A stretch of DNA of 64,000 nt from Stappia sp. 28M-7. Lineage in GTDB: Bacteria > Pseudomonadota > Alphaproteobacteria > Rhizobiales > Stappiaceae. Positions 1 through 64,000 of the stretch are shown piece after piece. The stretch is taken from positions 2,812,258 through 2,876,257 of the forward strand of contig NZ_JACMIA010000001.1 in NCBI RefSeq assembly GCF_014252955.1. Direction: 5' to 3'. Position numbers and translations under genes: made by a program. The notes beneath the pieces are model-generated. The model searched no databases and was not told the DNA's origin. It was given only the letters and a program-made list of their open reading frames with translations. The stretch's first letter is position 1. The number at the start of each line of letters is the position of its first letter.

Positions 1-1
1 G

Positions 2-127
2 AATGTCGGCGCGGCCTTCGACGTGCTCGCCGGGACCGCGTGGCCGCTGCGCCTCAGCCTGTCGTCGCTGGATGTGGTGCGGTTTCACCCGGCACGGGTG
101 CTGGAAAGCGTTGCCCTGGCGGGTTGA
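2..127 (+). CDS. C-terminal fragment of unidentified protein (truncated by window edge)
   Basis: An open frame runs in from the window edge and ends with TGA at 125-127, giving about 41 residues that finish VLESVALAG. It is convergent with the DUF2478 gene, whose stop lies only 4 nt downstream. DUF2478 genes often sit near molybdate-transport genes, so a transporter component is possible, but nothing in this tail lets me name it. The reading frame is supported only by the absence of stops and by fitting exactly up to the neighbouring gene. Confidence 0.35.
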   Translation, partial: NVGAAFDVLAGTAWPLRLSLSSLDVVRFHPARVLESVALAG

Positions 128-130
128 GCC

Positions 131-652
131 CTACGCGTCCTCGGGAACCGCGGCGAGCGCGGTCTCGGCCCAGCCGGCGATCGCGTCGACCTCGGCGGGA
201 AGCCGGGTCGCCATGTCGCCGCAGAACTCCAGGAACCGCGGCAGGTTGAGGCCGTTGACGCCGACGATCACCGCCATATCGGCGGCGAGCGCCTCGGCGA
301 TCACATCGCGAAAGCCCCTGCCCTCCGCTTCCTGCTTGCCGAACTTGTTGACAAGGAGAACGTCGCCCCCCGAGGAGAGCCGGGCGGCGGTCTCGCCGAC
401 CGCCTGCTCCAGCCCCTGCGGGTCGAGCCGGCAGCCGCGCGACTGCGGCCCCAGCGTCTGCGAGATGCGGATCAACGGGCCGTCGGGCAACACCTTGACG
501 TCCATGTCGCAGGGACGGTCGTCTGCGCAGGCGGAATTGATCTGCACGACGCCGAGAACCCGCAGGCCCTGCCCTTCCAGCCGCTCGGCAACACGGGCGA
601 GCACCAGGTCCATGTCGCCGCGTCCGGGCGAGGTCGTGTAGGCGAGTTTCAT
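131..652 (-). CDS. DUF2478 family protein (putative NTPase)
   Basis: This 173-residue protein matches the DUF2478 family, described as nucleoside-triphosphatases found near molybdenum/nickel uptake genes. The family signature VLLVNKFGKQEAEGRG lies near residues 99-114. Conserved cysteine-containing stretches (SACADDRPCDMDV and QSRGCRL) fit the family. The N-terminus begins MKLAYTTSPGRGD, where a THEP1-like NTPase fold would place its phosphate loop, but I see no canonical GxxxxGK[ST]. No signal peptide or membrane segment is visible, so it is probably cytoplasmic. The substrate is unknown. Confidence 0.75.
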   Translation of the reverse strand: MKLAYTTSPGRGDMDLVLARVAERLEGQGLRVLGVVQINSACADDRPCDMDVKVLPDGPLIRISQTLGPQSRGCRLDPQGLEQAVGETAARLSSGGDVLLVNKFGKQEAEGRGFRDVIAEALAADMAVIVGVNGLNLPRFLEFCGDMATRLPAEVDAIAGWAETALAAVPEDA

Positions 653-793
653 CGCAGGTTCCGCTCAACGTCCGCAGGCTGTCGATCCGCGATGGCGGCG
701 GATCCCCTTGCACGCGACAGGTATCGCAGACCTTGGCCGGATAGCGCAAGTGCATGGGCGTCGCAGGCGGTTTCGGCCCCCGCGAACATTCAT

Positions 794-847
794 TCAACTT
801 TTCGGTTGACTCATTCGTCCGGGCCGCGTTTATTAAACCGTATGGTT
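794..847. promoter_or_regulatory. Candidate ArsR operator: two related inverted repeats
   Basis: TCAAC-N6-GTTGA at 794-809 and AACC-GTAT-GGTT at 836-847 are two inverted repeats with similar half-sites flanking and overlapping the arsR start codon. ArsR-type repressors commonly bind such dyads and autoregulate. The operator role is inferred from position and symmetry only. Confidence 0.4.
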
Positions 848-1213
848 GAACAAGAAACACACCGGCTCGACGCCATCTTTCACGCCCTCGGCGATGCCAC
901 CCGCCGGCAGATGCTGCAGGCCCTTTCCGAGGGCGAACGCAGCGTCAGCCAGCTTGCCGAGCCCTTCGACATGTCGCTGGCGGCGGCCTCCAAGCACGTG
1001 AAGGTGCTGGAAAAGGCCGGCCTGATCCGCCGCGAGGTGCGCTGGCGCACCCATACCTGCCGGCTGGAACCGGGGCCGCTGGCCAGCGCCCACGACTGGC
1101 TCGGCTTCTACGAGCGCTTCTGGACCGGCCGCCTCGACGTCCTCGACGCATTGCTGCGCGAGGAAAGGGCCAAGACGAAGACTGACCAACCCAAGGAAGG
1201 AGACAAGACATGA
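842..1213 (+). CDS. ArsR/SmtB-family transcriptional regulator
   Basis: This 123-residue protein is a compact winged-helix repressor. The N-terminal helix contains HALGDATRRQMLQAL and the recognition helix lies in MSLAAASKHVKVLEKAGL (about residues 40-57), both typical of ArsR proteins paired with AHSA1/SRPBCC genes. No metal-binding CxC motif is visible, so it probably does not sense metals. The start is ATG 842. The stop overlaps the next start by 4 nt (ATGA), so the SRPBCC gene is translationally coupled. In similar pairs the regulator controls its own SRPBCC partner. Confidence 0.88.
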   Translation: MVEQETHRLDAIFHALGDATRRQMLQALSEGERSVSQLAEPFDMSLAAASKHVKVLEKAGLIRREVRWRTHTCRLEPGPLASAHDWLGFYERFWTGRLDVLDALLREERAKTKTDQPKEGDKT

Positions 1214-1740
1214 CCGTGATGGAAAGACCCGATGCCCATGGCACGCTGACCGCCCCCGACACGCTGGAGATCCGCCGCGTGCTGCCCGCCGCCCCCGAGC
1301 GGGTCTGGGCCTGGCTCACCGACAGCGAGCTGCGCAAGAAGTGGCTGGCCGAGGGCGAGATGAGCCTGGTGCCCGGCGGCGAGTTCGAGCTGGTCTGGCG
1401 CAACGACGAACTGACCGACCCGCCCGGAACCCGGCCCGAGAACATCGGCGACGAGAACCGGATGACCTGCCGGGTGATCTCGGCCGATCCGCCGCGCAGC
1501 CTGTCCATCACCTGGGGCACGGCCAGTAACGTGACCTTCTCGCTGGCCCCGCGCGGCGAGGACACGCTGCTCACCATCGTCCATGCCCGCCTGCCCGACC
1601 GCGCCTCGCTGCTCGGCGTCAGCGCCGGCTGGCATGCCCATCTCGGCGTGCTGGTGGCCCTGGTGGAGGGGCGCAAGCCCGCGCCCTTCTGGGACGCGTT
1701 TACCGCGCTCAAGCAGGACTACGACACGCGCCTGCCCTGA
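1210..1740 (+). CDS. SRPBCC (AHSA1-like) domain protein
   Basis: The 176-residue product has the START-like SRPBCC fold. The signature IRRVLPAAPERVWAWLTD (about residues 20-37) and the following GGEFELVWR match AHSA1/activator of Hsp90 ATPase 1-like proteins, which form a hydrophobic ligand cavity. The C-terminal helix segment includes GWHAHLGVLVALVEG, usual for bacterial members located next to ArsR genes. Its ligand is unknown. It overlaps arsR by 4 nt and is followed by a strong hairpin terminator, so the two genes form a complete operon. Confidence 0.85.
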   Translation: MTVMERPDAHGTLTAPDTLEIRRVLPAAPERVWAWLTDSELRKKWLAEGEMSLVPGGEFELVWRNDELTDPPGTRPENIGDENRMTCRVISADPPRSLSITWGTASNVTFSLAPRGEDTLLTIVHARLPDRASLLGVSAGWHAHLGVLVALVEGRKPAPFWDAFTALKQDYDTRLP

Positions 1741-1765
1741 TGGCGCAAGTCCAGGCGAAGACATC

Positions 1766-1797
1766 CGGCCGGCGGGGGAGATCCCCCTCGCCGGCCG
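1766..1797 (+). terminator. Rho-independent terminator after the ArsR-SRPBCC operon
   Basis: A GC-rich hairpin (CGGCCGGCG-type arms around a GATC loop) starts 25 nt after the stop and is followed by a short T-rich tract (TTGTTCTC). Confidence 0.6.
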
Positions 1798-1943
1798 CCT
1801 TGTTCTCGCAAGCGAATCTTCCCTTACGACAACTTGCGGTCGACCTTCCCCAGACTTGACACCCCCAGCAATCTCGCGCCCCATCACCCTACGGTTGCGG
1901 GTCGGGAATCGGCCCTAAGCAAGCCGAGAAAAGGGAGGCTGTC

Positions 1944-3254
1944 ATGTTGCGTGCACTTTCACGCCCTGCCGTCGTGCTGATGGATCGCTATCTGCCCGAT
2001 GCTTTCATCTTCGTTCTGCTGCTGACCATCATCGCGGCCGCGTCGGCAATGCTGTTCGAGGGCGCCGGCCCGATGGCCGTCGTCCAGATGTGGGGCGACG
2101 GGTTCTGGGGCCTGCTCTCCTTCTCCATGCAGATGCTGCTGATCCTGGTGACCGGCTATATCCTCGCCTCGTCGCCGCCGGTGAGGAAGTTCCTCGCCCT
2201 GCTGGCCGGCCTTGCGAACTCGCCCGGCTCCGCCATCGTGCTGGTGTCGGTGGTTTCGCTGGTCGCCTCCTGGGTCAACTGGGGCTTCGGTCTCGTCGTC
2301 GGCGCGCTGTTCGCCCGCGAGCTGGCCCGCCAGATCCGCGTCGACTACCGCCTGCTGATCGCCGCCGCCTATTCCGGCTTCGTGATCTGGCACGGCGGCC
2401 TTGCCGGCTCGATCCCGCTCACCATCGCCACGCCCGGCCACTTCACCGAGGCGCAGATCGGCGTCATCGGCACCGGCGACACCATCTTCTCCGCCTTCAA
2501 CCTGATCATCGTCGCCGTGCTCTTCGTGGTCATTCCGCTGGTGAACTGGCTGATGCTGCCGCGCGAGGACGAGAGCGTCTATGTCACGCGCGAGCAGCTG
2601 GGCGAGGAACTCGACACCACGTTCGAGCCGACCCGCCCGGCCGAACACCTGGAAAACAGCCGGCTGCTGATGTGGCTGGTCGGCTTCGCCGGCCTCGTCT
2701 TCCTGGCGCACTACTTCTTCGTGCGCGGCGCCGGGCTGAACCTCAACATCGTCAACTTCCTGTTCCTGATGGTGGGCATCGTGCTGCACGGCACCGCCCG
2801 CAACCTGCTCAATGCGCTGCAGGAAGGGGTCAAGGGCGGCTCCGGCATCATCATCCAGTTCCCCTTCTATGCGGGTATCATGGCGATCATGACCCAGTCC
2901 GGCCTGGCACAGAGCCTGTCGGAGTGGTTCGTCTCGATCTCCAGCGCCACCACCCTGCCGTTCTGGACCTTCATCAGCGCCGGCATCGTCAACCTGTTCG
3001 TGCCCTCGGGCGGCGGCCAGTGGGCGGTGCAGGCGCCGGTGATGCTGCCGGCGGCCGAGGCGCTCGGCGCCGACGTCGCGCGCGTTGCCATGGCCGTTGC
3101 CTGGGGCGATGCCTGGACCAACCTGCTGCAGCCGTTCTGGGCGCTGCCCATGCTCGGCATCGCCGGGCTGAAGGCCAAGGACATCATGGGCTTCTGCCTG
3201 ATCCATCTGGTCATCACCGGCGTTATCATCGGGACGCTGCTGGTCGTCCTGTAA
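1944..3254 (+). CDS. atoE: Short-chain fatty acid transporter, AtoE family
   Basis: This 436-residue inner-membrane protein has about ten or more hydrophobic helices and the AtoE/SCFA-transporter signatures WVNWGFGLVVGALFARE (about residues 109-125) and VPSGGGQWAVQAPVMLPAA (about 352-370). E. coli AtoE takes up short-chain fatty acids such as acetoacetate or butyrate. The length matches the family, about 440 residues. The start at ATG 1944 is preceded by GGGAGG at good spacing. No ato acyl-CoA genes are adjacent; the downstream VOC gene may be co-transcribed. Substrate choice is inferred from family only. Confidence 0.9.
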   Translation: MLRALSRPAVVLMDRYLPDAFIFVLLLTIIAAASAMLFEGAGPMAVVQMWGDGFWGLLSFSMQMLLILVTGYILASSPPVRKFLALLAGLANSPGSAIVLVSVVSLVASWVNWGFGLVVGALFARELARQIRVDYRLLIAAAYSGFVIWHGGLAGSIPLTIATPGHFTEAQIGVIGTGDTIFSAFNLIIVAVLFVVIPLVNWLMLPREDESVYVTREQLGEELDTTFEPTRPAEHLENSRLLMWLVGFAGLVFLAHYFFVRGAGLNLNIVNFLFLMVGIVLHGTARNLLNALQEGVKGGSGIIIQFPFYAGIMAIMTQSGLAQSLSEWFVSISSATTLPFWTFISAGIVNLFVPSGGGQWAVQAPVMLPAAEALGADVARVAMAVAWGDAWTNLLQPFWALPMLGIAGLKAKDIMGFCLIHLVITGVIIGTLLVVL

Positions 3255-3336
3255 GGACGGCCCGCCCGCCGCATGCCGGCCGGACCGACAATGGCCCGGC
3301 CGGTGTTTCGCAAGTGAACCAGTGAGGGAGGAAGAC

Positions 3337-3729
3337 ATGCTCAGCCATGTGATGGTGGGAACCAACGACATCGAGCGCGCCAAGCGCTTCTACGACGCGG
3401 TACTGGGGCTCTTGGGCGCCGGCGAACCGGCGCGCAACCAGAACGCCTCGGGCCAGACCCGCCTGTTCTACCGCCACGACGGCAGCACCTTCGCCGTCAC
3501 CGAGCCGCTCGACGGCCAGGAGGCGGTGCCCGCCAATGGCGGCACCATCGGCTTCAAGTGCAACTCGCCGGAACAGGTGCAGGAATTCCACGACGTCGCC
3601 GTGGCCCATGGCGGCACCTCGGTCGAAGGCGCGCCCGGCCCGCGCACCGGCCCGATGGGGACGCTCTACCTCGGCTATGTGCGCGACCCGGACGGCAACA
3701 AGCTCTGCGCTCTCCACCGCCCGGCCTGA
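3337..3729 (+). CDS. VOC family (glyoxalase/bleomycin-resistance fold) protein
   Basis: The 130-residue protein opens MLSHVMVGTNDIERAKRFYD, the classic first beta-alpha unit of vicinal oxygen chelate proteins, and ends YVRDPDGNKLCALHRP, the matching final strand. Putative metal ligands are His4, one residue in the middle and the C-terminal acidic/His positions. Such single-domain proteins are often glyoxalase I-like or resistance proteins, and substrate cannot be told from sequence. ATG 3337 is chosen because GAGGGAGG lies 5-13 nt upstream; a GTG at 3322 is in frame but overlaps that Shine-Dalgarno sequence. The gap to atoE is 82 nt. Confidence 0.85.
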   Translation: MLSHVMVGTNDIERAKRFYDAVLGLLGAGEPARNQNASGQTRLFYRHDGSTFAVTEPLDGQEAVPANGGTIGFKCNSPEQVQEFHDVAVAHGGTSVEGAPGPRTGPMGTLYLGYVRDPDGNKLCALHRPA

Positions 3730-4019
3730 CATGACGACAGCCCCCGCCGCCGCCGCAAACGGCGGTGGGGGAGTAATAATGTCCCGAGACGGAATCGCCT
3801 GACAATGCCCCGCCTGAGAAGGGGTGGCCATGCTACGTTAGAGCGGGTTTGATGGTGTCGCTGAAAATCTCAAATCCGAGAACCAACGACAATGACCAGA
3901 AAGGACGGCAGGGCGGCTCCTCTATCCTCTGGGTATGGTTTTAGCAGTACAAACCTTGACCCTGTCACGAGAAATTCGTTCGACTAAAGCAAATTTTTCA
4001 AATTATTTCGCGCAGATCA

Positions 4020-4643
4020 ATGGGGTATCTTTTGAATTTTAAAAAAAACACCCTCAAAAGAATATTTAAAATCGCCGCCGCATCTGCGGCAGGATTATTA
4101 GTTTTGATAATATTTTCTATTATTTCATTTAACAAGCTTTGGATTCAGTCTATGCCTCAAGGAAACCTGATATTTCTAGCAGAACTTGAACTAGCGAGAC
4201 TGAAAATACCAGCATGTAAAAACCCTGGTGATTTTAAGATCGGCGCAAAACCGTGGCCCCAAAGCCATTGCCGATGGTGGCGCCTTCCCAGAGAAAAAGG
4301 AAAATACTGCGGGCATCTAAATGAAATTCTGAAAATTGAACAAAATTGCCTCGAGATATTCTTTGACAGAAATGCAAATAAAGAGACTATTGATATATTC
4401 ATTAAGTCTTTTAAATATCCATGCCAAGTTTTGCGTAACTTCAAACAAGAAATATCATACGAAACAATTCGGCAAGGCATAAGGTGTGATCGAGGTGAGG
4501 AATATATTAGATTCACTGCATACATCTTGCAATCTGAGAATTCATTTAATGAAGAGGAGAATATTTTTATTGATTACACAGAAAATATCAAATTACTGAA
4601 AAAGATCGAAAGGACAAATGCGTGGCGTTTTTTCGGGTTTTAA
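4020..4643 (+). CDS. AT-rich orphan: membrane-anchored hypothetical protein
   Basis: I do not recognise this 207-residue protein. Residues 1-15 are lysine-rich, residues about 17-38 form one hydrophobic helix (AASAAGLLVLIIFSIISF) and the rest is polar, consistent with a type II anchored protein facing the periplasm. Several cysteines (CKNPGD, HCRWW, KYCGH, NCLEIF, PCQVL, RCDRG) could form disulfides. Base composition and codon use (AAA, ATA and TTT codons) are starkly different from the GC-rich neighbours, which points to recent horizontal acquisition. It stands alone, with about 200-300 nt of low-GC DNA on each side. Confidence 0.7.
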   Translation: MGYLLNFKKNTLKRIFKIAAASAAGLLVLIIFSIISFNKLWIQSMPQGNLIFLAELELARLKIPACKNPGDFKIGAKPWPQSHCRWWRLPREKGKYCGHLNEILKIEQNCLEIFFDRNANKETIDIFIKSFKYPCQVLRNFKQEISYETIRQGIRCDRGEEYIRFTAYILQSENSFNEEENIFIDYTENIKLLKKIERTNAWRFFGF

Positions 4644-4863
4644 ACAACCTTCTCATGGGCCCAACAAGACGTATGGATAAAACGCTGATCATTTACAGAG
4701 ACGCCGTATAAAAGAAGTTAGCGCTTGAAGAAAGGCGCGCTATCGAAATTACATAGAATTCAACCCTTTACACCTTGCAGCCTATGAAGAATTTCGCGCC
4801 TCTCCTTCGCCCCTCGCACCGACCGGAAATGCCCCGCACTCACCAAACCGACAAGGACCGCAG

Positions 4864-5271
4864 ATGGAAGGCAGGTCGCCGCAGGAACGCTTTCCGCTCA
4901 TCGGGACAGTCAGAAATCCCGCACTCTTCTTCGATGGACGAGATCTTCTGCTGTGCTACGGGGTCGCGCCGGCCGCCGGCGGCGGAGCGGTCATTCTCGA
5001 GTTCGGCGACGTGTTCAGCTTCGAGAAGAACGCGAACACCGCCGAACGGCCGGACGCCTCGGTTCATCCGCTCCGCCCATGGCACTTCACGGAAGTGACG
5101 GGGAGCGAGGCGACTGAACGCTGGAAGCCGCTGCCCCTGCGGCTCTGGACCATCTCCTTCAACGACATGGCGGTCGAAGTCGTCTTCGCCACAGTCCGTA
5201 AGGTTCACGAGACCCGCGAGACATCGGAGCCGCACCGCGCCTTGCTGGACTTTCTGCGCAGGCACGACTGA
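4864..5271 (+). CDS. Hypothetical protein
   Basis: A 135-residue protein of unknown function. It is predicted soluble and mixed alpha/beta, with an immunity-like compactness: LFFDGRDLLLCYGVAP near the start, then an aromatic-rich PLRPWHFTEVT and a C-terminal ETSEPHRALLDFLRRH. GC content returns to the host level here, unlike the gene just upstream. No operon partner is evident: 116 nt separate it from the MarR regulator. The ATG at 4864 has a weak upstream purine stretch (AAGGACCGCAG). Confidence 0.55.
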   Translation: MEGRSPQERFPLIGTVRNPALFFDGRDLLLCYGVAPAAGGGAVILEFGDVFSFEKNANTAERPDASVHPLRPWHFTEVTGSEATERWKPLPLRLWTISFNDMAVEVVFATVRKVHETRETSEPHRALLDFLRRHD

Positions 5272-5387
5272 GCCGGGCCGCCCACAGCCTTCCGGGCCGG
5301 CGCACCGCGACAGTCGCCAGGACCGGCGAGTGCCTTCTCCCTCCATGCCGCTTGACGCTGATTAGGCACCATATTATATGCCGCCAC

Positions 5388-5918
5388 ATGACAAAGATGC
5401 TGGAACAAAAGCACTTGGCGCTGCTGGAGGAAGCAGAGCGCCGGGCCGTCGCGCCCACGGACAACATCCGTGCGTGTTTCGAACTGTTGGCGCTGACCGG
5501 TGCCATCGACCGCGATTGCGCCGTCCGCCTCGCGCGGCACCGCCTGTCCGAAGGCAAGTTCGTGCTGCTGTTCCTCCTGCACGACAAGCCCGACGGGCTG
5601 TCGCCGCATGAACTGGCCGAGCGCGCGGGCGTGACGCGGGCGACGATCACGGGGCTTCTCGACGGCCTGGAACGCGACGGGTTCATCGTCCGGCGCAGCG
5701 GGCTCGACGACCGGCGCAAGATTTCCGTCTCGCTGACGCAGCTCGGGCGCGAAACCGCCCGCGACCTGTTCACCGAACATGCCGACTGGGTCGCATCGCT
5801 GTTCCACGGCTTCACCGACGACGACCGCAAGACGCTGAACGCGCTGCTGCAACGCATCTGGCGAAACCTGGAAGCCAACGGGTGCAAGGCTGGCATGGAC
5901 AAGGACGCCCGCACATGA
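5388..5918 (+). CDS. MarR-family transcriptional regulator
   Basis: The 176-residue protein has the MarR winged helix: LSPHELAERAGVTRATITGLLDGLERDGF (split here as helix 3, the recognition helix and the start of the wing, about residues 75-103) followed by the wing RRSGLDDRRKISVSLT. MarR proteins dimerise and repress small operons, often releasing DNA on binding phenolic ligands. It overlaps the following DNA alkylation repair gene by 4 nt (ATGA), so it probably regulates that gene and itself. ATG 5388 or 5397 could start translation; an AT-rich element (ATATTATAT) lies at 5371-5379. Confidence 0.86.
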   Translation: MTKMLEQKHLALLEEAERRAVAPTDNIRACFELLALTGAIDRDCAVRLARHRLSEGKFVLLFLLHDKPDGLSPHELAERAGVTRATITGLLDGLERDGFIVRRSGLDDRRKISVSLTQLGRETARDLFTEHADWVASLFHGFTDDDRKTLNALLQRIWRNLEANGCKAGMDKDART

Positions 5919-6691
5919 GCGCGGCAAAGGCCACCGGGCGCGGCATCAAGGACATCGATCCGGATCGCCTCGCCCGCCTCAATGCCGGCGAGATCGAAGC
6001 CGCAACGCTGACCGAATGCCTGGCGGTCGATTTCGCCGTCCTGATGCGCCATGTCCTGCCGGAGATCGGAGCGGGCGCGCTCGGTGAAATGGAGCGCGGC
6101 GCCGCGACGGGCATCTCGAAGCGCATGTCGCTCGCCGCGCGCGTGATCGGGGACGAGTTCGGCACTGCCGCCCTCGACCGGCTTGCACACCATCGGTCGG
6201 ACACCGCGCGCGGCTGGGCCTGCTTCATGATCGGCGCGGCCGAGATGCCGCTTGCCGAAAGGCTCACAGCCATCCGCCCCTATGCGGACGACCCGCATTT
6301 CGGCGTGCGGGAATGGTCGTGGATGGCGGTGCGTCCGCATCTGGCCACTGAGCTTGCCGGCGCCATCGCGCAGCTCGCCGAGTGGACCGCGGCGCCTTCC
6401 GAGCGTATCCGCCGTTTCTCCTCGGAGGCGATCCGGCCGCGCGGCGTATGGTGCGCGCATATCGGCGCGCTCCGGGCAGAGCCCGAGCTTGCGCTTCCGG
6501 TTCTCGAGCCGCTCCGCGCGGACCCTGCCGCCTATGTGCAGAACTCGGTCGGCAACTGGCTGAACGATGCCGGCAAGGACCGGCCCGACTGGGTCAAGGC
6601 CCTGTGCGCCCGCTGGTCCGCCGAAAGCTCGAGGCCGGAAACGGCGCGCATCTGCAAGCGCGCCCTCCGCTCGATCACTCCTGCCCTTTGA
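5915..6691 (+). CDS. DNA alkylation repair (AlkD-like HEAT-repeat) protein
   Basis: This 258-residue protein fits the DNA alkylation repair family (PF08713), an all-helical HEAT-like array that removes alkylated bases such as N3- or N7-alkylpurines. Diagnostic pieces are RRFSSEAIRPRGVW (about residues 162-175) and YVQNSVGNWLNDAGKDRPDW (about 207-226). Earlier HEAT repeats include ARGWACFMIG and FGVREWSWMAVRPHL. ATG 5915 overlaps the MarR stop (ATGA) and is preferred over upstream in-frame codons. Coupling with a MarR regulator suggests induction by a chemical signal. The exact lesion specificity is not readable. Confidence 0.8.
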   Translation: MSAAKATGRGIKDIDPDRLARLNAGEIEAATLTECLAVDFAVLMRHVLPEIGAGALGEMERGAATGISKRMSLAARVIGDEFGTAALDRLAHHRSDTARGWACFMIGAAEMPLAERLTAIRPYADDPHFGVREWSWMAVRPHLATELAGAIAQLAEWTAAPSERIRRFSSEAIRPRGVWCAHIGALRAEPELALPVLEPLRADPAAYVQNSVGNWLNDAGKDRPDWVKALCARWSAESSRPETARICKRALRSITPAL

Positions 6692-6714
6692 CATAGAAAC
6701 GGACGCGACGCATC

Positions 6715-7062
6715 GTGACCCACTATCTTGCCGAACTCTACACGCCGAAGCCCGCCTGGCTGGCGCTGCCTGAGACTGAACGCCAGCAGTTCTTCGCCGC
6801 CATCGGCGCGGCCATGCCGGCCTTGTCGGCGCTTGGCGTCGAAGCTCTTGCCCTCGGCAAGGTCGACCAGACCAAGGCGCACGCCGCGCCGCAGACATTC
6901 TTTGCGGTGTGGCGATGCCCGGACGACGCGGCGCTCGGCGCGCTGGTCGACGGCATCGCGCAATCGGGCTGGCACGACTATTTCGAGACGATCAACGCCG
7001 GTGGCGAGGCAACCGACTTTCCCGGGCATCTTGCGCAGCTGGCTGAAACCGCCCAGCGCTAG
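6715..7062 (+). CDS. DUF6616-like small protein
   Basis: The 115-residue protein starts MTHYLAELYTPKPAWLAL with a GTG codon and resembles the DUF6616 family of small soluble proteins with a ferredoxin-like (ABM-type) alpha/beta pattern. The tail GWHDYFETINAGGEATDF is characteristic. Function is unknown. It lies 23 nt after alkD and is probably the last gene of the marR-alkD operon. The family name is from memory and moderately certain. Confidence 0.65.
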   Translation: MTHYLAELYTPKPAWLALPETERQQFFAAIGAAMPALSALGVEALALGKVDQTKAHAAPQTFFAVWRCPDDAALGALVDGIAQSGWHDYFETINAGGEATDFPGHLAQLAETAQR

Positions 7063-7140
7063 GCATGGGCGTGATAGGTGGCGGAGACGCGCGCGCCCGC
7101 GGGCGGTTTACTCCGCCACCCAGCCGGGCAATATCGCGGC

Positions 7141-7356
7141 ATGAAAACCGTTTGCCTGTTTCTGGCCAGCGCGGCCTTCGCCTATCTCTACTACGAACGC
7201 TTCTGGCGCTGGCGAGACTGCATCGAGGCCTCGGCCTCGAGCTGCCGCACTGAGGACGGCAGCAACCTCACCAGTGGCGGTCAGCTTTGGGGCATCGTCG
7301 CGGCCGTGTTCCTGCTGCTCGCCCTGCGCTCGCTTGTGAAAGCGCGAAAGCACTGA
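7141..7356 (+). CDS. Small two-helix membrane protein
   Basis: The 71-residue product begins MKTVCLFLASAAFAYLYYE, a hydrophobic segment that could be a signal or membrane helix, has a soluble loop with two cysteines (DCIEASASSCRTED), and ends with a second helix LWGIVAAVFLLLALRSLV and a basic tail. This suggests an inner-membrane hairpin with a disulfide-bearing periplasmic loop. I chose ATG 7141 because the hydrophobic segment then sits at the N-terminus; a longer frame from 7078 has an atypical N-terminus. Function is unknown. Confidence 0.55.
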   Translation: MKTVCLFLASAAFAYLYYERFWRWRDCIEASASSCRTEDGSNLTSGGQLWGIVAAVFLLLALRSLVKARKH

Positions 7357-7566
7357 CCGGCATAGCCGGCAAATAGCGCTGTGCCGGAGGCTGCGCGGGC
7401 AGTCGGCGGTAAGATCGAAATGTACGGGGGAGATATCTTCGGAAAGTGGCGGGCCGCGCCTGTACAACGGAGAACTGCACCTACGCTATCCCCCAACTCA
7501 GTCACGAGCGAATGGGTCCTAGATGGCTGCGCTTCCTTGGCGGCCAGCGGCACGGAGGAGTTCAGC

Positions 7567-8589
7567 ATGACTATCGACGCGGATTCGGGTGCGTTGTCCT
7601 CCCGCTACCGTCGTTTTGCAGTCCGTGAGGCGAGCGGACGGTCTCCGCTGTATGAGCAGCTCACCATGAGCCTGTCGAACGATGCAGAAGTTCTCAGCTT
7701 GATTGCGGCCCTCCCTCAACCGAAGCAGCAGCCCAACCTGCTTCTCGCCGCCTATCGACACCTCTTCGGTGTCCCGGCGAACTACAGCGAGTTCAGGCAA
7801 GTTCTGGTGGATCGCTTCGATGCGGTTCGCTCCATCATGCTGGAGCGCTCGACGCAAACAAATGAACCGGGACGGTGCGCCGTGCTCCTGCCGGTTTTGG
7901 CCAGCCTGCCTCAGCCTCTGGCGCTTCTGGAGGTCGGAGCGTCCGCCGGGCTTTGCCTCTTCCCGGATCGATACGGATACGAGTACCCCTCACGAAGCCT
8001 CCGGCCGTCGGCGGAGGCTAAACCTCATCCCGTGTTCCCATGCAGGGCTTCCGCGACTGTCCAGCTCCCTGACACGCTTCCGCAGATCGTTTGGCGGGCC
8101 GGGCTCGATCTGAACCCGCTGGACGCTGGCGACCCAGACGAGGCCGCATGGCTCGAGACGCTCATCTGGCCCGAACAGGAAGAGCGCCGCAACAGGCTTC
8201 GTTTGGCACTCGATATCGTGGCGGAGAAGAGACCGACGATCGTAAAGGGTGATCTCCTCGGACCGGAGTTCGAAGCCCTGTGCCGTCAAGCTCCGCAAGA
8301 CGCCACGCTGGTCGTCTTTCATACCGCCGTGCTCGCCTACGTCCCACGCAACGACGACCGCATGAGATTTGCCAACCGGGCTTCCGCGCTGTCAGATGTC
8401 TGGATCTGCAACGAGGCACCGAGCGTCATGCCGCATTTTGGCTTCGCCGCCGCAGACGCTCCGTCGCAAGGCGCCTTCCTGCTGTCGGTAAATAACCGAC
8501 CTGCGGCGTGGACCGACCCGCACGGCGCCTGGATTGAAACGACCAGGGATTCAACGTCCTCTTCCAAGGAGGCTGCCCGGCTTCACTGA
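7567..8589 (+). CDS. DUF2332 domain-containing protein
   Basis: The 340-residue protein matches DUF2332: RYRRFAVREASGRSPLYEQL near the N-terminus (residues 14-33), PLALLEVGASAGLCLFPDRY in the middle (about 115-134, glycine-rich like a methyltransferase motif I) and VVFHTAVLAYVP (about 250). The family is uncharacterised. The GASAGL loop suggests nucleotide or SAM binding, which is inference. ATG 7567 follows GAGGAG at suitable spacing. Codon use is somewhat less GC-biased than the core genes, and it lies just left of the defence island. Confidence 0.8.
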   Translation: MTIDADSGALSSRYRRFAVREASGRSPLYEQLTMSLSNDAEVLSLIAALPQPKQQPNLLLAAYRHLFGVPANYSEFRQVLVDRFDAVRSIMLERSTQTNEPGRCAVLLPVLASLPQPLALLEVGASAGLCLFPDRYGYEYPSRSLRPSAEAKPHPVFPCRASATVQLPDTLPQIVWRAGLDLNPLDAGDPDEAAWLETLIWPEQEERRNRLRLALDIVAEKRPTIVKGDLLGPEFEALCRQAPQDATLVVFHTAVLAYVPRNDDRMRFANRASALSDVWICNEAPSVMPHFGFAAADAPSQGAFLLSVNNRPAAWTDPHGAWIETTRDSTSSSKEAARLH

Positions 8590-8985
8590 CGACCGACATG
8601 GGGTCGATTGCCGCCATCGTGGGTTTTGAGGGCATATCGGGAGCGTAGAAACGGCAGCTATCAGCGCCGCGCAGCTGGAGCGCGGTGATCGGCGGCGATA
8701 GCGATTTGTCGGGGGCAATCGGGGAATGGCGGAGGAAGGTGCGCTTCCAACCGGACCGTTTCCTGTGCCCCCCTGAGGGAGCTCCGGGAGGATTACGGAT
8801 CTTAAGATGTTCTGACGGAAATTGCGTGATCTGACATGGCCTTGGCCTAAAACTCGCTGCTGCGCCCCCGTCCGCTGAATGTCACGTGCAAAGCGCAGAG
8901 ACCCGCAACACACTGACTTGAATAGGTTTTCTTTCTACGCATTTGTTGTCTTGCGAACACCGAGGTCGTTCGAAAGGAAACGAAA
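8590..8985. other. Non-coding stretch at left edge of the defence island
   Basis: About 400 nt without a credible gene. Both strands were read; short frames exist but lack start signals or family resemblance. A possible Shine-Dalgarno sequence (GAAAGGAAA) at the right end serves the small helix-turn-helix gene that follows. The drop in GC towards 8930 marks the transition into accessory DNA. Confidence 0.5.
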
Positions 8986-9150
8986 ATGCGAGAAGTATGC
9001 CTCAGTCAAATCGAGTTGGCTGCCCGATGGAGAACTAGCCACAGGACACTGGAGCGGTGGCGGTGGATCGGCGATGGGCCAAGATTCATGAAGCTCGGCG
9101 GGCAGGCGATTTATCGCCTCGAAGATATGCTGGCGTTCGAACACCAATAG
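8986..9150 (+). CDS. AlpA/Xis-like helix-turn-helix protein, 54 residues
   Basis: A complete ATG-to-TAG frame encodes a MerR/AlpA-type excisionase-like DNA-binding protein. The order is the helix-turn-helix core LSQIELAARWRTSHRTLERW (residues 6-25), the wing GDGPRFMKLGG (29-39) and the closing IYRLEDMLAFE (42-52). This layout is typical of the small HTH proteins carried by phages, integrative elements and defence islands. GGAAACGAAA lies just upstream of the ATG. It is too short for usual ORF cut-offs. It may direct excision or regulate the adjacent operon; no integrase is present in the window. Confidence 0.75.
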   Translation: MREVCLSQIELAARWRTSHRTLERWRWIGDGPRFMKLGGQAIYRLEDMLAFEHQ

Positions 9151-9471
9151 CTGCGCGATTTGAAGGAGATAAAGGCTGGGCGCTGAACCGGCGCGTCCAA
9201 CGTCAGCCAAACCCTGCGCGGCGAGTTGTTCTGACCTGCGCAGGGAAGTTGCGTGCGCCGAATAGCCTGCAGTGCGTTACCACGCACCATCCCGCCCCTC
9301 CGGCCTAAGCTATAACCATCATCTACATCTGCAGATAGAACCACGTTCGAAAACAATCATTTTACGCGCAATTTCGATTGCCCGCTTTCCTCACGTCAGT
9401 TAGCGTCATCGAGAGCACAGAAAATGGGCCCGCATAGTTTACGGGTCCACCGATCTGGTCCGGAGGTGATT
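9151..9471. promoter_or_regulatory. Probable promoter region of the defence operon
   Basis: A 321-nt AT-richer gap between the small HTH gene and the WYL regulator, most likely holding the operon promoter. It contains the short palindrome ATCTGCAGAT near 9327-9336 and ends with a strong Shine-Dalgarno GGAGGT at 9462-9467. No convincing -35/-10 pair can be fixed by eye. Confidence 0.4.
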
Positions 9472-10359
9472 TTGGAGAACGACCGGTCGGAACTTCGCTG
9501 GGGTGTCGAGCAGCGCCTCGAGTTCATAGAGTTCCGCCTGTTCTGGGAGGGATACGTGAACCGCAGCGATCTGATGGAAAAGTTCGGGGTCTCGGTGAAC
9601 CAAGCGTCCACCGACCTGAACCGCTACATCGGCTTCGCGCCGGACAACATGGTCTACGACAAGAGTGCGCGAACCTATGTACGAGGCTCCGAGTTCAAAC
9701 CGCAGTTCCTCGAGCCTGACGCGAGCCGCTACCTTGCACAGCTGCAATCGGTCGCTGACGGGATCCTCGACCGCGAAGACGCCTGGATCGCCAATCTCCC
9801 GCCTTACGCGGCCGCCCCTACACCGGTTCGTGGGGTCAATTCGGCAACGCTTCGTTCGGTCGTTGGCGCCATCCGCCGGTCCGAGGCGGTCGAGGTAAAG
9901 TACCAGTCCCTGTCCAGCCCCGAGCCGCGCTGGCGCTGGATCGCCCCCCATGCCATCGCGTTTGACGGCTTCCGATGGCACACTCGGGCGTTCTGCCAAA
10001 CCGACGATTGCTTCAAGGACTTCCTGTTGTCGCGGATGCTCGAGATCCGAGGCTCGGGCGAAAGCGACAAATCGGCCGGCGACGATCACGACTGGCTTGC
10101 CGAGATTACGCTGGAAGTCGGTCCCCATCCCGACCTCTCGGAAACACAAGCGAAGGTAATCGCGCTCGATTATGGCATGCGCGGCGGCAAGGCGAAGATA
10201 AAGGTGAGACGTGCGCTCCTCTACTATGCGCTCAAACGCCTCGGTCTAGATACCGCCCCCGAAGCGCGCACGCCCCAGGACCAGCAGATCGTGCTTATCA
10301 ATCGCGACGAGATTTTCAGCGGCATTGGAGCAGCTGGCGCTCCGGAGGATTCAAAGTGA
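9472..10359 (+). CDS. WYL-domain transcriptional regulator (BrxR/CapW-like)
   Basis: The protein has an N-terminal winged helix (residues about 10-70, including GYVNRSDLMEKFGVSVNQAS), a central WYL domain (about 125-190, with HAIAFDGFRWHTRAFC and DFLLSRML) and a C-terminal WCX-like domain. This layout matches BrxR/CapW regulators that repress BREX, CBASS and other defence loci and may sense a nucleic acid or nucleotide ligand through WYL. TTG 9472 is preferred because GGAGGT ends 4 nt before it, giving 295 residues; an in-frame ATG at 9424 would give 311 but lacks a ribosome site. It is the first gene of the operon, 63 nt before the next start. Confidence 0.85.
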   Translation: MENDRSELRWGVEQRLEFIEFRLFWEGYVNRSDLMEKFGVSVNQASTDLNRYIGFAPDNMVYDKSARTYVRGSEFKPQFLEPDASRYLAQLQSVADGILDREDAWIANLPPYAAAPTPVRGVNSATLRSVVGAIRRSEAVEVKYQSLSSPEPRWRWIAPHAIAFDGFRWHTRAFCQTDDCFKDFLLSRMLEIRGSGESDKSAGDDHDWLAEITLEVGPHPDLSETQAKVIALDYGMRGGKAKIKVRRALLYYALKRLGLDTAPEARTPQDQQIVLINRDEIFSGIGAAGAPEDSK

Positions 10360-10422
10360 AGCCTTCTTCGAACATCGCGTCCAGTTGCCTGAAGTCGACA
10401 AGTTCATTTGAGGAGAGCGAGA

Positions 10423-12345
10423 TTGGGTAAACAAGCGGCATTCAAGACCAACCCGGTCAGCTTGGAAGAGCTTCTCCGTCAGTGCGGAAACGGTAAGATC
10501 CAGTTGCCGGATTTCCAGCGCAGTTGGGTGTGGGACGAGGAACGGATCAAGGGGCTGATCGCCTCGATCTCGCAGGCCTTTCCGGTCGGCGCCTTGATGA
10601 CGCTCGAGGTGAAGCTTGGTGCGGCTGACACCTTCGCACGCCGACCAATCCAAGGGGCAGACGCCGCAGTTGGCCATGATGCGCCGGATCAGCTCTTGCT
10701 GGATGGCCAGCAGCGCATGACCTCGCTTTATCAGACCTGCTTGCGCCGCGAGGTCGTGCAAACGGTCACGCCTCGCCTCAAGCTCGTGAAACGCTGGTTT
10801 TACATCGATATTCGAAAAGCAATGAAGCCGGCTGAGGACCGCGAAAACGCCATTATCTGTGTACCCGAGGATCGGCGGATCAAGTCGGACTTCGACCGGA
10901 AGATCGCCCTCGATCTCTCCACGCCGGAACTCGAATACAAAAATCTCATGTTCCCGCTGAACCAGGTTTTTGACTGGGACGAATGGCAAGATGGCTTCAA
11001 CGAATACTGGCTCGATAACGACCCGGAGACACGCAAGCTTTTCAAGCCGTTCAAGGATGAGGTCCTTCAGAACTTCAAGGCCTACCAGCTGCCCGTGATC
11101 GCATTGGGCCCCGACACTTCCCACGAGGCCGTCTGTCTGGTCTTTGAGAAGGTAAACACCGGCGGCAAGCCGCTCGACGCATTCGAGCTTGTGACCGCGA
11201 TGTATGCAGCCCGCGGCCATCGCCTGCGGGACGACTGGCTCGGCGCCGACGGGCAGCCGGGGCTCCAGACGAGGCTTCAGCTCTTTGGGCGGGCAGCCGA
11301 ACAGAAGTTCGGCGTGCTGGAAAAGGTCGCCGCCACAGATGTGCTACAGTCGATCGCCCTCCTGCATGGGGTTGAGACCCGCGCGGCCGAAATCGCCGCC
11401 GGGCGCAGGGAGTCGGAGCTGTCCGCAGTCCGGGCCACGCGTCAGTCACTCCTCGACCTGCCGCTGGAGGCCTACCTGAAACACCGCGCTGCGGTCGAAG
11501 AAGGGTTCAAGACTGCGGCGAAGTTCCTCCGGCAGAACCACATCTATCGGGTCATCGACTTGCCCTATCAGGGCCAGCTTGTCCCCTTTGCCGCGATCCT
11601 CGCCATCATCGGGCCGAGGTTCGACCACGCTGCAGTGAAAGACCAGCTCGCCCGCTGGTTCTGGTGCGGCATTTTTGGCGAGCTGTATGGCTCGGCCATC
11701 GAGTCCCGATTTGCCAAGGACGTGCTCGAGGTTCCCGCGTGGCTTGACGGTGGACCCGAACCCAGCACCATCACCGATGGCCGCTTCCGCCCGGAGCGAC
11801 TGCGCACCCTGCGCACTCGCCTGTCGGCTGCCTACAAGGGCATCCACGCTCTTCTGATGGCCGAAGGCGCGCGAGATCTTCGCTCCGGCCAGTACTTCAA
11901 GGACACGGTATTCTTTGACGAATACATCGATATCCACCACATCTTCCCGCAGGACTGGTGTAACAAACAGAAGATCGAGCCGAAGGTCTTTGACACCGTC
12001 ATCAACAAGACGCCGCTCAGCTACAAGACCAACCGCATTCTTGGCGGCGTAGCACCATCGGTCTACCTGGAACGACTGGGAACAGGCGGAAAGGACAACC
12101 CGCCGATCGCCCGCGAAGCGCTTGACGATTATCTGGCGTCCCACGGGCTGGATCCCTCCTTGCTAAGGGCGGATGACTTCGAGGGATTCATGGCGGATCG
12201 GGAGACGCGGCTCCTTGCCATGATTTCAAAGGCAACCGGGCATGCGATCATCAGGGCAGATTCCGTGCCGGAGGAAGGCGAGGACGTTCTCCAGGACGAC
12301 GAAGGCTTCGATGTTCCAAGCCCGGACACAGAGGAGGCCGCCTGA
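10423..12345 (+). CDS. DUF262 protein with C-terminal HNH motif (GmrSD-like)
   Basis: A 640-residue protein with an N-terminal DUF262 domain: IQLPDFQRSWVWDEERI (about residues 22-38) and LLLDGQQRMTSLY (about 92-104), the ParB/sulfiredoxin-like NTPase core of GmrS. Near the C-terminus IDIHHIFPQDW (His505-His506) followed by INKTPLSYKTNR forms an HHxxP...N...N motif like the DUF1524/GmrD HNH nuclease. GmrSD cuts modified phage DNA, so a modification-sensing nuclease is a reasonable inference. TTG 10423 has GGAGAG 7 nt upstream and is chosen over TTG 10408. Its stop abuts the helicase start (TGAATG). Confidence 0.85.
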   Translation: MGKQAAFKTNPVSLEELLRQCGNGKIQLPDFQRSWVWDEERIKGLIASISQAFPVGALMTLEVKLGAADTFARRPIQGADAAVGHDAPDQLLLDGQQRMTSLYQTCLRREVVQTVTPRLKLVKRWFYIDIRKAMKPAEDRENAIICVPEDRRIKSDFDRKIALDLSTPELEYKNLMFPLNQVFDWDEWQDGFNEYWLDNDPETRKLFKPFKDEVLQNFKAYQLPVIALGPDTSHEAVCLVFEKVNTGGKPLDAFELVTAMYAARGHRLRDDWLGADGQPGLQTRLQLFGRAAEQKFGVLEKVAATDVLQSIALLHGVETRAAEIAAGRRESELSAVRATRQSLLDLPLEAYLKHRAAVEEGFKTAAKFLRQNHIYRVIDLPYQGQLVPFAAILAIIGPRFDHAAVKDQLARWFWCGIFGELYGSAIESRFAKDVLEVPAWLDGGPEPSTITDGRFRPERLRTLRTRLSAAYKGIHALLMAEGARDLRSGQYFKDTVFFDEYIDIHHIFPQDWCNKQKIEPKVFDTVINKTPLSYKTNRILGGVAPSVYLERLGTGGKDNPPIAREALDDYLASHGLDPSLLRADDFEGFMADRETRLLAMISKATGHAIIRADSVPEEGEDVLQDDEGFDVPSPDTEEAA

Positions 12346-15300
12346 ATGAAAGCGTTTGAGTTCGACCATCAATTGATCCGTGCTTACGAGCACTTTTCGC
12401 GTTCATTCAGCGCAATTCGAGCACCCGACCTGAAATCCGAGATCGATGCCCAGTACGACGCCGGAAAATTCTGGCCGGATGCCCTCTTGTCTCTGAACCC
12501 ACGCTTCATGGCGGGGCCGACGGTCGATGAACTCGTCGCCACGGGTGATCTCGACGACGGCACGGGCAAGGTTTTCCGGTTTGGCACTACGCCTCTTCGC
12601 TTTCATCGGCACCAAGCCGAGGCCATCGCAAAGGCGAAGCAAGGAAAGAGTTATGTCGTCACGACCGGTACGGGTTCGGGGAAGTCTCTGTGCTTCTTCG
12701 TGCCGGTTGTCGACGCAATAATCCGCGCGCGGCGCGCAGGAAAGCCGCGCCGTACGACGGCAATCATCGTTTACCCCATGAACGCACTGGCAAATAGCCA
12801 GATGAAGGAGATTGACAAGTTCATCGCCGGTTCCGGTTTGCCCGATGAGCTCAAGCCGGTGGTCAAGCGCTACACCGGTCAGGAAAGCCGTGAAGAACGC
12901 GAGCGCATCGCTGCCAATCCGCCCGATGTTCTCCTGACGAACTACATGATGGCAGAACTGCTTCTAACGCGTCAGGACGACCTGGACTCGAAAGTCGTCT
13001 CGAACGCGTCCGGTCTCGAGTTCATCATTCTCGACGAACTCCATACCTATCGCGGGCGCCAAGGTGCCGACGTCGCGGTCCTCGTTCGACGCCTGCGGGA
13101 CAGGTGCTCGCCTGACAAGGAGCCAATCTGCATCGGGACCTCGGCAACGATGGCCTCCGAGGGATCGGACGAGAGCCGCGCACTTGCTGTCGCGAAGGTA
13201 GCGTCGCGTCTTTTTGGCACCGACATTGGCCCGGACGCGGTCATCGACGAGTCCTTGCAGCGCGCGACCGATGACGCCCTGAAGACCGAGCACGTCCTTG
13301 GCGCTTTGAAGACGGCCCTGACTCAGCCATTGCCGGACGCACTCGATGACGAAACCCTGAAGCGCCATCCGTTCTCGGTGTGGGCCGAACTCGAACTCGG
13401 ATTGGACGATGGGCTTGAGCTTCGCAGGAAGAAGCCTATCCCTTTCGAAGAAGCCGTTGAAAAGCTTTCTCTGGCCAGTGCGGTCGACGCCGAAACCTGT
13501 CGAGACTATCTCGAAAAATTCCTGACCCGGGTAAGCCTGCCGGAGCATGAGCGCGGCGGCACGAAGGACGGAGCCTTTCTCGCCTTCAAACTCCACCGGT
13601 TCATCTCTGGTGCCGGTGAAGTCTTTACGACGCTCACAGCCAGGCCGCGTCGGATCCTTCTTGAAGGGCAGCTCGAGGACCCCGAAGCCCCTGGAAACCG
13701 CCTCTACCCCACGCGGTTCTGCCGAAATTGTGGCCAAGAATACCATGTCGTGACCAAGGTAGACGATGATGGGAGATTGCGCTTTCTGCCCCGAAGCATC
13801 GACGACACGCCGCTCGACACTGAAGAAGACGAGGTTGCAGGGTATCTCTGTCCGGTGACGCCCGGCGATACTGACTTTCAGTTCACTGGCGAGCTTGAGG
13901 GTTACCCCGAAAGCTGGCGAGAAGAGAAAAACGGCATTGAACGGCTGAGAGGGTATCGCAAGAATCGTATGCCGGTGTCCTACGTCGTGGGTGCTGATGG
14001 TCGCCACGGAGCGGGCGGAAACGATTTCTGGTTCATCCCGGGAAAGTTCGCGTTCTGCCTGTGCTGCCATGACGAACCGACGCAGGGGATGCGAGAGCGC
14101 AGCAAGCTGGCGGGGCTGTCCGGCGAAGGGCGAAGCTCGGCAACAACCTTGCTGGTCGCCAGTGCCCTGGAGTGGATGAACAAACCTGGCAGCGGCGTTC
14201 CCGAGACGAAGCGGAAGCTTCTAGGGTTCACGGATAACCGTCAGGATGCAGCCCTGCAGTCTGGCCATTTCAATGACTTCCTGTTCGTGAGCCTGTTGCG
14301 CGGAGCCATCCTTCGCGCGGTCATTGCTGCTGGCTCAGGTGGGCTCGCAGAAGACGAGTTTGGCCTGCAGGTGGTGAAGGCGCTCGGCTTTACTGCCGCC
14401 AACAAAGAGGCGCGCCAGCATTGGCTGCTGGATTCAAATGCTGGTGCCATCATTCGTGAAGATGCCCAGCGGTCGCTCGCAAAGGTTCTCGCCCATCGTG
14501 TCTGGACGGACCTGCGTCGCGGTTGGCGCTTCACCAACCCCAGCTTGTCTGTCCTGAACCTGATCGACGTGAATTTCCTCGGCCTCGAGGAAATATCTGA
14601 AGATCGCGAGCGCTTCATGGCCATCCATCCAGCGCTGGGAGACCTCGGCCTCGAGCAGCGGCAGGCAATTCTCAAGGCGATTTTGTCCGCGATGCTCGAG
14701 GGCCTGGCTGTTCAGACCGAAGCCTTGGATCTGCCTGTCCTCGATGGCGTGGCCCAGAAATCCCGAATGCTGCTTCAGGCACCTTGGGCGATTGACCAAA
14801 AGGAAAATCCGCGAGCGCGGTCCTCACTTGTCCTGCGCGCGGGCAGCAAGAACGTCGTCACGCTGCGTGAAGAGCAAACACTTCTTCGGGCAGGTCCCAA
14901 TTCGCGGATCGCGCGTCTCGTGAACCGGAAGTCTGTTCTCGGCACGAAGCTGAACAAGGATGAGTACTACGAGTTCATGGAAGGGATGCTTGCCTTCCTG
15001 AGCGACGAAGGGCTGCTGGTGCCTGTCGAACTCGATAGCGATGTGACGGGCTGGCGCCTGTCACCATCTGCGGTTCGGCTTGTGCCTGGACCGGCCCTCG
15101 ATGATGAAACCCACCGCGGCAACCGATATTTCCACGACCTTTACACCGCGATTGCCAGTGACCTTGGCGACGGGCGTAGTTCCTACTGGGGGCTAGAGGG
15201 ACGCGAGCACACGGCTCAGGTTTCGCAGAAGCAGCGAGAATGGCGTGAATGGCGGTTCCGTTTCGAGCAGGACGACATGGACCATCTCGCGGCCTCGGAG

Positions 15301-17523
15301 TACCGAACGGAAATTCGGGCAACGGGCGAGTCAGACCGGTTCCTGCCCGCGCTATTCTGCTCTCCGACTATGGAACTCGGCGTTGATATTTCCGCCTTGA
15401 ACGCCGTCTACCTGCGCAACGTACCACCCACGCCGGCGAATTACGCGCAGCGCGCTGGGCGTGCCGGTCGCTCGGGCCAGGCCGCGGTTGTCGTGACCTA
15501 CTGCGCCTCGGGGTCTCCGCATGACCAGTATTTCTTTGAACGGCGCAACGATATGGTGGCCGGTGTCGTGCGGCCGCCGGCGCTCGACATCACGAATGAA
15601 GAGCTGGTTCGATCGCACCTACATGCGGTGTGGCTTGCGGAAGCAAAACTGGCGCTTTCTCCCGACATCCCAGAGATTCTGGACCTTCACGGGGATAAAT
15701 TCCCGCTGAAGGAAGACGTTCTGGCGGTCATCTCGAAACCCGCTCTGGTTTCGCAGGCACGGGGACCGATGGCGCGTGTCTTGAAGCAGATTCTGGCGTC
15801 CGACGGAGGGCAAACCCCGATCTGGATGGACGATCCAGACGAGTTCGTTCTTCACACGACCATGAATGCCCCAAAGGAGTTTGACCGTGCCTTCGACCGT
15901 TGGCGCGAGCTTTATAGCTCTGCCAGGACGCAATTGGCTGAGGCGAACAAGCGTTCGGAGATCACGGGGCTCTCGGGAGCCGACCGGCGCAAGATCAAGG
16001 CTGCGCAGATGCAAGCCCAGGATCAGATCGCCATCCTCGAACAAGGCAAAGCCTCGAATGGCTCCGATTTCTATTCGTATCGGTATCTGGCGACTGAGGG
16101 CTTCTTGCCCGGGTACAACTTCCCGCGCCTGCCGCTCTACGCGTTTGTCCCAGGCGAAGGTAAGACGGGGTCATTCCTGTCAAGAGCTCGGTTCCTGGCC
16201 ATTTCCGAATTCGGCCCGCGCAGTCTGATCTATCATGAGGGCCGCGCCTACCGGGTCATGAAAGCCAAATTGCCGCCCGAGGTGCGTCAGGGCGACGGAT
16301 CGGAATTGGCGACCAAGGATATCTACATCTGCTCCAACTGTGGTGCATCGCATGAGGGCGAGGTCGAGCGTTGCCATGGGTGCAACAACCACATGGCGGG
16401 TGAGGTCCCCATTAAGAAGACCCTGCGCATCGACAACGTCGAGGCCGCCCCGACTGAGCGCATCACGGCGAACGATGAAGAGCGCGTTCGGCAGGGCTTT
16501 GACATCCAGACCGTCTTCTCCTGGCCGAAGAAGGATGGGCGGGTCCAAGTGACCAACGCCAAATTCGTCTGTGGCGAGACCTCCCTCTTGGCCCTGCAGT
16601 ACGCCAACAGCGCGGAAATCAGCCGTCTGAACAAGGGCTTGAAGCGCAGAAAGGACCAGACTGTCTTCGGTTTCCACATCGATCCAAGGTCCGGCTACTG
16701 GGCGAAATCCGACGACGAGGACAGCGACACGGACGTTCCGCCCGACGTGGTCAAGCCGGTTCGCATTGTCCCGATTGTTCGCGACAGAAAGAATGCCCTG
16801 TTGTTCCGCTTTGAAAAGCCTGAGCAGTACGAGCCCGAGACTATCACGACGGTTCAGCATGCGTTGCTGCGCGGAGTTGAAGTGGTTTTCCAGTTGGAAG
16901 AAAGCGAAATCCTCGGCGAACCGCTGCCCGCGAGGGACAACCGTCGCGCAATCCTTGCCTACGAGGCAACGGAAGGCGGCGCCGGCGTACTCACGCGCCT
17001 GATCGATGACGGAAAAGCAATCAACGAGGTGGCGAAGACCGCACTTGGTCTAATGCACTTCGAGAATGTGGATGCTGCGATTGCTGCGGGTGATGCGGAT
17101 CTTTTGCAGGAGAAGAAAGACGGAAGCTGTGTTCGCGGCTGCTACCGTTGCCTGCTGTCCTATTTCAACCAACCGGACCATGAGCTGATCAACCGCTCTA
17201 GCCCAGAAGTTACGCAGTTCCTGATCGATCTTGCACGCGGCACGATTTCCCTTGCTGCGAAGCCGACCGCTGGAACGGTGGCATCACCATGGCTTGAGGC
17301 ATTCAGCGCATCAGGCATTCCCCAAGTCGATACGATGCCCGCGAGCTTTGGTGGGCGCGAATTCGAGTTCGTTTGGCGCGCATTCGCGGTTGCCGCGACG
17401 ACCGCTGACCTGACTGCAGAAGCTGAGGCAGATGCGATGAACAAGGGCTGGGTCGTTTTTGGATTGCCTTCAGCGCCGTCAGAAGGGCTTCCAGATGGCT
17501 TTATGAAGAATTTTGAAGGTTGA
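12346..17523 (+). CDS. Giant DEAD/DEAH-box helicase with DUF1998 region (DruE/DrmAB-like)
   Basis: A 1725-residue superfamily 2 helicase. Visible motifs are Walker A TGTGSGKS (Lys113), the Walker B-like DELH (230-233) and motif VI QRAGRAGRSG (about 1035-1044), preceded by SPTMELGVDIS. Cysteine pairs that could bind zinc occur at FCRNCGQEY (about 457), CLCCHDE, ICSNCGASHEGEVERCHGC (about 1327-1345) and, in the DUF1998 part, CVRGCYRCLLSYFNQPDHE (about 1594-1612). Large DUF1998 helicases occur in Druantia (DruE) and, split in two, in DISARM (DrmA plus DrmB). It probably translocates on DNA as the motor of the system. Start follows the previous stop directly, so it is coupled. Confidence 0.85.
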   Translation: MKAFEFDHQLIRAYEHFSRSFSAIRAPDLKSEIDAQYDAGKFWPDALLSLNPRFMAGPTVDELVATGDLDDGTGKVFRFGTTPLRFHRHQAEAIAKAKQGKSYVVTTGTGSGKSLCFFVPVVDAIIRARRAGKPRRTTAIIVYPMNALANSQMKEIDKFIAGSGLPDELKPVVKRYTGQESREERERIAANPPDVLLTNYMMAELLLTRQDDLDSKVVSNASGLEFIILDELHTYRGRQGADVAVLVRRLRDRCSPDKEPICIGTSATMASEGSDESRALAVAKVASRLFGTDIGPDAVIDESLQRATDDALKTEHVLGALKTALTQPLPDALDDETLKRHPFSVWAELELGLDDGLELRRKKPIPFEEAVEKLSLASAVDAETCRDYLEKFLTRVSLPEHERGGTKDGAFLAFKLHRFISGAGEVFTTLTARPRRILLEGQLEDPEAPGNRLYPTRFCRNCGQEYHVVTKVDDDGRLRFLPRSIDDTPLDTEEDEVAGYLCPVTPGDTDFQFTGELEGYPESWREEKNGIERLRGYRKNRMPVSYVVGADGRHGAGGNDFWFIPGKFAFCLCCHDEPTQGMRERSKLAGLSGEGRSSATTLLVASALEWMNKPGSGVPETKRKLLGFTDNRQDAALQSGHFNDFLFVSLLRGAILRAVIAAGSGGLAEDEFGLQVVKALGFTAANKEARQHWLLDSNAGAIIREDAQRSLAKVLAHRVWTDLRRGWRFTNPSLSVLNLIDVNFLGLEEISEDRERFMAIHPALGDLGLEQRQAILKAILSAMLEGLAVQTEALDLPVLDGVAQKSRMLLQAPWAIDQKENPRARSSLVLRAGSKNVVTLREEQTLLRAGPNSRIARLVNRKSVLGTKLNKDEYYEFMEGMLAFLSDEGLLVPVELDSDVTGWRLSPSAVRLVPGPALDDETHRGNRYFHDLYTAIASDLGDGRSSYWGLEGREHTAQVSQKQREWREWRFRFEQDDMDHLAASEYRTEIRATGESDRFLPALFCSPTMELGVDISALNAVYLRNVPPTPANYAQRAGRAGRSGQAAVVVTYCASGSPHDQYFFERRNDMVAGVVRPPALDITNEELVRSHLHAVWLAEAKLALSPDIPEILDLHGDKFPLKEDVLAVISKPALVSQARGPMARVLKQILASDGGQTPIWMDDPDEFVLHTTMNAPKEFDRAFDRWRELYSSARTQLAEANKRSEITGLSGADRRKIKAAQMQAQDQIAILEQGKASNGSDFYSYRYLATEGFLPGYNFPRLPLYAFVPGEGKTGSFLSRARFLAISEFGPRSLIYHEGRAYRVMKAKLPPEVRQGDGSELATKDIYICSNCGASHEGEVERCHGCNNHMAGEVPIKKTLRIDNVEAAPTERITANDEERVRQGFDIQTVFSWPKKDGRVQVTNAKFVCGETSLLALQYANSAEISRLNKGLKRRKDQTVFGFHIDPRSGYWAKSDDEDSDTDVPPDVVKPVRIVPIVRDRKNALLFRFEKPEQYEPETITTVQHALLRGVEVVFQLEESEILGEPLPARDNRRAILAYEATEGGAGVLTRLIDDGKAINEVAKTALGLMHFENVDAAIAAGDADLLQEKKDGSCVRGCYRCLLSYFNQPDHELINRSSPEVTQFLIDLARGTISLAAKPTAGTVASPWLEAFSASGIPQVDTMPASFGGREFEFVWRAFAVAATTADLTAEAEADAMNKGWVVFGLPSAPSEGLPDGFMKNFEG

Positions 17524-17524
17524 T

Positions 17525-20302
17525 ATGACTGTGAATTTTACTCCTGGAGACCTTGTTAGAGCGCGCGGCCGTGAATGGGTTGCCTTGCCGACACCCGGTG
17601 AGGGCCTGCTTGCCCTGCGCCCTCTCTCGGGCAATGAAAATGATATCGTGGTTCTTGCTCCGGATCTCGAGCTTACACCGGTGGAAGCCGCTCGCTTCGA
17701 CCTGCCTGACGATGCGCGCACGACAGTGCAGTCCAAGGCGGCCCTTCTTGCCGACGCGTTGCGACTGACCCTCCGCCGGGGGGCAGGCCCGTTCCGATCC
17801 GCCGCACAGCTTGCTTTTGAGCCTCGGACGTACCAGCTGGTCCCACTTCTCATGGCCCTTCGGCTTCAGGTCCCGCGCTTGTTGATTGCCGACGACGTTG
17901 GCATCGGCAAGACCATCGAAGCGGGTCTGATACTGCGCGAACTGATGGATCGCGGAGAGGTCGACGCGTTTTCCGTTCTCTGTCCTCCGCACCTCGTGGA
18001 CCAGTGGATCACAGAACTGAAGGATCGCTTCGGGATCGATGCCGTTGCCGTCACCTCCGGGACTGCGGCGCGTTTGGAGCGCAACCTCCCATTGGCGCAG
18101 ACCCTTTTCGATGCCTATCCGTTCACGGTGGTCAGCCTTGACTACATCAAAGCCGAGAAACGCCGGGATGGGTTCGCCAGGGCCTGTCCGGATTTCGTTA
18201 TCGTCGATGAAGCACACGCCTGCGTCGGGACGCACAAGGGAAAGCAGCAGCGTTTCAACCTGCTCCAAGGCCTTGCAAGCGATCCTGCACGTCGGTTGAT
18301 CCTGCTGACAGCCACGCCGCACTCCGGGGACGAAGAGGCATTTGCTCGGCTTCTGTCGCTAATCGACACTGAATTTGGCAAGGGGAATTTCGATGATCAA
18401 AGATACCGCGAGCGCCTTGCACGGCACCTTGTTCAGAGGCGTCGAGCCGATATCGTCGATGGCGATTGGGGCGAGGATCGCGCTTTTCCTAAGAAGGAAG
18501 AACTGGAGGGGGGACTCGCCTATGATCTGAGCGACGCGCATCGATCCTTCCACGAGGCCGTACTTGATTACTGTTTCTCGGTCGTGTCTCGGGCCGGAGA
18601 TGCACAGAAGGATCGCCGCCTTGCTTTCTGGGGCACTCTGGCACTGATGCGCTGTGTCGGATCGTCACCCGCAGCCGCAATGAGCGCGTTGCGAAACCGG
18701 GCTTCCAATGAAGACGACCGCCTCGAGCCGCAGATCTACGACGAAGATGGCGATGACGAAGACGCCGTGGACATCGAGCCAAACACCGTCTTCTCAAATG
18801 ACCCCGCTCTCCAAGGGCTACTCGACAAGGCCAGCGAACTTTTGACGGCCGAAGATCCCAAACTGAACGCCCTCATCAAGGCCCTCAAACCCTTGATCAA
18901 AGACGGCGCTAACCCAGTCGTCTTCTGCCGCTACCTCGCCACGGCCGAACATGTGAAGGAAGGACTTCGTAAGGCCTTCCCCAAGCTAACTGTGCAGGCC
19001 GTGACGGGTGAATTGACGCCGGACGAACGTCGCGATCGCGTCGCGGAAATGGCGGCGGAAGAAAGCGCCGCCACAGATCAGCGCATCCTTGTTGCCACGG
19101 ACTGCCTGTCGGAGGGGATCAACCTTCAACAGCTGTTCGACACCGTGATCCACTACGACCTTTCCTGGAATCCGACGCGTCATCAACAGCGCGAAGGTCG
19201 CGTGGATCGTTTCGGGCAACCCGCCGAACTCGTTCGCTCGATCATGATGTTTTCGCCCGACAGCGCCATCGACGGTGCCGTCTTGGACGTCATTCTCCGC
19301 AAGGCTGAAGAAATCCGCAAGGCGACGGGCGTGACTGTGCCTCTGCCCGACGAGCGGGGACCGGTCACCGATGCGCTGATGGCGGCAATGATGCTTCGCC
19401 GTGGCGGAGGCCGCCACAAGCAGCTGACGCTGGACCTCCAAATCGGCGACGGCATCCAGGTGATGGAGAACCGCTGGCGCGATGCAAGCGAGAACGAAAA
19501 ACGGTCTCGCGCCAGGTTTGCACAAAACGCCATAAAGCCGAGTGAAGTCGCTCCTGAATGGGACAAGGTGAAGTCTCTACTCGGATCGCCCGCGGAAACG
19601 CTTGAATTCCTCGAGCGTGCGATGTCTCGGTTCGGGGTGCCCCTCGAGAAGAAAAAGTCGCTGCAATTCGCCCACGTGCATGCCCTTCAGGATAGCCTCA
19701 AGGAAAAGCTGGAGCAGCGTGGGCTGAAGGGATCACTCACGCTTGCCACGCAGGAACCGGCGCCCTCAGGGGCTTCGCTTCTGACCAGAACCCATCCGCT
19801 GACATCGTCCTTAGCGGAAAGCCTGCTTGAGGCCTCCCTCGACACCGAAGCACTGCCGGATCTCGGCATCGGGCGTGTCGGGGCCTGGCCAAGTACCGCC
19901 GTCACTCAGATGACGCGTGTCGCTCTCTTGCGTATTCGCTACAAGCTCACGGTTCATGCACGGCGCGAGCGCCTTCTGCTGGCAGAGGAAGCCGCCCTCG
20001 TTGCCCTCGACAGCAACACGGTGATTGCGTCTGGCAGCGAGGCGCGCGCGCTGCTTGCCTCGCCCGCGACCGCTGATCTCGCGCCTGTCGCCCGCGACCG
20101 GATGATCAATACGGCGAAGGCGGCCCTTCCTGACCTGTTGGGCGGCCCGATTGCCGATTTCGTGCAAAAGCGTGCCGCGGAGCTGGTTGAAGACCACGCC
20201 CGCCTTCGTGCTGCCGCCGGTTCTGCGTCGCGTGTCAGCGTGGAGCCGATAATTCCCCCAGACGTCATCGGCCTCTTCGTTCTTGTTCCGGGGGAGGTGT
20301 AA
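17525..20302 (+). CDS. SNF2/RapA-type helicase (DrmD-like)
   Basis: A 925-residue SNF2-family translocase. Motif I is DDVGIGKTIEAGL (Lys129), motif II is DEAH (228-231), motif III is LLTATPHSG (about 257-265), and the C-terminal lobe has ATDCLSEGINLQ and motif VI QREGRVDRFGQP (about 555-566). RapA/HepA-like proteins of this kind occur as DrmD in class 1 DISARM and in other defence operons. An acidic insertion (about 402-425, rich in D and E) separates the two lobes. ATG 17525 lies 2 nt after the preceding TGA with GAAGG upstream; the methylase starts 2 nt after its stop, the arrangement described for drmD-drmMI. Confidence 0.88.
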   Translation: MTVNFTPGDLVRARGREWVALPTPGEGLLALRPLSGNENDIVVLAPDLELTPVEAARFDLPDDARTTVQSKAALLADALRLTLRRGAGPFRSAAQLAFEPRTYQLVPLLMALRLQVPRLLIADDVGIGKTIEAGLILRELMDRGEVDAFSVLCPPHLVDQWITELKDRFGIDAVAVTSGTAARLERNLPLAQTLFDAYPFTVVSLDYIKAEKRRDGFARACPDFVIVDEAHACVGTHKGKQQRFNLLQGLASDPARRLILLTATPHSGDEEAFARLLSLIDTEFGKGNFDDQRYRERLARHLVQRRRADIVDGDWGEDRAFPKKEELEGGLAYDLSDAHRSFHEAVLDYCFSVVSRAGDAQKDRRLAFWGTLALMRCVGSSPAAAMSALRNRASNEDDRLEPQIYDEDGDDEDAVDIEPNTVFSNDPALQGLLDKASELLTAEDPKLNALIKALKPLIKDGANPVVFCRYLATAEHVKEGLRKAFPKLTVQAVTGELTPDERRDRVAEMAAEESAATDQRILVATDCLSEGINLQQLFDTVIHYDLSWNPTRHQQREGRVDRFGQPAELVRSIMMFSPDSAIDGAVLDVILRKAEEIRKATGVTVPLPDERGPVTDALMAAMMLRRGGGRHKQLTLDLQIGDGIQVMENRWRDASENEKRSRARFAQNAIKPSEVAPEWDKVKSLLGSPAETLEFLERAMSRFGVPLEKKKSLQFAHVHALQDSLKEKLEQRGLKGSLTLATQEPAPSGASLLTRTHPLTSSLAESLLEASLDTEALPDLGIGRVGAWPSTAVTQMTRVALLRIRYKLTVHARRERLLLAEEAALVALDSNTVIASGSEARALLASPATADLAPVARDRMINTAKAALPDLLGGPIADFVQKRAAELVEDHARLRAAAGSASRVSVEPIIPPDVIGLFVLVPGEV

Positions 20303-20304
20303 CC

Positions 20305-23300
20305 ATGGCCCGCAAACCAATCACCGATATGTCCGCGTGGCCGTCGCTGAGCCTCGAAGGCAACCTGATCGCGCCAGCGATGATCGCCAAGATCGATCAG
20401 CGCCAGGCACCCGAGCAATCCCCCGAGGAATACGGGGTTCGCAAAGGTCTCCAGATACGTGAGGAAATCGCCACCGCCTTCCGCGTAGGCCAATCGCATT
20501 TCGATGCCTTCGCGAAGATCGAACACCCATCGGCCGCAGCAACCGCGCGTTTCATTGCCGACTTCTTCAAGGAAACCTTCGGGTATTCCGACCTCGCCCC
20601 AGCAGCGGCACCGATCGCCTTGATCGCATCCGACCGTATCCCTGTCGTCGTCGTGCCGCCGTCCGAGCTGCTTGACCGCCGCAGCCCGACGCTCTCGACG
20701 GACAGGTCTCGCTCCCCGGCCTTCGCCCTTCAGGACCACCTGAATGATCGGGACGAGGCCCTTTGGGGTATTGTGACCAACGGGATGCAGTTGCGCCTCA
20801 TGCGCGACAATGCCTCCCTGACCCGCCCGGCCTATGTCGAGGCTGATCTGGCGCAGATGTTCACCAACGAGGACATCGCGTCCTTTGCGGTGCTCTGGCT
20901 CCTGATCCACCGCACCCGCTTCGGCGCGGCAGACACCCCCGCCAACGATTGCCCCCTCGAACGTTGGCGCGATGCTGGCTCCAAGGAAGGCGAGGCCGCG
21001 CGTGATCGTCTGGCAGGTCAGGTCCAACTGGCCCTCAAGCTCCTTGGCTCGGGCTTCCTCGAGGCCAACCCCGACCTCGCCGCGAAACTGCATTCCGGCG
21101 AAGTGAACCTGACCGAGTGGTTCAACGAACTCCTGCGCCTCGTCTACCGCCTGATCTTCCTGATGGTGGCCGAGGACCGGAACCTCCTTCACCCGGAAAA
21201 GGCCAAACCCGAGGCCCGCGCCCTCTATGCCCAAGGCTATTCGCTCCAGTCGCTGCGCAAGCAATGCTACCGCGCCGCCACTTGGGACAAGCACCATGAC
21301 CGCTACGAGGGGGTGAAGATCGTCTTCCGCGCCCTCACGCAGGGCCAGCCCGCCCTTGCGCTGCCCGCCCTCGGCGGCCTCTTTGCCGAGGACAGGCTGC
21401 CCCACCTCGAGACCGCCCGCCTGCGCAACCGCGCCTTCATGGAGGCGCTCTATCGCCTCTCCTGGCTCGCCGACAAGACCGGCATGGTCCCCGTCAACTG
21501 GCGCGCGATGGAGACCGAGGAACTGGGTTCGGTCTACGAATCCCTCCTCGAACTCCAGCCTCAGCTGGGCGACGACGGCAAGACGCTGGTCTTCGCCTCC
21601 GAGGCGGCCGAGCAGAAGGGCAACCAGCGCAAGACCACCGGCTCCTACTACACGCCCGACAGCCTCGTTCAGGCGCTGCTCGACACCGCGCTCGACCCCG
21701 TGCTCGACAAGACGGAAGGAGAGGCGGACGATCCGGCCAAGGCGCTGCTGAAGCTCTCGGTCATCGACCCCGCCTGCGGCTCGGGCCACTTCCTGCTGGC
21801 CGCCGCCCGCCGCATCGCCACGCGGCTTGCTCGTATCCGGGCCGAGGGCACGCCCTCGCTCGCCGACTTCCGCCACGCGCTGCGCGACGTCGCGCGCTGC
21901 TGCATCCACGGGGTGGACCGCAACCCGATGGCGGTGGAACTGACCAAGGTCGCGCTCTGGATCGAGACGGTGGACCCGGGCCTTCCCCTCGGCTTCTTCG
22001 ACGCGCAGATCCGTTGCGGCGATGCGCTGCTCGGCGTCTTCGACCTGCAGGTGCTGCAGGACGGCATTCCCGATGCCGCCTACAAGCCGCTGACCGGCGA
22101 CGACAAGGAAACCGCGAAATACTACCTCAAGGCCAATCGCGATGCGACGGCGGGGCAAGGCGGCTTCGACTTCGGCACCGGTCAGGCGTCGATGCCCGCG
22201 ATGAAGCCGCTGGCACTGGATTTCTCGGGCTTCCGAGACCTGCCCGAGGATACGGTCGAGCAGATCGGCGCCAAGGCGAAACGGTTCAAGGAGCTGCGCA
22301 AGGGGCAGACCTTTATCCGCGCCAAGGCGGCGGCGGACCTCTATGTGGCGGCCTTCCTGCTGCCCAAGGTCGGTGGCGCACCGGCGGGAGCGTCCGCGCG
22401 CTCCGTGCCGACGACCGAAGAGATCTGGCTGGCGCTCAATCAGGGCAAGATCCGGCACGCGATGGTCAATGCACCTAGTGCCGCGCTCGACGCACGTGCA
22501 TTTCACTGGCCGCTTGAGTTCCCGGACATCATGCAGCGCGGCGGGTTTGATGTCGTACTCGGTAATCCTCCGTGGGAACGCGTTGAAGTTCAAGAGCAGG
22601 AGATATTCGCTCTCACACATCCGGAGATTGCCACCGCAAAGAATGCGGCGCACCGAAAGAGGATGATAGAGTCGCTGAGTACCGACGAGCCGAAGGCCTA
22701 CGCAAGATGGCAAGACGCACTGCGCGCTGCGGCTACCGAGGTGAACTTCTACAAAGAGAGCGGTCGCTTTCCATTTGGAAGTCCGGGTAAGGTCAATACG
22801 TACGCAATATTCGCCGATCTTGCGTGGCAGGCTGTCAACCCGTCAGGTCGTGCCGGTTTGATCATCCCAAATGGCTTAGTAGTTGGCTTTACCTATCGAG
22901 AGTTCTTGCGTCGGCTCTTGTCAGAGAAGTCATTGGTCTCGTTCTACGGATTCGAGAATGAGGACAAAATCTTCAGGGACGTGCATAACGAAACGAAGTT
23001 CGGCCTGCTCACTATAAGCGGCGCGGAAATCCAGGTTGAGCAACCGTGGTTCACGGCGCATATCAGGCAACCTGCAGAGATCTCTGATCCTGATAAGCGG
23101 TACGCTTTGAGCGTCGATGAGATCAGAGCTACCAACCCAAACACCCTTAACCTTCCCGCGTTTCGTTGGACAAAGGACGCCAAGGTCACCGCTGCCATTC
23201 ACACAGCGGCACCTGTGTTGATCGAAAAAGATGGAAATGACATTACGCGAAACGATTGGAGGCTGACATTAAAGACACTATTCAACATGGCAACTGACTC

Positions 23301-24258
23301 CAGTCATTTCATTGATCATCAGGAAGTTGCGCCGCTCATTAAGGAACGCAGAGGCGCACTGGCGGTTCTTTATGACGGTCGTGAGGTCTACCCTCTCTAT
23401 GAAGGAAAGATGTTCTGGCATTTCGATCACCGATACGGAACCTACGAAAATCAGACCGAGAAGCAGGCAAATAAAGGCGTTCTTCCGCGAGTTCCGGACG
23501 AAATGCACAGCGCACCTCATTATCAAATTCAACCGAGATACTGGGTGGATGCTCGACTGACTAAAGAAACACTAGCTGGGGACGCCGGGGCGCCTTGGCT
23601 GTTCTCTTGGAGAGACGTAGGGCCGTCGGAGCGGACTTTCATTGGGACAATCCTGCCGCTAACCGCGATGGGGCATGCCTCGCCATACTTGGCAACAGAG
23701 GCACCGGCCGAAGACGCATTGGCACTTACGGCAATTCTCTCAAGCTTGGTGGTCGATTACGCGGTTCGTCAGAAATCCAGCAGGATGACATTCTTTATTG
23801 TTGAACAGTTGCCAATGCTTGAGCGCACGAAGCTTGACGAGGCACCTACCTGGCTCGGGTCGGAGGTTCGTGCTTGGCTCAACAATCGTGCTATCGAGCT
23901 CTTCTACACAAATTGGGAGCTCCAAGGCCTTGCTGAGAGCATTGGACGGGACACACCTCCGTTCAGCTGGGACCCATCGCGCCGTCAAACCCTCCAAGCC
24001 GAAATCGATGCGGCAGTCTTCCACCTCTATGGACTGGATAGGGAACAAGTCGACTGGGTGCTGGACTCGTTCACCGTGCTCAGGAAATACGAAGAGCGCG
24101 ACCATGGCGAGTTCCGCACCAAGCGCCTGGTTCTGAACGCCTACGACGCAATGGCGAAGGCGAAGGCATCGGGTTCGGTGTACCAAACGCCACTGTCCCC
24201 ACCGCCTGCAGACCCGAGTCTCTGCCATCCTGCCGCGGCCAAAGAGGCGGCACAGTGA
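20305..24258 (+). CDS. Eco57I-type N6-adenine DNA methyltransferase (PglX/DrmMI-like)
   Basis: A 1317-residue protein. SAM-binding motif I is VIDPACGSGHFLLAA (Asp488), and catalytic motif IV is GNPPW (Asn754-Trp757), marking an N6-adenine methylase. The N-terminal third has the type I/IIG-like segment LWGIVTNGMQLRLM (about 152-165). The C-terminal part should hold target recognition. Sequence up to about 22,470 is as GC-rich as the chromosome, but 22,480-23,950, which covers NPPW and the recognition region, is clearly poorer in GC, so the gene looks like a mosaic. No PD-(D/E)XK nuclease motif is obvious, so I call it a methylase that probably marks self DNA. Confidence 0.87.
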   Translation: MARKPITDMSAWPSLSLEGNLIAPAMIAKIDQRQAPEQSPEEYGVRKGLQIREEIATAFRVGQSHFDAFAKIEHPSAAATARFIADFFKETFGYSDLAPAAAPIALIASDRIPVVVVPPSELLDRRSPTLSTDRSRSPAFALQDHLNDRDEALWGIVTNGMQLRLMRDNASLTRPAYVEADLAQMFTNEDIASFAVLWLLIHRTRFGAADTPANDCPLERWRDAGSKEGEAARDRLAGQVQLALKLLGSGFLEANPDLAAKLHSGEVNLTEWFNELLRLVYRLIFLMVAEDRNLLHPEKAKPEARALYAQGYSLQSLRKQCYRAATWDKHHDRYEGVKIVFRALTQGQPALALPALGGLFAEDRLPHLETARLRNRAFMEALYRLSWLADKTGMVPVNWRAMETEELGSVYESLLELQPQLGDDGKTLVFASEAAEQKGNQRKTTGSYYTPDSLVQALLDTALDPVLDKTEGEADDPAKALLKLSVIDPACGSGHFLLAAARRIATRLARIRAEGTPSLADFRHALRDVARCCIHGVDRNPMAVELTKVALWIETVDPGLPLGFFDAQIRCGDALLGVFDLQVLQDGIPDAAYKPLTGDDKETAKYYLKANRDATAGQGGFDFGTGQASMPAMKPLALDFSGFRDLPEDTVEQIGAKAKRFKELRKGQTFIRAKAAADLYVAAFLLPKVGGAPAGASARSVPTTEEIWLALNQGKIRHAMVNAPSAALDARAFHWPLEFPDIMQRGGFDVVLGNPPWERVEVQEQEIFALTHPEIATAKNAAHRKRMIESLSTDEPKAYARWQDALRAAATEVNFYKESGRFPFGSPGKVNTYAIFADLAWQAVNPSGRAGLIIPNGLVVGFTYREFLRRLLSEKSLVSFYGFENEDKIFRDVHNETKFGLLTISGAEIQVEQPWFTAHIRQPAEISDPDKRYALSVDEIRATNPNTLNLPAFRWTKDAKVTAAIHTAAPVLIEKDGNDITRNDWRLTLKTLFNMATDSSHFIDHQEVAPLIKERRGALAVLYDGREVYPLYEGKMFWHFDHRYGTYENQTEKQANKGVLPRVPDEMHSAPHYQIQPRYWVDARLTKETLAGDAGAPWLFSWRDVGPSERTFIGTILPLTAMGHASPYLATEAPAEDALALTAILSSLVVDYAVRQKSSRMTFFIVEQLPMLERTKLDEAPTWLGSEVRAWLNNRAIELFYTNWELQGLAESIGRDTPPFSWDPSRRQTLQAEIDAAVFHLYGLDREQVDWVLDSFTVLRKYEERDHGEFRTKRLVLNAYDAMAKAKASGSVYQTPLSPPPADPSLCHPAAAKEAAQ

Positions 24259-24398
24259 TGTTTCCGCTGCGTGCATCAGAGCCGAGCATGGCTCCACCGG
24301 AAATCCACCAACACGGCGAATACCGCACCCGTCGCCTCGTCATTGAGGCCTGGGACCGGATGAAAGCGAACGACGAGTTCACGGCGATGGGGATATGA
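24258..24398 (+). CDS. 46-residue ORF resembling the methyltransferase C-terminus
   Basis: The ATG overlaps the methyltransferase stop by one base (TGATG), so it is translationally coupled. Its residues 19-35 (HGEYRTRRLVIEAWDRM) match HGEFRTKRLVLNAYDAM near the end of the upstream methyltransferase. It therefore looks like a duplicated or left-over tail of a related methylase, perhaps a scar of the recombination that also changed the recognition region. It could instead be a real small partner protein. Only the sequence similarity and coupling are seen. Confidence 0.55.
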   Translation: MFPLRASEPSMAPPEIHQHGEYRTRRLVIEAWDRMKANDEFTAMGI

Positions 24399-24417
24399 TG
24401 TCGAGCGGAGCAATAGA

Positions 24418-25443
24418 ATGAGCAAAGAGTTTGATGAGGTTAAGAATGACGTTGGTGAGGGCAAGGAACCCACCACGACAGTGCGAGAACTGCTTCGTTG
24501 GTTCGGTGCGCGCAGGCGGCGAACTGGGATCGTCAAGAAGATACAGCTTGAGCTGGACGGCGCAGGGATAGTGACCAGCCCGGATTTCACAAAGGTTTGG
24601 ATCGATGCCGAGATCGCGTTCAAGAAGGCGCCCGAGCCCGTCGCCATCGTGCCCCCCCCTCAGGATCCTCAAGGTGCGGCAGACACGACGTATTCTCCCA
24701 AAGATGCGAATTTCCTGATCAGCATGCTCAAGGCGGCCAACTGCGGCGTGGTTGCGGTCAAGCCCCAAGACACCATCGAGAAAGCCATCACATTGATGTT
24801 GGCGCACGATTTTTCGCAGTTGGCAGTAATGCCGAATGATCGGACGATCAGTGGTGCGATCAGCTGGAAGACAATCGGTAAGCGGCTAAGCCAAGAAAAC
24901 AATTTGGTCGAGGTCAAGGATGCAATGGAGGCAGCCGTTGCCCTTGAAGACACGGAAGGCCTTTTCAAGGCAACTAAGCTCATCATCGATCATGAATTTG
25001 TTTTTGTGCGTTCGTCCTTGGACAAAAAAGTCACGGGAATTGTGACAGCCACAGACTTGAGCGAGCAGTTTCAATTTCTTTCGGAACCGTTTCTGCTGAT
25101 AGGCCAGATCGAGAACCAGATTCGGAACCTCATTAACGGAAAATATGCCATCGAAGTTCTGCAGAGCGTTTGCAGCGATGCCGATCCTGAGCGGAAAGAG
25201 CGTATTCAGTCAGTGGCGGATCTTACATTTGGTGAATACTTGTGGATCATTCAAAATCCTGAGCATTGGGAGAAATTGGAACTTCGCGTCGATCGCGTAG
25301 TATTTTGCGCCGAAATGGACAAAGTCAGGGAAATCCGCAATGATGTCATGCACTTCGATCCCGACGGAATCGATGAAGAGCAATACGATCAACTGAGGCG
25401 ATTCTCGAGACTAATGGATGAACTCGAAGCTTTATCACAGTAA
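24418..25443 (+). CDS. CBS-pair protein with HEPN-like C-terminal domain
   Basis: The 341-residue protein has a basic N-terminal region (WFGARRRRTGIVKKIQ, about residues 28-43), two CBS repeats (about 115-170 with TIEKAITLMLAHDFSQLAVM, and 180-235 with KVTGIVTATDL) and a helical C-terminal domain. That domain ends with the RX4H sequence RNDVMH (Arg307-His312), the signature of HEPN ribonucleases such as Swt1-like proteins. CBS pairs bind adenine nucleotides or SAM. A plausible reading is a nucleotide-controlled RNase acting as an abortive effector, but some HEPN proteins are inactive. It lies 19 nt after the small ORF and 26 nt of it overlap the HNH gene. Confidence 0.75.
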   Translation: MSKEFDEVKNDVGEGKEPTTTVRELLRWFGARRRRTGIVKKIQLELDGAGIVTSPDFTKVWIDAEIAFKKAPEPVAIVPPPQDPQGAADTTYSPKDANFLISMLKAANCGVVAVKPQDTIEKAITLMLAHDFSQLAVMPNDRTISGAISWKTIGKRLSQENNLVEVKDAMEAAVALEDTEGLFKATKLIIDHEFVFVRSSLDKKVTGIVTATDLSEQFQFLSEPFLLIGQIENQIRNLINGKYAIEVLQSVCSDADPERKERIQSVADLTFGEYLWIIQNPEHWEKLELRVDRVVFCAEMDKVREIRNDVMHFDPDGIDEEQYDQLRRFSRLMDELEALSQ

Positions 25444-26245
25444 ATATCAGGGTAGAGCATCGTTGAGTGACATTGAGATCCCCCAATCCTTCGTTACCCG
25501 CCAGGAATGCGAGAAGGTCACCTACCAGAACGGCTTCCGCCGCCCCCATGCCGAAATCGAGGGCTGGCAGCGGTACAGTTCGACGACCGCGCAAGGATCG
25601 ATCTGGCTTGCTCGGGACGCTTCCGGAGCGTGGCTCCTCGCCCTGGATCACGCCGGGGTCATTGCAGAGATCGGGATTGAGGCGTCCGATGCCGCAGGGC
25701 CAGGCCTCGCACGTTTCCGGTTTGCCTCGCTGGCACTGCTTTATGGCGTGATGCCACGCATTTACGAGCTTTCCGCAAGCCTTCCCGACGCACCACTTCA
25801 GGAGTTTCTTCACCACACGAAAAATCTGCCGACCACCACAGAGGCGGAACGCCTTGTGGTCCAGCGTGTCGGCCAGAACATCTTTCGTGAGCGTCTGATC
25901 AAATACTGGCGGGGGCGATGCCCTTTGACCGGGATTATCGACGAGCCGCTTCTCCGTGCCTCTCACATCAAGCCATGGCGCGACTGTGAAAACGACGCAG
26001 AGCGTCTGGATGTCCATAATGGCCTGCTTCTGTCGGCTCTTTGGGATGCCGTATTCGACGGCGGTCTGGTCACCTTCGGCGATGACGGCATTCCGGTCTT
26101 TTCGGAGAACCTCAGCGAGCAAGCGCGTGCGCGACTTCATTTTGATCGGCCAGTCGATCTGACCGAGAAGCATCGGGTCTTTTTGGAGTGGCATCGGACG
26201 AAGGTATTCGACGTCAAAGCGCCTGACGCCCCGCCTGCTGATTGA
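25418..26245 (+). CDS. HNH endonuclease
   Basis: A 275-residue protein with a C-terminal HNH nuclease: RCPLTGI (zinc or structural cysteine), LLRASHIKPWRDC (His183) and LDVHNGLLLSALWDAVFDGG (His200-Asn201). This is the HNH_2-like arrangement common in restriction and defence genes. The N-terminal half is a conserved but unnamed domain that may recognise DNA. Two starts are possible: ATG 25418, which overlaps the CBS-HEPN gene by 26 nt, or TTG 25463 downstream of AGGGTAGAG. It is the last gene of the plus-strand operon and would supply DNA cutting. Confidence 0.85.
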   Translation: MNSKLYHSKYQGRASLSDIEIPQSFVTRQECEKVTYQNGFRRPHAEIEGWQRYSSTTAQGSIWLARDASGAWLLALDHAGVIAEIGIEASDAAGPGLARFRFASLALLYGVMPRIYELSASLPDAPLQEFLHHTKNLPTTTEAERLVVQRVGQNIFRERLIKYWRGRCPLTGIIDEPLLRASHIKPWRDCENDAERLDVHNGLLLSALWDAVFDGGLVTFGDDGIPVFSENLSEQARARLHFDRPVDLTEKHRVFLEWHRTKVFDVKAPDAPPAD

Positions 26246-26275
26246 GACGCGATAGGTCGAGAGCAGGTCGGCTGG

Positions 26276-26554
26276 TCAATAATCCGTCTCCACATACCCC
26301 CCCCGGAGCAATCATAGGCGACTGTCGCCGCCGTCGCGCCGTTGTTCATGTAGTTGTGCGGGCTCAGGAGTTGCGTCGCGGCGGGAATGTCGCTGTCGAG
26401 CATGGCCTCCACCACCGCCCCGCTGACCTCCTCAACCACCCGGACGCCGATCTCGCTGCTGTTCGGGGCGGCGAGGATTGTGAGTGTCAGGACGTTGGTC
26501 GTGCTCGCGACCGGGAAACTCGCCCCGAGATCGGCGAGCGTCGACGCGCCGGAG
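26276..26554 (-). pseudogene. Remnant of a phage structural (tail/fibre-like) gene
   Basis: On the minus strand a frame reads LADLGASFPVASTTNVLTL, SEIGVRVVEEVSGAVVEA and PHNYMNNGATAATVAYDCSG and then should end YVETDY-stop at 26276. A run of eight C/G at 26297-26304 puts the last residues out of frame, a one-base slip. The upstream part is cut off by the IS3 element at 26555. I recall similar endings in small prophage structural proteins; the exact role is unknown. It shows that phage DNA once lay here. Confidence 0.6.
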
Positions 26555-26617
26555 TGACCTGAGCCCCTATATCTCCTCCAGATTTTGGTAGATTCCGCCG
26601 CAACAGAGGGCGGACGT

Positions 26618-26883
26618 GTGAAGCTCAGCAGGTTCAACGAAGAACAGATCATTTCGATATTGAAGGAGCTGGAGTCCGGACTGGGGACGGCGGACCTGTG
26701 CCGCAAGCACGGCATCAGCAGTGCGACTTTCTAAAAGTGGAAGGCCAAGTATGGCGGCCCGGATGTATCGGATGCACGGCGGCTGAAGACGCTGGAGGAC
26801 GAGAACACCCGGCTCAAGAAGCTCTTGGCCGAGGCCATGCTCGACAATGCCATCCTAAAGGATGTCGCAGCAAAAAATGGTGA
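26618..26883 (+). pseudogene. IS3 orfA (HTH) with premature stop
   Basis: From GTG 26618 the product starts MKLSRFNEEQIISILKELES and continues LCRKHGISSATF, the IS407-type helix-turn-helix, then hits TAA at 26732-26734 where related proteins have FYKWKAKYGG. The frame resumes with KWKAKYGG and a leucine-zipper-like LKTLEDENTRLKKLLAEAML. A six-A tract at 26872-26877 may be the frameshift site; the usual KKW-stop ending is out of frame here, perhaps from a lost A. Confidence 0.75.
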
Positions 26884-27716
26884 CGCCCGACGCAAAGCGG
26901 GATGCGGTGGCTCATGCCTGCCTGGTGCACGGAGTGAGCCAGCGGCGGGCGTGTGAAGCTTTGGCTGTGGATCGATCGAGCGTGCGATATTGCAGTCTGC
27001 GGCCGGACGACCGCGAGCTGCGAGAGGCGATGAAGGCTGTTGCCGCCCAGCGGCGACGGTTTGGATATCGTCGTATCCATGTGATGCTGCAGCGACAGGG
27101 CATCGAGATGAACATCAAGAAGCTCAGGCGGCTCTATGCCGAGGAGGAGCTGCAGGTGCGCAAGCGCGGCGGCCGCAAACGCACCTTGGGAATACGACGA
27201 CCGATCATCGTACCGGACCAGCCCAACCAGCGCTGAAGCCTGGACTTTGTCAGCGGTGCTTTCACCGATGGCCGGCGGTTCAGGGTGCTGACCGTTGTCG
27301 ATGACCACACAAGGGAATGCCTGGCCTTGGTCCTAGATACCTCGCTCTCCGGGCGACGGGTGGTACGCGAGCTCGATGCCATCATTGCACAAAGAGGCAG
27401 GCCGTCGACGGTGGTCAGTGACAATGGCACCGAGTTCACCAGCATGGCGATCCTACGCTGGTCCCAGGACCGGCAAACCGACTGGTACTACATCGCGCCA
27501 GGAAAGCCCATGCAGAACGACTTCATCAAGGGTTTCAATGGCAGCTTCCGCGATGAATGCCTCAACGAGACGCTGTTCACGTCACTGGCCAAAGCCAGGA
27601 TGCGGATCGGCGCATGGAAGGATGACTACAACGACCATCGACCGCATTCCTCGTTGGGCAATCTCAAGCCCAACGAATTGGGCAGCAATCTGGCGCTGGA
27701 AAAACAGGCCGCTTAG
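26862..27716 (+). pseudogene. IS3 orfB transposase (DDE) with internal stop and lost catalytic Glu
   Basis: The frame carries the HTH_21 region (QRRRFGYRRIHVMLQRQGIE) and the integrase core ([29 protein letters not shown]). TGA at 27234-27236 sits where relatives have Trp (NQR-W-SLDF). Thirty-five residues separate the second catalytic Asp from a lysine in [12 protein letters not shown], where active IS3 transposases have the catalytic Glu (FIESFNG). The tail [19 protein letters not shown] is normal. The protein would be inactive even without the stop. Confidence 0.82.
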
Positions 27717-27774
27717 GGCCAAACATCAACTCAAGGACTCTCCGTAAACCGGAGGGGACTTGGGGCTCAGGTCA

Positions 27775-28032
27775 ATGCTTCGGCCAAGGCCGACCAATAT
27801 CATCAAAGAACACCCGGCCGCCGTAGCGGCTTTGGTAGTAAAACACCTTTTCCCCGCATACCGGACAATAGGCATTGGGGTTCACATAGGATTCAACGGT
27901 CCGGAAAAGCGCGTTAGAAGAAGAGCTAGAAGATGTGGCAGCGCACCAGCCACCGTTTAGGTGGATTGGCTTCAGCACGCCATCCGCGTGCCGAAAAACG
28001 ATCGGCGCACCACAGGTCCAACAAGTTGCCAA
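27775..28032 (-). pseudogene. Zinc-ribbon protein gene truncated by the IS3 element
   Basis: From ATG 28032 the product begins MATCWTCGAPIVFRH and contains YCPVCGEKVFYYQSRYGG followed by VFFDDIGRPWPKH, so two CxxC pairs can form a zinc ribbon. I recall YGGRVFFDELGPPWPKHPC-type sequences in longer proteins, so the coding region is cut at PWPKH where the IS3 right repeat begins, and the stop lies inside the IS. A serine run (SSSSSSN) separates the two halves. Function is unknown. Confidence 0.6.
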
Positions 28033-28123
28033 AGCTAACCCAAAAATTCATCGCAATTTTCAAACGTTAATCTCGACATTCGATGGATGTCTACCTTGTC
28101 GTCGACAAGGTAGCTGGCAAAGA

Positions 28124-28960
28124 TCAGTGAAAGCTCGCCTGAAAGGACGTCGCGGTCAGCGAGACATGCGCGTCCAGCGGCGGGTGCAGCTCAAACGCCT
28201 TTGGCTCGCGCGCGAAGTTCCAGAGTCGAAACAGGGACCATTCCAAGCACCGCTCCTCTGCCACGGCCAGTTCGTTCCGGCTGATATGGAAAGGCGTACG
28301 CTCCCATCCGTTCGTCGTCTTCACCTCGATCAGGCGCGGACGGCCGTCCGCTGCGAAGCTGGCGATATCGTAGCCGGCACAATCGCCATCCTCCTCCGAA
28401 ACCCACCGGACCTTGCGCGCAAGGTCATCGCGGCCCGCTGATTTCAGGGCCGCTCGTTCGTGCGCCAAGACGCGTTCCTCACCGGCACGGCCGAGGGCGC
28501 GGTTTCGCTCGTCTCTCGCCGCGACATCGAATTTGCGGGCGATGTGCAGCATCTGCTCCAGCTCCTGCGGCGGCGGCTGGTTCGACAGCGTGGGAGGCGG
28601 CCCGATCCAGATCGGCCGCGCCTCTGCTAGGCCAGTCGGCGCTCCTGTACGCGAATGGCGACCGAGCCAGGCCGGGTTAAGCGCCAGCCAACGCGCCACG
28701 GCGTCAACCAGCGTCATCTGGAAATTGAAGGCAGGCTTGTAGCCCGGGATCCAGTCCTCACCCAGACCCTTCAGCACGGCGCTGATGTTCTGGTGCTTAA
28801 ACTCGACCGATCCCTCGGACCGATCATTCAACAGCGGCAGAAGCCCGCGCCGGTGCTCGGCCTTGTTGTAGGGGCGGCCAGAGACGTCGTCTGCCAGCAT
28901 CGCGAAGTAATCCGCGACGATCAGGTCGTTCTCTTGATCTGTCCAGGGCCCGTTTGACAT
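28124..28960 (-). CDS. DUF3883 protein, PD-(D/E)XK nuclease-like
   Basis: The 278-residue protein has an N-terminal conserved region (residues 1-100, DLIVADYFAMLADDVSG and FKHQNISAVLKGLGEDWIPG) found ahead of nuclease domains in restriction-type proteins. The C-terminal DUF3883 domain shows the PD-(D/E)XK order: Glu161 (GRAGEE), Asp198 (GYDIAS), then IEVKTTNG with Glu212 and Lys214. It is predicted to be a DNA endonuclease or decayed relative. It reads opposite to the main operon and is flanked by two IS elements, so it is an independent defence-associated gene. ATG 28960 has little upstream signal, but homology starts there. Confidence 0.8.
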   Translation of the reverse strand: MSNGPWTDQENDLIVADYFAMLADDVSGRPYNKAEHRRGLLPLLNDRSEGSVEFKHQNISAVLKGLGEDWIPGYKPAFNFQMTLVDAVARWLALNPAWLGRHSRTGAPTGLAEARPIWIGPPPTLSNQPPPQELEQMLHIARKFDVAARDERNRALGRAGEERVLAHERAALKSAGRDDLARKVRWVSEEDGDCAGYDIASFAADGRPRLIEVKTTNGWERTPFHISRNELAVAEERCLEWSLFRLWNFAREPKAFELHPPLDAHVSLTATSFQASFH

Positions 28961-29072
28961 CGCGCCAGGCTAGGGGCGGAAACTGCGTTTGTCATCAGAG
29001 ACTTCGCGCAAAACTTCCAAGACATACCAACGACCACACCGCCCGCATCGCGTCACCATCTGCTTTGAAACA

Positions 29073-30450
29073 GTTAGCGTCCGAGGAGCTGGTGTAATTT
29101 CATCGCCGTCGGCGGTGTGATCCCAGGTGGCCATCGAGGTGTATGTTCGAGGTGGAGTTTGGCGACTTCAACCACGGCCCCTACGGAGACCCCGATGACC
29201 AAGACGAACATGGACCTGTCCGAGCTTCTGGCCAAGCACGATCAGGGCGACTTCTTGCGCGGCATTGCCGAAGCCGTGCTGCAACTGATCATGGAGACCG
29301 ATGTGGAAGGCATCATCGGCGCCGGCCGGCATGAACGCAGCGGTGAACGCACGACCTGGCGCAACGGGTATCGAGAGCGCGCTCTCGATACCCGTTTGGG
29401 CACGCTGAACCTGCGGGTGCCGAAGCTGCGGCAGGGCAGCTATTTCCCGGGCTTCCTCGAGGCCCGCAAGACCTCCGAGCAGGCGCTGGTGGCGGTGATC
29501 CAGGAGGCTTGGATCGGCGGCGTCTCCACCCGCCGCGTCGACGAGCTGGTGCAGGCCATGGGGCTCAGCGGGATATCGAAGAGCACGGTCTCGAAGCTCT
29601 GCAAGGATATCGATGACAGGGTCGGGGAGTTCCTGAACCGGCCGCTCACCGGCGACTGGCCCTATGTCTGGCTCGACGCCACCTATCTCAAGGTCCGCCA
29701 AGGCGGGCGCATCGTGCCGGTCGCGGCCATAATTGCGGTGGCGGCCAACACCGAGGGCCGAAGGGAAATCATCGGCTTGGGCATTGGGCCCTCAGAGGCC
29801 GAGACCTTCTGGACCGAGTTTCTGCGTTCCCTCCGCGCCCGGGGGCTGAGTGGGGTCAAGCTGGTGATCAGCGATGCCCACACCGGCCTCAAGGCAGCCA
29901 TTGCCCGGGTGTTCGAAGCGACCTGGCAGCGATGCCGCGTTCACTGGATCAGGAATGCTCTCGCCCACGTCTCGCGCGGCCAACACACCGTTGTCGCCGC
30001 CGCGATCCGCCAGGCTTTCGACCAGCCCGACCGCGCCCATGCGGGCGAAACCTGGCGCAAGGTTGCCGAACAACTGCGCCCGCGCTGGCCCAAGCTGGCC
30101 GATCTCATGGACGCCAGCGAGCATGACGTGCTGGCCTACATGTCCTTCCCGCGCCAGCACAGGACCAAGCTGCACAGCACCAACCCGATCGAGCGCCTGA
30201 ACAAGGAGGTAAAGCGGCGCTCCGATGTCGTCGGGATCTTCCCCAACGAGGCCTCAATCATGCGCCTGATCGGCGCCGTGCTCTTCGAAGCCAACGACGA
30301 ATGGCAGACCTCGAGCCGCTACATGATGGTCGAGGCCTTCGCCGAGATCGACAAGGAGGAGATCGACCCCATTCTCAGCATAACCACGAAAGCCGCCTGA
30401 TCATGCCCTCAGGCCATCCAGGAATTTACACCAGCTTGACGGACGTGACC
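29073..30450 (+). mobile_element. IS256-family insertion sequence, apparently intact
   Basis: The 1378-bp element is flanked by a perfect 8-bp direct repeat TTGAAACA (29065-29072 and 30451-30458), the duplication size expected of IS256. Its ends form imperfect inverted repeats: the left GTTAGCGTCCG..GAGCTGGTGTAA matches the right reverse complement GGTCACGTCCG..AAGCTGGTGTAA. One transposase gene fills it. The clean duplication means a recent insertion beside tRNA-Ser. Confidence 0.9.
29195..30400 (+). CDS. IS256-family transposase
   Basis: The 401-residue transposase has the mutator/IS256 signature. The DDE residues can be placed at WLDATYLKVRQGG, VISDAHTGLKAA and NPIERLNKEVKRRSD, with the C/H motif CRVHWIRNAL between. 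The N-terminal region shows GAGRHERSGERTTWRNGYR, normal for the family. Length is typical (about 400). ATG 29195 is preferred over upstream codons because the family starts near MTKTNMDLSELL. No stop or frameshift is seen, so it is probably functional. Confidence 0.92.
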   Translation: MTKTNMDLSELLAKHDQGDFLRGIAEAVLQLIMETDVEGIIGAGRHERSGERTTWRNGYRERALDTRLGTLNLRVPKLRQGSYFPGFLEARKTSEQALVAVIQEAWIGGVSTRRVDELVQAMGLSGISKSTVSKLCKDIDDRVGEFLNRPLTGDWPYVWLDATYLKVRQGGRIVPVAAIIAVAANTEGRREIIGLGIGPSEAETFWTEFLRSLRARGLSGVKLVISDAHTGLKAAIARVFEATWQRCRVHWIRNALAHVSRGQHTVVAAAIRQAFDQPDRAHAGETWRKVAEQLRPRWPKLADLMDASEHDVLAYMSFPRQHRTKLHSTNPIERLNKEVKRRSDVVGIFPNEASIMRLIGAVLFEANDEWQTSSRYMMVEAFAEIDKEEIDPILSITTKAA

Positions 30451-30647
30451 TTGAAACAAGCCGGAACCACCGAAACACGGGCGCAACGCAACCCCGTCAT
30501 TTCATTGAAATGTATGGGGGTTTTGAAACCGTCTCGCCGACAGCGAGGGGCGGGTGGAAAGAGACGGAGGGCGTTCGGAGACCGATCTCGCGCAGTCGGC
30601 CTTCTCCAAAGGGCGGATGGTGCCTGCAAACCCCTTTGGTGCATAAA

Positions 30648-30671
30648 GAAAAAGGCCCCACGAGGGACCTG
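30648..30671 (-). terminator. Terminator of tRNA-Ser
   Basis: Read on the minus strand, GGTCCC-TCGT-GGGGCC forms a stem-loop followed by TTTTTCTTT, 24 nt past the tRNA 3' end. Confidence 0.65.
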
Positions 30672-30694
30672 TTTTCGGGTTTGCAATGCGCAAG

Positions 30695-30784
30695 TGGCGG
30701 AGAGGAAGGGATTCGAACCCTCGATACCGTCTCCGGTATACTCCCTTAGCAGGGGAGCGCCTTCGACCACTCGGCCACCTCTCC
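30695..30784 (-). tRNA. tRNA-Ser (anticodon GCT)
   Basis: The minus strand folds as a class II tRNA of 90 nt: acceptor GGAGAGG/CCTCTCC with discriminator G and encoded CCA, anticodon arm CTCCC-CTGCTAA-GGGAG (anticodon GCT, reading AGC/AGU), a long variable arm TACCGGAGACGGTA typical of serine tRNAs, and the T arm GAGGGTTCGAATCCCTT. Its 3' end points towards the island, an orientation in which integrases often target tRNA genes, but I found no matching att copy. Confidence 0.95.
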
Positions 30785-31133
30785 GTGGCGTCCTTTTCGA
30801 GGATTTGCGAGCGTTTGGCAAGACGGGAAGTTGCGGTTTTGTCCCCCTGCCCTGCCGGTGCGCGGAAAATGGCAGCTTTCCTGCGTCTTTCCCGGCGAAT
30901 TTCCACAGGCAAAGGGGCGTTCGGCCAGCAAAACGGCGGGGCACAGGCGCCCTCGTCGCCTTGCTCGACCTTATCGAGACGAAAAACATATTTCCGTCGC
31001 CGGCGCGGGCGCACTGAACTGTTCGGGCCGGCGAACAGGGCCCTGCCCCAAGGCCGGTGCGTGCCGGAATTTCGAAGGTGCGGACAATTGAGAACGGCCC
31101 TGGCCGGACCATTCATTGAACCGAACGGGTTTC
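30785..31133. other. Intergenic gap between tRNA-Ser and LuxR-type gene
   Basis: 349 nt with no credible coding frame. It must contain the divergent promoters of tRNA-Ser (minus) and the LuxR-HTH gene (plus). No further repeats or RNA genes were recognised. Confidence 0.45.
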
Positions 31134-31487
31134 ATGACGACCATACTGGAGGCTGTCCCCTTCGAGGCGATCGCCGAGGCGCGCAACGATGCGCTCGCGC
31201 GCGAGCTCTACCGGACCTGGCGCCGCTCCAAGGGGCTGCCCCCGGAGACGATGACGGCGAAGCGCGCCTGCAAGCGCACGCGGCGCAGCCTGGCCCCCCT
31301 CACCAACCGCGAGCGCGATTGCGTCGCCTGGGCGGCGGAAGGCAAGACGGAGTGGGAGACCGCCGCCATCCTCGGCATCGCCCCCAAGACCGTGGAAAGC
31401 CACCTCATCGCTGCCCGCAGAAAGCTCAACGCCGCGAACAAGGTGCATCTCATCGCCAAGGCGCTGCGCCTCGGGATCATCGACTGA
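31134..31487 (+). CDS. LuxR-type HTH (GerE) regulator, short form
   Basis: The 117-residue protein ends with a LuxR/GerE helix-turn-helix: LTNRERDCVAWAAEGKTEWE (about residues 57-76), then ILGIAPKTVESHLIAARRKL (about 80-99). The first 45 residues have no sensor domain but a conserved ELYRTWRRSKGLPPE helix. Its HTH is almost identical in sequence and DNA to that of the next gene, so the two arose by duplication. ATG 31134 is used; TTG 31116 is also in frame. It ends 7 nt before the next gene, forming an operon. Confidence 0.75.
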   Translation: MTTILEAVPFEAIAEARNDALARELYRTWRRSKGLPPETMTAKRACKRTRRSLAPLTNRERDCVAWAAEGKTEWETAAILGIAPKTVESHLIAARRKLNAANKVHLIAKALRLGIID

Positions 31488-31494
31488 GGCGCCC

Positions 31495-32220
31495 TTGCAC
31501 GCGGCGGACCTGCTTGCCCATCTCGACCGGATCCGCCACGCACCGAGTGCGGAGGAGGTGCGCGGCCGGCTGGTCACCGCGACGGGCGTCTACGGCATCG
31601 ACCAGGTGATGTGTGGGCTGTTGCCCGCCCCTTCCACCCCGCCGGACGAGGCGAGGAAGTCCATCTTCTTCGGCAATTGGCCGGCCGAATGGCTGGAGCG
31701 CTATGTCGCCCGCCGCTATGTCGAGATCGACCCGGTGATATCGCAGATCGCGGCCACCGACGCGATGTTCGACTGGCGCGAGGCGCGCGCGCCGACAGAC
31801 CGGGCGCCCCTGGCCCGGCGGATGATGGAGGAAGCCCGCGAGCACGGGCTGTCCGCCGGCTTCGCCCTGCCCTTTTCCGGTCCCGCCGGCGGGCGCGGCA
31901 GCATCTCGCTCAGCGGCGAGCGCATCGAACTGGACCCGGCCCACCGCACCACGCTGGCGCTGCTGGCGGCGGGCGCGGCAGAGCGGGCCGCCGTCCTTGT
32001 TCATGGCGAGCGGTGGCGCCCCGCCTCCCCCCTCACCGGCCGCGAGCGCGACTGCGTCGCCTGGGCGGCGGAAGGCAAGACGGAGTGGGAGACCGCCGCC
32101 ATTCTCGGCATCGCTCCCAGGACCGTGGAAAGCCATCTTGCCGCCGCGCGGCGAAAGCTCGATGCGGCAAACAAGGTGCATCTCGTCGCAAGGGCGTTCC
32201 GCCTCGGCCTGATCGGGTGA
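31495..32220 (+). CDS. LuxR-family regulator with autoinducer-binding-like domain
   Basis: The 241-residue protein has an N-terminal domain like the autoinducer-binding fold (EWLERYVARRYVEIDPV at about residues 64-80; FDWREARAP, HGLSAGFALPFSGP), retaining the Trp, Tyr, Asp and Trp pattern of AHL receptors. A C-terminal GerE helix-turn-helix follows (LTGRERDCVAWAAEGKTEWE). No luxI-type synthase lies in the window, so it is a LuxR solo if it binds signals. The apparent start is TTG 31495, with no strong ribosome site; coupling to the gene upstream is likely. Confidence 0.82.
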   Translation: MHAADLLAHLDRIRHAPSAEEVRGRLVTATGVYGIDQVMCGLLPAPSTPPDEARKSIFFGNWPAEWLERYVARRYVEIDPVISQIAATDAMFDWREARAPTDRAPLARRMMEEAREHGLSAGFALPFSGPAGGRGSISLSGERIELDPAHRTTLALLAAGAAERAAVLVHGERWRPASPLTGRERDCVAWAAEGKTEWETAAILGIAPRTVESHLAAARRKLDAANKVHLVARAFRLGLIG

Positions 32221-32358
32221 ACGGACCCGCCCGTCAATCCGGGAAACCCATGATGGTGAGCCGGGCAAAGCCTGCAAGACTTGCAGACCACAGGAGATAC
32301 GAGGACGCAAACGGTTCGGCAGCACAGTCCGTGCCGGGACGAGGAGAAAGGGAACGGC

Positions 32359-32664
32359 ATGGACAGGAAAAGCCGCCAGGACGCGGCCCGCAGGCAGATT
32401 ATCGAGCGTCTGGATGCGGCCATCGCCCGGCTGGCGCCCTATCCGGAACTGGACATACTCGGCAGCCGGCTGGCAGCGATCCGTGAGATTGCGGCGTTGC
32501 AACAGGCGGCGGGAGAACTGGCGGACGGCTTGGCCGAACAGGCGCAGGAGCCGTATCACCCTCTCCGCCGCCGGACGGATACGCGCTACGCGAAAGCCGG
32601 CAGGACGCAGGCGGGAAAAAGCGGCGGCAAGGCCGGCGGGGACCCGAACGACAAGGCGGAGTGA
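32359..32664 (+). CDS. Hypothetical charged helical protein
   Basis: A 101-residue protein that I cannot assign. Residues 5-70 are predicted helical with an alternating charged/leucine pattern (IIERLDAAIARLAPY; AIREIAALQQAAGELADGL) suggesting a coiled coil. The tail is basic and glycine-rich (AGRTQAGKSGGKAGGDPND), perhaps nucleic-acid binding. ATG 32359 has AGAAAGGGA just upstream. It follows the luxR gene by 138 nt. Confidence 0.5.
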   Translation: MDRKSRQDAARRQIIERLDAAIARLAPYPELDILGSRLAAIREIAALQQAAGELADGLAEQAQEPYHPLRRRTDTRYAKAGRTQAGKSGGKAGGDPNDKAE

Positions 32665-32936
32665 GAAAGGAAGCGCGAGAAGAAAGCCCGGCGGGAGGCC
32701 GTGGCGGCGAGCACTACCAGAAACCGCCGGAAGGAATCAGCACACGCGCTTGCAGCTGCGATGACGTGCCGTGCTCCGGGCGGGCGGGCCGCGGCGGGCG
32801 GCCAAGAGGAAAACGGGCTGCGGCACGGGCGCCGGTCATGTCGCATGCGCTACGCGGGTTACGCTTCAGCGCGCCGCAGCCTGGTTGATGTCCTTGGTGG
32901 AAATGCCCCTTGCGCAGGGACCGGCTCCACCGCGGA

Positions 32937-33206
32937 TCAATGCAGGGACAGCCACTCGCGGGCCGCACGCTGGGCGTCGGCGATTTCCGAGCGGGTCATC
33001 TCGGCGGAGATTTCCTTGCGGTAGCGCACCGCATCCTGGCTGCCCTTGACGGCGGCGATGTTGAACCACTTGTGCGCGGCAACCAGGTCGGCGGCACCGT
33101 GGCGGCCGCAGGCGCAGTCCAGCCCCATCTGCAGCAGGATATCCGGGCCGGCGGGCTGGCCGCCCATGATGGCGAGGTCGGGGGAACCCAGTTCCAAACG
33201 AGCCAT
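32937..33206 (-). CDS. Sel1-repeat family small protein
   Basis: The 89-residue protein has one Sel1-like (TPR-related) repeat: GLDCACGRHGAADLVAAHKW followed by FNIAAVKGSQDA (about residues 28-59), then a helical tail EMTRSEIADAQRAAREWL. Short single-repeat versions are common in alphaproteobacteria and are thought to mediate protein contacts. ATG 33206 is preceded by AAGGAG at 8 nt. Cys31 and Cys33 form a CxC-like spacing (DCACG). Confidence 0.75.
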   Translation of the reverse strand: MARLELGSPDLAIMGGQPAGPDILLQMGLDCACGRHGAADLVAAHKWFNIAAVKGSQDAVRYRKEISAEMTRSEIADAQRAAREWLSLH

Positions 33207-33653
33207 GTTTCACACTCCTTGTCAGTCGTCTTGCAGCCGGCGTTCTGCCGGTCCGTTGTGGGCCGAAGACCTCGGGATGCTTGCTGTTTTCCCTGCAATC
33301 TTCCTGATCGAGTGTGGTCCGCCCCCTTCAACGCGAGCTTAAAATTCTCGCTTAACGGGAAGCAAACGAGTCGAAAACGCTTGGTAAACTTCACGAAGGA
33401 TTCAGCATTTCCGCGCCGAAACGGCAGTGAAATCAAGGCAACTTGAATCAACGTGGATTTGTCCGGGAAACGCTTGATTCACCTTGAGAAGAACTGGCGC
33501 CATCAAACCCTTTGACAGGAGTCGGCGCTCCCCCCGGCACAAGCTTTCCCAAAGCCCGACACGAAGCCGGCCAGAGGCGGTCACCCTGGCGCCCAACTTG
33601 TCCGGCAGCCTGCGAACTCGACACGTCCTCGCATGCCCCGCGAAAGGAAACCG
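33207..33653. other. Intergenic gap with an inverted repeat
   Basis: 447 nt without a supported gene. It holds divergent promoters for the Sel1 (minus) and DUF2147 (plus) genes. GAATCAA near 33444 and TTGATTC near 33473 form an inverted repeat around a roughly 22-nt spacer, a possible regulator site. The middle is less GC-rich than the surroundings. Confidence 0.4.
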
Positions 33654-34103
33654 ATGACGCCCGCTCGCCTACTGCCCCTGCCCGCGCTTGCAGGGCTCGC
33701 GCTTTTCGCCCTCGCGCCACCCGCCCTCGCCGCGAAGGAGATCTTCGGAACCTGGCAGACACCGGCTGCCGGCACCGTACGCGTCGGCCCCTGCGGCGCC
33801 GCGCCCTGCGGCCTGCTGGTGGATTTTCCCCCGCCCGCCGGCACCACGCGGCAGAGCGCGACGGACGTGAAGAACCGCGACGCCGCCAAGCGGAGCCGCA
33901 AGCTTCTCAACGTACCGGTGATCTGGGATATCGCGCCGGGCGACAAGGCCGGCACCTGGAGCGCCCGCGTCTACGACCCGCGGCGGGGCGTGACAGCCAA
34001 GGCGACGGCGACGCTGCAGGGCGACGACCGCCTGTCCATTCGCGGCTGCGTGCGCATGGTCGTGCAGCTGTGCGAAACGGAAGTGTGGCGCCGGGCGAAC
34101 TGA
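33654..34103 (+). CDS. DUF2147 secreted protein
   Basis: The 149-residue product has a Sec signal peptide (basic start, then LLPLPALAGLALFALAPP, with likely cleavage after PALA near residue 26) and a DUF2147 domain. The first strand is IFGTWQTPAAGTVRV, followed by CGAAPCGLLVDFPPP, in which two cysteines probably pair, and the final strands GCVRMVVQLCETEVWRR hold another pair. DUF2147 proteins are periplasmic beta barrels of unknown role. ATG 33654 is chosen for its AAAGGA site and a canonical signal peptide; ATG 33633 lacks a ribosome site. Confidence 0.82.
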   Translation: MTPARLLPLPALAGLALFALAPPALAAKEIFGTWQTPAAGTVRVGPCGAAPCGLLVDFPPPAGTTRQSATDVKNRDAAKRSRKLLNVPVIWDIAPGDKAGTWSARVYDPRRGVTAKATATLQGDDRLSIRGCVRMVVQLCETEVWRRAN

Positions 34104-34137
34104 TCCCCCGGCGCCTCTGTAATTCGCGAAAGGTCAG

Positions 34138-34860
34138 TCAGCGTGCGCGCTGGCCGAACAGCACCGACTGCGCGCCCTTGTCGTTGGCAAGGTTGAGCTG
34201 CTCGCGCATCTCACGGCCGACGGCCAGCCCGCGCTCGACCGCCGGGCGCGCCTTCAGCGCCTCCAGCCAGCGCTGGACATTCGGGAAGTCCTTGCCGAGC
34301 TCCATGCCCTGACGCTCCCAACCGGTCGCCCAGCCGACGATGGCCATGTCGGCGATGGAATACTCGTCGGCAACGAAGTCGCGCCCGGCGAGTTGCTTGT
34401 CGAGCACGCCGTAAAGCCGGTGCGTCTCGTTGAGATAGCGATCCATGGCGTAAGGGATCTTCTCCGGCGCATAGACGCGGAAATGGTGGTTCTGGCCGAG
34501 CATCGGGCCGAAGCCGCCCATCTGCCACATCAGCCACTCGTCGACCTTCACCCGCTTGCGCTCGTCGGTCGGGTAGAACTGGCCGAACTTGCGCCCGAGA
34601 TACTGCAGGATGGCGCCGGATTCGAAGACCGAGATCGGCTCGCCACCCGGCCCTTCCGGATCGACGATGGCCGGCATGCGGTTGTTCGGCGAGATCTTCA
34701 GGAACTCCGGCTTGAACTGGTCGCCCGCGCCGATATTGACGAGGTTGAGGTTGTAGGGAACGCCGAGTTCCTCCAACAGGATCGAGACTTTCCAGCCGTT
34801 CGGGGTCGGCCAGTAATGCAGTTCGATGGGCTTGGTCTGGGTCGCGGACATGCCTGTCAT
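34138..34860 (-). CDS. Glutathione S-transferase, YfcG/Ure2p-like (nu class)
   Basis: The 240-residue protein has the N-terminal thioredoxin-like GST domain with TPNGWKVSILLEELG (catalytic-loop Asn, residues 19-33), cis-Pro NNRMPAIVD (about 59-67) and ESGAILQYL (about 79-87). The helical C-terminal domain has WLMWQMGGFGPMLGQNHHF, which marks the YfcG/YghU disulfide-reductase type. Such enzymes reduce disulfides with glutathione bound as GSSG or two GSH. It is transcribed alone on the minus strand. ATG 34860 or 34851 may start translation. Confidence 0.87.
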   Translation of the reverse strand: MTGMSATQTKPIELHYWPTPNGWKVSILLEELGVPYNLNLVNIGAGDQFKPEFLKISPNNRMPAIVDPEGPGGEPISVFESGAILQYLGRKFGQFYPTDERKRVKVDEWLMWQMGGFGPMLGQNHHFRVYAPEKIPYAMDRYLNETHRLYGVLDKQLAGRDFVADEYSIADMAIVGWATGWERQGMELGKDFPNVQRWLEALKARPAVERGLAVGREMREQLNLANDKGAQSVLFGQRAR

Positions 34861-35038
34861 GCTCCATGTTTCTCCAAAAGGCCGGAGGCTCGCGGACGCT
34901 TGTGCGCGCGCCGACTGCGGCCGGTCGGGTTAGAACTTAAGGCCGGAAAGCGCCGGCACAACCACCCGCGGCCGAAGGCGGTGCGACAAGCGGGCCCGCG
35001 TGAACGCTCGATCACGCCACACGTACGCCGCGCACCGC

Positions 35039-35536
35039 TCACAGCATCAGCTTGTAGCCGACATGCGAGGGCTGGTAGCCCAGCGCCCGGTAGAAGTCGT
35101 GCGCGCCCTCCCGCTCGCGGTTGGAGGTGAGCTGCAGCAGCACGCAGCCGCAGTCGCGCGCCCTCGCCTCCGCAAAGCGCATCATCGCCCGGCCGATGCC
35201 ACATCCGCGCAGCTCCGGGTCCACATGCACGCTCTCCACCTGGGCACGCGGGCGCCCGCCGAAGGACAGCCCGTCGATGATCGTCAGCTCGAACATGCCG
35301 GCGATGCGCCCGGCCTCCATGCCCGGCAGGCGCGCCACATGCAGGACGCTGGCCCCACCCGCCACCATGCGGCGGAACGCGGCGACATAAGGCGCCAGAT
35401 CCTCCGCCTCCTGCCCGACGCGCGCGCCGGCCGCATTGGCGCTCATCAAGGCGACGCAGGCGCCCAGGTCGTCCTCGCCCGCAGGCGCGATATGAAGGCC
35501 TTGAAGCTCCGACTCGAACATCCCGCCCTTAGTCAT
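35039..35536 (-). CDS. GNAT-family N-acetyltransferase
   Basis: The 165-residue enzyme has the acetyl-CoA loop [20 protein letters not shown] (motif A, RxxGIGRA; about residues 99-118) and the C-terminal [20 protein letters not shown] (motif B). It transfers an acetyl group to an unknown amine. The start ATG 35536 overlaps the stop of the upstream TerC-family gene by 8 nt, so the two are coupled; longer frames would run deeper into that gene. Confidence 0.85.
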
Positions 35537-37094
35537 GCGGTGCCGCCCGGGTGTCCAGCGGCGAGATCCGCACCCTGCCGATGGCACGCTTTTCCAGCGA
35601 CATCACCTCGAAGCGCAGGTCTCCGGCCTCCAGCACGTCGCCGACCTTCGGCAGGTGCCCCAGCTGCGACAGGATATATCCGGCGAGCGTGGAGTAGCGG
35701 TTGGCCTCGTCGACGAGATCGCGGCCGATGGCGACGCTGAGCTGGCGGATGTCGATGAAGGCATCCACCGTCCACGAGCCGTCCTCCTGCTGCTGCAGCG
35801 CGGCTGCCTCCTCGTCCATGTCGGGGAACTCGCCGGCGATCGCTTCCAGCACGTCGGTGGGCGTGGCGATGCCTTCCAGCGAGCCGTATTCGTCGATCAC
35901 CATCGCCATCTGCACCGGCGAACGGCGCAGCAGCTCCATCACCGTCAGCACGTCGGTCATCTCGTGCACGACGCCCGGCTGGCGCATCAGCTGCGCCCAG
36001 TCGATCGCCTCGCCGCCGATCACCGCGTTCAGCAGATCCTTGGTCAGAGCCACGCCGACGAACTCGTCGACGCTGCCGCGCGCCAGCACCACGCGCCCGT
36101 GGGTGAGCCGGCGGATCGCCCCGCGCAGCTCCTCGTCCGGCTTGTCCAGGTCCAGCCATTCCAGCTCGTTGGACGGCGTCATGATCGAGCTGACCGGGCG
36201 CTGGCCGAGCCCCAGCACGCCGCGGATCATGTCCTGCTCTTCGGGCTTGAACAATTCGCCCAGGGCCGCCTGCTCGGCGATCACGTCGACCGTCTCGCCC
36301 AGCGGCTGCTCGCCGACCCTGCCGCCGAGCAAGCGCAGCACCGCCTCGGAGGTGCGCTCACGCAGGTTTCCGGAAACGACCATCTGCTCGCGGTTGTGGC
36401 GGCCGACCTGGTTGAACGCCTCGATCAGCACCGAGAAGCCGATGGCGGCATAGAGATAGCCCTTCGGGATATGCTGGCCAAAGCCTTCCACCACCAGGCT
36501 GAAGCCGATCATCAGCAGGAAGCCCAGGCACAGGATCACCACGGTCGGATGCTTGGAGACGAAGGCCATCAGCGGCTTGGAGGCGATCATCATCACCGCC
36601 ATGGCGATACACACGGCCGCGATCATCACCCACAGATTGTTGACCATGCCGACGGCGGTGATGACGCTGTCGAGCGAGAACACCGCATCCAGCACGACGA
36701 TCTGCACGATCACCTGCCAGAACACCGCGTGGACGATCTTGCCGCTCTTGTGGCCATGCGCGCCCTCGAGGCGCTCGTGCAGCTCCATCGTGCCCTTGAA
36801 CAGCAGGAACACGCCGCCGATGATCAGGATCAGGTCGCGCCCGGAGAAGGAGAAGCCGCCCAGCGAGAACAGCGGGTTGGTCAGCGTCACGATCCAGGAA
36901 ATCGAGAACAGCAGCGCGATGCGCATGAAGAGCGCCAGCGACAGGCCGATCAGGCGCGCCTTGTTGCGCTGTTCGGGCGGCAGCTTGTCGGCCAGGATGG
37001 CGATGAACACGAGGTTGTCGATGCCGAGTACAACCTCGAGCAAAACCAGGGTGACAAGCCCGATCCAGATGTTCGGATCTGCCAGGAATTCCAT
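35529..37094 (-). CDS. TerC-family membrane protein with CBS and CorC/HlyC domains (YoaE/YegH-like)
   Basis: The 521-residue inner-membrane protein starts with a TerC transporter domain: [20 protein letters not shown] (about residues 17-36) and a second acidic repeat [19 protein letters not shown] (about 133-151), with about seven helices. A cytoplasmic CBS pair follows (about 300-425, [19 protein letters not shown]) and then a CorC_HlyC domain at the end ([17 protein letters not shown]). E. coli YoaE and YegH share this layout. TerC-type proteins are linked to manganese export or metallation of secreted enzymes, so metal handling is the likely role. Confidence 0.9.
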
Positions 37095-37448
37095 ATCGAA
37101 CCTTTCCTAATGGCGACGGCGCAGGCGCGCGCAAGACCCGCCGTGCCGGACCTGTCGGCAAGCGGGTGCGGGCATTGGGCCTGCGAAAACGGGAATGGAA
37201 GCGGAAACGCGGAGCCGCCGGACGCACATCGCCAACGGCTCCCGGGAAAGTCGGTCGCGTGCGTCCGTGCTGTCGCCGTCGGCCGCCATGGAATTGTCCG
37301 CCCCTCCTTAGCGCGCCGGGACGTGCCCGCGCGCTGCCTCTGCAGCCTAGCATGGCCGTTGCAGCGGTCAAGAAACGCACCAGACGGCCGGATGTTCCAT
37401 TCCGAGGCGACCGGCAGGCGCCCGCAGCGCATCACGGGAGGGGCAGCC
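37095..37448. other. Intergenic gap upstream of the TerC gene
   Basis: 354 nt of GC-rich DNA between the btaB stop and the TerC-family start, both on the minus strand. It must hold the TerC promoter. No coding frame, hairpin terminator or RNA gene is convincing here. Confidence 0.4.
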
Positions 37449-38126
37449 TTACGCCTCCAGCCGCCCGATCACCGCGTAACCGCCATGCAGCCGGCGGAAC
37501 GAGGCCCGTGCCCCGTGCGCCTGCGCGCAGGCTTCCAGCGCCGCCCCCAGATCCGCCCGCGGCGCGACGTGGAAGGCGGACAGCCAAGCGCGGAACGGCG
37601 CGCGCACCAAGCCCGGCCAGGCCTCCATCGTGCCGAAGTCGACCAGATGCAGCCGGCCGCCGGGGGCCAGCGCGCCGGCGCCGGCCATGAGCGCCTCGCG
37701 CCAGGGCGGGATCATCGATAGGCTGTAGGAGAAGAACACCCGGTCGAAGCGCTCGACGCCGAACAGCGCCGCCGTGTCGAACGCCGTCGCGTCGCCTTGC
37801 GCGACGCTGATCCGGTCATCAAGCCCCGCGCGGCGGATCGAGCCGCGCGCGCTCTCCAGCATCTGCTGCGAGATGTCGATGCCGAAGAAGCGCGCCTGCG
37901 GGTGCCGGCGGGCGGCCAGCACCAGATTGCGCGCCGTGCCGCAGCCCAGCTCCAGCACCGTGCCGCCCGGCAGCGGGGCGAGATCGTCGATCAGCCGGTC
38001 GCGGCCGAGCAGATAGTATTTGCGCGTCGCGTCATAGACATGCCGCTGCCAGCGGTAGATGCCGTCCATCAGCTCCGCGCCGCCGGAGGCCCGTGCGCCT
38101 GTCTCCGGCTCGCCCCGCGCACTCAT
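37449..38126 (-). CDS. btaB: BtaB-like SAM-dependent N-methyltransferase (betaine lipid synthesis)
   Basis: A 225-residue class I methyltransferase with motif I VLELGCGTARNLVLAA (about residues 57-72), motif II FFGIDISQQMLESA and the post-motif region FDRVFFSYSLSMIPPW. Its start overlaps the stop of the DUF3419/BtaA gene by 4 nt. In Rhodobacter and rhizobia the btaA-btaB pair makes diacylglyceryl-trimethylhomoserine, with BtaB adding three methyl groups to the homoserine amine. The N-terminal IYRWQRHVYDATRKYYLLGR matches BtaB proteins. Assignment rests on sequence plus coupling. Confidence 0.87.
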   Translation of the reverse strand: MSARGEPETGARASGGAELMDGIYRWQRHVYDATRKYYLLGRDRLIDDLAPLPGGTVLELGCGTARNLVLAARRHPQARFFGIDISQQMLESARGSIRRAGLDDRISVAQGDATAFDTAALFGVERFDRVFFSYSLSMIPPWREALMAGAGALAPGGRLHLVDFGTMEAWPGLVRAPFRAWLSAFHVAPRADLGAALEACAQAHGARASFRRLHGGYAVIGRLEA

Positions 38127-39388
38127 GCCGCGCCGCGGATATAGAGGTGGAAGCCGCCATAGATCGACGAACGGTCCATGTAGCCGAGCTTGCGCGAGCG
38201 CTCCGCATCGTAGCGCCACTGCCCCAGGATTTCCGGCGCGACGCGGCCCGGCAGCAGGCTGGGCTCGGCCGCCGTGCGGAAGACGACGCGCGCGCCCGGA
38301 CGGGCCGTGCGGGTGATCTCCGACCATAGGGCGTTGAGCGCGGCGTTGGTCATCCAGTCCTGCGCATCGAGCAGGACGTAGCGGTCGACGCTGCCCCCCT
38401 CCTGCGCGGCCAGATAGTCGGTGAAGGAGCGGTTGACCACGCGCACCCGGTCGGCGCGGGCGCGGATCGCCTCGAAGTGGTCCCGCCGCAGATAGGGCGG
38501 CAGCGGGCCGGCCTCGTCATTGGCGTAGCCGCGGCCGAAGGCCTGCCAGGCGAAGTAGTTTTCCGAAAGCGGGAAGTCGCAGGCCAGCCGCTCCAGCCGC
38601 TCGCGCAGCACCGCCGCCATGCCGCCGGGGCCGCTGCCGGCCAGCGCCTCGTACTGCGCCGGCGGAATGCCGAGCCCGTAGAGCGACACGCGCTTCGACG
38701 TCGCCCAGCGGACCATCCGCTTGTCGAACAACGGCGCCAGCGCCTTGTCGAAATAGGTGCGCTGCTCCTCCAGCGATCGGGCGCGCAGCATGTCTTTGGG
38801 ATCGATGCCATAGGCGCGGGCGACGAAATGGCCGGCGCCGATGAAATAGCCGAGCAGCCCGTGGTGGTAGAGGTCGCGGGCGAAAAGGGTGATGCGCTTG
38901 CGCCCGGTCAGGCCGCGCTTTTCCCAGTAGTCGCGGGTTTCCGGGTCGAGCCGCTCGCGCAGGAAGCGGTTGTAGGCCTCGACATTGCCCTTCTCGTCCG
39001 CCTTACCGAAGAAGCGGTAGAAGTCGTCATGCCCCGGCAGATGCTTGACGGCGGCGAGCTTCAGCCGGGTCAGCGCCACATGCGCGCGGTTGAGGTCGAC
39101 AGCGGTGATGCTGGCCGGATCGGCCGTCAGGTAGGACAGGACGTTGCAGCCGCCCGAGGCGATGGTCACCACCTTGTGGTCGCGGCCGATCTCCAGCGCG
39201 TCCATGTCGATCTCGGGGTCTTCCCAGATCTGCGGATAGACCAGCCCCTGGAAGGCCAGGGTGAAGAGCCGCTCCAGCGCGCCCTCGCCCGACAGGGCCT
39301 TGTTGCGATGCACCGCCCGGCCGAGCAGAGCGCCCCGCCCCGCATTGACCGACTTCGTGTTCGACGCCTGACCCGACAGCATGGCCAC
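38123..39388 (-). CDS. btaA: BtaA: SAM:diacylglycerol 3-amino-3-carboxypropyltransferase (DUF3419)
   Basis: The 421-residue protein is a DUF3419/BtaA enzyme. QGLVYPQIWEDPEIDM (about residues 48-63), then the SAM-binding TIASGGCNVLSYL and ITAVDLNRAHVALTRLKL (about 95-112), and near the end RYVLLDAQDWMTN are diagnostic. It transfers the aminocarboxypropyl group of SAM to diacylglycerol, giving diacylglyceryl-homoserine, the first step of betaine lipid (DGTS) formation, used to replace phospholipids under phosphate limitation. It is first in a two-gene operon with btaB. No PhoB box could be fixed by eye. Confidence 0.9.
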   Translation of the reverse strand: MAMLSGQASNTKSVNAGRGALLGRAVHRNKALSGEGALERLFTLAFQGLVYPQIWEDPEIDMDALEIGRDHKVVTIASGGCNVLSYLTADPASITAVDLNRAHVALTRLKLAAVKHLPGHDDFYRFFGKADEKGNVEAYNRFLRERLDPETRDYWEKRGLTGRKRITLFARDLYHHGLLGYFIGAGHFVARAYGIDPKDMLRARSLEEQRTYFDKALAPLFDKRMVRWATSKRVSLYGLGIPPAQYEALAGSGPGGMAAVLRERLERLACDFPLSENYFAWQAFGRGYANDEAGPLPPYLRRDHFEAIRARADRVRVVNRSFTDYLAAQEGGSVDRYVLLDAQDWMTNAALNALWSEITRTARPGARVVFRTAAEPSLLPGRVAPEILGQWRYDAERSRKLGYMDRSSIYGGFHLYIRGAA

Positions 39389-39542
39389 CTCCGACTCTCC
39401 TCAAGTTGCCTTGAAGTGAGCCGGGTAAGCCGTTCTCGTTACGGGATGATGACAGGGCGGTGCGCGCGGGCGTCATGCCGGCTGCAGGCAAGGCCGGGAT
39501 GACATCCTGTGGGTGGCGCGCCGACCTCGCATCCCCTCAGCC

Positions 39543-39594
39543 GTCACCCCGGGCAAGCGAAGCGCGACCCGGGGCCCATTGGCTGCCAGAGCGA
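39543..39594 (+). repeat. Dispersed intergenic repeat, copy 1
   Basis: About 52 nt (GTCACCCCGGGCAAGCG... to ...CCCATTGGCTGCCAGAG). Nearly identical, in reverse orientation, to 57283-57333 and partly matching 56672-56723. It lies just after gatB. Confidence 0.75.
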
Positions 39595-39606
39595 AGCCGC
39601 CCCGCC

Positions 39607-41091
39607 CTACTCGATGCCGATCTTCGCCTTGAGCAGGTCGTTGACCGCCTGCGGGTTGGCCTTGCCGCCGGTCGCCTTCATCACCTGGCCGACGAACCAG
39701 CCGAGAAGACCGGGCTTGGCGCGCGCCTGCTCGACCTTGTCCGGGTTGGCGGCGATGATCTTGTCGACCTCGGCCTCGATGGCGCCGAGATCCGTCACCT
39801 GGCGCATGCCGCGCGCCTCGACGATCGCAGCCGGGTCGCCGCCCTCGCTCCAGACGATCTCGAACAGGTCCTTGGCGATCTTGCCGGAAATCGTCCCGTC
39901 GACCACCAGATCGACGATGCCGCCGAGCTGGCCGGCGGAGACCGGGCTTTCGCTCAGCTCCAGCCCTTCCTTGTTGATCCGGCCGAACAGCTCGTTGATC
40001 ACCCAGTTGGCCGACAGCTTGGCATCGCGCCCCTTGGCGACCTCCTCGAAGAAGTCGGCCGAGGCCTTTTCCGCCACCAGGATGTCGGCGTCATAGGCGG
40101 TGAGCCCGTAATCGGCGATGAAGCGTGCCTTCTTGTCGTCCGGCAGCTCCGGCAGGTCGACGGCGAGCGCGTCGACATAAGCCTGGTCGAACTCCAGCGG
40201 CAGCAGGTCCGGATCGGGGAAATAGCGGTAGTCGTGCGCCTCCTCCTTGGAGCGCATGGAGCGGGTCTCGCCCTTGACCGGATCGAACAGGCGCGTCTCC
40301 TGGTCGATGCTGCCGCCGTCCTCCAGGATGCCGATCTGGCGGCGGGCCTCATACTCGATGGCCTGGCCGACGAAGCGGATGGAGTTGACGTTCTTGATCT
40401 CGCAGCGCGTGCCGAAGGCTCCGCCCGGCGCGCGCACCGAGACGTTGACGTCGGCGCGCATCGAGCCCTGGTCCATGTTGCCGTCGCAGGTGCCCAGATA
40501 CCGCAGGATGGTGCGCAGCTTGGTCAGATAGGCCTTCGCCTCGTCGGCGCAGCGCAGGTCCGGCTTGGAGACGATCTCCATCAGCGCGACGCCCGAGCGG
40601 TTGAGATCGACGAAGGACATGGTCGGGTGCTGGTCGTGCAGCGACTTGCCGGCGTCCTGCTCCAGATGCAGCCGCTCGACGCCCACCGTCACCTGCTCGC
40701 CGCCGGGCATGTCGAGCAGGACCTCGCCCTCGCCGACGATCGGCTGCTTGAACTGGGAGATCTGGTAGCCCTGCGGCAGGTCCGGATAGAAGTAGTTCTT
40801 GCGGTCGAACACGGACTTGAGGTTGATCTGCGCCTTGAGGCCAAGGCCCGTGCGGATCGCCTGCTTGACGCATTCCTCGTTGATCACCGGCAGCATGCCC
40901 GGCATCGCCGCATCGACGAGGCTGACATTGGCGTTCGGATCCTTGCCGAACTCGGTCGAGGCGCCGGAAAACAGCTTGGCATTCGAGGTGACCTGGGCAT
41001 GCACCTCCATGCCGATCACGATTTCCCAGTCGCCCGTGGCGCCCTTGATGAACTTCTTGGGATCGGGGGTGCGGGTGTCGACGATGCTCAT
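39607..41091 (-). CDS. gatB: Aspartyl/glutamyl-tRNA(Asn/Gln) amidotransferase subunit B
   Basis: The 494-residue GatB opens [20 protein letters not shown] (about residues 22-41), contains the signature [25 protein letters not shown] (split: [15 protein letters not shown] at about 136-150), [20 protein letters not shown] (about 284-303) and the C-terminal YqeY-like tail domain. With GatA and GatC it converts misacylated Glu-tRNA(Gln) or Asp-tRNA(Asn) to the correct amide; GatB is the kinase/tRNA-binding part. gatA and gatC lie about 13 kb away, so the genes are split, as in many alphaproteobacteria. Confidence 0.96.
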
Positions 41092-41253
41092 GCCGTGGAA
41101 GTCCTGCCCGTTGTGTCGTGCCTGTCGCCCGCCCCCTCAAAGCCCCGCGCGCACGCGCGAAAACCACAGCCTGGGGCGGACTTGTCCTGAACGCGTGCCG
41201 CGCGCGCGGAAACGCACGCCAGAACGCTCGAGTGTGTGGGTAGTGGGTCTTTG

Positions 41254-41274
41254 CCCTCCCCGCAAGGGGGGAGG
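41254..41274. repeat. GC hairpin between gatB and the AT-rich insert
   Basis: CCCTCCCC-GCAA-GGGGGGAGG forms a strong stem-loop, of a kind repeated in rhizobial intergenic DNA. It lies at the point where GC content falls, and may be a terminator or a repeat element. Confidence 0.5.
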
Positions 41275-41377
41275 TGGGGGATGGGGAGGCATTCAACACG
41301 GGTCGCGGGGCCAAATCAACACCCCAACTAAGCGCAGCCGCGCGATACGCTCAACTCAAACACGAGAAAACGTCCAT

Positions 41378-41965
41378 TTATTCATCGCCTGACTTCACTA
41401 CTCGTCCGTACCCCTCGGGCAATATCATCTCGCGCGGGTCTGCTTGCGCTTTCTTTTCTGCATTTTCATTTTGATTTCTACGAGTTATCGCTTTCATCGC
41501 CATATCACTGTTCAGATCAAGCAGGCTCAAAACTCCTTTCACAAAGGGAATGGTCCGAAAAACAGCCAAAGCCCCAGAAAAATATAAGACACTTGGAATA
41601 AACCAGCTGAGGTCCACTGGACCAAATCCCTCCCAGGTCACAACCACAAGATTCCAATCAAGAGCCTTTCCAGCAATCAAAGAAAAAACAGCAATAAAAT
41701 CTAAACAAAGCAAAGAAACCCAAAATTGCATCTGGCGCCTCAGCGCTTTGTGGTAGCGTTTAGCATCTTCGAGCTCCAGCCCGTCCGGCTTTATAATTCC
41801 GGCGGTAAATATCATAGCAGGAAGAATAACAGCAGATTGGATACTAAAAAAAGCCATAAGTTCTGTCGTAATGTTTTTTACAGAGTTGTAAGGCAAAAAA
41901 TACACACCCGCCGTGGACGCCACTAGCGACAAAAAGAAATCCCATCTTCTTACCAAGAACCTCAT
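41378..41965 (-). CDS. Four-helix membrane protein (candidate RexB-like partner)
   Basis: The 195-residue product has four hydrophobic segments: about 10-26 (FFLSLVASTAGVYFLPY), 37-59 (LMAFFSIQSAVILPAMIF), 83-100 (FWVSLLCLDFIAVFSLIA) and 120-142 (WFIPSVLYFSGALAVF), followed by a charged C-terminal tail. I do not recognise a named family. It follows the next gene (on the minus strand, upstream in the operon) by 13 nt and shares its low GC content. A soluble sensor with a four-helix membrane partner recalls lambda RexA/RexB, so a membrane effector role is a hypothesis. Confidence 0.6.
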   Translation of the reverse strand: MRFLVRRWDFFLSLVASTAGVYFLPYNSVKNITTELMAFFSIQSAVILPAMIFTAGIIKPDGLELEDAKRYHKALRRQMQFWVSLLCLDFIAVFSLIAGKALDWNLVVVTWEGFGPVDLSWFIPSVLYFSGALAVFRTIPFVKGVLSLLDLNSDMAMKAITRRNQNENAEKKAQADPREMILPEGYGRVVKSGDE

Positions 41966-41978
41966 TAAAAAAGCGTCC

Positions 41979-42983
41979 CTAAGCGTTTATTTTGCCGTTG
42001 GCGACAAAATATTCGTAAGCGGATCTCAGTTTCTCGCGAACATCGTTCGCATCGAGCAGGCTACCCGAGCAGAGGACCCGCACAGGATAACTCAATCGGA
42101 TATCCTTTCCCGTCATCTTACCATGCCTGCCAATCGCGGTGATTTCTCCTTCAGGCAAATGTCGCAACGCCTGCTGCATGGGCGCGCGGCTAACGCGACG
42201 CTTTTTAGTCTTGTATCCGATATGCACAGAGACATCTAAGTCCGCGCCCTCAGGTATATTTTCTAGTAAAGTTTGGACGTCGGCCTCATTGCTCATTATC
42301 GCCCGCAGCACCGCCATAGCGCGCTCCCCCCATGAGCGACGTGCACCTACATCAACTCGCTGGTCCACCTCCTGTTCGGTGGGGGGGGCTTGCGGGTGCG
42401 TAGCAGGCGCAGCTTCAACAACACCCGTACCGCCAACGATTATATGACTTATATCATCTAAATCCCCCCCAACCTCATCGCCATCAAATTTGGCCGTCAG
42501 TATTACTTGGCCGTTGGCTTGCATTTGGGTCGTACGCTCTTTCAAAAGCCAAGTTAAATACTGCTCCAAATTTTTAGTTGAAAGAGAACGGCTCTGGATA
42601 GTCAAAACATGATTGCCGATGATCATCCAGTACATCATCGAATGAATGTACTCTCTTCCAGCCGGAGGAGGTTGCTGCTCCACAGTAAGCATCGGCACAT
42701 CAGGCTCATTTCGAAGCAAAGCCTGCATGTATCCGCTTGTATAGACGGTCAAATCACCAAAAAAGCTGATATTATCATCATGATAGATGTTCATTAACAA
42801 CGTATCTGAAGCATCTGGCGGTACAGCCCATGCCCTTCTATTCCAATGCTCCGATAACGGGCCACCATCATAACGGTCGTTCATCGCTCGTCGCACCCGA
42901 GCTTCTAGAGTGGCTCCGCCTAACGCACCTGTAGGGTCATCCATTCGGCGATAGTGAACGGTTAGCGACTTACGAGAAACCAT
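41979..42983 (-). CDS. Soluble protein of an AT-rich two-gene module (candidate RexA-like)
   Basis: The 334-residue protein has no signal peptide or membrane segment. It has an N-terminal mixed domain (LLMNIYHDDNISFFGDL; YIHSMMYWMIIGNHVLTIQS), a linker rich in P, A and E (about 190-215) and a C-terminal domain (VLRAIMSNEADVQTLLENIP; LDVSVHIGYKTKKRRVSRAP). By eye the order of elements is like lambda RexA (TSDLTDFLI-like then IGRTTVKVEA-like segments), but this is weak. ATG 42983 has AGAGG at 8 nt; a TTG 42989 is also in frame. Its low GC and the membrane partner downstream suggest an acquired module. Confidence 0.6.
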   Translation of the reverse strand: MVSRKSLTVHYRRMDDPTGALGGATLEARVRRAMNDRYDGGPLSEHWNRRAWAVPPDASDTLLMNIYHDDNISFFGDLTVYTSGYMQALLRNEPDVPMLTVEQQPPPAGREYIHSMMYWMIIGNHVLTIQSRSLSTKNLEQYLTWLLKERTTQMQANGQVILTAKFDGDEVGGDLDDISHIIVGGTGVVEAAPATHPQAPPTEQEVDQRVDVGARRSWGERAMAVLRAIMSNEADVQTLLENIPEGADLDVSVHIGYKTKKRRVSRAPMQQALRHLPEGEITAIGRHGKMTGKDIRLSYPVRVLCSGSLLDANDVREKLRSAYEYFVANGKINA

Positions 42984-43096
42984 GCTCAAAACCTCTATGC
43001 TTTTGCCTCTAAAATTTTAATTTACAGAAAACTTCACCAAATTTAGCGCGCGCACTTTGTCACCTAAATTTCGATATTTTTCTCTATATATTATAT

Positions 43097-43249
43097 TTAC
43101 TTTTCATCCTCCGGACGAGAACCTGAGGTCTCCCGCTCAATCTTTATCCGGCGAGCCCGCCTCACCGCCTCCGCCGTGACCTGCTCGCAGATGCCCTCGT
43201 CGCGCAGGAAGCTCTCGAAGCTTTCGCCGATATGCGGATTGTCGTTCAT
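43097..43249 (-). CDS. Small antitoxin-like/HTH-associated protein, partner missing
   Basis: A 50-residue protein that starts MNDNPHIGESFESFLRDEGI. NPHIGSSFDDFL-type sequences are common in small alphaproteobacterial regulators paired with RelE/Gp49-like toxins. Here the helix-turn-helix part is short and the tail is RARRIKIERETSGSRPEDEK. ATG 43249 is preferred because GGGAGG lies about 9 nt upstream. No toxin gene is adjacent, so it is an orphan or remnant. Confidence 0.55.
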   Translation of the reverse strand: MNDNPHIGESFESFLRDEGICEQVTAEAVRRARRIKIERETSGSRPEDEK

Positions 43250-43382
43250 GGCGATGACCTCCCAGTCTTCGCCCAAGACTAGCGCAAGTCGGCGGCCGCC
43301 CGCCACTCTTGAGTGGCGTCGCGCCCTCGGAATGAAGCGCAGGACGTCGGCGTCCGCTGGAGCGGATTGAGGCCCCTCCCCT

Positions 43383-44411
43383 TCACGCCGCTGCGCTGGC
43401 CGTGCGGGCCTGGCGGAACGAGACGAGCCGGCGGGTGTCCTCGTCCCACAGGACGAGCTTCACGCAGCCGAAACTCTGGCGCAGGGTGATGCGGTTCATG
43501 TCGCGCAGTTCGGGGAAGTCGCGCATCACCTCGCCGAGGCGATAGAACGGGATCTTGCTGGACAGGTGATGCACGTGGTGGATGCCGATATTGCCGGTGA
43601 ACCACTGCAGGATCGGCGGCAGGTCGTAATGCGAGCTGCCCTCCAGCGCCGCGGTCTGGTAGTTCCAGTCGCCGCCCGCCGACCAGTGCGTCTCCTCGAA
43701 CTGGTGCTGGACGTAGAACAGCCAGACGCCGGCGGTCGCCGCCATCAGGATGATCAGCCCCTGCACCATCAGGAAAGCCCCCGGCCCCGCCGCCCAGATG
43801 AGCAGCGCGGCCATGGCGGCGATGCACAGGTTGGTAGCGAGCGTCGAGAGCCATGGCTCCAGGCCGCCGCGCATCAATCCGACCGGCAGGCGGTACTGGC
43901 ACACGAACAGCCACGCGGGCCCCAGCCCGAACATCACCAGCGGATGCCGGTAGAGCCGATAGCGCAGCCGCCCGCTCCAGGGCAGCGCCTGGTACTCCCT
44001 GACCGTCAGCGTGTCGATGTCGCCGATGCCGCGCTGATCGAGATTGCCGGTCGAGGCATGGTGGATCGCATGGGTCCGACGCCAGTAGTCGTAGGGCGTG
44101 AAGGTCAGCACACCGAGCGCGCGGCCCGTCCAGTCGTTGAGCCCGCGCCGGGAGAACAGCGAGCCGTGCCCGCAATCGTGCTGCAGCATGAACAGGCGCA
44201 CGAGAAGGCCGGCGGCCGGCACGGTCAGGACGAGGCCCCACCACTGGCCGTGATTCACCAGCACCGCCGCCGCCGCCCACAGGGCCGCGAAGGGCAGCAG
44301 GCTGGCGATGATCTCGAAGACGCTGCGCGCCGTGCTCGGCTTGCGATACTTGGCCAGCGAGGCGTTCCAGGAGCGCGGCTTTTCGGCCGGGCGGCAGTCG
44401 GTGTTCTGCAA
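43383..44411 (-). CDS. Membrane fatty acid desaturase
   Basis: The 342-residue enzyme has the three histidine boxes of membrane desaturases: HDCGH (about residues 78-82), HAIHH (about 114-118) and HHVHH (about 275-279), with an intervening HQFEETHW. These bind the di-iron centre that inserts a double bond into acyl chains using oxygen. Four or so hydrophobic helices are seen (LLPFAALWAAAAVLV; GLVLTVPAAGLLVRLFML; AAMAALLIWAAG; GLIILMAATAGVWLF). The exact position of desaturation is not deducible. Confidence 0.93.
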   Translation of the reverse strand: MQNTDCRPAEKPRSWNASLAKYRKPSTARSVFEIIASLLPFAALWAAAAVLVNHGQWWGLVLTVPAAGLLVRLFMLQHDCGHGSLFSRRGLNDWTGRALGVLTFTPYDYWRRTHAIHHASTGNLDQRGIGDIDTLTVREYQALPWSGRLRYRLYRHPLVMFGLGPAWLFVCQYRLPVGLMRGGLEPWLSTLATNLCIAAMAALLIWAAGPGAFLMVQGLIILMAATAGVWLFYVQHQFEETHWSAGGDWNYQTAALEGSSHYDLPPILQWFTGNIGIHHVHHLSSKIPFYRLGEVMRDFPELRDMNRITLRQSFGCVKLVLWDEDTRRLVSFRQARTASAAA

Positions 44412-44633
44412 TGGCTATCCTATCTGGAAGCGAGCCCTCCCTCGGGATCAGGACCCTAAGGAGGAAATGGGGCAACAACCCGCCTGGAAGACTGTCCGTC
44501 CGCGCAAGGGCGCGGTGCCGCCAGCCGAAGGGAGGGACCTCCCATCTCAGTCCGGGTTTGGCAAGTCAATTCGTCGCCGCGGTCAGCGACAATGCGTCCC
44601 TCGCCGAGCCTTCAACGGCCCTTCAACGGCCCT

Positions 44634-44900
44634 TTAACGCCCCCGGGCCATCAGGATGAAGCGCAGCACGGCGGCGACGGCCTCGTAGAGCTCTATCGGA
44701 ATTTCCCGGTCGAGCTCGATCTGCGACAGGGCCTCGGCAAGGGCCGCGTCCTCTTCCACCGGCACGCCGTGCTCGGCCGCAAGCTCCAGGATGCGGGCGG
44801 CCAGCACGCCGCGCCCCTTGGCCGTGACGCGCGGCGCGCCGGCATGGTCGTAGTGAAGCGCCACCGCCAGCCGGCGGCGCGGGTCCTCGTCCCCGCTCAC
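44634..44900 (-). CDS. FhlB domain protein (FlhB C-terminal-like)
   Basis: The 88-residue protein matches the stand-alone FhlB domain, the cytoplasmic C-terminal part of the flagellar export switch: AVALHYDHAGAPRVTAKGRG (about residues 12-31), GVPVEEDAALAEAL and a terminal REIPIELYEAVAAVLRFI. The autocleavage NPTH sequence of FlhB is absent, as in other stand-alone forms. Its start overlaps the end of the FliK-like gene by 4 nt, so they are coupled and probably act together in flagellar export specificity. Confidence 0.85.
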   Translation of the reverse strand: MSGDEDPRRRLAVALHYDHAGAPRVTAKGRGVLAARILELAAEHGVPVEEDAALAEALSQIELDREIPIELYEAVAAVLRFILMARGR

Positions 44901-46177
44901 GAGACCACGTCCACGAACTGGCCCGAGGGCGCCGGCGGATCGTCCGGCAGCCCGCCAGTCACCTTGAGGTCAACCACCTCCAGCCCCTGTTCGGCAAGCG
45001 TTGCGGCAAGGCGGGGCAGCCGCTCGCGAAGGTCCGCGGCGATGTCCGGGCGCACGGCCCACAGGCTTGCGAACAGGCGGGGACCGTCGAGCCCGACCAG
45101 CGCCTCCACCGCGCCGGTCGCCTCCGTGTCGAGCGCAAAGCGCAGCCGCCAGGCGGGATGCGCGCCCTCCCCCTCGTGGCCGGGCGTGTCGTCGCGCCCG
45201 ATCTGCAGCGAGATCACCGCGGTCTGCCCGCCGACCACCAGCGGCAGGTCAATCGTCCGGTCGAACAGGGCCGCATCCCCCGCCCCTTCGCCGTCGGCCA
45301 GCAGCCCGCGCGAGGCCAGCGAGGCGAGCCGCAGCCGGGCCAGCGCCGCATCGGTCTTGGCCGCAAGGATGGCGGCGGCCTCTTCTCCGTCGCGCGCCAG
45401 AAGCGCGGACACCAGCTCGCTGCTGGCGCGGGCCGGCTTCTCGCCGCGCGGATGGCGGGAGATCCCCGGCAGCGGCGGCGGGGTCGCCTGCCGGGCCGGC
45501 GCCTCGCGCCCCCCGGCCGCGCCCTTGAGAACGCTCAAAAGCTCGCTCAAGGCATCGTCGAGACTTGCCCCGGCCCCGCCTGCCGCCCCGCGCCCGGTCA
45601 ATCCCTCCAGCGCCGCCTTGAGCGCGGGACCATCCAGCCGCCCTTCCCGGCTTGCCGTCGGATCCAGCCGGAACCCGAGAAGGCCCGCCAGCGCGCTCGT
45701 CACCGCAGGCGGCAGCAAGCCGCCCGGCACCCCGGCGGGCGCTGCGGCCAGTGCCGCGGCAAGGCCGGCATAGAGCGAGGACAGTCCGTCCTGGCGGGCG
45801 GCAAGGGAGGTGGCGAGCGAGGCGATGCGCGCCAGCGCCTCCGTCTCGCCGAGGGCGGAGGCAGGGGTGCCCTGCCCTGGCGTTTGGGCGGCGTTCTGCG
45901 GCGCGGCGCTGACCTGATAGCGCGGGCCGTCGGGGCCGCGCTCGACGCTGAGTGTCGCGCGGCTGCCCAGCGGCAGCATCTCCTGCCCCTCGACATCGAG
46001 TTGGAACCCGCCGCCCGCCCCGCCTCCGACCAGACGCATGACGTTTTCGCTCAGGTGCTTTGCCACGCGCACGGCGATGGCATCGCCGACATTGAGCATC
46101 GGCACGCGGCTGACCGGCCGCACCGCGACGACGCCGCTCTGGCTGCCCTGGGATGGGGATGTCACACGAGAGATCAT
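44897..46177 (-). CDS. Flagellar hook-length control (FliK-like) protein
   Basis: A 426-residue, Ala/Gly/Pro-rich protein of low complexity with a C-terminal FliK-type domain. The C-terminal WRLRFALDTEATGAVEALVG and GPRLFASLWAVRPDIAADLR (about residues 325-375) match the FLG_hook fold that interacts with FlhB. The N-terminal linker is variable, as in hook rulers. It sits apart from a flagellar cluster, which is usual for this FliK/FhlB pair in alphaproteobacteria. Possibly it regulates export instead of hook length. Confidence 0.78.
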   Translation of the reverse strand: MISRVTSPSQGSQSGVVAVRPVSRVPMLNVGDAIAVRVAKHLSENVMRLVGGGAGGGFQLDVEGQEMLPLGSRATLSVERGPDGPRYQVSAAPQNAAQTPGQGTPASALGETEALARIASLATSLAARQDGLSSLYAGLAAALAAAPAGVPGGLLPPAVTSALAGLLGFRLDPTASREGRLDGPALKAALEGLTGRGAAGGAGASLDDALSELLSVLKGAAGGREAPARQATPPPLPGISRHPRGEKPARASSELVSALLARDGEEAAAILAAKTDAALARLRLASLASRGLLADGEGAGDAALFDRTIDLPLVVGGQTAVISLQIGRDDTPGHEGEGAHPAWRLRFALDTEATGAVEALVGLDGPRLFASLWAVRPDIAADLRERLPRLAATLAEQGLEVVDLKVTGGLPDDPPAPSGQFVDVVS

Positions 46178-46368
46178 GCGCGGGGCCTCGCCGTCCTGCC
46201 GACCGCCGGCAGCAGCCGAGCCTAGCAGATTTTCAGCACCTGCGCCGATCCTGCCGCGCGTTCCGTCCCCGGCGTTTGATCTCCGTCAAATAGTTTCACT
46301 CGCAACCATCATAGTGTCGATGAACGGATGGGCGCCATGGCGGCGCCGCGACAGCAAGGACGATGGCC

Positions 46369-46629
46369 ATGGGACTGATGAAGCGCCTCGACGAACGCGC
46401 CGGACTGATGGGGCGGATGATGCGCACGGTCGGTGCGGACGACGCGATGCCGAGCGGCATGATGATGGAAACCGCCATGCGCAAGGTCGCCTCCCGTTGC
46501 CTTGGCTGCGAGCGGCCCGAGGAGTGCGCCAACTGGCTGGATGCGCATGAGGATGGCGCGGCGCACGCGCCCGATTTCTGCCCCAACGGCGATCTCTTCG
46601 CCACCTGGACAGGCCAGGCAAAAGCCTAG
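46369..46629 (+). CDS. DUF6455 family protein
   Basis: The 86-residue protein has the DUF6455 pattern: MKRLDERAGLMGRMMRTVG at the N-terminus, then RKVASRCLGCERPEECANWL (about residues 39-58) and a final APDFCPNGDLFATW. Four conserved cysteines (RCLGCERPEEC and FCPN) may bind metal or form disulfides. The role is unknown. ATG 46369 gives an 8-nt gap from AAGGA; ATG 46363 is too close to it. Confidence 0.75.
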   Translation: MGLMKRLDERAGLMGRMMRTVGADDAMPSGMMMETAMRKVASRCLGCERPEECANWLDAHEDGAAHAPDFCPNGDLFATWTGQAKA

Positions 46630-46639
46630 GGTGAAGACC

Positions 46640-46999
46640 CTAGTGCCGGACGGCGCCTGAGAAGACGTTGACGACGATGACGCCGGCGATGATCAGCCCC
46701 AGGCCGATGATCGCGGCCAAGTCGAGCGTCTGGCGGAAGACGAAATAGCCGACCGCCGAGATCAGCACGATGCCGAGCCCGCTCCACATGGCATAGGCAA
46801 CGCCGACCGGGAAGGTCCGCAGCGCCACCGACAGGAAGTAGAAGGCGGCGAGATAGCAGACCGCCATCACCGCCGTGGGCAGCGCGCGGGTGAACTGCTG
46901 CGACTGCTGCAGCGCCGTCGTGCCGATCACCTCCAGCACGATGGCGATGGCGAGCGCGGCATAGGACAGGACGGTGGGGGACAGGACGGCGGGGGACAT
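46640..46999 (-). CDS. SMR-family multidrug efflux transporter (EmrE/QacE-like)
   Basis: The 119-residue protein has four transmembrane helices and the SMR signature: LAIAIVLEVIGTTALQQS (essential glutamate in helix 1, Glu24), then YLAAFYFLSVALRTFPVGVAYAMWSGLG (split: FPVGVAYAMWSGLG), and a final helix GLIIAGVIVVNVFS. It works as a dimer and exports cationic compounds in exchange for protons. The gene is followed on the minus strand by no partner, and 10 nt separate it from the membrane gene upstream. Confidence 0.92.
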   Translation of the reverse strand: MSPAVLSPTVLSYAALAIAIVLEVIGTTALQQSQQFTRALPTAVMAVCYLAAFYFLSVALRTFPVGVAYAMWSGLGIVLISAVGYFVFRQTLDLAAIIGLGLIIAGVIVVNVFSGAVRH

Positions 47000-47009
47000 G
47001 GCCGCGGCC

Positions 47010-47315
47010 TCAGCGGCGGTTGCGGCGCGAGCGCTTGCGGATCGCGTGAACCAGCGCGGCGACGACCAGGGCCCCGAGGAAGCGGAACGGCATGACGGCC
47101 AGCGGCCCGCCCTCGTAGCCGCCGAGCGCCGGCACGCCGCTCGCCGCCAGAGAGACGTCGATCAGCACGCTCAGGGCCGCGGCGGCAAAGCCCGCGATCA
47201 CCAGCTTGGCGCGCGCATCGGCATACCAGCCGAGCGCGGCGCCGATCAGCAGCGCGAAGGGATTGAGAAGGCCCGCAAGGCCGAAAAGCAGCGGCAGGGA
47301 TTCGGACGGTGTCAT
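47010..47315 (-). CDS. Hypothetical three-helix membrane protein
   Basis: A 101-residue protein with three hydrophobic segments (LLFGLAGLLNPFALLIGAAL; LVIAGFAAAALSVLIDVSLA; FRFLGALVVAALVHAI) and a very basic tail RKRSRRNRR. It is unrecognised. The 10-nt gap to the SMR transporter gene suggests one operon, possibly as an accessory subunit, though this is only inference. Confidence 0.6.
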   Translation of the reverse strand: MTPSESLPLLFGLAGLLNPFALLIGAALGWYADARAKLVIAGFAAAALSVLIDVSLAASGVPALGGYEGGPLAVMPFRFLGALVVAALVHAIRKRSRRNRR

Positions 47316-47625
47316 GACCGTGTTTTAGGATCGCCCGCCGAAAAAGGGAACCGCAATCGCACGACCGGCGGCCAACCGGCCCGCGGCATTTGTGCAACGC
47401 CGGCGCGGTGCCTCGCCCTCCCTTGCACGCATGATCTTGCACGGCAAGCGGCCAGCCCCTATCTCTCGATCGTCAACTTCGGAGAGCTTATGCGCAGCCA
47501 GCTCGAGACCCGGTAAAGCCCGGTCCATCGAGAACAGACCGGGCAACGAACCCACGCACGACCGCTTGCGTTGCGGGCGGCGGTGACGTGCGCGCTGGAA
47601 CTGCATCTCCGGAATTATCCCTGAA
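47316..47625. promoter_or_regulatory. Intergenic region with possible leader peptide and hairpin before yjhX
   Basis: 310 nt with divergent promoters. GGAGAG at 47481-47486 precedes an 8-codon frame (ATG 47490 to TAA 47516; MRSQLETR). Right after it, GCCCGGTC (47518-47525) and GACCGGGC (47537-47544) form a perfect 8-bp stem. A leader peptide with a hairpin could attenuate the downstream yjhX gene, but no U-tract is visible. Confidence 0.35.
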
Positions 47626-47883
47626 ATGGACATCTCCAAGGCCGAGCAGCGGGTCCTCCACCTGCTCGCTCAAGGCGGTCACGTGCTCGTCGAGAAGGAC
47701 GAGCGCGGCCGCATAGAAGAGCTCGCCATCGTCACGCGCGAAGGCTGGCACCACACGGGACTGACGCTCGAACTCTTCCGCAAGCTGAAGCGGCGCAGGC
47801 TGATCGCCTCCGCCAATTCCGGCCCCTACCGCATCACACGGCTCGGGCTCTTGAGGGTTCGCGCGCAACTCGACAACCGCTGA
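47626..47883 (+). CDS. yjhX: YjhX family protein (UPF0386)
   Basis: The 85-residue protein is a YjhX homologue: MDISKAEQRVLHLLAQGGHV, then IVTREGWHHTGLTLELFRKL and GPYRITRLGLLRVRAQLDNR, with full family length. YjhX proteins are small winged-helix-like proteins, proposed in E. coli as a toxin neutralised by YjhQ; no YjhQ-like acetyltransferase is adjacent here. ATG 47626 has GGAATTAT upstream, which is weak. Confidence 0.85.
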   Translation: MDISKAEQRVLHLLAQGGHVLVEKDERGRIEELAIVTREGWHHTGLTLELFRKLKRRRLIASANSGPYRITRLGLLRVRAQLDNR

Positions 47884-48014
47884 AACCCGGCTGCCGTTGC
47901 CGCAACGCCCGGTGCCGCAACGGCAGCCAACTTGCAGGTTTTTACCCCTTTCCAAATGCCGGCGAGTGTGGATTGCTGGACAGGTTTGGGACCTTCCTGC
48001 TGGAGTGTTTTTCC

Positions 48015-48662
48015 ATGTCTTTCGAAACCTGGCTTGCCTTTTCCGCCGCCTCTTTCGTGATGCTGGCCATCCCCGGCCCGACGATCCTTCTGGTCGTCTC
48101 CTATGCGCTGGCCCATGGCCGGGCCGTCGCCTCGGCAACCGTCATCGGCGTTGCGCTCGGCGATCTCACCGCCATGACCGCCTCGCTGCTCGGTCTCGGC
48201 GCGCTGCTCGCGACGTCCGCGACCCTGTTCACGGTTTTGAAGTGGATCGGCGCCATGTATCTGATCTGGCTGGGCATCAAGGTCTGGCGCACGCCGGTCG
48301 CCGACGAGGCCCCGCAGGAAATGGCGGACGGCAGCCCCTCCCCGGCGCGCGCGCCGATGCTGCGTATTGCCCTCCACGCCTATGCGGTGACGGCGCTCAA
48401 CCCCAAGAGCATCGTCTTCTTCATCGCCTTCCTGCCGATGTTCATCGATCCGGCGCGCCCGCTCCTGCAGCAGGCAGCGATCCTGGAGGCGACCTTCGTT
48501 ATCCTCGCTGCGCTCAATGCGGCCGCCTACGGGCTGATGGCCTCGATGGTGCGCTCGCGCATCCGCCGCCCGTCCGTGCGGCGCTGGATCAACCGCACCG
48601 GCGGCACCTTGATGATCGGGGCCGGCCTGCTGGCGCTCGGCTGGCGCCGCGCGGCCAACTGA
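48015..48662 (+). CDS. LysE/RhtB-family amino acid exporter
   Basis: A 215-residue inner-membrane protein with six hydrophobic segments and the LysE signature: FVMLAIPGPTILLVVSYALA (about residues 14-33), GVALGDLTAMTASLLGLGAL and LKWIGAMYLIWLGIKVW (about 75-91), plus ALNPKSIVFFIAFLPMFI (about 133-150). These proteins export amino acids or related metabolites; the substrate is not deducible. ATG 48015 places the hydrophobic first helix near the N-terminus and has GGAG nearby; a TTG-type extension upstream is less likely. Confidence 0.88.
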   Translation: MSFETWLAFSAASFVMLAIPGPTILLVVSYALAHGRAVASATVIGVALGDLTAMTASLLGLGALLATSATLFTVLKWIGAMYLIWLGIKVWRTPVADEAPQEMADGSPSPARAPMLRIALHAYAVTALNPKSIVFFIAFLPMFIDPARPLLQQAAILEATFVILAALNAAAYGLMASMVRSRIRRPSVRRWINRTGGTLMIGAGLLALGWRRAAN

Positions 48663-48705
48663 CGGCGCCGCGCAGACCGCGCGAACCGCGAAAACCCAAA
48701 CGAAA

Positions 48706-48729
48706 ACGGGGAGGCAATCGCCTCCCCGT
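48706..48729. terminator. Bidirectional hairpin terminator between lysE-type and gor genes
   Basis: ACGGGGAGGC-AATC-GCCTCCCCGT is a perfect 10-bp stem with a 4-nt loop. AAAAC precedes it and GTTCATTT follows, so it can end transcripts from both convergent genes. Confidence 0.8.
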
Positions 48730-48758
48730 GTTCATTTCAAAAGCTCTCGTCGGGCTGG

Positions 48759-50132
48759 TCAGGCGCGCAGCCGCTCGGTCGGCTCGCGCATCGTCACTAG
48801 CTCCTCGGCCGCCGTCGGATGCACCGCCATCGTCGCATCGAAGTCGGCCTTGGTGGCGCCCATCCGCAGCGCGATGCCCAGCACCTGCACCAGCTCGCCG
48901 GCGTCGTGGCCGAGGATATGCACGCCGAGCACCTTGTCGCTCTCCGGCTCGACCAGCACCTTCATCAGCATCTTCTCGTCGCGGCCCGACAGCGTGTGCT
49001 TCATCGGGCGGAAATGCGCCTTGTAGACATCGACAGCGCCATGCTTTTCCAGCGCCTCGGCCTGGGTCAGGCCGACCGTGCCGATCTCGGGCTGGGAGAA
49101 CACGGCCGTCGGAATCATCGAGTGATCGGCCGACCACTGCTTGCCACCATAGACGCTGTCGGCGAAGGCGTGGCCCTCGCGGATCGCCACCGGCGTCAGG
49201 TTCACCCGGTCGGTGACATCTCCCACGGCGTAGATCGAAGGCACGTTGGTCTGCGAGGCCTCGTTGACGATGATGGCGCCCGAGGAGGCCAGCTCTACCC
49301 CCGCCTTGTCGAGGCCGAGGCCGGCCGTGTTCGGCCGCCGGCCGATGGCGAACATGATCTTGTCCGCATGCAGCGTATCGCCCTTGCGGGTATGGCCGAT
49401 GAGCCCGTCCTCGGTCTTCTCGATGGAGGAGAAGACATCGCCGCACAGCACGCGGATGCCCTTCTTCTCCATCTCCTCGTGCAGGACCTTGCGCAGATCG
49501 TCGTCGAAGCCGCGCAGCACTTCCTCGCCGCGATAGATCAGCGTCGTTTCCGCGCCGAGCCCGGCGAAAATCCCCGCGAACTCGACCGCGATATACCCGC
49601 CGCCTGCCACCACCACCCGCTTGGGCAGGTCGGCAAGATGGAAGACTTCGTTGGAGGTGATGACGTGCTCGCCGCCCGGCAGGGTGGCATCGACATTCGG
49701 CGTCGCACCGACCGCGATCAGGATCCGCTCGGCACGGATGCGGCGTCCGTCGGTCAGGAGATGCACCGTGTGGGCATCCTCCAGCACGGCCCGCGTGTCG
49801 AACAGCTCGACGCCGGACCGCTCCAGGTTGCGGCGATATATCCCCTCGAGCCGGGCGATCTCCCGGTCCTTGGCATCGATCAGCCGCTCCCAGTCGAAGC
49901 TGCTCTCGCCGACCTGCCAGCCGAAGCCGGCCGCGTCCTCGAATTCCTCGGAAAAGCGCGAGGCATAGACCATCAGCTTCTTGGGCACGCAACCGCGGAT
50001 AACGCAGGTGCCGCCGTAGCGGTATTCCTCGGCAATGCCGACGCGCGCGCCATGGGACGCGGCGATACGGGCCGCGCGCACGCCGCCCGAGCCGCCGCCG
50101 ATGACGAACAGGTCAAAGTCGAAATCGCTCAT
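48759..50132 (-). CDS. gor: Glutathione-disulfide reductase
   Basis: The 457-residue flavoenzyme has the FAD-binding LFVIGGGSGGVRAARIA (about residues 8-24), the redox-active disulfide GGTCVIRGCVPKKL (Cys43, Cys48), the NAD(P)-binding VVVAGGGYIAVEFAGIFAGL (about 169-188) and the C-terminal catalytic VHPTAAEE with His. It reduces oxidised glutathione with NADPH. The glutathione-type spacing GTCVIRGCVPKK and the length distinguish it from lipoamide and mercuric reductases. It is transcribed alone. Confidence 0.93.
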   Translation of the reverse strand: MSDFDFDLFVIGGGSGGVRAARIAASHGARVGIAEEYRYGGTCVIRGCVPKKLMVYASRFSEEFEDAAGFGWQVGESSFDWERLIDAKDREIARLEGIYRRNLERSGVELFDTRAVLEDAHTVHLLTDGRRIRAERILIAVGATPNVDATLPGGEHVITSNEVFHLADLPKRVVVAGGGYIAVEFAGIFAGLGAETTLIYRGEEVLRGFDDDLRKVLHEEMEKKGIRVLCGDVFSSIEKTEDGLIGHTRKGDTLHADKIMFAIGRRPNTAGLGLDKAGVELASSGAIIVNEASQTNVPSIYAVGDVTDRVNLTPVAIREGHAFADSVYGGKQWSADHSMIPTAVFSQPEIGTVGLTQAEALEKHGAVDVYKAHFRPMKHTLSGRDEKMLMKVLVEPESDKVLGVHILGHDAGELVQVLGIALRMGATKADFDATMAVHPTAAEELVTMREPTERLRA

Positions 50133-50287
50133 GCCTCGCCCTTAGCGTTTGGAGGGCCGCGGCCGACCGGCCGGACCCGTCGTCCATGATGCCCCGCGCC
50201 CGGGTCCGGGCGGCATGGCCGCGGCCGGAACAACTCCGGCCGGGCAGTCGCGGCCCGCGTTTGTCGGGCCCGAAATACCGGCCCGAA

Positions 50288-50830
50288 TTACTGGGCCGGC
50301 GCTTCCGTCGGCTGGGTCTGCTGCGCTTCCTGGCGCTTGGTCAGCTCCTCGCGCACCAGGGTCACCATCTCGGTCGAGATCGCATCACCCCACTGCTTCG
50401 CCGCGCCGATCGACAGCGCGCGCAGCTCCGGCTCGACGCGGGAATACTTCTGGCCGAGCGGCGTGTTGTAGAAGGCGGCAAGCTTCTTCAGCTCCTCGAC
50501 GGTGAAGCGGCGGGCCCACACTTCGTAGACCACCCGGTTCAGTTCCGGACGACGGTCGGCGAGCTTCAGAGCGACCTCGGTGACAACCTCGTCGATCATT
50601 GCCGTGTTGGCCGGGTCGTTCTGGATGAACAGGCCGCGGGTGCGCTCGGCCATCAGCGGCAGCACGTCATCGAACGCGCGGATTGCCTGCGCCGACTGCA
50701 CGGCCTCGCGCGCTGCGGCGATCTGTTCGTCGGAGAAGGTTTCCTGGGCGGTCGCCGCCTGGGCGAACGAGAGAACCATCGCCGCCGCCGTGGCTGCGGC
50801 CATCGCGGACTTCCGGCAGAAAAGAAACAT
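50288..50830 (-). CDS. DUF2059 domain-containing secreted protein
   Basis: The 180-residue product has a signal peptide (AMAAATAAAMVLSFAQAATA, cleavage likely after ATA near residue 28) and a DUF2059 domain ending FTVEELKKLAAFYNTPLGQK (about residues 110-129). DUF2059 proteins are helical periplasmic proteins of unknown function. The Gln/Thr/Pro tail (QEAQQTQPTEAPAQ) is low complexity. ATG 50830 has GGAG at 6 nt. It lies 62 nt after rpiA on the same strand and may be co-transcribed. Confidence 0.86.
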   Translation of the reverse strand: MFLFCRKSAMAAATAAAMVLSFAQAATAQETFSDEQIAAAREAVQSAQAIRAFDDVLPLMAERTRGLFIQNDPANTAMIDEVVTEVALKLADRRPELNRVVYEVWARRFTVEELKKLAAFYNTPLGQKYSRVEPELRALSIGAAKQWGDAISTEMVTLVREELTKRQEAQQTQPTEAPAQ

Positions 50831-50892
50831 CGGTTACTCCATGAGCAAGTGATCGGGGCCCCGGCCGCTTCGGCCGGGCTGTTCCTAAAAGG

Positions 50893-51597
50893 TCAGTTTT
50901 CCTCGCCGGCTGCGGGGACAAGGCGCTCCACGCCGTCGGCCCCGGCCAGATAGGCGACATCTGCGATGCCGAGAAAGAGTCCGTGGTCCACCACCCCCGG
51001 GATATCGAGCAGCGCCCGCGACAGGGCGTCCGCATCGGTGATCTCGCGCAAATCGATGTCGAGAATATGGTGGCCGCCATCGGTGACGAAGGGCGTTTCG
51101 CCGCCGCGCAGCAGGATCGGCGCATCGTAACCCAGATCGGCCAGAGCACGGGCGATCGCATTGCGCGTCGCGCCAAGGCCGAAGGGCACCACCTCCACCG
51201 GCAACGGGAAGGCGCCGAGCTGCTTCACCTTCTTGCTGGCATCGGCGATGACGATCATGCGCAGCGACGCCTTGGCGACGATCTTCTCGCGCAGCAACGC
51301 ACCGCCGCCGCCCTTGATCAGGCGCAGCTGCAGGTCCAGCTCATCCGCTCCGTCGATGGTGAGATCCAGTTCCGGGCAGGCTTCCAGCGTGGTCAGCGGC
51401 ACGCCGAGCTCGGTGCAAAGCGCCGCGGTGCGCTCCGACGTCGGCACGCCGATCACCGAGAACCCCTCGCGGACCTTCTCCGCCAGCGCGCGGACAAACT
51501 GTTCCGCCGTCGACCCGGTGCCGATGCCGAGCCGCATGCCCGACGTGACCTCTTCCAGCGCCGCTTCGGCGGCCTTTCGCTTCAGCTCTTCGCTCAT
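50893..51597 (-). CDS. rpiA: Ribose-5-phosphate isomerase A
   Basis: A 234-residue RpiA with [16 protein letters not shown] (phosphate loop, about residues 23-38), [12 protein letters not shown] (about 48-59), [11 protein letters not shown] (about 77-87, catalytic Asp) and [15 protein letters not shown] (about 93-107, catalytic Glu and Lys). It interconverts ribose-5-phosphate and ribulose-5-phosphate in the pentose phosphate pathway. ATG 51597 gives the standard N-terminus [14 protein letters not shown]. It is followed by the DUF2059 gene. Confidence 0.95.
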
Positions 51598-51896
51598 TGC
51601 GTTCCGTTCGTCGCCCGTTCGCCGCGCGTGCGGCTGTCGCATCCGGCCCGCACTTGTTCACGGTGCGACCATCCGCTGGTGTGGGGCGGGTTTAGCATGG
51701 GATCCGCGCAAGGCAAAGAACCAGCGGCACCACGGGGACGATGCCGGGCGGCCGGCGGCAACACGTTTTAAGGGCATGACGAACTGCGCACCACCTCCCG
51801 CAGCGTTAACAGACAATTCAAGCAATCGTGCCACGCTCCCGGGCAACAAGTGTGCGGATAACGCATTGAGGGTGGGAACACTTCGGAGAAATGACC

Positions 51897-53696
51897 ATGC
51901 GTCTATTTGCGGCCTCGCGTCGACAAACTGTTGAAATATCCAAGATTTTAAACAGTGACGCGACCCCTGGCGAAGATCGGGCCGCCTCCCCGGCCGACGA
52001 GGACATGTCTTCCGGCGCGTCGCTGTCGCTCGCCCGCGACCAGCAGACCGCGCTGACCCTCGATCTGATCGAGTCGGATCTGCGCACCGCCGCCAACGGC
52101 ATCGGCACGGGCGCGGAAGAGTTGCGCACCCGCGTCGGCGAGCAATTGCTGCTCCTGTCGGATATCCGCGGCCACTCCCAGGCGCTGCACAGCGAGACGC
52201 GCCATGCGGACGAGACCGCCCAGCAGCTGGCCGCCTCGGTCGAACAGCTGGTCTCGGCAAGCAACGAGATCAACGGTCAGGTGCAGAATTCCTCGCGTTT
52301 GGCCGAGGAAGCGCGCGAAGTCGCCGACACGGCGAACACCGGCATTCAGGAGCTGAAAAGCGCCATCGACGACATCGCCAATGTCGTGCGCCTGATCTCA
52401 GACGTTGCCAAGCAGACCAACTTGCTCGCCCTCAACGCCACCATCGAGGCGGCCCGCGCCGGCGAGGCCGGGCGGGGATTTGCCGTGGTCGCCAACGAGG
52501 TGAAGGCGCTGTCGGTCGAGACCCAGACCGCCACCGACGAAATCATCGCCAATATCGCCCGCCTGCAGACCTCGGCAGAGGGGAGTATTCGTGCCGTCGA
52601 CCGCATCATCGGCGTGATCGGCGAGATCCTGCCGAGCTTTGCGGCCGTTGCCGAGGCCGTCGGCCAGCAGATGGAAACCTCGCGCTCGGTCGGCGAAACC
52701 GCGCGGGAAACCGCCGATTTCGTACGTGCGGTCACCGAGAAGGTCTCGACCATCGCCGAGGCCACCGACAGCGCCGAGCGCGCCGGACAGGCCGCCGGCG
52801 AGGCCTCCCGCTCCATGCTCGCCCTGGGGAATAGTCTGAGCAGCCGGTTCACGATGATGATCCGCCAGACGGCGATCGGCGACCGCCGCCGCGACGACCG
52901 GCTGCCGGCGGAGCTGACCGGCACCCTCACCCAGTCCGGCCGCAGCTGCCGCATCAAGACGCTCGATCTGTCCACGGGCGGCGCGCTGCTTGTCCCGCAG
53001 GAGGGCGAGGCAAGCGCGCAGACCGGACCGGCCACCGTCGAGCTGTCCAGCCTCGGCCGCACCAACCTGCAGGTCGTCGCCGTCTCCGACCTCGGCATGC
53101 ATTGCGCCTTCGAAAATCCGGACGAAGGTTTCGCAACGCGCCTTGCCGACCTTCTGGCACGGGTGCGAGGAGAACTCGCCCCCTCCATCGAGCGGGCACA
53201 GGACGGCGCACGCCGCGTCACCGAGGCGATGGAAGCGGCCGTATCCTCGGGCAACCTGACGCTGGAGGCACTGTTCGACACCGATTACCAGCCGCTGGCC
53301 GGCACCAATCCGCGCCAGGTCTCCAACCGCGCACTCGCCGTTCTGGAGCGCATCCTGCCGCCGATCCAGGAGGATATCCTGACCCGCGCCAAGGGCACCG
53401 GGCTCGTCTTTTGCGTTTCGGTCGACCGCAACGCCTATCTGCCGGTGCACAATGCGGTCTATTCCCAGCCGCAGCGCCCCGACGATCCGGCGTGGAACGC
53501 CGCCAATTGCCGCAACCGGCGGATTTTCGACGACCGCGCGGGACTGAGCGCGGCGCGCAACACCCGCCCCTTCCTGGTGCAAACTTATCCCCGCGACATG
53601 GGCAACGGCAGCATCATCTGGATGCGCGAGATCGACGCGCCCATCACCGTGGCCGGCCGCCACTGGGGCGGCTTCCGCACCGCCTACAAGCTGTAA
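51897..53696 (+). CDS. Soluble chemoreceptor (MCP) with PilZ domain and C-terminal sensor-like domain
   Basis: A 599-residue protein without a transmembrane helix. Residues about 60-310 form the coiled-coil MCP signalling region, including the hairpin tip [20 protein letters not shown] (about 170-189). A PilZ domain follows at about 330-430: [11 protein letters not shown] (RxxxR c-di-GMP motif region) and DLSTGGALL (DxSxxG). The C-terminal 130 residues (ending [18 protein letters not shown]) resemble a PAS/Cache-like sensor in other alphaproteobacterial MCPs. It could couple c-di-GMP to chemotaxis or another CheA pathway. ATG 51897 is 8 nt from GGAG; ATG 51891 is too close. Confidence 0.87.
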
Positions 53697-53738
53697 CGCG
53701 CTTGTCGCGAAATCGCGTGGACCGAGCACAAAAAAGCA

Positions 53739-53769
53739 AGGCGCCCGAACGGGTTACCGCCGGGCGCCT
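53739..53769 (-). terminator. Terminator after gatA
   Basis: Read on the minus strand, AGGCGCCCG pairs with CGGGCGCCT across a 13-nt loop and is followed by TTGCTTTTTT. Confidence 0.75.
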
Positions 53770-53849
53770 GACAATCGAAAATTGAGACGGATTTTGCAAA
53801 ATCCCGCGTCAAAATCGCGAAAATTTGCGCAAACCCTCCCGAAACGGTC

Positions 53850-55325
53850 TTACCACCACTTGCCCGGCTCGAAGCGGCCGGCAGCCTCCTCGATGACATT
53901 GCCGAGGGTGTAGAGCGTCTCTTCGCCGAAGGGACGACCGATCAGCTGCAGGCCGAGCGGCAGACCGGCGCTGTTCAGCCCGGCGGGGACAGCCAGACCC
54001 GGCAGGCCGGCCATATTCACGGTCACGGTGAAGACGTCGTTGAGGTACATCTGCACCGGATCGCCGCTGAAGGCGCCCGGCGCGAAGGCCGCATCCGGCG
54101 TCGCCGGCGTCAGGATCGCGTCGACGCCCGCATCGAAGGCCTCGTCAAAATCGCGCTTGATCAAAGTGCGGACCTTCTGGGCGCGCAGGTAGTAGGCGTC
54201 GTAATAGCCGGCCGACAGCACGTAGGTGCCGATCAGGATGCGGCGCTTCACCTCGGAGCCGAAGCCGGCGGCCCGGGTGTTCTCGTACATGTCGGCGATA
54301 TCCTCGCCCGGCACGCGCAAGCCGTAGCGCACGCCGTCGTAGCGGGCGAGGTTCGAGGACGCCTCGGCCGGGGCGACGATGTAATAGGCCGGCAGCGCGT
54401 ATTTGGTGTGCGGCAGGCTGATCTCGACGATCTCCGCGCCCGCAGCCTTCAACCAGTCGATGCCCTGCTGCCAGAGCGCGTCGATCTCCGCCGGGAGGCC
54501 GTCGACCCGGTACTCGGCAGGAATGCCGATCCGCAGGCCCTTCACCGAACGGCCGATGGCCGCCTCATAGTCCGGCACCGGCAGGTCGACCGAGGTCGTG
54601 TCCTTGGCGTCGACCGACGCCATCGAGCGCATCATGATGGCGTTGTCGCGCAAGGTGCGGGTGATCGGGCCGGCCTGGTCGAGCGAGGAGGCGTAGGCAA
54701 CGACGCCCCAGCGCGAGCAGCGGCCGTAGGTCGGCTTCATGCCGACCGTGCCGGTGAGCGCGGCGGGCTGACGGATCGAGCCGCCGGTGTCGGTCGCCGT
54801 GGCGCCGGCGCACATGAAGGCCGCGACCGCAGCGGCCGAGCCACCCGACGAACCGCCGGGAACCAGCGCCTCGGTGGAGCCCTCGCGGCGCCAGGGGTTG
54901 ACCACATTGCCGTAATAAGAGGTCTCGTTGGACGAGCCCATGGCGAACTCGTCCATGTTGAGCTTGCCCAGCATCACCGCGCCGTCAGCCCAAAGGTTCG
55001 CCGTCACGGTCGATTCGTACGGCGGCTTGAACCCGTCGAGGATGTGGCTGCAGGCCTGGGTGTGGACGCCCTCGGTGGCGAACAGGTCCTTGACGCCGAG
55101 CGGAATGCCCTCCAGCGCCCCGCCCTCGCCGCGCGCCAGCCGCTCGTCGGAGCGCTTGGCCATCTCGAGCGCCCGGTCGGCGGTGACCGCGACATAGGCA
55201 TTGATCGCCGGATTGGCCGCCTCGATGGCCGAAAGATAGGCCGTCGTCAGCTCGCTCGCGGTGATCTCGCGGGCGGCGAGCCGCGCGCGGGCCTCCGTCA
55301 GGGTCAGTTTGGTCAGCTCGGTCAT
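53850..55325 (-). CDS. gatA: Aspartyl/glutamyl-tRNA(Asn/Gln) amidotransferase subunit A
   Basis: The 491-residue amidase has the Ser-cisSer-Lys triad: Lys in [13 protein letters not shown] (about residues 77-89), cis-Ser in [15 protein letters not shown] and the nucleophile in [14 protein letters not shown] (about 152-165). It liberates ammonia from glutamine for GatB. ATG 55325 gives the standard start MTELTKLTL; an extension upstream is non-homologous. It is read after gatC, 168 nt downstream, ending at a good terminator. Confidence 0.96.
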
Positions 55326-55493
55326 CGGGGTCTCGCTCGGACTGGATCTCGCTGGTGGTCTGGGTGGCACGGCGCATGGCGCCGTCTATTGGGAGCCTGT
55401 CTCGCGCTCCCCGCGGCCCGCGTCAAGTGCGACGGGGCAGCGCCCGCATGTCGTGGTCGGGCGGGCTATCGATGCCCACCCGGACGGACATGC

Positions 55494-55781
55494 CTATTCC
55501 ACCACCTTGGGGACCATGAAGAAATTGTCGTCGGAGGCCGGGGCGTTGGCCACCACTTTCTCCGGATAGCCGCCATCGCTGACGACATCGGCGCGCTTTT
55601 TCATTTCCTGATGGACGACGGAGGTCAGCGGCTCGACGCCGTCCACGTTCACCTCGTCGAGCTGCTCGACGAAGGCCAGGATCGTGTTCAGCTCGCCGGT
55701 CATCCGGCTGGCCTCGTCGTCCGTGACCTTGACGCGCGCCAGATGGGCGACGCGCTTCACCGTATCGACATCGACGGACAT
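55494..55781 (-). CDS. gatC: Aspartyl/glutamyl-tRNA(Asn/Gln) amidotransferase subunit C
   Basis: The 95-residue GatC starts [20 protein letters not shown] and has [20 protein letters not shown] (about residues 41-60), both diagnostic. It stabilises the GatA-GatB complex. GTTGGAGAA lies before ATG 55781. It precedes gatA on the same strand, the common alphaproteobacterial order. Confidence 0.94.
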
Positions 55782-56028
55782 GCGAATTCTCCAACAAGAT
55801 CAGGCCGTGAAAGGTGCGGGCCTCGCGAACGCCCCTTCCCCCGGATGAAAAGGAGATGGAAAGGACACGCCGCAACGCCGGCAAGCCCGGCCGGCCCGAA
55901 CGGCCGGCGGGCCGCACCCGCTTGACCGGGCTATATCATCCGCATCCTGCGCCCCGCAAGCCGAAGCCCGCGCGGTCCGCCCTCTCCTGCGCTCCCAGGG
56001 CGTGTCCGCCTTGCTCCAGGAGCGCCGA

Positions 56029-56565
56029 TCAGGCGGCTGCGCCCTGCCCGCGGCAGGACGATCCGGATGCGGGCCGGGAGGCGGCGGAGGTCAGCGAGCC
56101 CGGCAGGCCAAAGCCCGCAGCCGCAGAGGCCTGCGTCCCGGCGGAGGCATGAACGGGGGCATGGGCGAAAGCCGCCGCACCGCGCCACTGCTCTTCCTCG
56201 ACGATGCGGCCAAGATGCCAGCGCTGGCGGAAGGACACCGTCTCGCGGAAGAAGCGGCCGTCCACCTCGACCCCGTCGAAGCGGCAGAAGAATTCCGCCG
56301 TCTCGCCCGCCCGGTCGCAGACGAGCCCGTCGACCGTGCCGCGCAGCATGGTGAAGCGGCGGGCGACGGGATGCAGCTTGCGCAGGACCCCCTCCAGCCC
56401 CTCGGCCGCCACCGCGCCATTGTCGAACAGGCGGATGTCGGGGGCAAAATGCGCCCGCGCCGCGCCGAGAAGGTCGCCGCGCGCCAGCGACACCAGATAG
56501 TCGTCGAGCCGGTTGCGAAACGGCGAGACGCGAAGGCGGGAGCGAAGCGGAAGGGCAATCGTCAT
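56029..56565 (-). CDS. NTF2/SnoaL-like protein
   Basis: The 178-residue protein has the cone-like NTF2/SnoaL pattern: RNRLDDYLVSLARGDLLGAA (about residues 17-36), then FAPDIRLFDNGAVAAEGLEG and FFCRFDGVEVDGRFFRETVS. The C-terminal 45 residues are Ala/Ser/Gly-rich and probably disordered. The family includes enzymes and ligand-binding proteins; function cannot be assigned. It lies on the minus strand after a gap of about 250 nt from gatC. Confidence 0.65.
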   Translation of the reverse strand: MTIALPLRSRLRVSPFRNRLDDYLVSLARGDLLGAARAHFAPDIRLFDNGAVAAEGLEGVLRKLHPVARRFTMLRGTVDGLVCDRAGETAEFFCRFDGVEVDGRFFRETVSFRQRWHLGRIVEEEQWRGAAAFAHAPVHASAGTQASAAAGFGLPGSLTSAASRPASGSSCRGQGAAA

Positions 56566-56671
56566 GGCGGCACCTGTTCTGGATCGATGAGAACATTACG
56601 AGAACATTCTCCATCTGTCCAGTCGTCAGAACGCCTCTTCAGGACGCGGGCGGGCACGTCATTCTCAGGCT

Positions 56672-56723
56672 GTCATCCCGGCCGACGGCGCAGCCGGAGA
56701 GCCGGGACCCATTGGCAACCTCG
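56672..56723 (+). repeat. Dispersed intergenic repeat, copy 2
   Basis: About 52 nt that match the family at GTCATCCCGGCC and the core GCCGGGACCCATTGG followed by CAACC. It is less similar than the other two copies. It lies in the gap before the small secreted protein gene. Confidence 0.6.
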
Positions 56724-56875
56724 GCAGGTGTTTCTGGCTCCCCGCCAAACGTCATTGCCGGGCAAGCGGAAGCCAAGACCCGGGAACGCCCCTGCCGTAC
56801 TGCGATCACAATGATGATCGAGATCATCGAGGGCATATTGCGAGCCACCAGTATTTTTCAGGCACGGAGAGGCCG

Positions 56876-57184
56876 TTGCTCAAGAACATCGTCATAGCCC
56901 TGCTGACCCTGGGCCTGATTTCAGGGTTCCTTGTTTTTCAGAAGAAGCTCTACCGGGCCAGCGTGGAGATTGCCGAAGCCCGCTGCGGCGAGATGGTCAA
57001 CGCGATGCCGGATCGCGCCAACAGGACCGCATCCGGAACCTGCAAGCTCGTTCACCACGACATCTTCATGAAGCTGGAAATCGAGAACCGTCCGGACATC
57101 GTCATGTCTTGCTGGCTCGACTACGGGTTCTGGGGGCCGTTCCCGCCGTCCGATTGCGAAATCCAGAAAACCCGCGCGAACTAG
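56876..57184 (+). CDS. Small membrane-anchored or secreted hypothetical protein
   Basis: A 102-residue protein with an N-terminal hydrophobic helix (IVIALLTLGLISGFLVF, about residues 5-21) and a polar region with four cysteines (ARCGEM, GTCKLV, MSCWLD, SDCEIQ), suggesting two disulfides in the periplasm. It is unrecognised. The TTG start at 56876 follows GGAGAG at good spacing. It has dispersed repeats on both sides. Confidence 0.6.
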   Translation: MLKNIVIALLTLGLISGFLVFQKKLYRASVEIAEARCGEMVNAMPDRANRTASGTCKLVHHDIFMKLEIENRPDIVMSCWLDYGFWGPFPPSDCEIQKTRAN

Positions 57185-57282
57185 GACGGAGCGCTATCGA
57201 CAGGCCCTCGGCTCGCCGGTCCCGGCTCGGCGCTTGCGCGCCGTCCGGGATGACGAAGGAGAGGTTTCGGTGCCCCCGCCAC

Positions 57283-57333
57283 CGCTCTGGCAACCAATAG
57301 GCCCCGGCGCGCGCTGCGCTTGGCCGGGGTGAC
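57283..57333 (-). repeat. Dispersed intergenic repeat, copy 3 (inverted)
   Basis: The reverse complement reads GTCACCCCGGCCAAGCGCAG..., ending CCTATTGGTTGCCAGAGCG, and matches 39543-39594 at most positions. Confidence 0.75.
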
Positions 57334-57378
57334 GGCAGAGGGGATGCGAGGTCTCGCCCCCCCCCGCGTGGCCCCGCC

Positions 57379-58086
57379 TCAGACCTCCAGCGAGGCGCCG
57401 GGCGCGGTCACCTTCACGCACGAGCCCTGGTCGCCCATTTCCCGCACGAAGGCATCCGCCGACTGGTCGAGAATCGGGAACGTGCCGAAGTGGCAAGGGA
57501 TGACCGTGTCGAAGTCGAAGAAGCGGCGGCAGGCGAGCGCGGCCGTACGCGCACCCATGGTGAAGCGGTCGCCGATGGGCACGATGCCGACCTTCGGCGC
57601 GTAGAGCTCGTTGACCAGCGCCATGTCGCCGAAAATGTCGGTGTCGCCCATGTGGTAGAGCGTCGGCTGGTCCTTGGCCCGCACGATCAGGCCGTTCGGC
57701 TGGCCCATATAGACCGGCGGCCAGCCGCCGGCGAGCGAGGACGAGGTGTGATGCGCCTGGGTGAGCGAGACCGCGAACGGGCCGACATCGACCGTGCCGC
57801 CGCAGCCCATCGGGTTGATGTTCTCATGACCCTGCGACTGGACCCACATGGAGACCTCGAAATTCGCCGTGACCTGCGCGCCCGTCGCCTTGGCGATGGC
57901 GATGGTGTCGCCGGTATGGTCGTCATGGCCGTGGGTGAGCAGGATGTGGGTGACGCCCTCGCTGGCCTTCTCGACGCTCATGTCGGACGGGAAGGACGGA
58001 TTGCCGCTCAGGAACGGGTCGATGAGGATGGTCGCGCCGGGAATTTCGACGCGGAACGCGGCATGGCCGAGATAAGTGAGCTTCAT
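57379..58086 (-). CDS. UPF0173 metal-dependent hydrolase (metallo-beta-lactamase fold)
   Basis: The 235-residue protein has the metallo-hydrolase motif HILLTHGHDDHTGD (His-x-His-x-Asp-His, about residues 46-59), then LYHMGDTDIFGDM and IPIGDRFTMGA, as in UPF0173/YtkL proteins. Two zinc or manganese ions are likely bound; substrate is unknown. ATG 58086 follows GGGAGGC at good spacing, and the first residues MKLTYLGHAAFRVE fit the family. It is divergent from ruvX. Confidence 0.9.
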   Translation of the reverse strand: MKLTYLGHAAFRVEIPGATILIDPFLSGNPSFPSDMSVEKASEGVTHILLTHGHDDHTGDTIAIAKATGAQVTANFEVSMWVQSQGHENINPMGCGGTVDVGPFAVSLTQAHHTSSSLAGGWPPVYMGQPNGLIVRAKDQPTLYHMGDTDIFGDMALVNELYAPKVGIVPIGDRFTMGARTAALACRRFFDFDTVIPCHFGTFPILDQSADAFVREMGDQGSCVKVTAPGASLEV

Positions 58087-58207
58087 GATGGCTGCCTCCC
58101 TTGAAGCGGAAACGGTGGATGAAATGTCCCGCTGAAATCTAGCCACCTGACGGCAAACGGCAATCCCGGAGCTGTTCGCCCCTCGCGCGCCGTGCTAAAG
58201 CCGCTGA

Positions 58208-58723
58208 ATGGCCACAGATCCTCTCCTTGCGCTGGAAGACTTTGCAGCGCGCCTCCCCCGCATCGGACGCCTGATCGGTCTCGATCTGGGCACCAAGACC
58301 ATCGGGCTTGCCCTGTCCGATCTCGGCCGCGGCATCGCCTCGCCGCTGGAGACGATCCGCCGCAAGAAATTCGGCGTCGATGCCGCCGCCCTGCTCGCCA
58401 TCTGCGCCAAGCACGAGGTCAGCGGCCTGGTGCTCGGCCTGCCGCTGAACATGGACGGCACGGAAGGTCCGCGCGTGCAGGCGACCCGCGCCTTTGCCCG
58501 CAATCTCGCGGCGCTGACCGACATGCCGATGACCGCCTGGGACGAGCGCCTGTCGACGGCAGCCGTCACCCGCACGCTGATCGACGCCGACCGCTCCCGC
58601 GCCCGCCGGGCCGAGCTGGTCGACAAGATGGCCGCCTCCTACATCCTGCAGGGCCTGCTCGACCGTCTGACCTACGGCAGCCTCGACGAGCAGGACGAGA
58701 GGCCGGACGACGGTCGGCCATGA
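58208..58723 (+). CDS. ruvX: Holliday junction resolvase RuvX/YqgF
   Basis: The 171-residue protein has the RNase H-like fold of Yqg[19 protein letters not shown] (about residues 21-38, first catalytic Asp), [16 protein letters not shown] (about 79-94), WDERLSTAA (about 118-126, Glu/Arg) and a terminal [15 protein letters not shown]. It acts in Holliday junction resolution or in 16S rRNA 5' maturation, as shown for E. coli YqgF. The stop overlaps the next start by 4 nt. Confidence 0.92.
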
Positions 58724-59646
58724 ACGGCGTCTTCAACGCGCTGATTCCGGTGCTGCTGGTGATCGCCGCCGGCAATGTCGTCGCGCGCATGGGCCTGATC
58801 ACCGGCGACCAGTGGCGCGGCATCGAGAAGATCGCGTATTTCCTGCTGTTTCCCGCGCTGATCATCCGCACGGTCGTGAAAACCGACTTCATGGCGATCC
58901 CCGCCTTCGGCATGAGCGCGGCACTGGTCCTGTCGATCTTCGCCATGTCGGCGCTGGCGCTGGCGCTGCAGCCGCTGCTGAAGACGCGATTCGGCATCGA
59001 CGGGCCGCGCTTCAGCTCGATCTTTCAGGGCGCGACCCGCTGGAACACCTTCGTCGCGCTGGCCATCGCCGACGAGCTGCTGGGCCGCGAGGGCGTCGCG
59101 CTGCTGGCGGTGGCGGTGGTGGCGATGATCCCGCTGCTCAACATCATCAACGTGCTGGTGCTGGCGCGCTTCGCCAGCGGCTCGCCGCCGAGCGCCGGGC
59201 GCATCGCGCTGGATCTCCTCAAGAACCCGCTGATCTGGTCGACCGGCCTCGGGCTGGCGCTCAACATCGCCGGCGTGCCGCTGCCGCGCTTTGCCGATTC
59301 GACACTGCAGATCCTCGGCAATGCGGCGCTGCCCATCGGCATCGTCTGCGTCGGCGCCGGACTGAACCTTGCCGCCCTGCGCCGCCCCGGCCCGGCGCTC
59401 GCCACCGCCACCGTGCTGAAGCTGGCGGTGATGCCGGTCTTCGGCTTCCTCTTCGCCCTGCTGCTCGGGCTGGACGGGCCGGCGCTTTCGGCGGTGATCA
59501 TCGCCATGTCCGTGCCGTCCGCCGGCAACTCCTACCTGCTTGCCCGCCAGATGGGGGGCGATGCGCCGCTGATGGCCGAGATCCTGACCATGCAGACAGT
59601 GCTGGCGGCTGTCACCATGCCGCTGGCCCTGCTGCTCGCTCATTAA
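58720..59646 (+). CDS. AEC-family auxin/malonate-type permease
   Basis: The 308-residue protein has ten or so hydrophobic helices and the AEC pattern: [20 protein letters not shown] (about residues 7-26), [18 protein letters not shown] and a second half ending [22 protein letters not shown]-like ([20 protein letters not shown]). Family members carry auxin, malate or malonate out or in. ATG 58720 overlaps the ruvX stop (ATGA), giving translational coupling. The substrate is unknown. Confidence 0.88.
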
Positions 59647-59647
59647 G

Positions 59648-59764
59648 AAACACGCTCTCACAGCCATCTAGCGCGGTTTTCTGCGCTTCCGGTGCTCACG
59701 TACCTGAATGTACGCTGCGCTCCGGTTCTCGAAACCCACACTAGATGGCTGTGGGAGCGCGTTT
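59648..59764. repeat. Large imperfect palindrome upstream of pyrB
   Basis: AAACACGCTCTCACAGCCAT at 59648 and its partner ending at 59764 (CTAGATGGCTGTGGGAGCGC) form 24-nt arms with two mismatches around a roughly 69-nt loop. The loop holds a second dyad (CACGTACCTGAATGTACG). It may act as terminator or attenuator between the AEC gene and pyrB, or be a small mobile repeat. Confidence 0.75.
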
Positions 59765-59844
59765 CGACTCGATCACGAGTGCCGGTGGAGAACGCCTCGC
59801 CGCGCTTGAGCCGGGCCAAGGAAGCGCCTATAGGGTTGGCTTTA

Positions 59845-60801
59845 ATGAGCGCTCATCATCCCCCCCTCGCGGAGCTTTATCCGCACCGTCACCTCCTCGG
59901 CATCGAGGGCCTGCAGCCCAACGAGATCGTCGCGCTGCTCGACCAGGCGGAAGCCGCCGTCGAGATCAGCCGGCAGGTCGAGAAGAAAAAGGCCGTTCTG
60001 CGCGGCCGGACCCAGATCAACCTGTTCTTCGAGGCCTCGACGCGGACCCAGTCCTCGTTCGAGATCGCCGGCAAACGGCTCGGTGCCGACGTCATGAACA
60101 TGTCGGTCGCCTCGTCCTCGGTGAAGAAGGGCGAGACGCTGATCGACACGGCGGCAACGCTGAACGCCATGCATCCCGACATCATCGTCGTGCGCCACCA
60201 TGCCGCCGGCGCGGTGCACCTTCTGGCGCAGAAGGTCGGCTGCTCGGTGGTCAATGCCGGCGACGGCGCGCATGAGCACCCGACCCAGGCGCTGCTCGAC
60301 GCGCTGACCATCCGCCGCCACAAGGGCAGCATCGCCGGGCTGACGGTGGCGATCTGCGGCGACATCCTGCATTCGCGCGTCGCCCGCTCCAACATCATCC
60401 TGCTGAACGCGCTCGGCGCGCGGGTGCGCGTCGTCGCCCCCTCGACGCTGCTGCCGAACGGCATCGCCCAGATGGGCGTCGAGGTGTTCCAGGACATGCG
60501 CAAGGGGCTGGCCGGCGCCGACATCGTGATGATGCTGCGCCTGCAGCGCGAGCGCATGCAGGGCGCCTTTATCCCCTCCGTGCGCGAGTATTTCCGCTAT
60601 TACGGCCTCGACCGCGACAAGCTGGCGGAGGCCGCAGAGGGCGCGCTGGTGATGCATCCCGGCCCGATGAACCGGGGCGTGGAGATCGATCCGGAAATCG
60701 CCGACGGGCCGCAAAGCCTGATCCGCGAGCAGGTCGAGATGGGCGTTGCCGTGCGCATGGCCGTCCTCGAGGCGCTCGCCGCCCATCTGCCGAACAAGTG
60801 A
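59845..60801 (+). CDS. pyrB: Aspartate carbamoyltransferase catalytic subunit
   Basis: The 318-residue enzyme has the carbamoyl phosphate loop [20 protein letters not shown] (Ser-Thr-Arg-Thr, about residues 54-73), [15 protein letters not shown] (about 113), [20 protein letters not shown] (about 136-155) and [14 protein letters not shown] (about 275-288). It joins aspartate to carbamoyl phosphate in pyrimidine synthesis. ATG 59845 is chosen for the conserved start [20 protein letters not shown]. pyrC-like follows after 11 nt; together they form the enzyme/pseudo-dihydroorotase pair. Confidence 0.95.
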
Positions 60802-60812
60802 GGAGCCCGGCC

Positions 60813-62108
60813 ATGGCAAACCCGCAGAGCCCGATCCTCCTCACGAATGCCCGGGTGATCGACCCGGCAAGCGGCCTCGACGCGCCCGGCAGCGTGCTGA
60901 TCGAGAACGGACGCATCACCGCCGCAGGACCGGCGGCGCAGAACCAGGGCGCACCGGAGGGAACGCAAGTGATCGATGTCGCCGGCGCGGTCGTCGCGCC
61001 CGGCCTCGTCGACATGGGCGTCACCGTGGGCGAGCCCGGCGCCGAGCACCGCGAGACGCTGGCCAGCGCCAGCCAGGCGGCAGCGGCCGGCGGCGTCACC
61101 ACCATCGTCACCTCCCCCGACACGGATCCGGTGATCGACGACCCGGCGCTGGTCGACTTCGTGCTGCGCCGCGCCCGCGACACGGCCTGCGTCAACGTCC
61201 ATCCCTTCGCCGCGCTGACCAAGCATCTGGCCGGTGAGGAGATGAGCGAGATCGGCCTGCTGCAGGAAGCCGGTGCCGTCGCCTTCTCCAACGGCCACCG
61301 CTCGGTCACCCATGCCGGCATCATGCGCCGGCTGATGACCTATGCCCGCGACTTCGGCGCGCTCGTCGTGCACCACACCGAGGACCCGGCGCTATCGGGC
61401 TCCGGCGTCATCAACGAGAGCCTGTCGGCGAGCTGGAAGGGCCTGCCGGCAAGCCCGCGCGAGGCCGAGATCATCATGGTCGAGCGCGACCTGCGGCTCG
61501 CCGCGCTGACGCGCGGGCGCTACCACGCGCAGTCGATCTCCTGTGCCGAGAGCACCAAGGCGATCGCCCGGGCCAAGGCGGACGGCCTCGACGTCACCTG
61601 CGGCATCACCGTCAACCATCTGACGTTGAACGAAAACGACATCGGCCCCTACCGGACCTTCTTCAAGATGTCGCCGCCGCTGCGCTCGGAAGACGAGCGC
61701 CAGGCGATGATCGCCGCGCTCGCCGACGGCACCATCGACGTGATCGTCTCGGGCCACGACCCGCAGGACGTGGAGACCAAGCGCCATCCCTTCGCCGAGG
61801 CCGCCGACGGCGCCATCGGCCTGGAGACGCTGCTGGCCGCCGGCCTGCGCCTCGTCCATTCCGGCGAGATCGGCCTTGCCACCCTGCTTGCGGCAATGAC
61901 CTGCAACCCGGCCCGCCGGCTAGGCCTCGATGCCGGCCGCCTTGCCGCGGGCGCCCCGGCCGACGTTGTCGTGTTCGATCCGGACCGGCCTTGGGTGCTG
62001 GACAAGACGCGGCTGAAATCGCGCTCCAAGAACACCCCGTTCGAGGACGCGCGCTTCTCCGGCGAGGTGCTGCACACCATCGTCGCCGGACGGATCGTGA
62101 CGCCCTGA
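60813..62108 (+). CDS. Dihydroorotase-like, probably non-catalytic (PyrX/pseudo-DHOase)
   Basis: The 431-residue protein is like type I dihydroorotase but lacks its metal site. Where active enzymes have PGLVDMHVHLREPG, this reads [20 protein letters not shown] (about residues 62-81), so both histidines of HxH are gone. The catalytic Asp region TDHAPH is SGHDPQD (about 310). Such degenerate copies next to pyrB hold the ATCase catalytic trimers in a dodecamer in other bacteria. A separate active dihydroorotase would be needed elsewhere. ATG 60813 has GAGGAG upstream. Confidence 0.88.
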
Positions 62109-62197
62109 GACCCTTGCGAAACGCTGCGGAAAACCGGATTTCCCTTTTCGATCCGATGTTCTAGAGTTACATCGTCGCCGCAACCGGAGGCTGCACG

Positions 62198-62818
62198 TTG
62201 CCCGATCCGATCAGCTGGGCCCTTGCCTGGCCCTACTACCTGACTGCGCTCGTTTTCGGCTATCTGCTGGGCTCGATCCCCTTCGGGCTGATCATCACGC
62301 GGCTGGCGGGCCAGGGCGACATCCGCAAGATCGGCTCCGGCAATATCGGCACCACCAACGTGCTGCGCACCGGCAAGAAGCACCTGGCCGCCCTCACCCT
62401 CCTCGGCGACATGCTGAAGGGCACGGTCGCCGTGCTGGTGGCCAGCCGCTACGGCGGGCCGGACCCGGCGGTGATCGCCGGCTTCGGCGCCTTCATCGGC
62501 CATATCTTTCCGGTCTGGCTGCGCTTTCGCGGCGGCAAGGGCGTTGCCACCTATCTCGGCATCCTGCTCGGCCTCTACTGGCCGGCGGCGCTCGCCTTCG
62601 CCGCGATCTGGGTCGCGGTCGCCTTCGTGACGCGCTACTCCTCCGCCTCCGCCCTCGTGGCGAGCCTTGCGACCCCCTTGCTGCTGTGGTTCGTCTTCGA
62701 CCGGGCGCAGGTCGCCGAGCTGATGGCGCTGCTCTCGGTCATCCTGTGGGCCAAGCATCACGAGAATATCGGCCGCCTGCTCAAGGGCACCGAAGGCCGG
62801 ATCGGCCAGAAGGCATGA
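62198..62818 (+). CDS. plsY: Acyl-phosphate glycerol-3-phosphate acyltransferase PlsY
   Basis: The 206-residue inner-membrane enzyme has the three PlsY loops: [15 protein letters not shown] (about residues 22-36), then [19 protein letters not shown] (about 47-65) and [17 protein letters not shown] (about 112-128), with several helices. It makes lysophosphatidic acid from acyl-phosphate and glycerol-3-phosphate. The TTG start is supported by GGAGG at 7 nt. Its stop overlaps the dprA start by 4 nt. Confidence 0.95.
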
Positions 62819-63963
62819 GTTCAGGCGCGACCGGGCGCGGTCGCGCCCTCTCCGACCGCCAGCGCCTGGCCTGGCTGCGCCTGATCCGCTCCGAGAATGT
62901 CGGTCCGGTCACCTTCCGCGAACTGATCAACCACACCGGCTCCGCCGAGGCGGCGCTCGCCGCCCTGCCGGAACTCTCCCGCCGCGGCGGCAAGCGCACC
63001 ATCCGCATCGCCTCGCAGGCCGACGCGGAGCGCGAGATCGAGGCGCTGGCGCGGATCGGCGGACGCCTGCGGGCGCTCGGCGAATACGGCTACCCGCCCC
63101 TGCTGCGCCATGTCGACGGCGCCCCGCCGCTGATCTCCGTGCTCGGCTCCGACGACCGGCTGGCGGATGCGGCGACCATCGCCATGGTCGGGGCGCGCAA
63201 TGCCTCGCTGGCCGGACAGAAGATCGCGACCGAGATCGCCGCCTATCTGGGCGCCGGCGGCTACACCGTGGTCTCGGGCCTTGCGCGCGGCATCGATGCG
63301 GCCGCGCACCGGGCCGCGCTGGCAAGCGGCACGGCAGCGGTGCTGGCCGGCGGCGTCGACATCATCTACCCGCCGGAAAACCGCGAACTCTACCACGACA
63401 TCGCCGCCCGGGGCGGCGCCATCGTCAGCGAAATGCCCTTCGGCTGGAAACCGCGGGCCCGCGACTTCCCGCGCCGCAACCGGCTGATTTCCGGCATGTC
63501 GCTGGCAACGGTGCTGATCGAGGCGGCGCGCGGCTCAGGCTCGCTGCACACCGCCCGCTTTGCCGCCGAGCAGAACCGCGACGTCTTCGTGGTGCCCGGC
63601 TCGCCGCTGGACCCGCGTTCGGAAGGCGGCAACCGGCTGATCCGCGACGGGGCGACGCTGGTGGCAAGCGGCGCCGACGTGCTGGAAAGCCTGGGTCCCC
63701 GGCGCATCGCCGAAGAGGCCCCCGGCCTCGACATCGAGGAACCGAGCGCGGGCGGCGGCCCCGTCCGGCCGCCGGAAGTGGAGGACAGCGACCGTGGCCG
63801 CGTGCTGTCCGCGCTGGGGGCAGCGCCGGTCGAGGTCGACGAGCTGATCCGTTACACCGGCCTTTCGGCGCGCATCGTCCATGTGATCCTGCTGGAACTG
63901 GAGCTCGCCGGACGGCTGGAGCGCCACCGCGGCCAACGCATCAGCCTGATCGACGGACGCTGA
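62815..63963 (+). CDS. dprA: DNA processing protein DprA
   Basis: The 382-residue protein has an N-terminal SAM-like domain ([20 protein letters not shown]), the Rossmann core [18 protein letters not shown] (about residues 124-141) and [20 protein letters not shown] (about 152-171), [16 protein letters not shown], and a C-terminal winged-helix DML1-type domain ([20 protein letters not shown], about 341-360). DprA loads RecA on incoming single-stranded DNA in transformation. ATG 62815 overlaps the plsY stop. In related genomes topA follows; only 37 nt remain here. Confidence 0.95.
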
Positions 63964-64000
63964 GACAGACGCCGGGAACGGCAACGGGCGGACGACATCA

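Follow-up and report, generated by a model that had tools for sequence, protein, structure and literature searches.

A conserved helicase-methylase-nuclease operon in Stappia sp. 28M-7 as a probable alphaproteobacterial variant of ARMADA Type I with exchangeable parts

A stretch of 64,000 nucleotides of Stappia sp. 28M-7 (contig NZ_JACMIA010000001.1; hereafter the window) contains a run of helicase, methylase and nuclease genes, which raises the question whether these genes form a defence system of a new kind or belong to one that is already named, and which of them belong together. They are organized as a compact plus-strand operon at 9424-26245:

9424..10359, plus strand: WYL-domain regulator (311 aa; alternative start at 9472; Pfam WYL, E=1.4e-10)
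10408..12345, plus strand: DUF262/GmrSD-type Type IV restriction nuclease, accessory module (Pfam GmrSD_N, E=1.8e-26; DGQQR; C-terminal HHIFP/NRxxG HNH)
12346..17523, plus strand: YprA/DUF1998 (MrfA-type) SF2 helicase (1725 aa; Walker A K113; Pfam DEAD, MZB, Helicase_C; trees)
17245..17520, plus strand: putative remnant of a Vsr/DUF559-like nuclease, now eroded, at the C-terminus of the YprA helicase, assigned by position and alignment
17513..20302, plus strand: SNF2/RapA-like (BrxHII/DrmD-like) helicase-translocase (PADLOC models; RapA top match in PDB)
20305..24258, plus strand: N6-adenine methylase, PglX/DrmMI-like (DPACGSGHF; NPPW with N754, nt 22564-22575; Pfam Eco57I, N6_Mtase; PADLOC DrmMI, E=6.3e-76)
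22654..23895, plus strand: exchangeable specificity (TRD-like) region of the methylase, assigned by analogy with PglX and by the TRD identity matrix
24255..24398, plus strand: stub of 47 aa, by its DNA matches the 3' end of an earlier methylase gene, now displaced
24418..25443, plus strand: slot gene with CBS domain and HEPN-like C-terminus (RNDVMH), putative RNase effector (Pfam CBS, E=1e-8; HEPN_Swt1, E=0.026)
25418..26245, plus strand: HNH_2 endonuclease that forms the conserved anchor at the 3' end of the operon (Pfam HNH_2, E=7.7e-9; PDB 6yex)

The gene set and order had been described from WYL to HNH, at about these places, in an earlier note made from the sequence alone, and were confirmed by Pfam, PADLOC and the coordinates; the WYL start given there, 9472, is an in-frame TTG alternative, and the gene starts at 9424. 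Pfam and PADLOC support WYL, GmrSD_N, DEAD with MZB, SNF2, Eco57I/N6_Mtase, CBS and HNH_2. A motif listing recovered, in both helicases, the methylase, DUF262 and HNH, the motifs which we take to be usual for such proteins, and both features of GmrSD/DUF262 Type IV restriction, GmrSD_N with DGQQR and the C-terminal HNH motif, are present in the one operon gene. The YprA ATG abuts the DUF262 stop, YprA and SNF2 overlap by 11 nt and a gap of 2 nt separates SNF2 from the methylase. The gene order was found again in many genera, and purifying selection acts on WYL, DUF262, YprA, SNF2, the catalytic half of the methylase and HNH (dN/dS 0.04-0.28 in comparison with every one of four loci; CBS-HEPN left out). 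Therefore, the operon is more than a chance assembly. A scan for promoters and terminators gave no signal above shuffled sequences, and a search for exact repeats of the tRNA-Ser that lies left of the operon, 14-20 nt long and on the same strand, found none. Another candidate defence gene, NOV_C, lies near the operon in the window. Four relatives were matched on viral contigs.

PADLOC, which the earlier note had suggested running, recognized parts of the operon as DruE, DpdE and DrmMI; no ARMADA label was among the PADLOC (2023) matches listed for the operon proteins. ARMADA was named as an anti-virus defence in a September 2025 preprint, in which Type I consists of a giant YprA helicase, then a BrxHII-like helicase, then a PglX-like methylase (Bell et al., 2025; PMC12458937). 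The YprA, BrxHII-like helicase and PglX-like methylase of the window follow one another in identical order, as they do in its relatives, and loci with reversed order in cyanobacteria and a McrBC neighbour in Nocardioides were found as in the published Type I description (PMC12458937). In a YprA tree, the window protein clustered with loci that have the ARMADA I order and separately from four ARMADA II-type and two Druantia III sequences (SH-aLRT 94), in a tree that carries long-branch warnings and does not include the ARMADA I references of the paper. The ARMADA II-type sequences split off again in a second YprA tree (support 100), again with long-branch warnings and without the references of the paper. 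The view of the earlier note that the operon is an unlisted combination thus does not hold for YprA, SNF2 and methylase, which are covered by the already named ARMADA Type I (PMC12458937); an exchange of specificity region and slot gene was not found in print, that paper being covered by its main text.

Type I YprA is described with BrxA-like, MarR-like and Zn-module insertions and is reported to carry an active Vsr nuclease at its C-terminus (PMC12458937); of features that bear on such insertions, CxxC pairs were listed for the window YprA. The operon differs in that the C-terminal nuclease of YprA is apparently eroded, an HNH gene lies 3' of the methylase, WYL-DUF262 lies upstream, and TRD and slot gene are exchangeable. 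The main text of the paper contains no DUF262 or GmrS, and mentions of WYL and HNH are confined to the references (PMC12458937). Here, the Vsr nuclease is treated as a descriptive trait of ARMADA I, the class being drawn by YprA clade and shared genes. The operon is probably an alphaproteobacterial variant of ARMADA Type I, with a proposed mechanism and swappable parts, whose biochemistry and defence function in this copy are presumed. The SNF2, methylase and YprA proteins of ARMADA Type II are homologous as well, but their order is SNF2-methylase-YprA, followed by a GajB-like helicase (PMC12458937). Among four ARMADA II-type loci the methylase lay 5' of a ~2.1-kaa YprA in 4/4 and a UvrD helicase followed in 3/4, with no UvrD helicase ORF within the 2.5 kb read in the remaining one (L099); UvrD gave no match among those listed for the window operon proteins. 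In the phage tests described in the paper, which were on Type II, this related type blocks phage, and deletion of any of its four genes abolishes protection (PMC12458937).

Other named systems share single parts with the operon. As in Class 1 DISARM, a DrmD-like SNF2 helicase adjoins a DrmMI-like adenine methylase, but DISARM has a drmA/drmB split and a PLD nuclease as drmC (PMC12458937), whereas the window has one fused DEAD-MZB YprA. The giant YprA helicase is homologous to that of Druantia III (DruH-DruE), DruE1 and DruE3 being its best PADLOC labels among the matches listed; unlike Druantia III, the window combines it with a methylase and a SNF2 helicase, and DruE3 is separate in the YprA tree. 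A DruE1 family search matched nothing anywhere and was uninformative. The methylase is PglX-like as in BREX, around which auxiliary GmrSD, HNH and HEPN nucleases have been reported (PMC12839542). Neither PLD nor a separate drmB, DruH (PADLOC), PglZ, BrxC or Dpd 7-deazapurine biosynthesis genes were among the matches listed for the operon proteins. Membership of DISARM, Druantia, Dpd and BREX is rejected because these markers are absent from the matches listed; the earlier note was right to see a conserved operon of helicases, methylase and nucleases that is related to DISARM and distinct from DISARM, Druantia and BREX. An unusual member of the Dpd or DISARM class, which the PADLOC labels DpdE and DrmMI and DrmA-like matches would favour, is very improbable in view of the drmB, drmC and Dpd genes missing from the matches listed and of the annotated DISARM DrmA (L041), which, set as outgroup, sits on a branch of 9.9 changes per column.

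The two motors are nearly constant: 19 of the 23 close relatives have a YprA of 91-99% identity, and the motor pair is about 90-99% identical among close loci. YprA has relatives in PDB (9tu7, 9wae and 6znp, YprA/MrfA), and the SNF2 helicase matched the PADLOC models DpdE (PDLC02853, E=2.3e-193), DrmD (E=9.4e-79) and BrxHI/BrxHII (E=2.5e-57). Upstream of them, WYL-DUF262 of the window type precedes YprA in only 9 of 29 close loci (the window and 28 others; L033 keeps fragments and the sequence of L025 does not extend upstream). Among 60 ARMADA I-type loci, 16 gave a match to a WYL gene. DUF262 homologues without the operon occur in five further genomes of 387, of which only G219 has a YprA match, on another contig. 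DUF262 as an obligate core gene is ruled out by near-identical cores that lack it and by these relatives elsewhere. The earlier note had taken all eight genes as one fixed system, with WYL, DUF262, CBS-HEPN and HNH obligate partners of helicases and methylase. The tight, overlapping genes fit such a system, as does DUF262 itself, which where present is 94-97% identical in amino acids and under purifying selection (dN/dS 0.07-0.09), but CBS-HEPN follows the methylase in just 2 of 24 loci and near-identical cores hold other genes at both places. A fixed set of eight is thus improbable; the YprA-SNF2-methylase core stands, and WYL, DUF262 and CBS-HEPN (9/29, 9/29 and 2/24 loci) are, judged by this distribution, not core.

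Within the methylase, conservation breaks off. In PglX the specificity lies in a C-terminal TRD (PMC11341690), and the corresponding region is 31-63% identical among the close loci (n=11); median identities over 55 close pairs were 94.4% for the catalytic segment, 41.6% for the TRD and 91.7% for the tail. L010 and L026 are examples of different specificity regions on near-identical backbones; the TRDs of L009 and L027 are 83% alike. DNA alignments of the backbone stop at 22577-22651, 2-76 nt past NPPW, in 20 of 24 relatives, and similarity returns at 25472-25488, inside HNH, in 21. Seven WYL-DUF262 loci are mostly 90-98% identical per 200-nt bin up to ~22.4 kb. This pattern suggests repeated exchange of the specificity region and of the gene preceding HNH while the motors stayed nearly unchanged. 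The ORF between methylase and slot gene, listed as a 46-residue component in the earlier note, carries the motif HGEYRTRRLV.EAWDRM, and 17 of 24 relatives match its DNA at 79-92% identity along 64-106 nt, in most cases within the 3' portion of their methylase ORF. By these matches, the 47-aa stub is what is left, in a displaced position, of the tail of a methylase that was replaced, and a role as system component is ruled out.

The slot itself holds LmuB-like SMC, CBS-HEPN, M78 peptidase or unnamed genes, LmuB/DUF2326-like genes being the commonest. On the backbone tree the slot label changes 13 times, compared with a mean of 12.7 for shuffled labels. Three slot genes of 262-281 aa had no Pfam name and the two of them that were scanned no PADLOC name (the 247-aa slot gene of L021 was left out). 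CBS-HEPN has one homologue, in L017 (55% identity), where RNDVMH (Rx4H) is kept as RNEIMH; with HEPN_Swt1 below cut-off (E=0.026) and the Rx4H motif, the HEPN call is weak, and the AlphaFold model was uninformative (mean pLDDT 44.4). The methylase exceeds 1440 aa in 11/11 loci with an LmuB-like gene and in 0/13 others; its C-terminal extension received no Pfam or PADLOC name. Freely varying slot genes, DUF262 relatives apart from ARMADA and further candidate defence genes close by (PDC-S37 in L018, NOV_C in the window) would also agree with two or three independent systems, namely an ARMADA I core with HNH, a GmrSD (DUF262) and a CBS-HEPN toxin, stacked on one transcript without joint action. 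The slot gene, however, is flanked by methylase and HNH within the core, and the added methylase domain accompanies the LmuB-like slot in 11/11 loci, which suggests a physical linkage for that slot type. Independent stacking is therefore considered unlikely, though it deserves some weight.

The C-terminus of the window YprA lacks the motif PDF...DG..H and has no Pfam nuclease match, whereas DUF559/MTES_1575/Vsr was matched by 6 of 7 intact YprA tails from relatives. A profile of the intact C-termini found in PDB only 3hrl, 'Endonuclease-Like Protein', at E=0.062. The AlphaFold model of the C-terminal third was poor (mean pLDDT 47.2; last ~75 residues 78-93 per block of ten), and Foldseek with it gave nothing in PDB at E<=0.001. 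By position and alignment the tail is probably an eroded Vsr/DUF559-like nuclease remnant. Of 44 loci whose YprA nuclease domain is eroded, 38 have a separate HNH gene, compared with 0 of 16 in which this domain is intact; L109 and L110 have an eroded tail and no HNH within the stretch read. Three independent pairs on supported branches of the tree, an underpowered comparison, gave one in agreement, none opposed and two without difference, and the association appears to reflect only one or two independent events. The HNH protein matched the HNH endonuclease 6yex in PDB (E=2.6e-17, residues 140-235), is present in 23 of 24 loci, the remaining one (L012) ending with its contig, and its gene is 91-92% identical in DNA to six WYL-DUF262 loci and 66-85% to 15 others. 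SMC proteins of the LmuB/DUF2326 sort work with nucleases. Given that such genes are the commonest in the slot, HNH could instead serve the slot gene as its effector, as nucleases do in SMC-type systems, and not replace the YprA nuclease; this is rather unlikely, as HNH comes right after the methylase or no more than 108 nt away in L016, L018, L031, L036 and L038, and 3 of 16 loci with intact YprA nuclease have an LmuB-like gene but no HNH.

For the ARMADA Type I variant the following mechanism is proposed. The methylase would mark host DNA at a site set by its specificity region and would also sense unmarked sites. Two motors, the SNF2/RapA-like translocase and the helicase of YprA type, would load on invading DNA that lacks the mark and remodel or unwind it. 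In other ARMADA I lineages cutting is presumably done by the Vsr-like domain fused to the YprA helicase; here, because this domain is eroded, it would be done by the separate HNH protein. Recombination between conserved anchors, the methylase catalytic half upstream and the methylase tail and HNH downstream, would swap the specificity region and the gene before HNH, and a constant motor pair could therefore be refitted with new targets and accessory effectors. DUF262 would be a modification-dependent nuclease that was recruited and may act on phages whose DNA is modified; WYL is the likely regulator.

ARMADA was named in 2025, and the phage tests described in the paper were on Type II (PMC12458937). 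Loci with near-identical motors, in which little but the specificity region and the slot gene varies, form a natural swap set. With it one can ask whether the range of phages stopped depends on the specificity region of the methylase, what the slot gene contributes, and whether a helicase-fused nuclease can be replaced by a separate HNH nuclease. There is about an even chance that ARMADA I in this branch acts as a plug-in platform, in which a near-invariant two-motor backbone has spread between bacterial families, the specificity region and effector are replaced largely independently, the Vsr-like nuclease was given up for HNH, and old cartridges leave stubs such as the one of 47 codons in the window.

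The domains of the operon proteins were identified with Pfam and PADLOC as WYL, GmrSD_N (DUF262), DEAD and MZB (YprA/DUF1998), SNF2, Eco57I/N6 methylase, CBS and HNH_2. Among the PADLOC 2023 matches listed for these proteins the labels DruE, DpdE and DrmMI, and no ARMADA label, were found. The PADLOC 'DpdE' model PDLC02853 covers the full length of the SNF2 helicase of the ARMADA type (E=2.3e-193), and ARMADA-type loci may therefore get mislabelled as Dpd parts. In sections of Bell et al. (PMC12458937), the ARMADA Type I order is given as YprA, BrxHII-like helicase and PglX-like methylase, running reversed in many cyanobacteria and archaea. The forward order was also observed in plasmid relatives from Paracoccus, Agrobacterium, Sphingomonas, Nocardioides (where McrB-McrC come after the ARMADA I-type genes) and Rhodococcus, and the published reversed order in Chroococcidiopsis and Planktothrix relatives. 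In trees, which carry flagged long branches and exclude the sequences published for ARMADA, the window YprA grouped with loci of ARMADA I order, separate from Druantia III rows. It also stood apart from four ~2.1-kaa YprA proteins resembling ARMADA II (methylase upstream in 4/4, UvrD helicase downstream in 3/4; no UvrD helicase ORF within the 2.5 kb read downstream in L099). The locus on Deinococcus radiodurans plasmid MP1 (L042) is ARMADA I-type; its methylase is annotated as two genes, and the methylase end is overlapped by the gene of an ISDra3 transposase.

The following features were identified at the operon site:
9424-26245, plus strand: eight ORFs in succession, neighbours lying 0-48 nt apart or overlapping by 4-26 nt
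26862-27716 and 29078-30445, 3' of the operon: IS3-type fragments (HTH_21, rve) and an IS256/Mutator-type transposase, 24-nt inverted ends (83%)
28124-28960, minus strand: NOV_C-domain protein matching PADLOC candidate PDC-S36 (E=3.8e-130)

The G+C content of the operon is 59.7%, compared with 68.1% for two chosen window stretches (30.8-40 and 44-64 kb) of this 5.13-Mb genome. In G074, a genome of the same genus, the DUF2332-side and tRNA-Ser flanks lie 3.1 kb apart, versus about 22 kb in the window, and no YprA relative was detected at E<=1e-60; the operon therefore occupies a variable site. A search for att-like repeats gave none. The adjoining NOV_C-domain gene is likely another defence gene. 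Away from the operon, G+C falls to 51% with negative GC skew at 41001-43000.

YprA matches were obtained in 3/87 genomes at family level (E<=1e-60), 9/387 at class level (E<=1e-100) and 15/396 at phylum level (E<=1e-30, which also admits ARMADA II), each count including the window's own genome. A search of genome contigs yielded 28 loci with YprA 73-99% identical, chiefly from Rhodobacteraceae-type and rhizobial genera. The backbones of L006 (Methylocystaceae) and L020 (Paracoccaceae) have joining branches of 0.01 each, which makes recent transfer between families likely.

The window was compared with seven loci that begin with the same WYL-DUF262 pair (L006, L010, L020, L021, L023, L024, L026). 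DNA identity lies mostly at 90-98% between 9.4 and about 22.3 kb; a few bins are weaker, and identity drops to 72-76% around 18.4 kb (~18200-18600), possibly a recombination tract within the SNF2 helicase. The L022 YprA has 67-86% DNA identity at 14200-14800 and mostly 90%+ elsewhere. The methylase catalytic motif NPPW lies at 22564-22575. Among 24 relatives with backbone alignment reaching the methylase, the alignment stops at 22577-22651 in 20 and at 22126 in L017; in L009, L012 and L027, which have the specificity region (TRD) of the window (61-67% aa), it extends as far as 23.5-23.7 kb. DNA similarity reappears at the stub in 17/24 (79-92% over 64-106 nt) and at the HNH gene, from 25472-25488 onward, in 21/24, with identities of 91-92% in six WYL-DUF262 loci and 66-85% in 15 others; the L012 and L023 contigs end before HNH could show, and L017 lacks a separate DNA-level match, yet its HNH protein is 65% alike.

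For 17 loci with one methylase tail type (L009, L012, L019, L024, L027, L029 and the window have other types; L023 is truncated), median identities over 136 pairs were 86.6% for the catalytic part, 38.8% for the TRD and 89.8% for the tail; for 55 close pairs they were 94.4, 41.6 and 91.7%. The 47-codon stub has the tail motif of this type and the window methylase is of a different type with its own tail; thus the stub is most simply read as the remainder of a methylase swap. A tail match outside the methylase ORF is also present in L012 and L024. For PglX, parts of PMC11341690 report that specificity resides in the TRD, as demonstrated and re-engineered.

The slot between methylase and HNH was surveyed in 24 loci, the window and 23/28 (L023, L025, L030, L032 and L033 being truncated or broken).

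Content of the slot in 24 loci
LmuB/DUF2326-like: 11 (L015, L027 by profile; L009 split in two ORFs)
CBS-HEPN: 2
M78-type peptidase: 2; L012 with a shorter similar ORF
262 aa, no name: 2; L011 with a 69-aa similar ORF
Singletons: 281 aa and 247 aa
Empty: 3

On the backbone tree (24 rows) the slot label changes 13 times, against a mean of 12.7 for shuffled labels, so what the slot holds is practically random relative to the backbone. One TRD (86%) is common to L019 and L029 with LmuB-like slots and L024 with the 262-aa gene, and TRDs 61-83% alike occur in L009 and L027 (LmuB-like), L012 and the window (CBS-HEPN), where the slot differs; TRD and slot thus vary separately across loci. As an exception, the LmuB-like slot goes with a methylase >1440 aa (11/11 versus 0/13 others, on all three methylase types; the L027 length counts an upstream ORF extension). 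A methylase C-terminal extension of 163 aa (e.g. L006:20141-20629) is present in 11/11 LmuB-type loci and gave no match in Pfam and PADLOC scans. Neither exchange of TRD or slot nor replacement by HNH was found described for ARMADA in the literature searched, including term searches within PMC12458937 and PMC12839542.

Window-type WYL-DUF262 lies upstream of YprA in 9/29 close loci (DUF262 94-97% aa), and L015, L016, L034, L038 and L114 have other DUF262 genes adjacent or close to ARMADA I. DUF262 relatives (41-75%) occur in 5 other genomes among 387, with a YprA match only in G219, on a different contig; WYL scores in 16/60 rows. WYL is therefore read as a regulator that recurs, and DUF262 as an accessory that was recruited.

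YprA ends C-terminally in E...PDF...DG..H in many of the distant ARMADA I loci. Six of seven such tails match DUF559, MTES_1575 or Vsr (Pfam, E<=8.3e-4), four being clearly above the DUF559 curated cut-off, L113 at it and L042 just below; the L114 tail had no Pfam match, and the window, L107 and L040 tails had no Pfam nuclease match. The motif is eroded in 44/60 YprA rows and intact in 16/60, L013 (split) and L025, L030, L032 and L033 (partial) lying outside the 60. HNH of the window's family accompanies 38/44 eroded and 0/16 intact rows, of which L094 (ends too early), L113 (starts at record start) and L096 (downstream partly read) say little. In the six eroded rows without HNH, contigs end (L012, L023, L058), IS21 follows the methylase (L037), or HNH is absent from the 3-4 kb read 3' of the methylase (L109, L110). 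In L018, the gene directly 3' of HNH (17635-20061) matches PADLOC candidate PDC-S37 (E=1.7e-226). Most of the eroded rows form a single clade, and a second origin may be represented by L040 (Hydrogenimonas; HNH in L115). A sign test of erosion against HNH had 3 pairs, 1 agreeing, 0 opposing and 2 without difference. For BREX and BREX-related systems, passages of PMC12839542 describe helicase-nuclease fusions accompanied by compensatory nucleases, as well as auxiliaries of the GmrSD, HNH and HEPN kinds, so the auxiliary-nuclease idea is already known. Because most eroded rows belong to one clade and the sign test has 3 pairs, it is put forward as a good hypothesis only that the separate HNH replaces the fused YprA nuclease.
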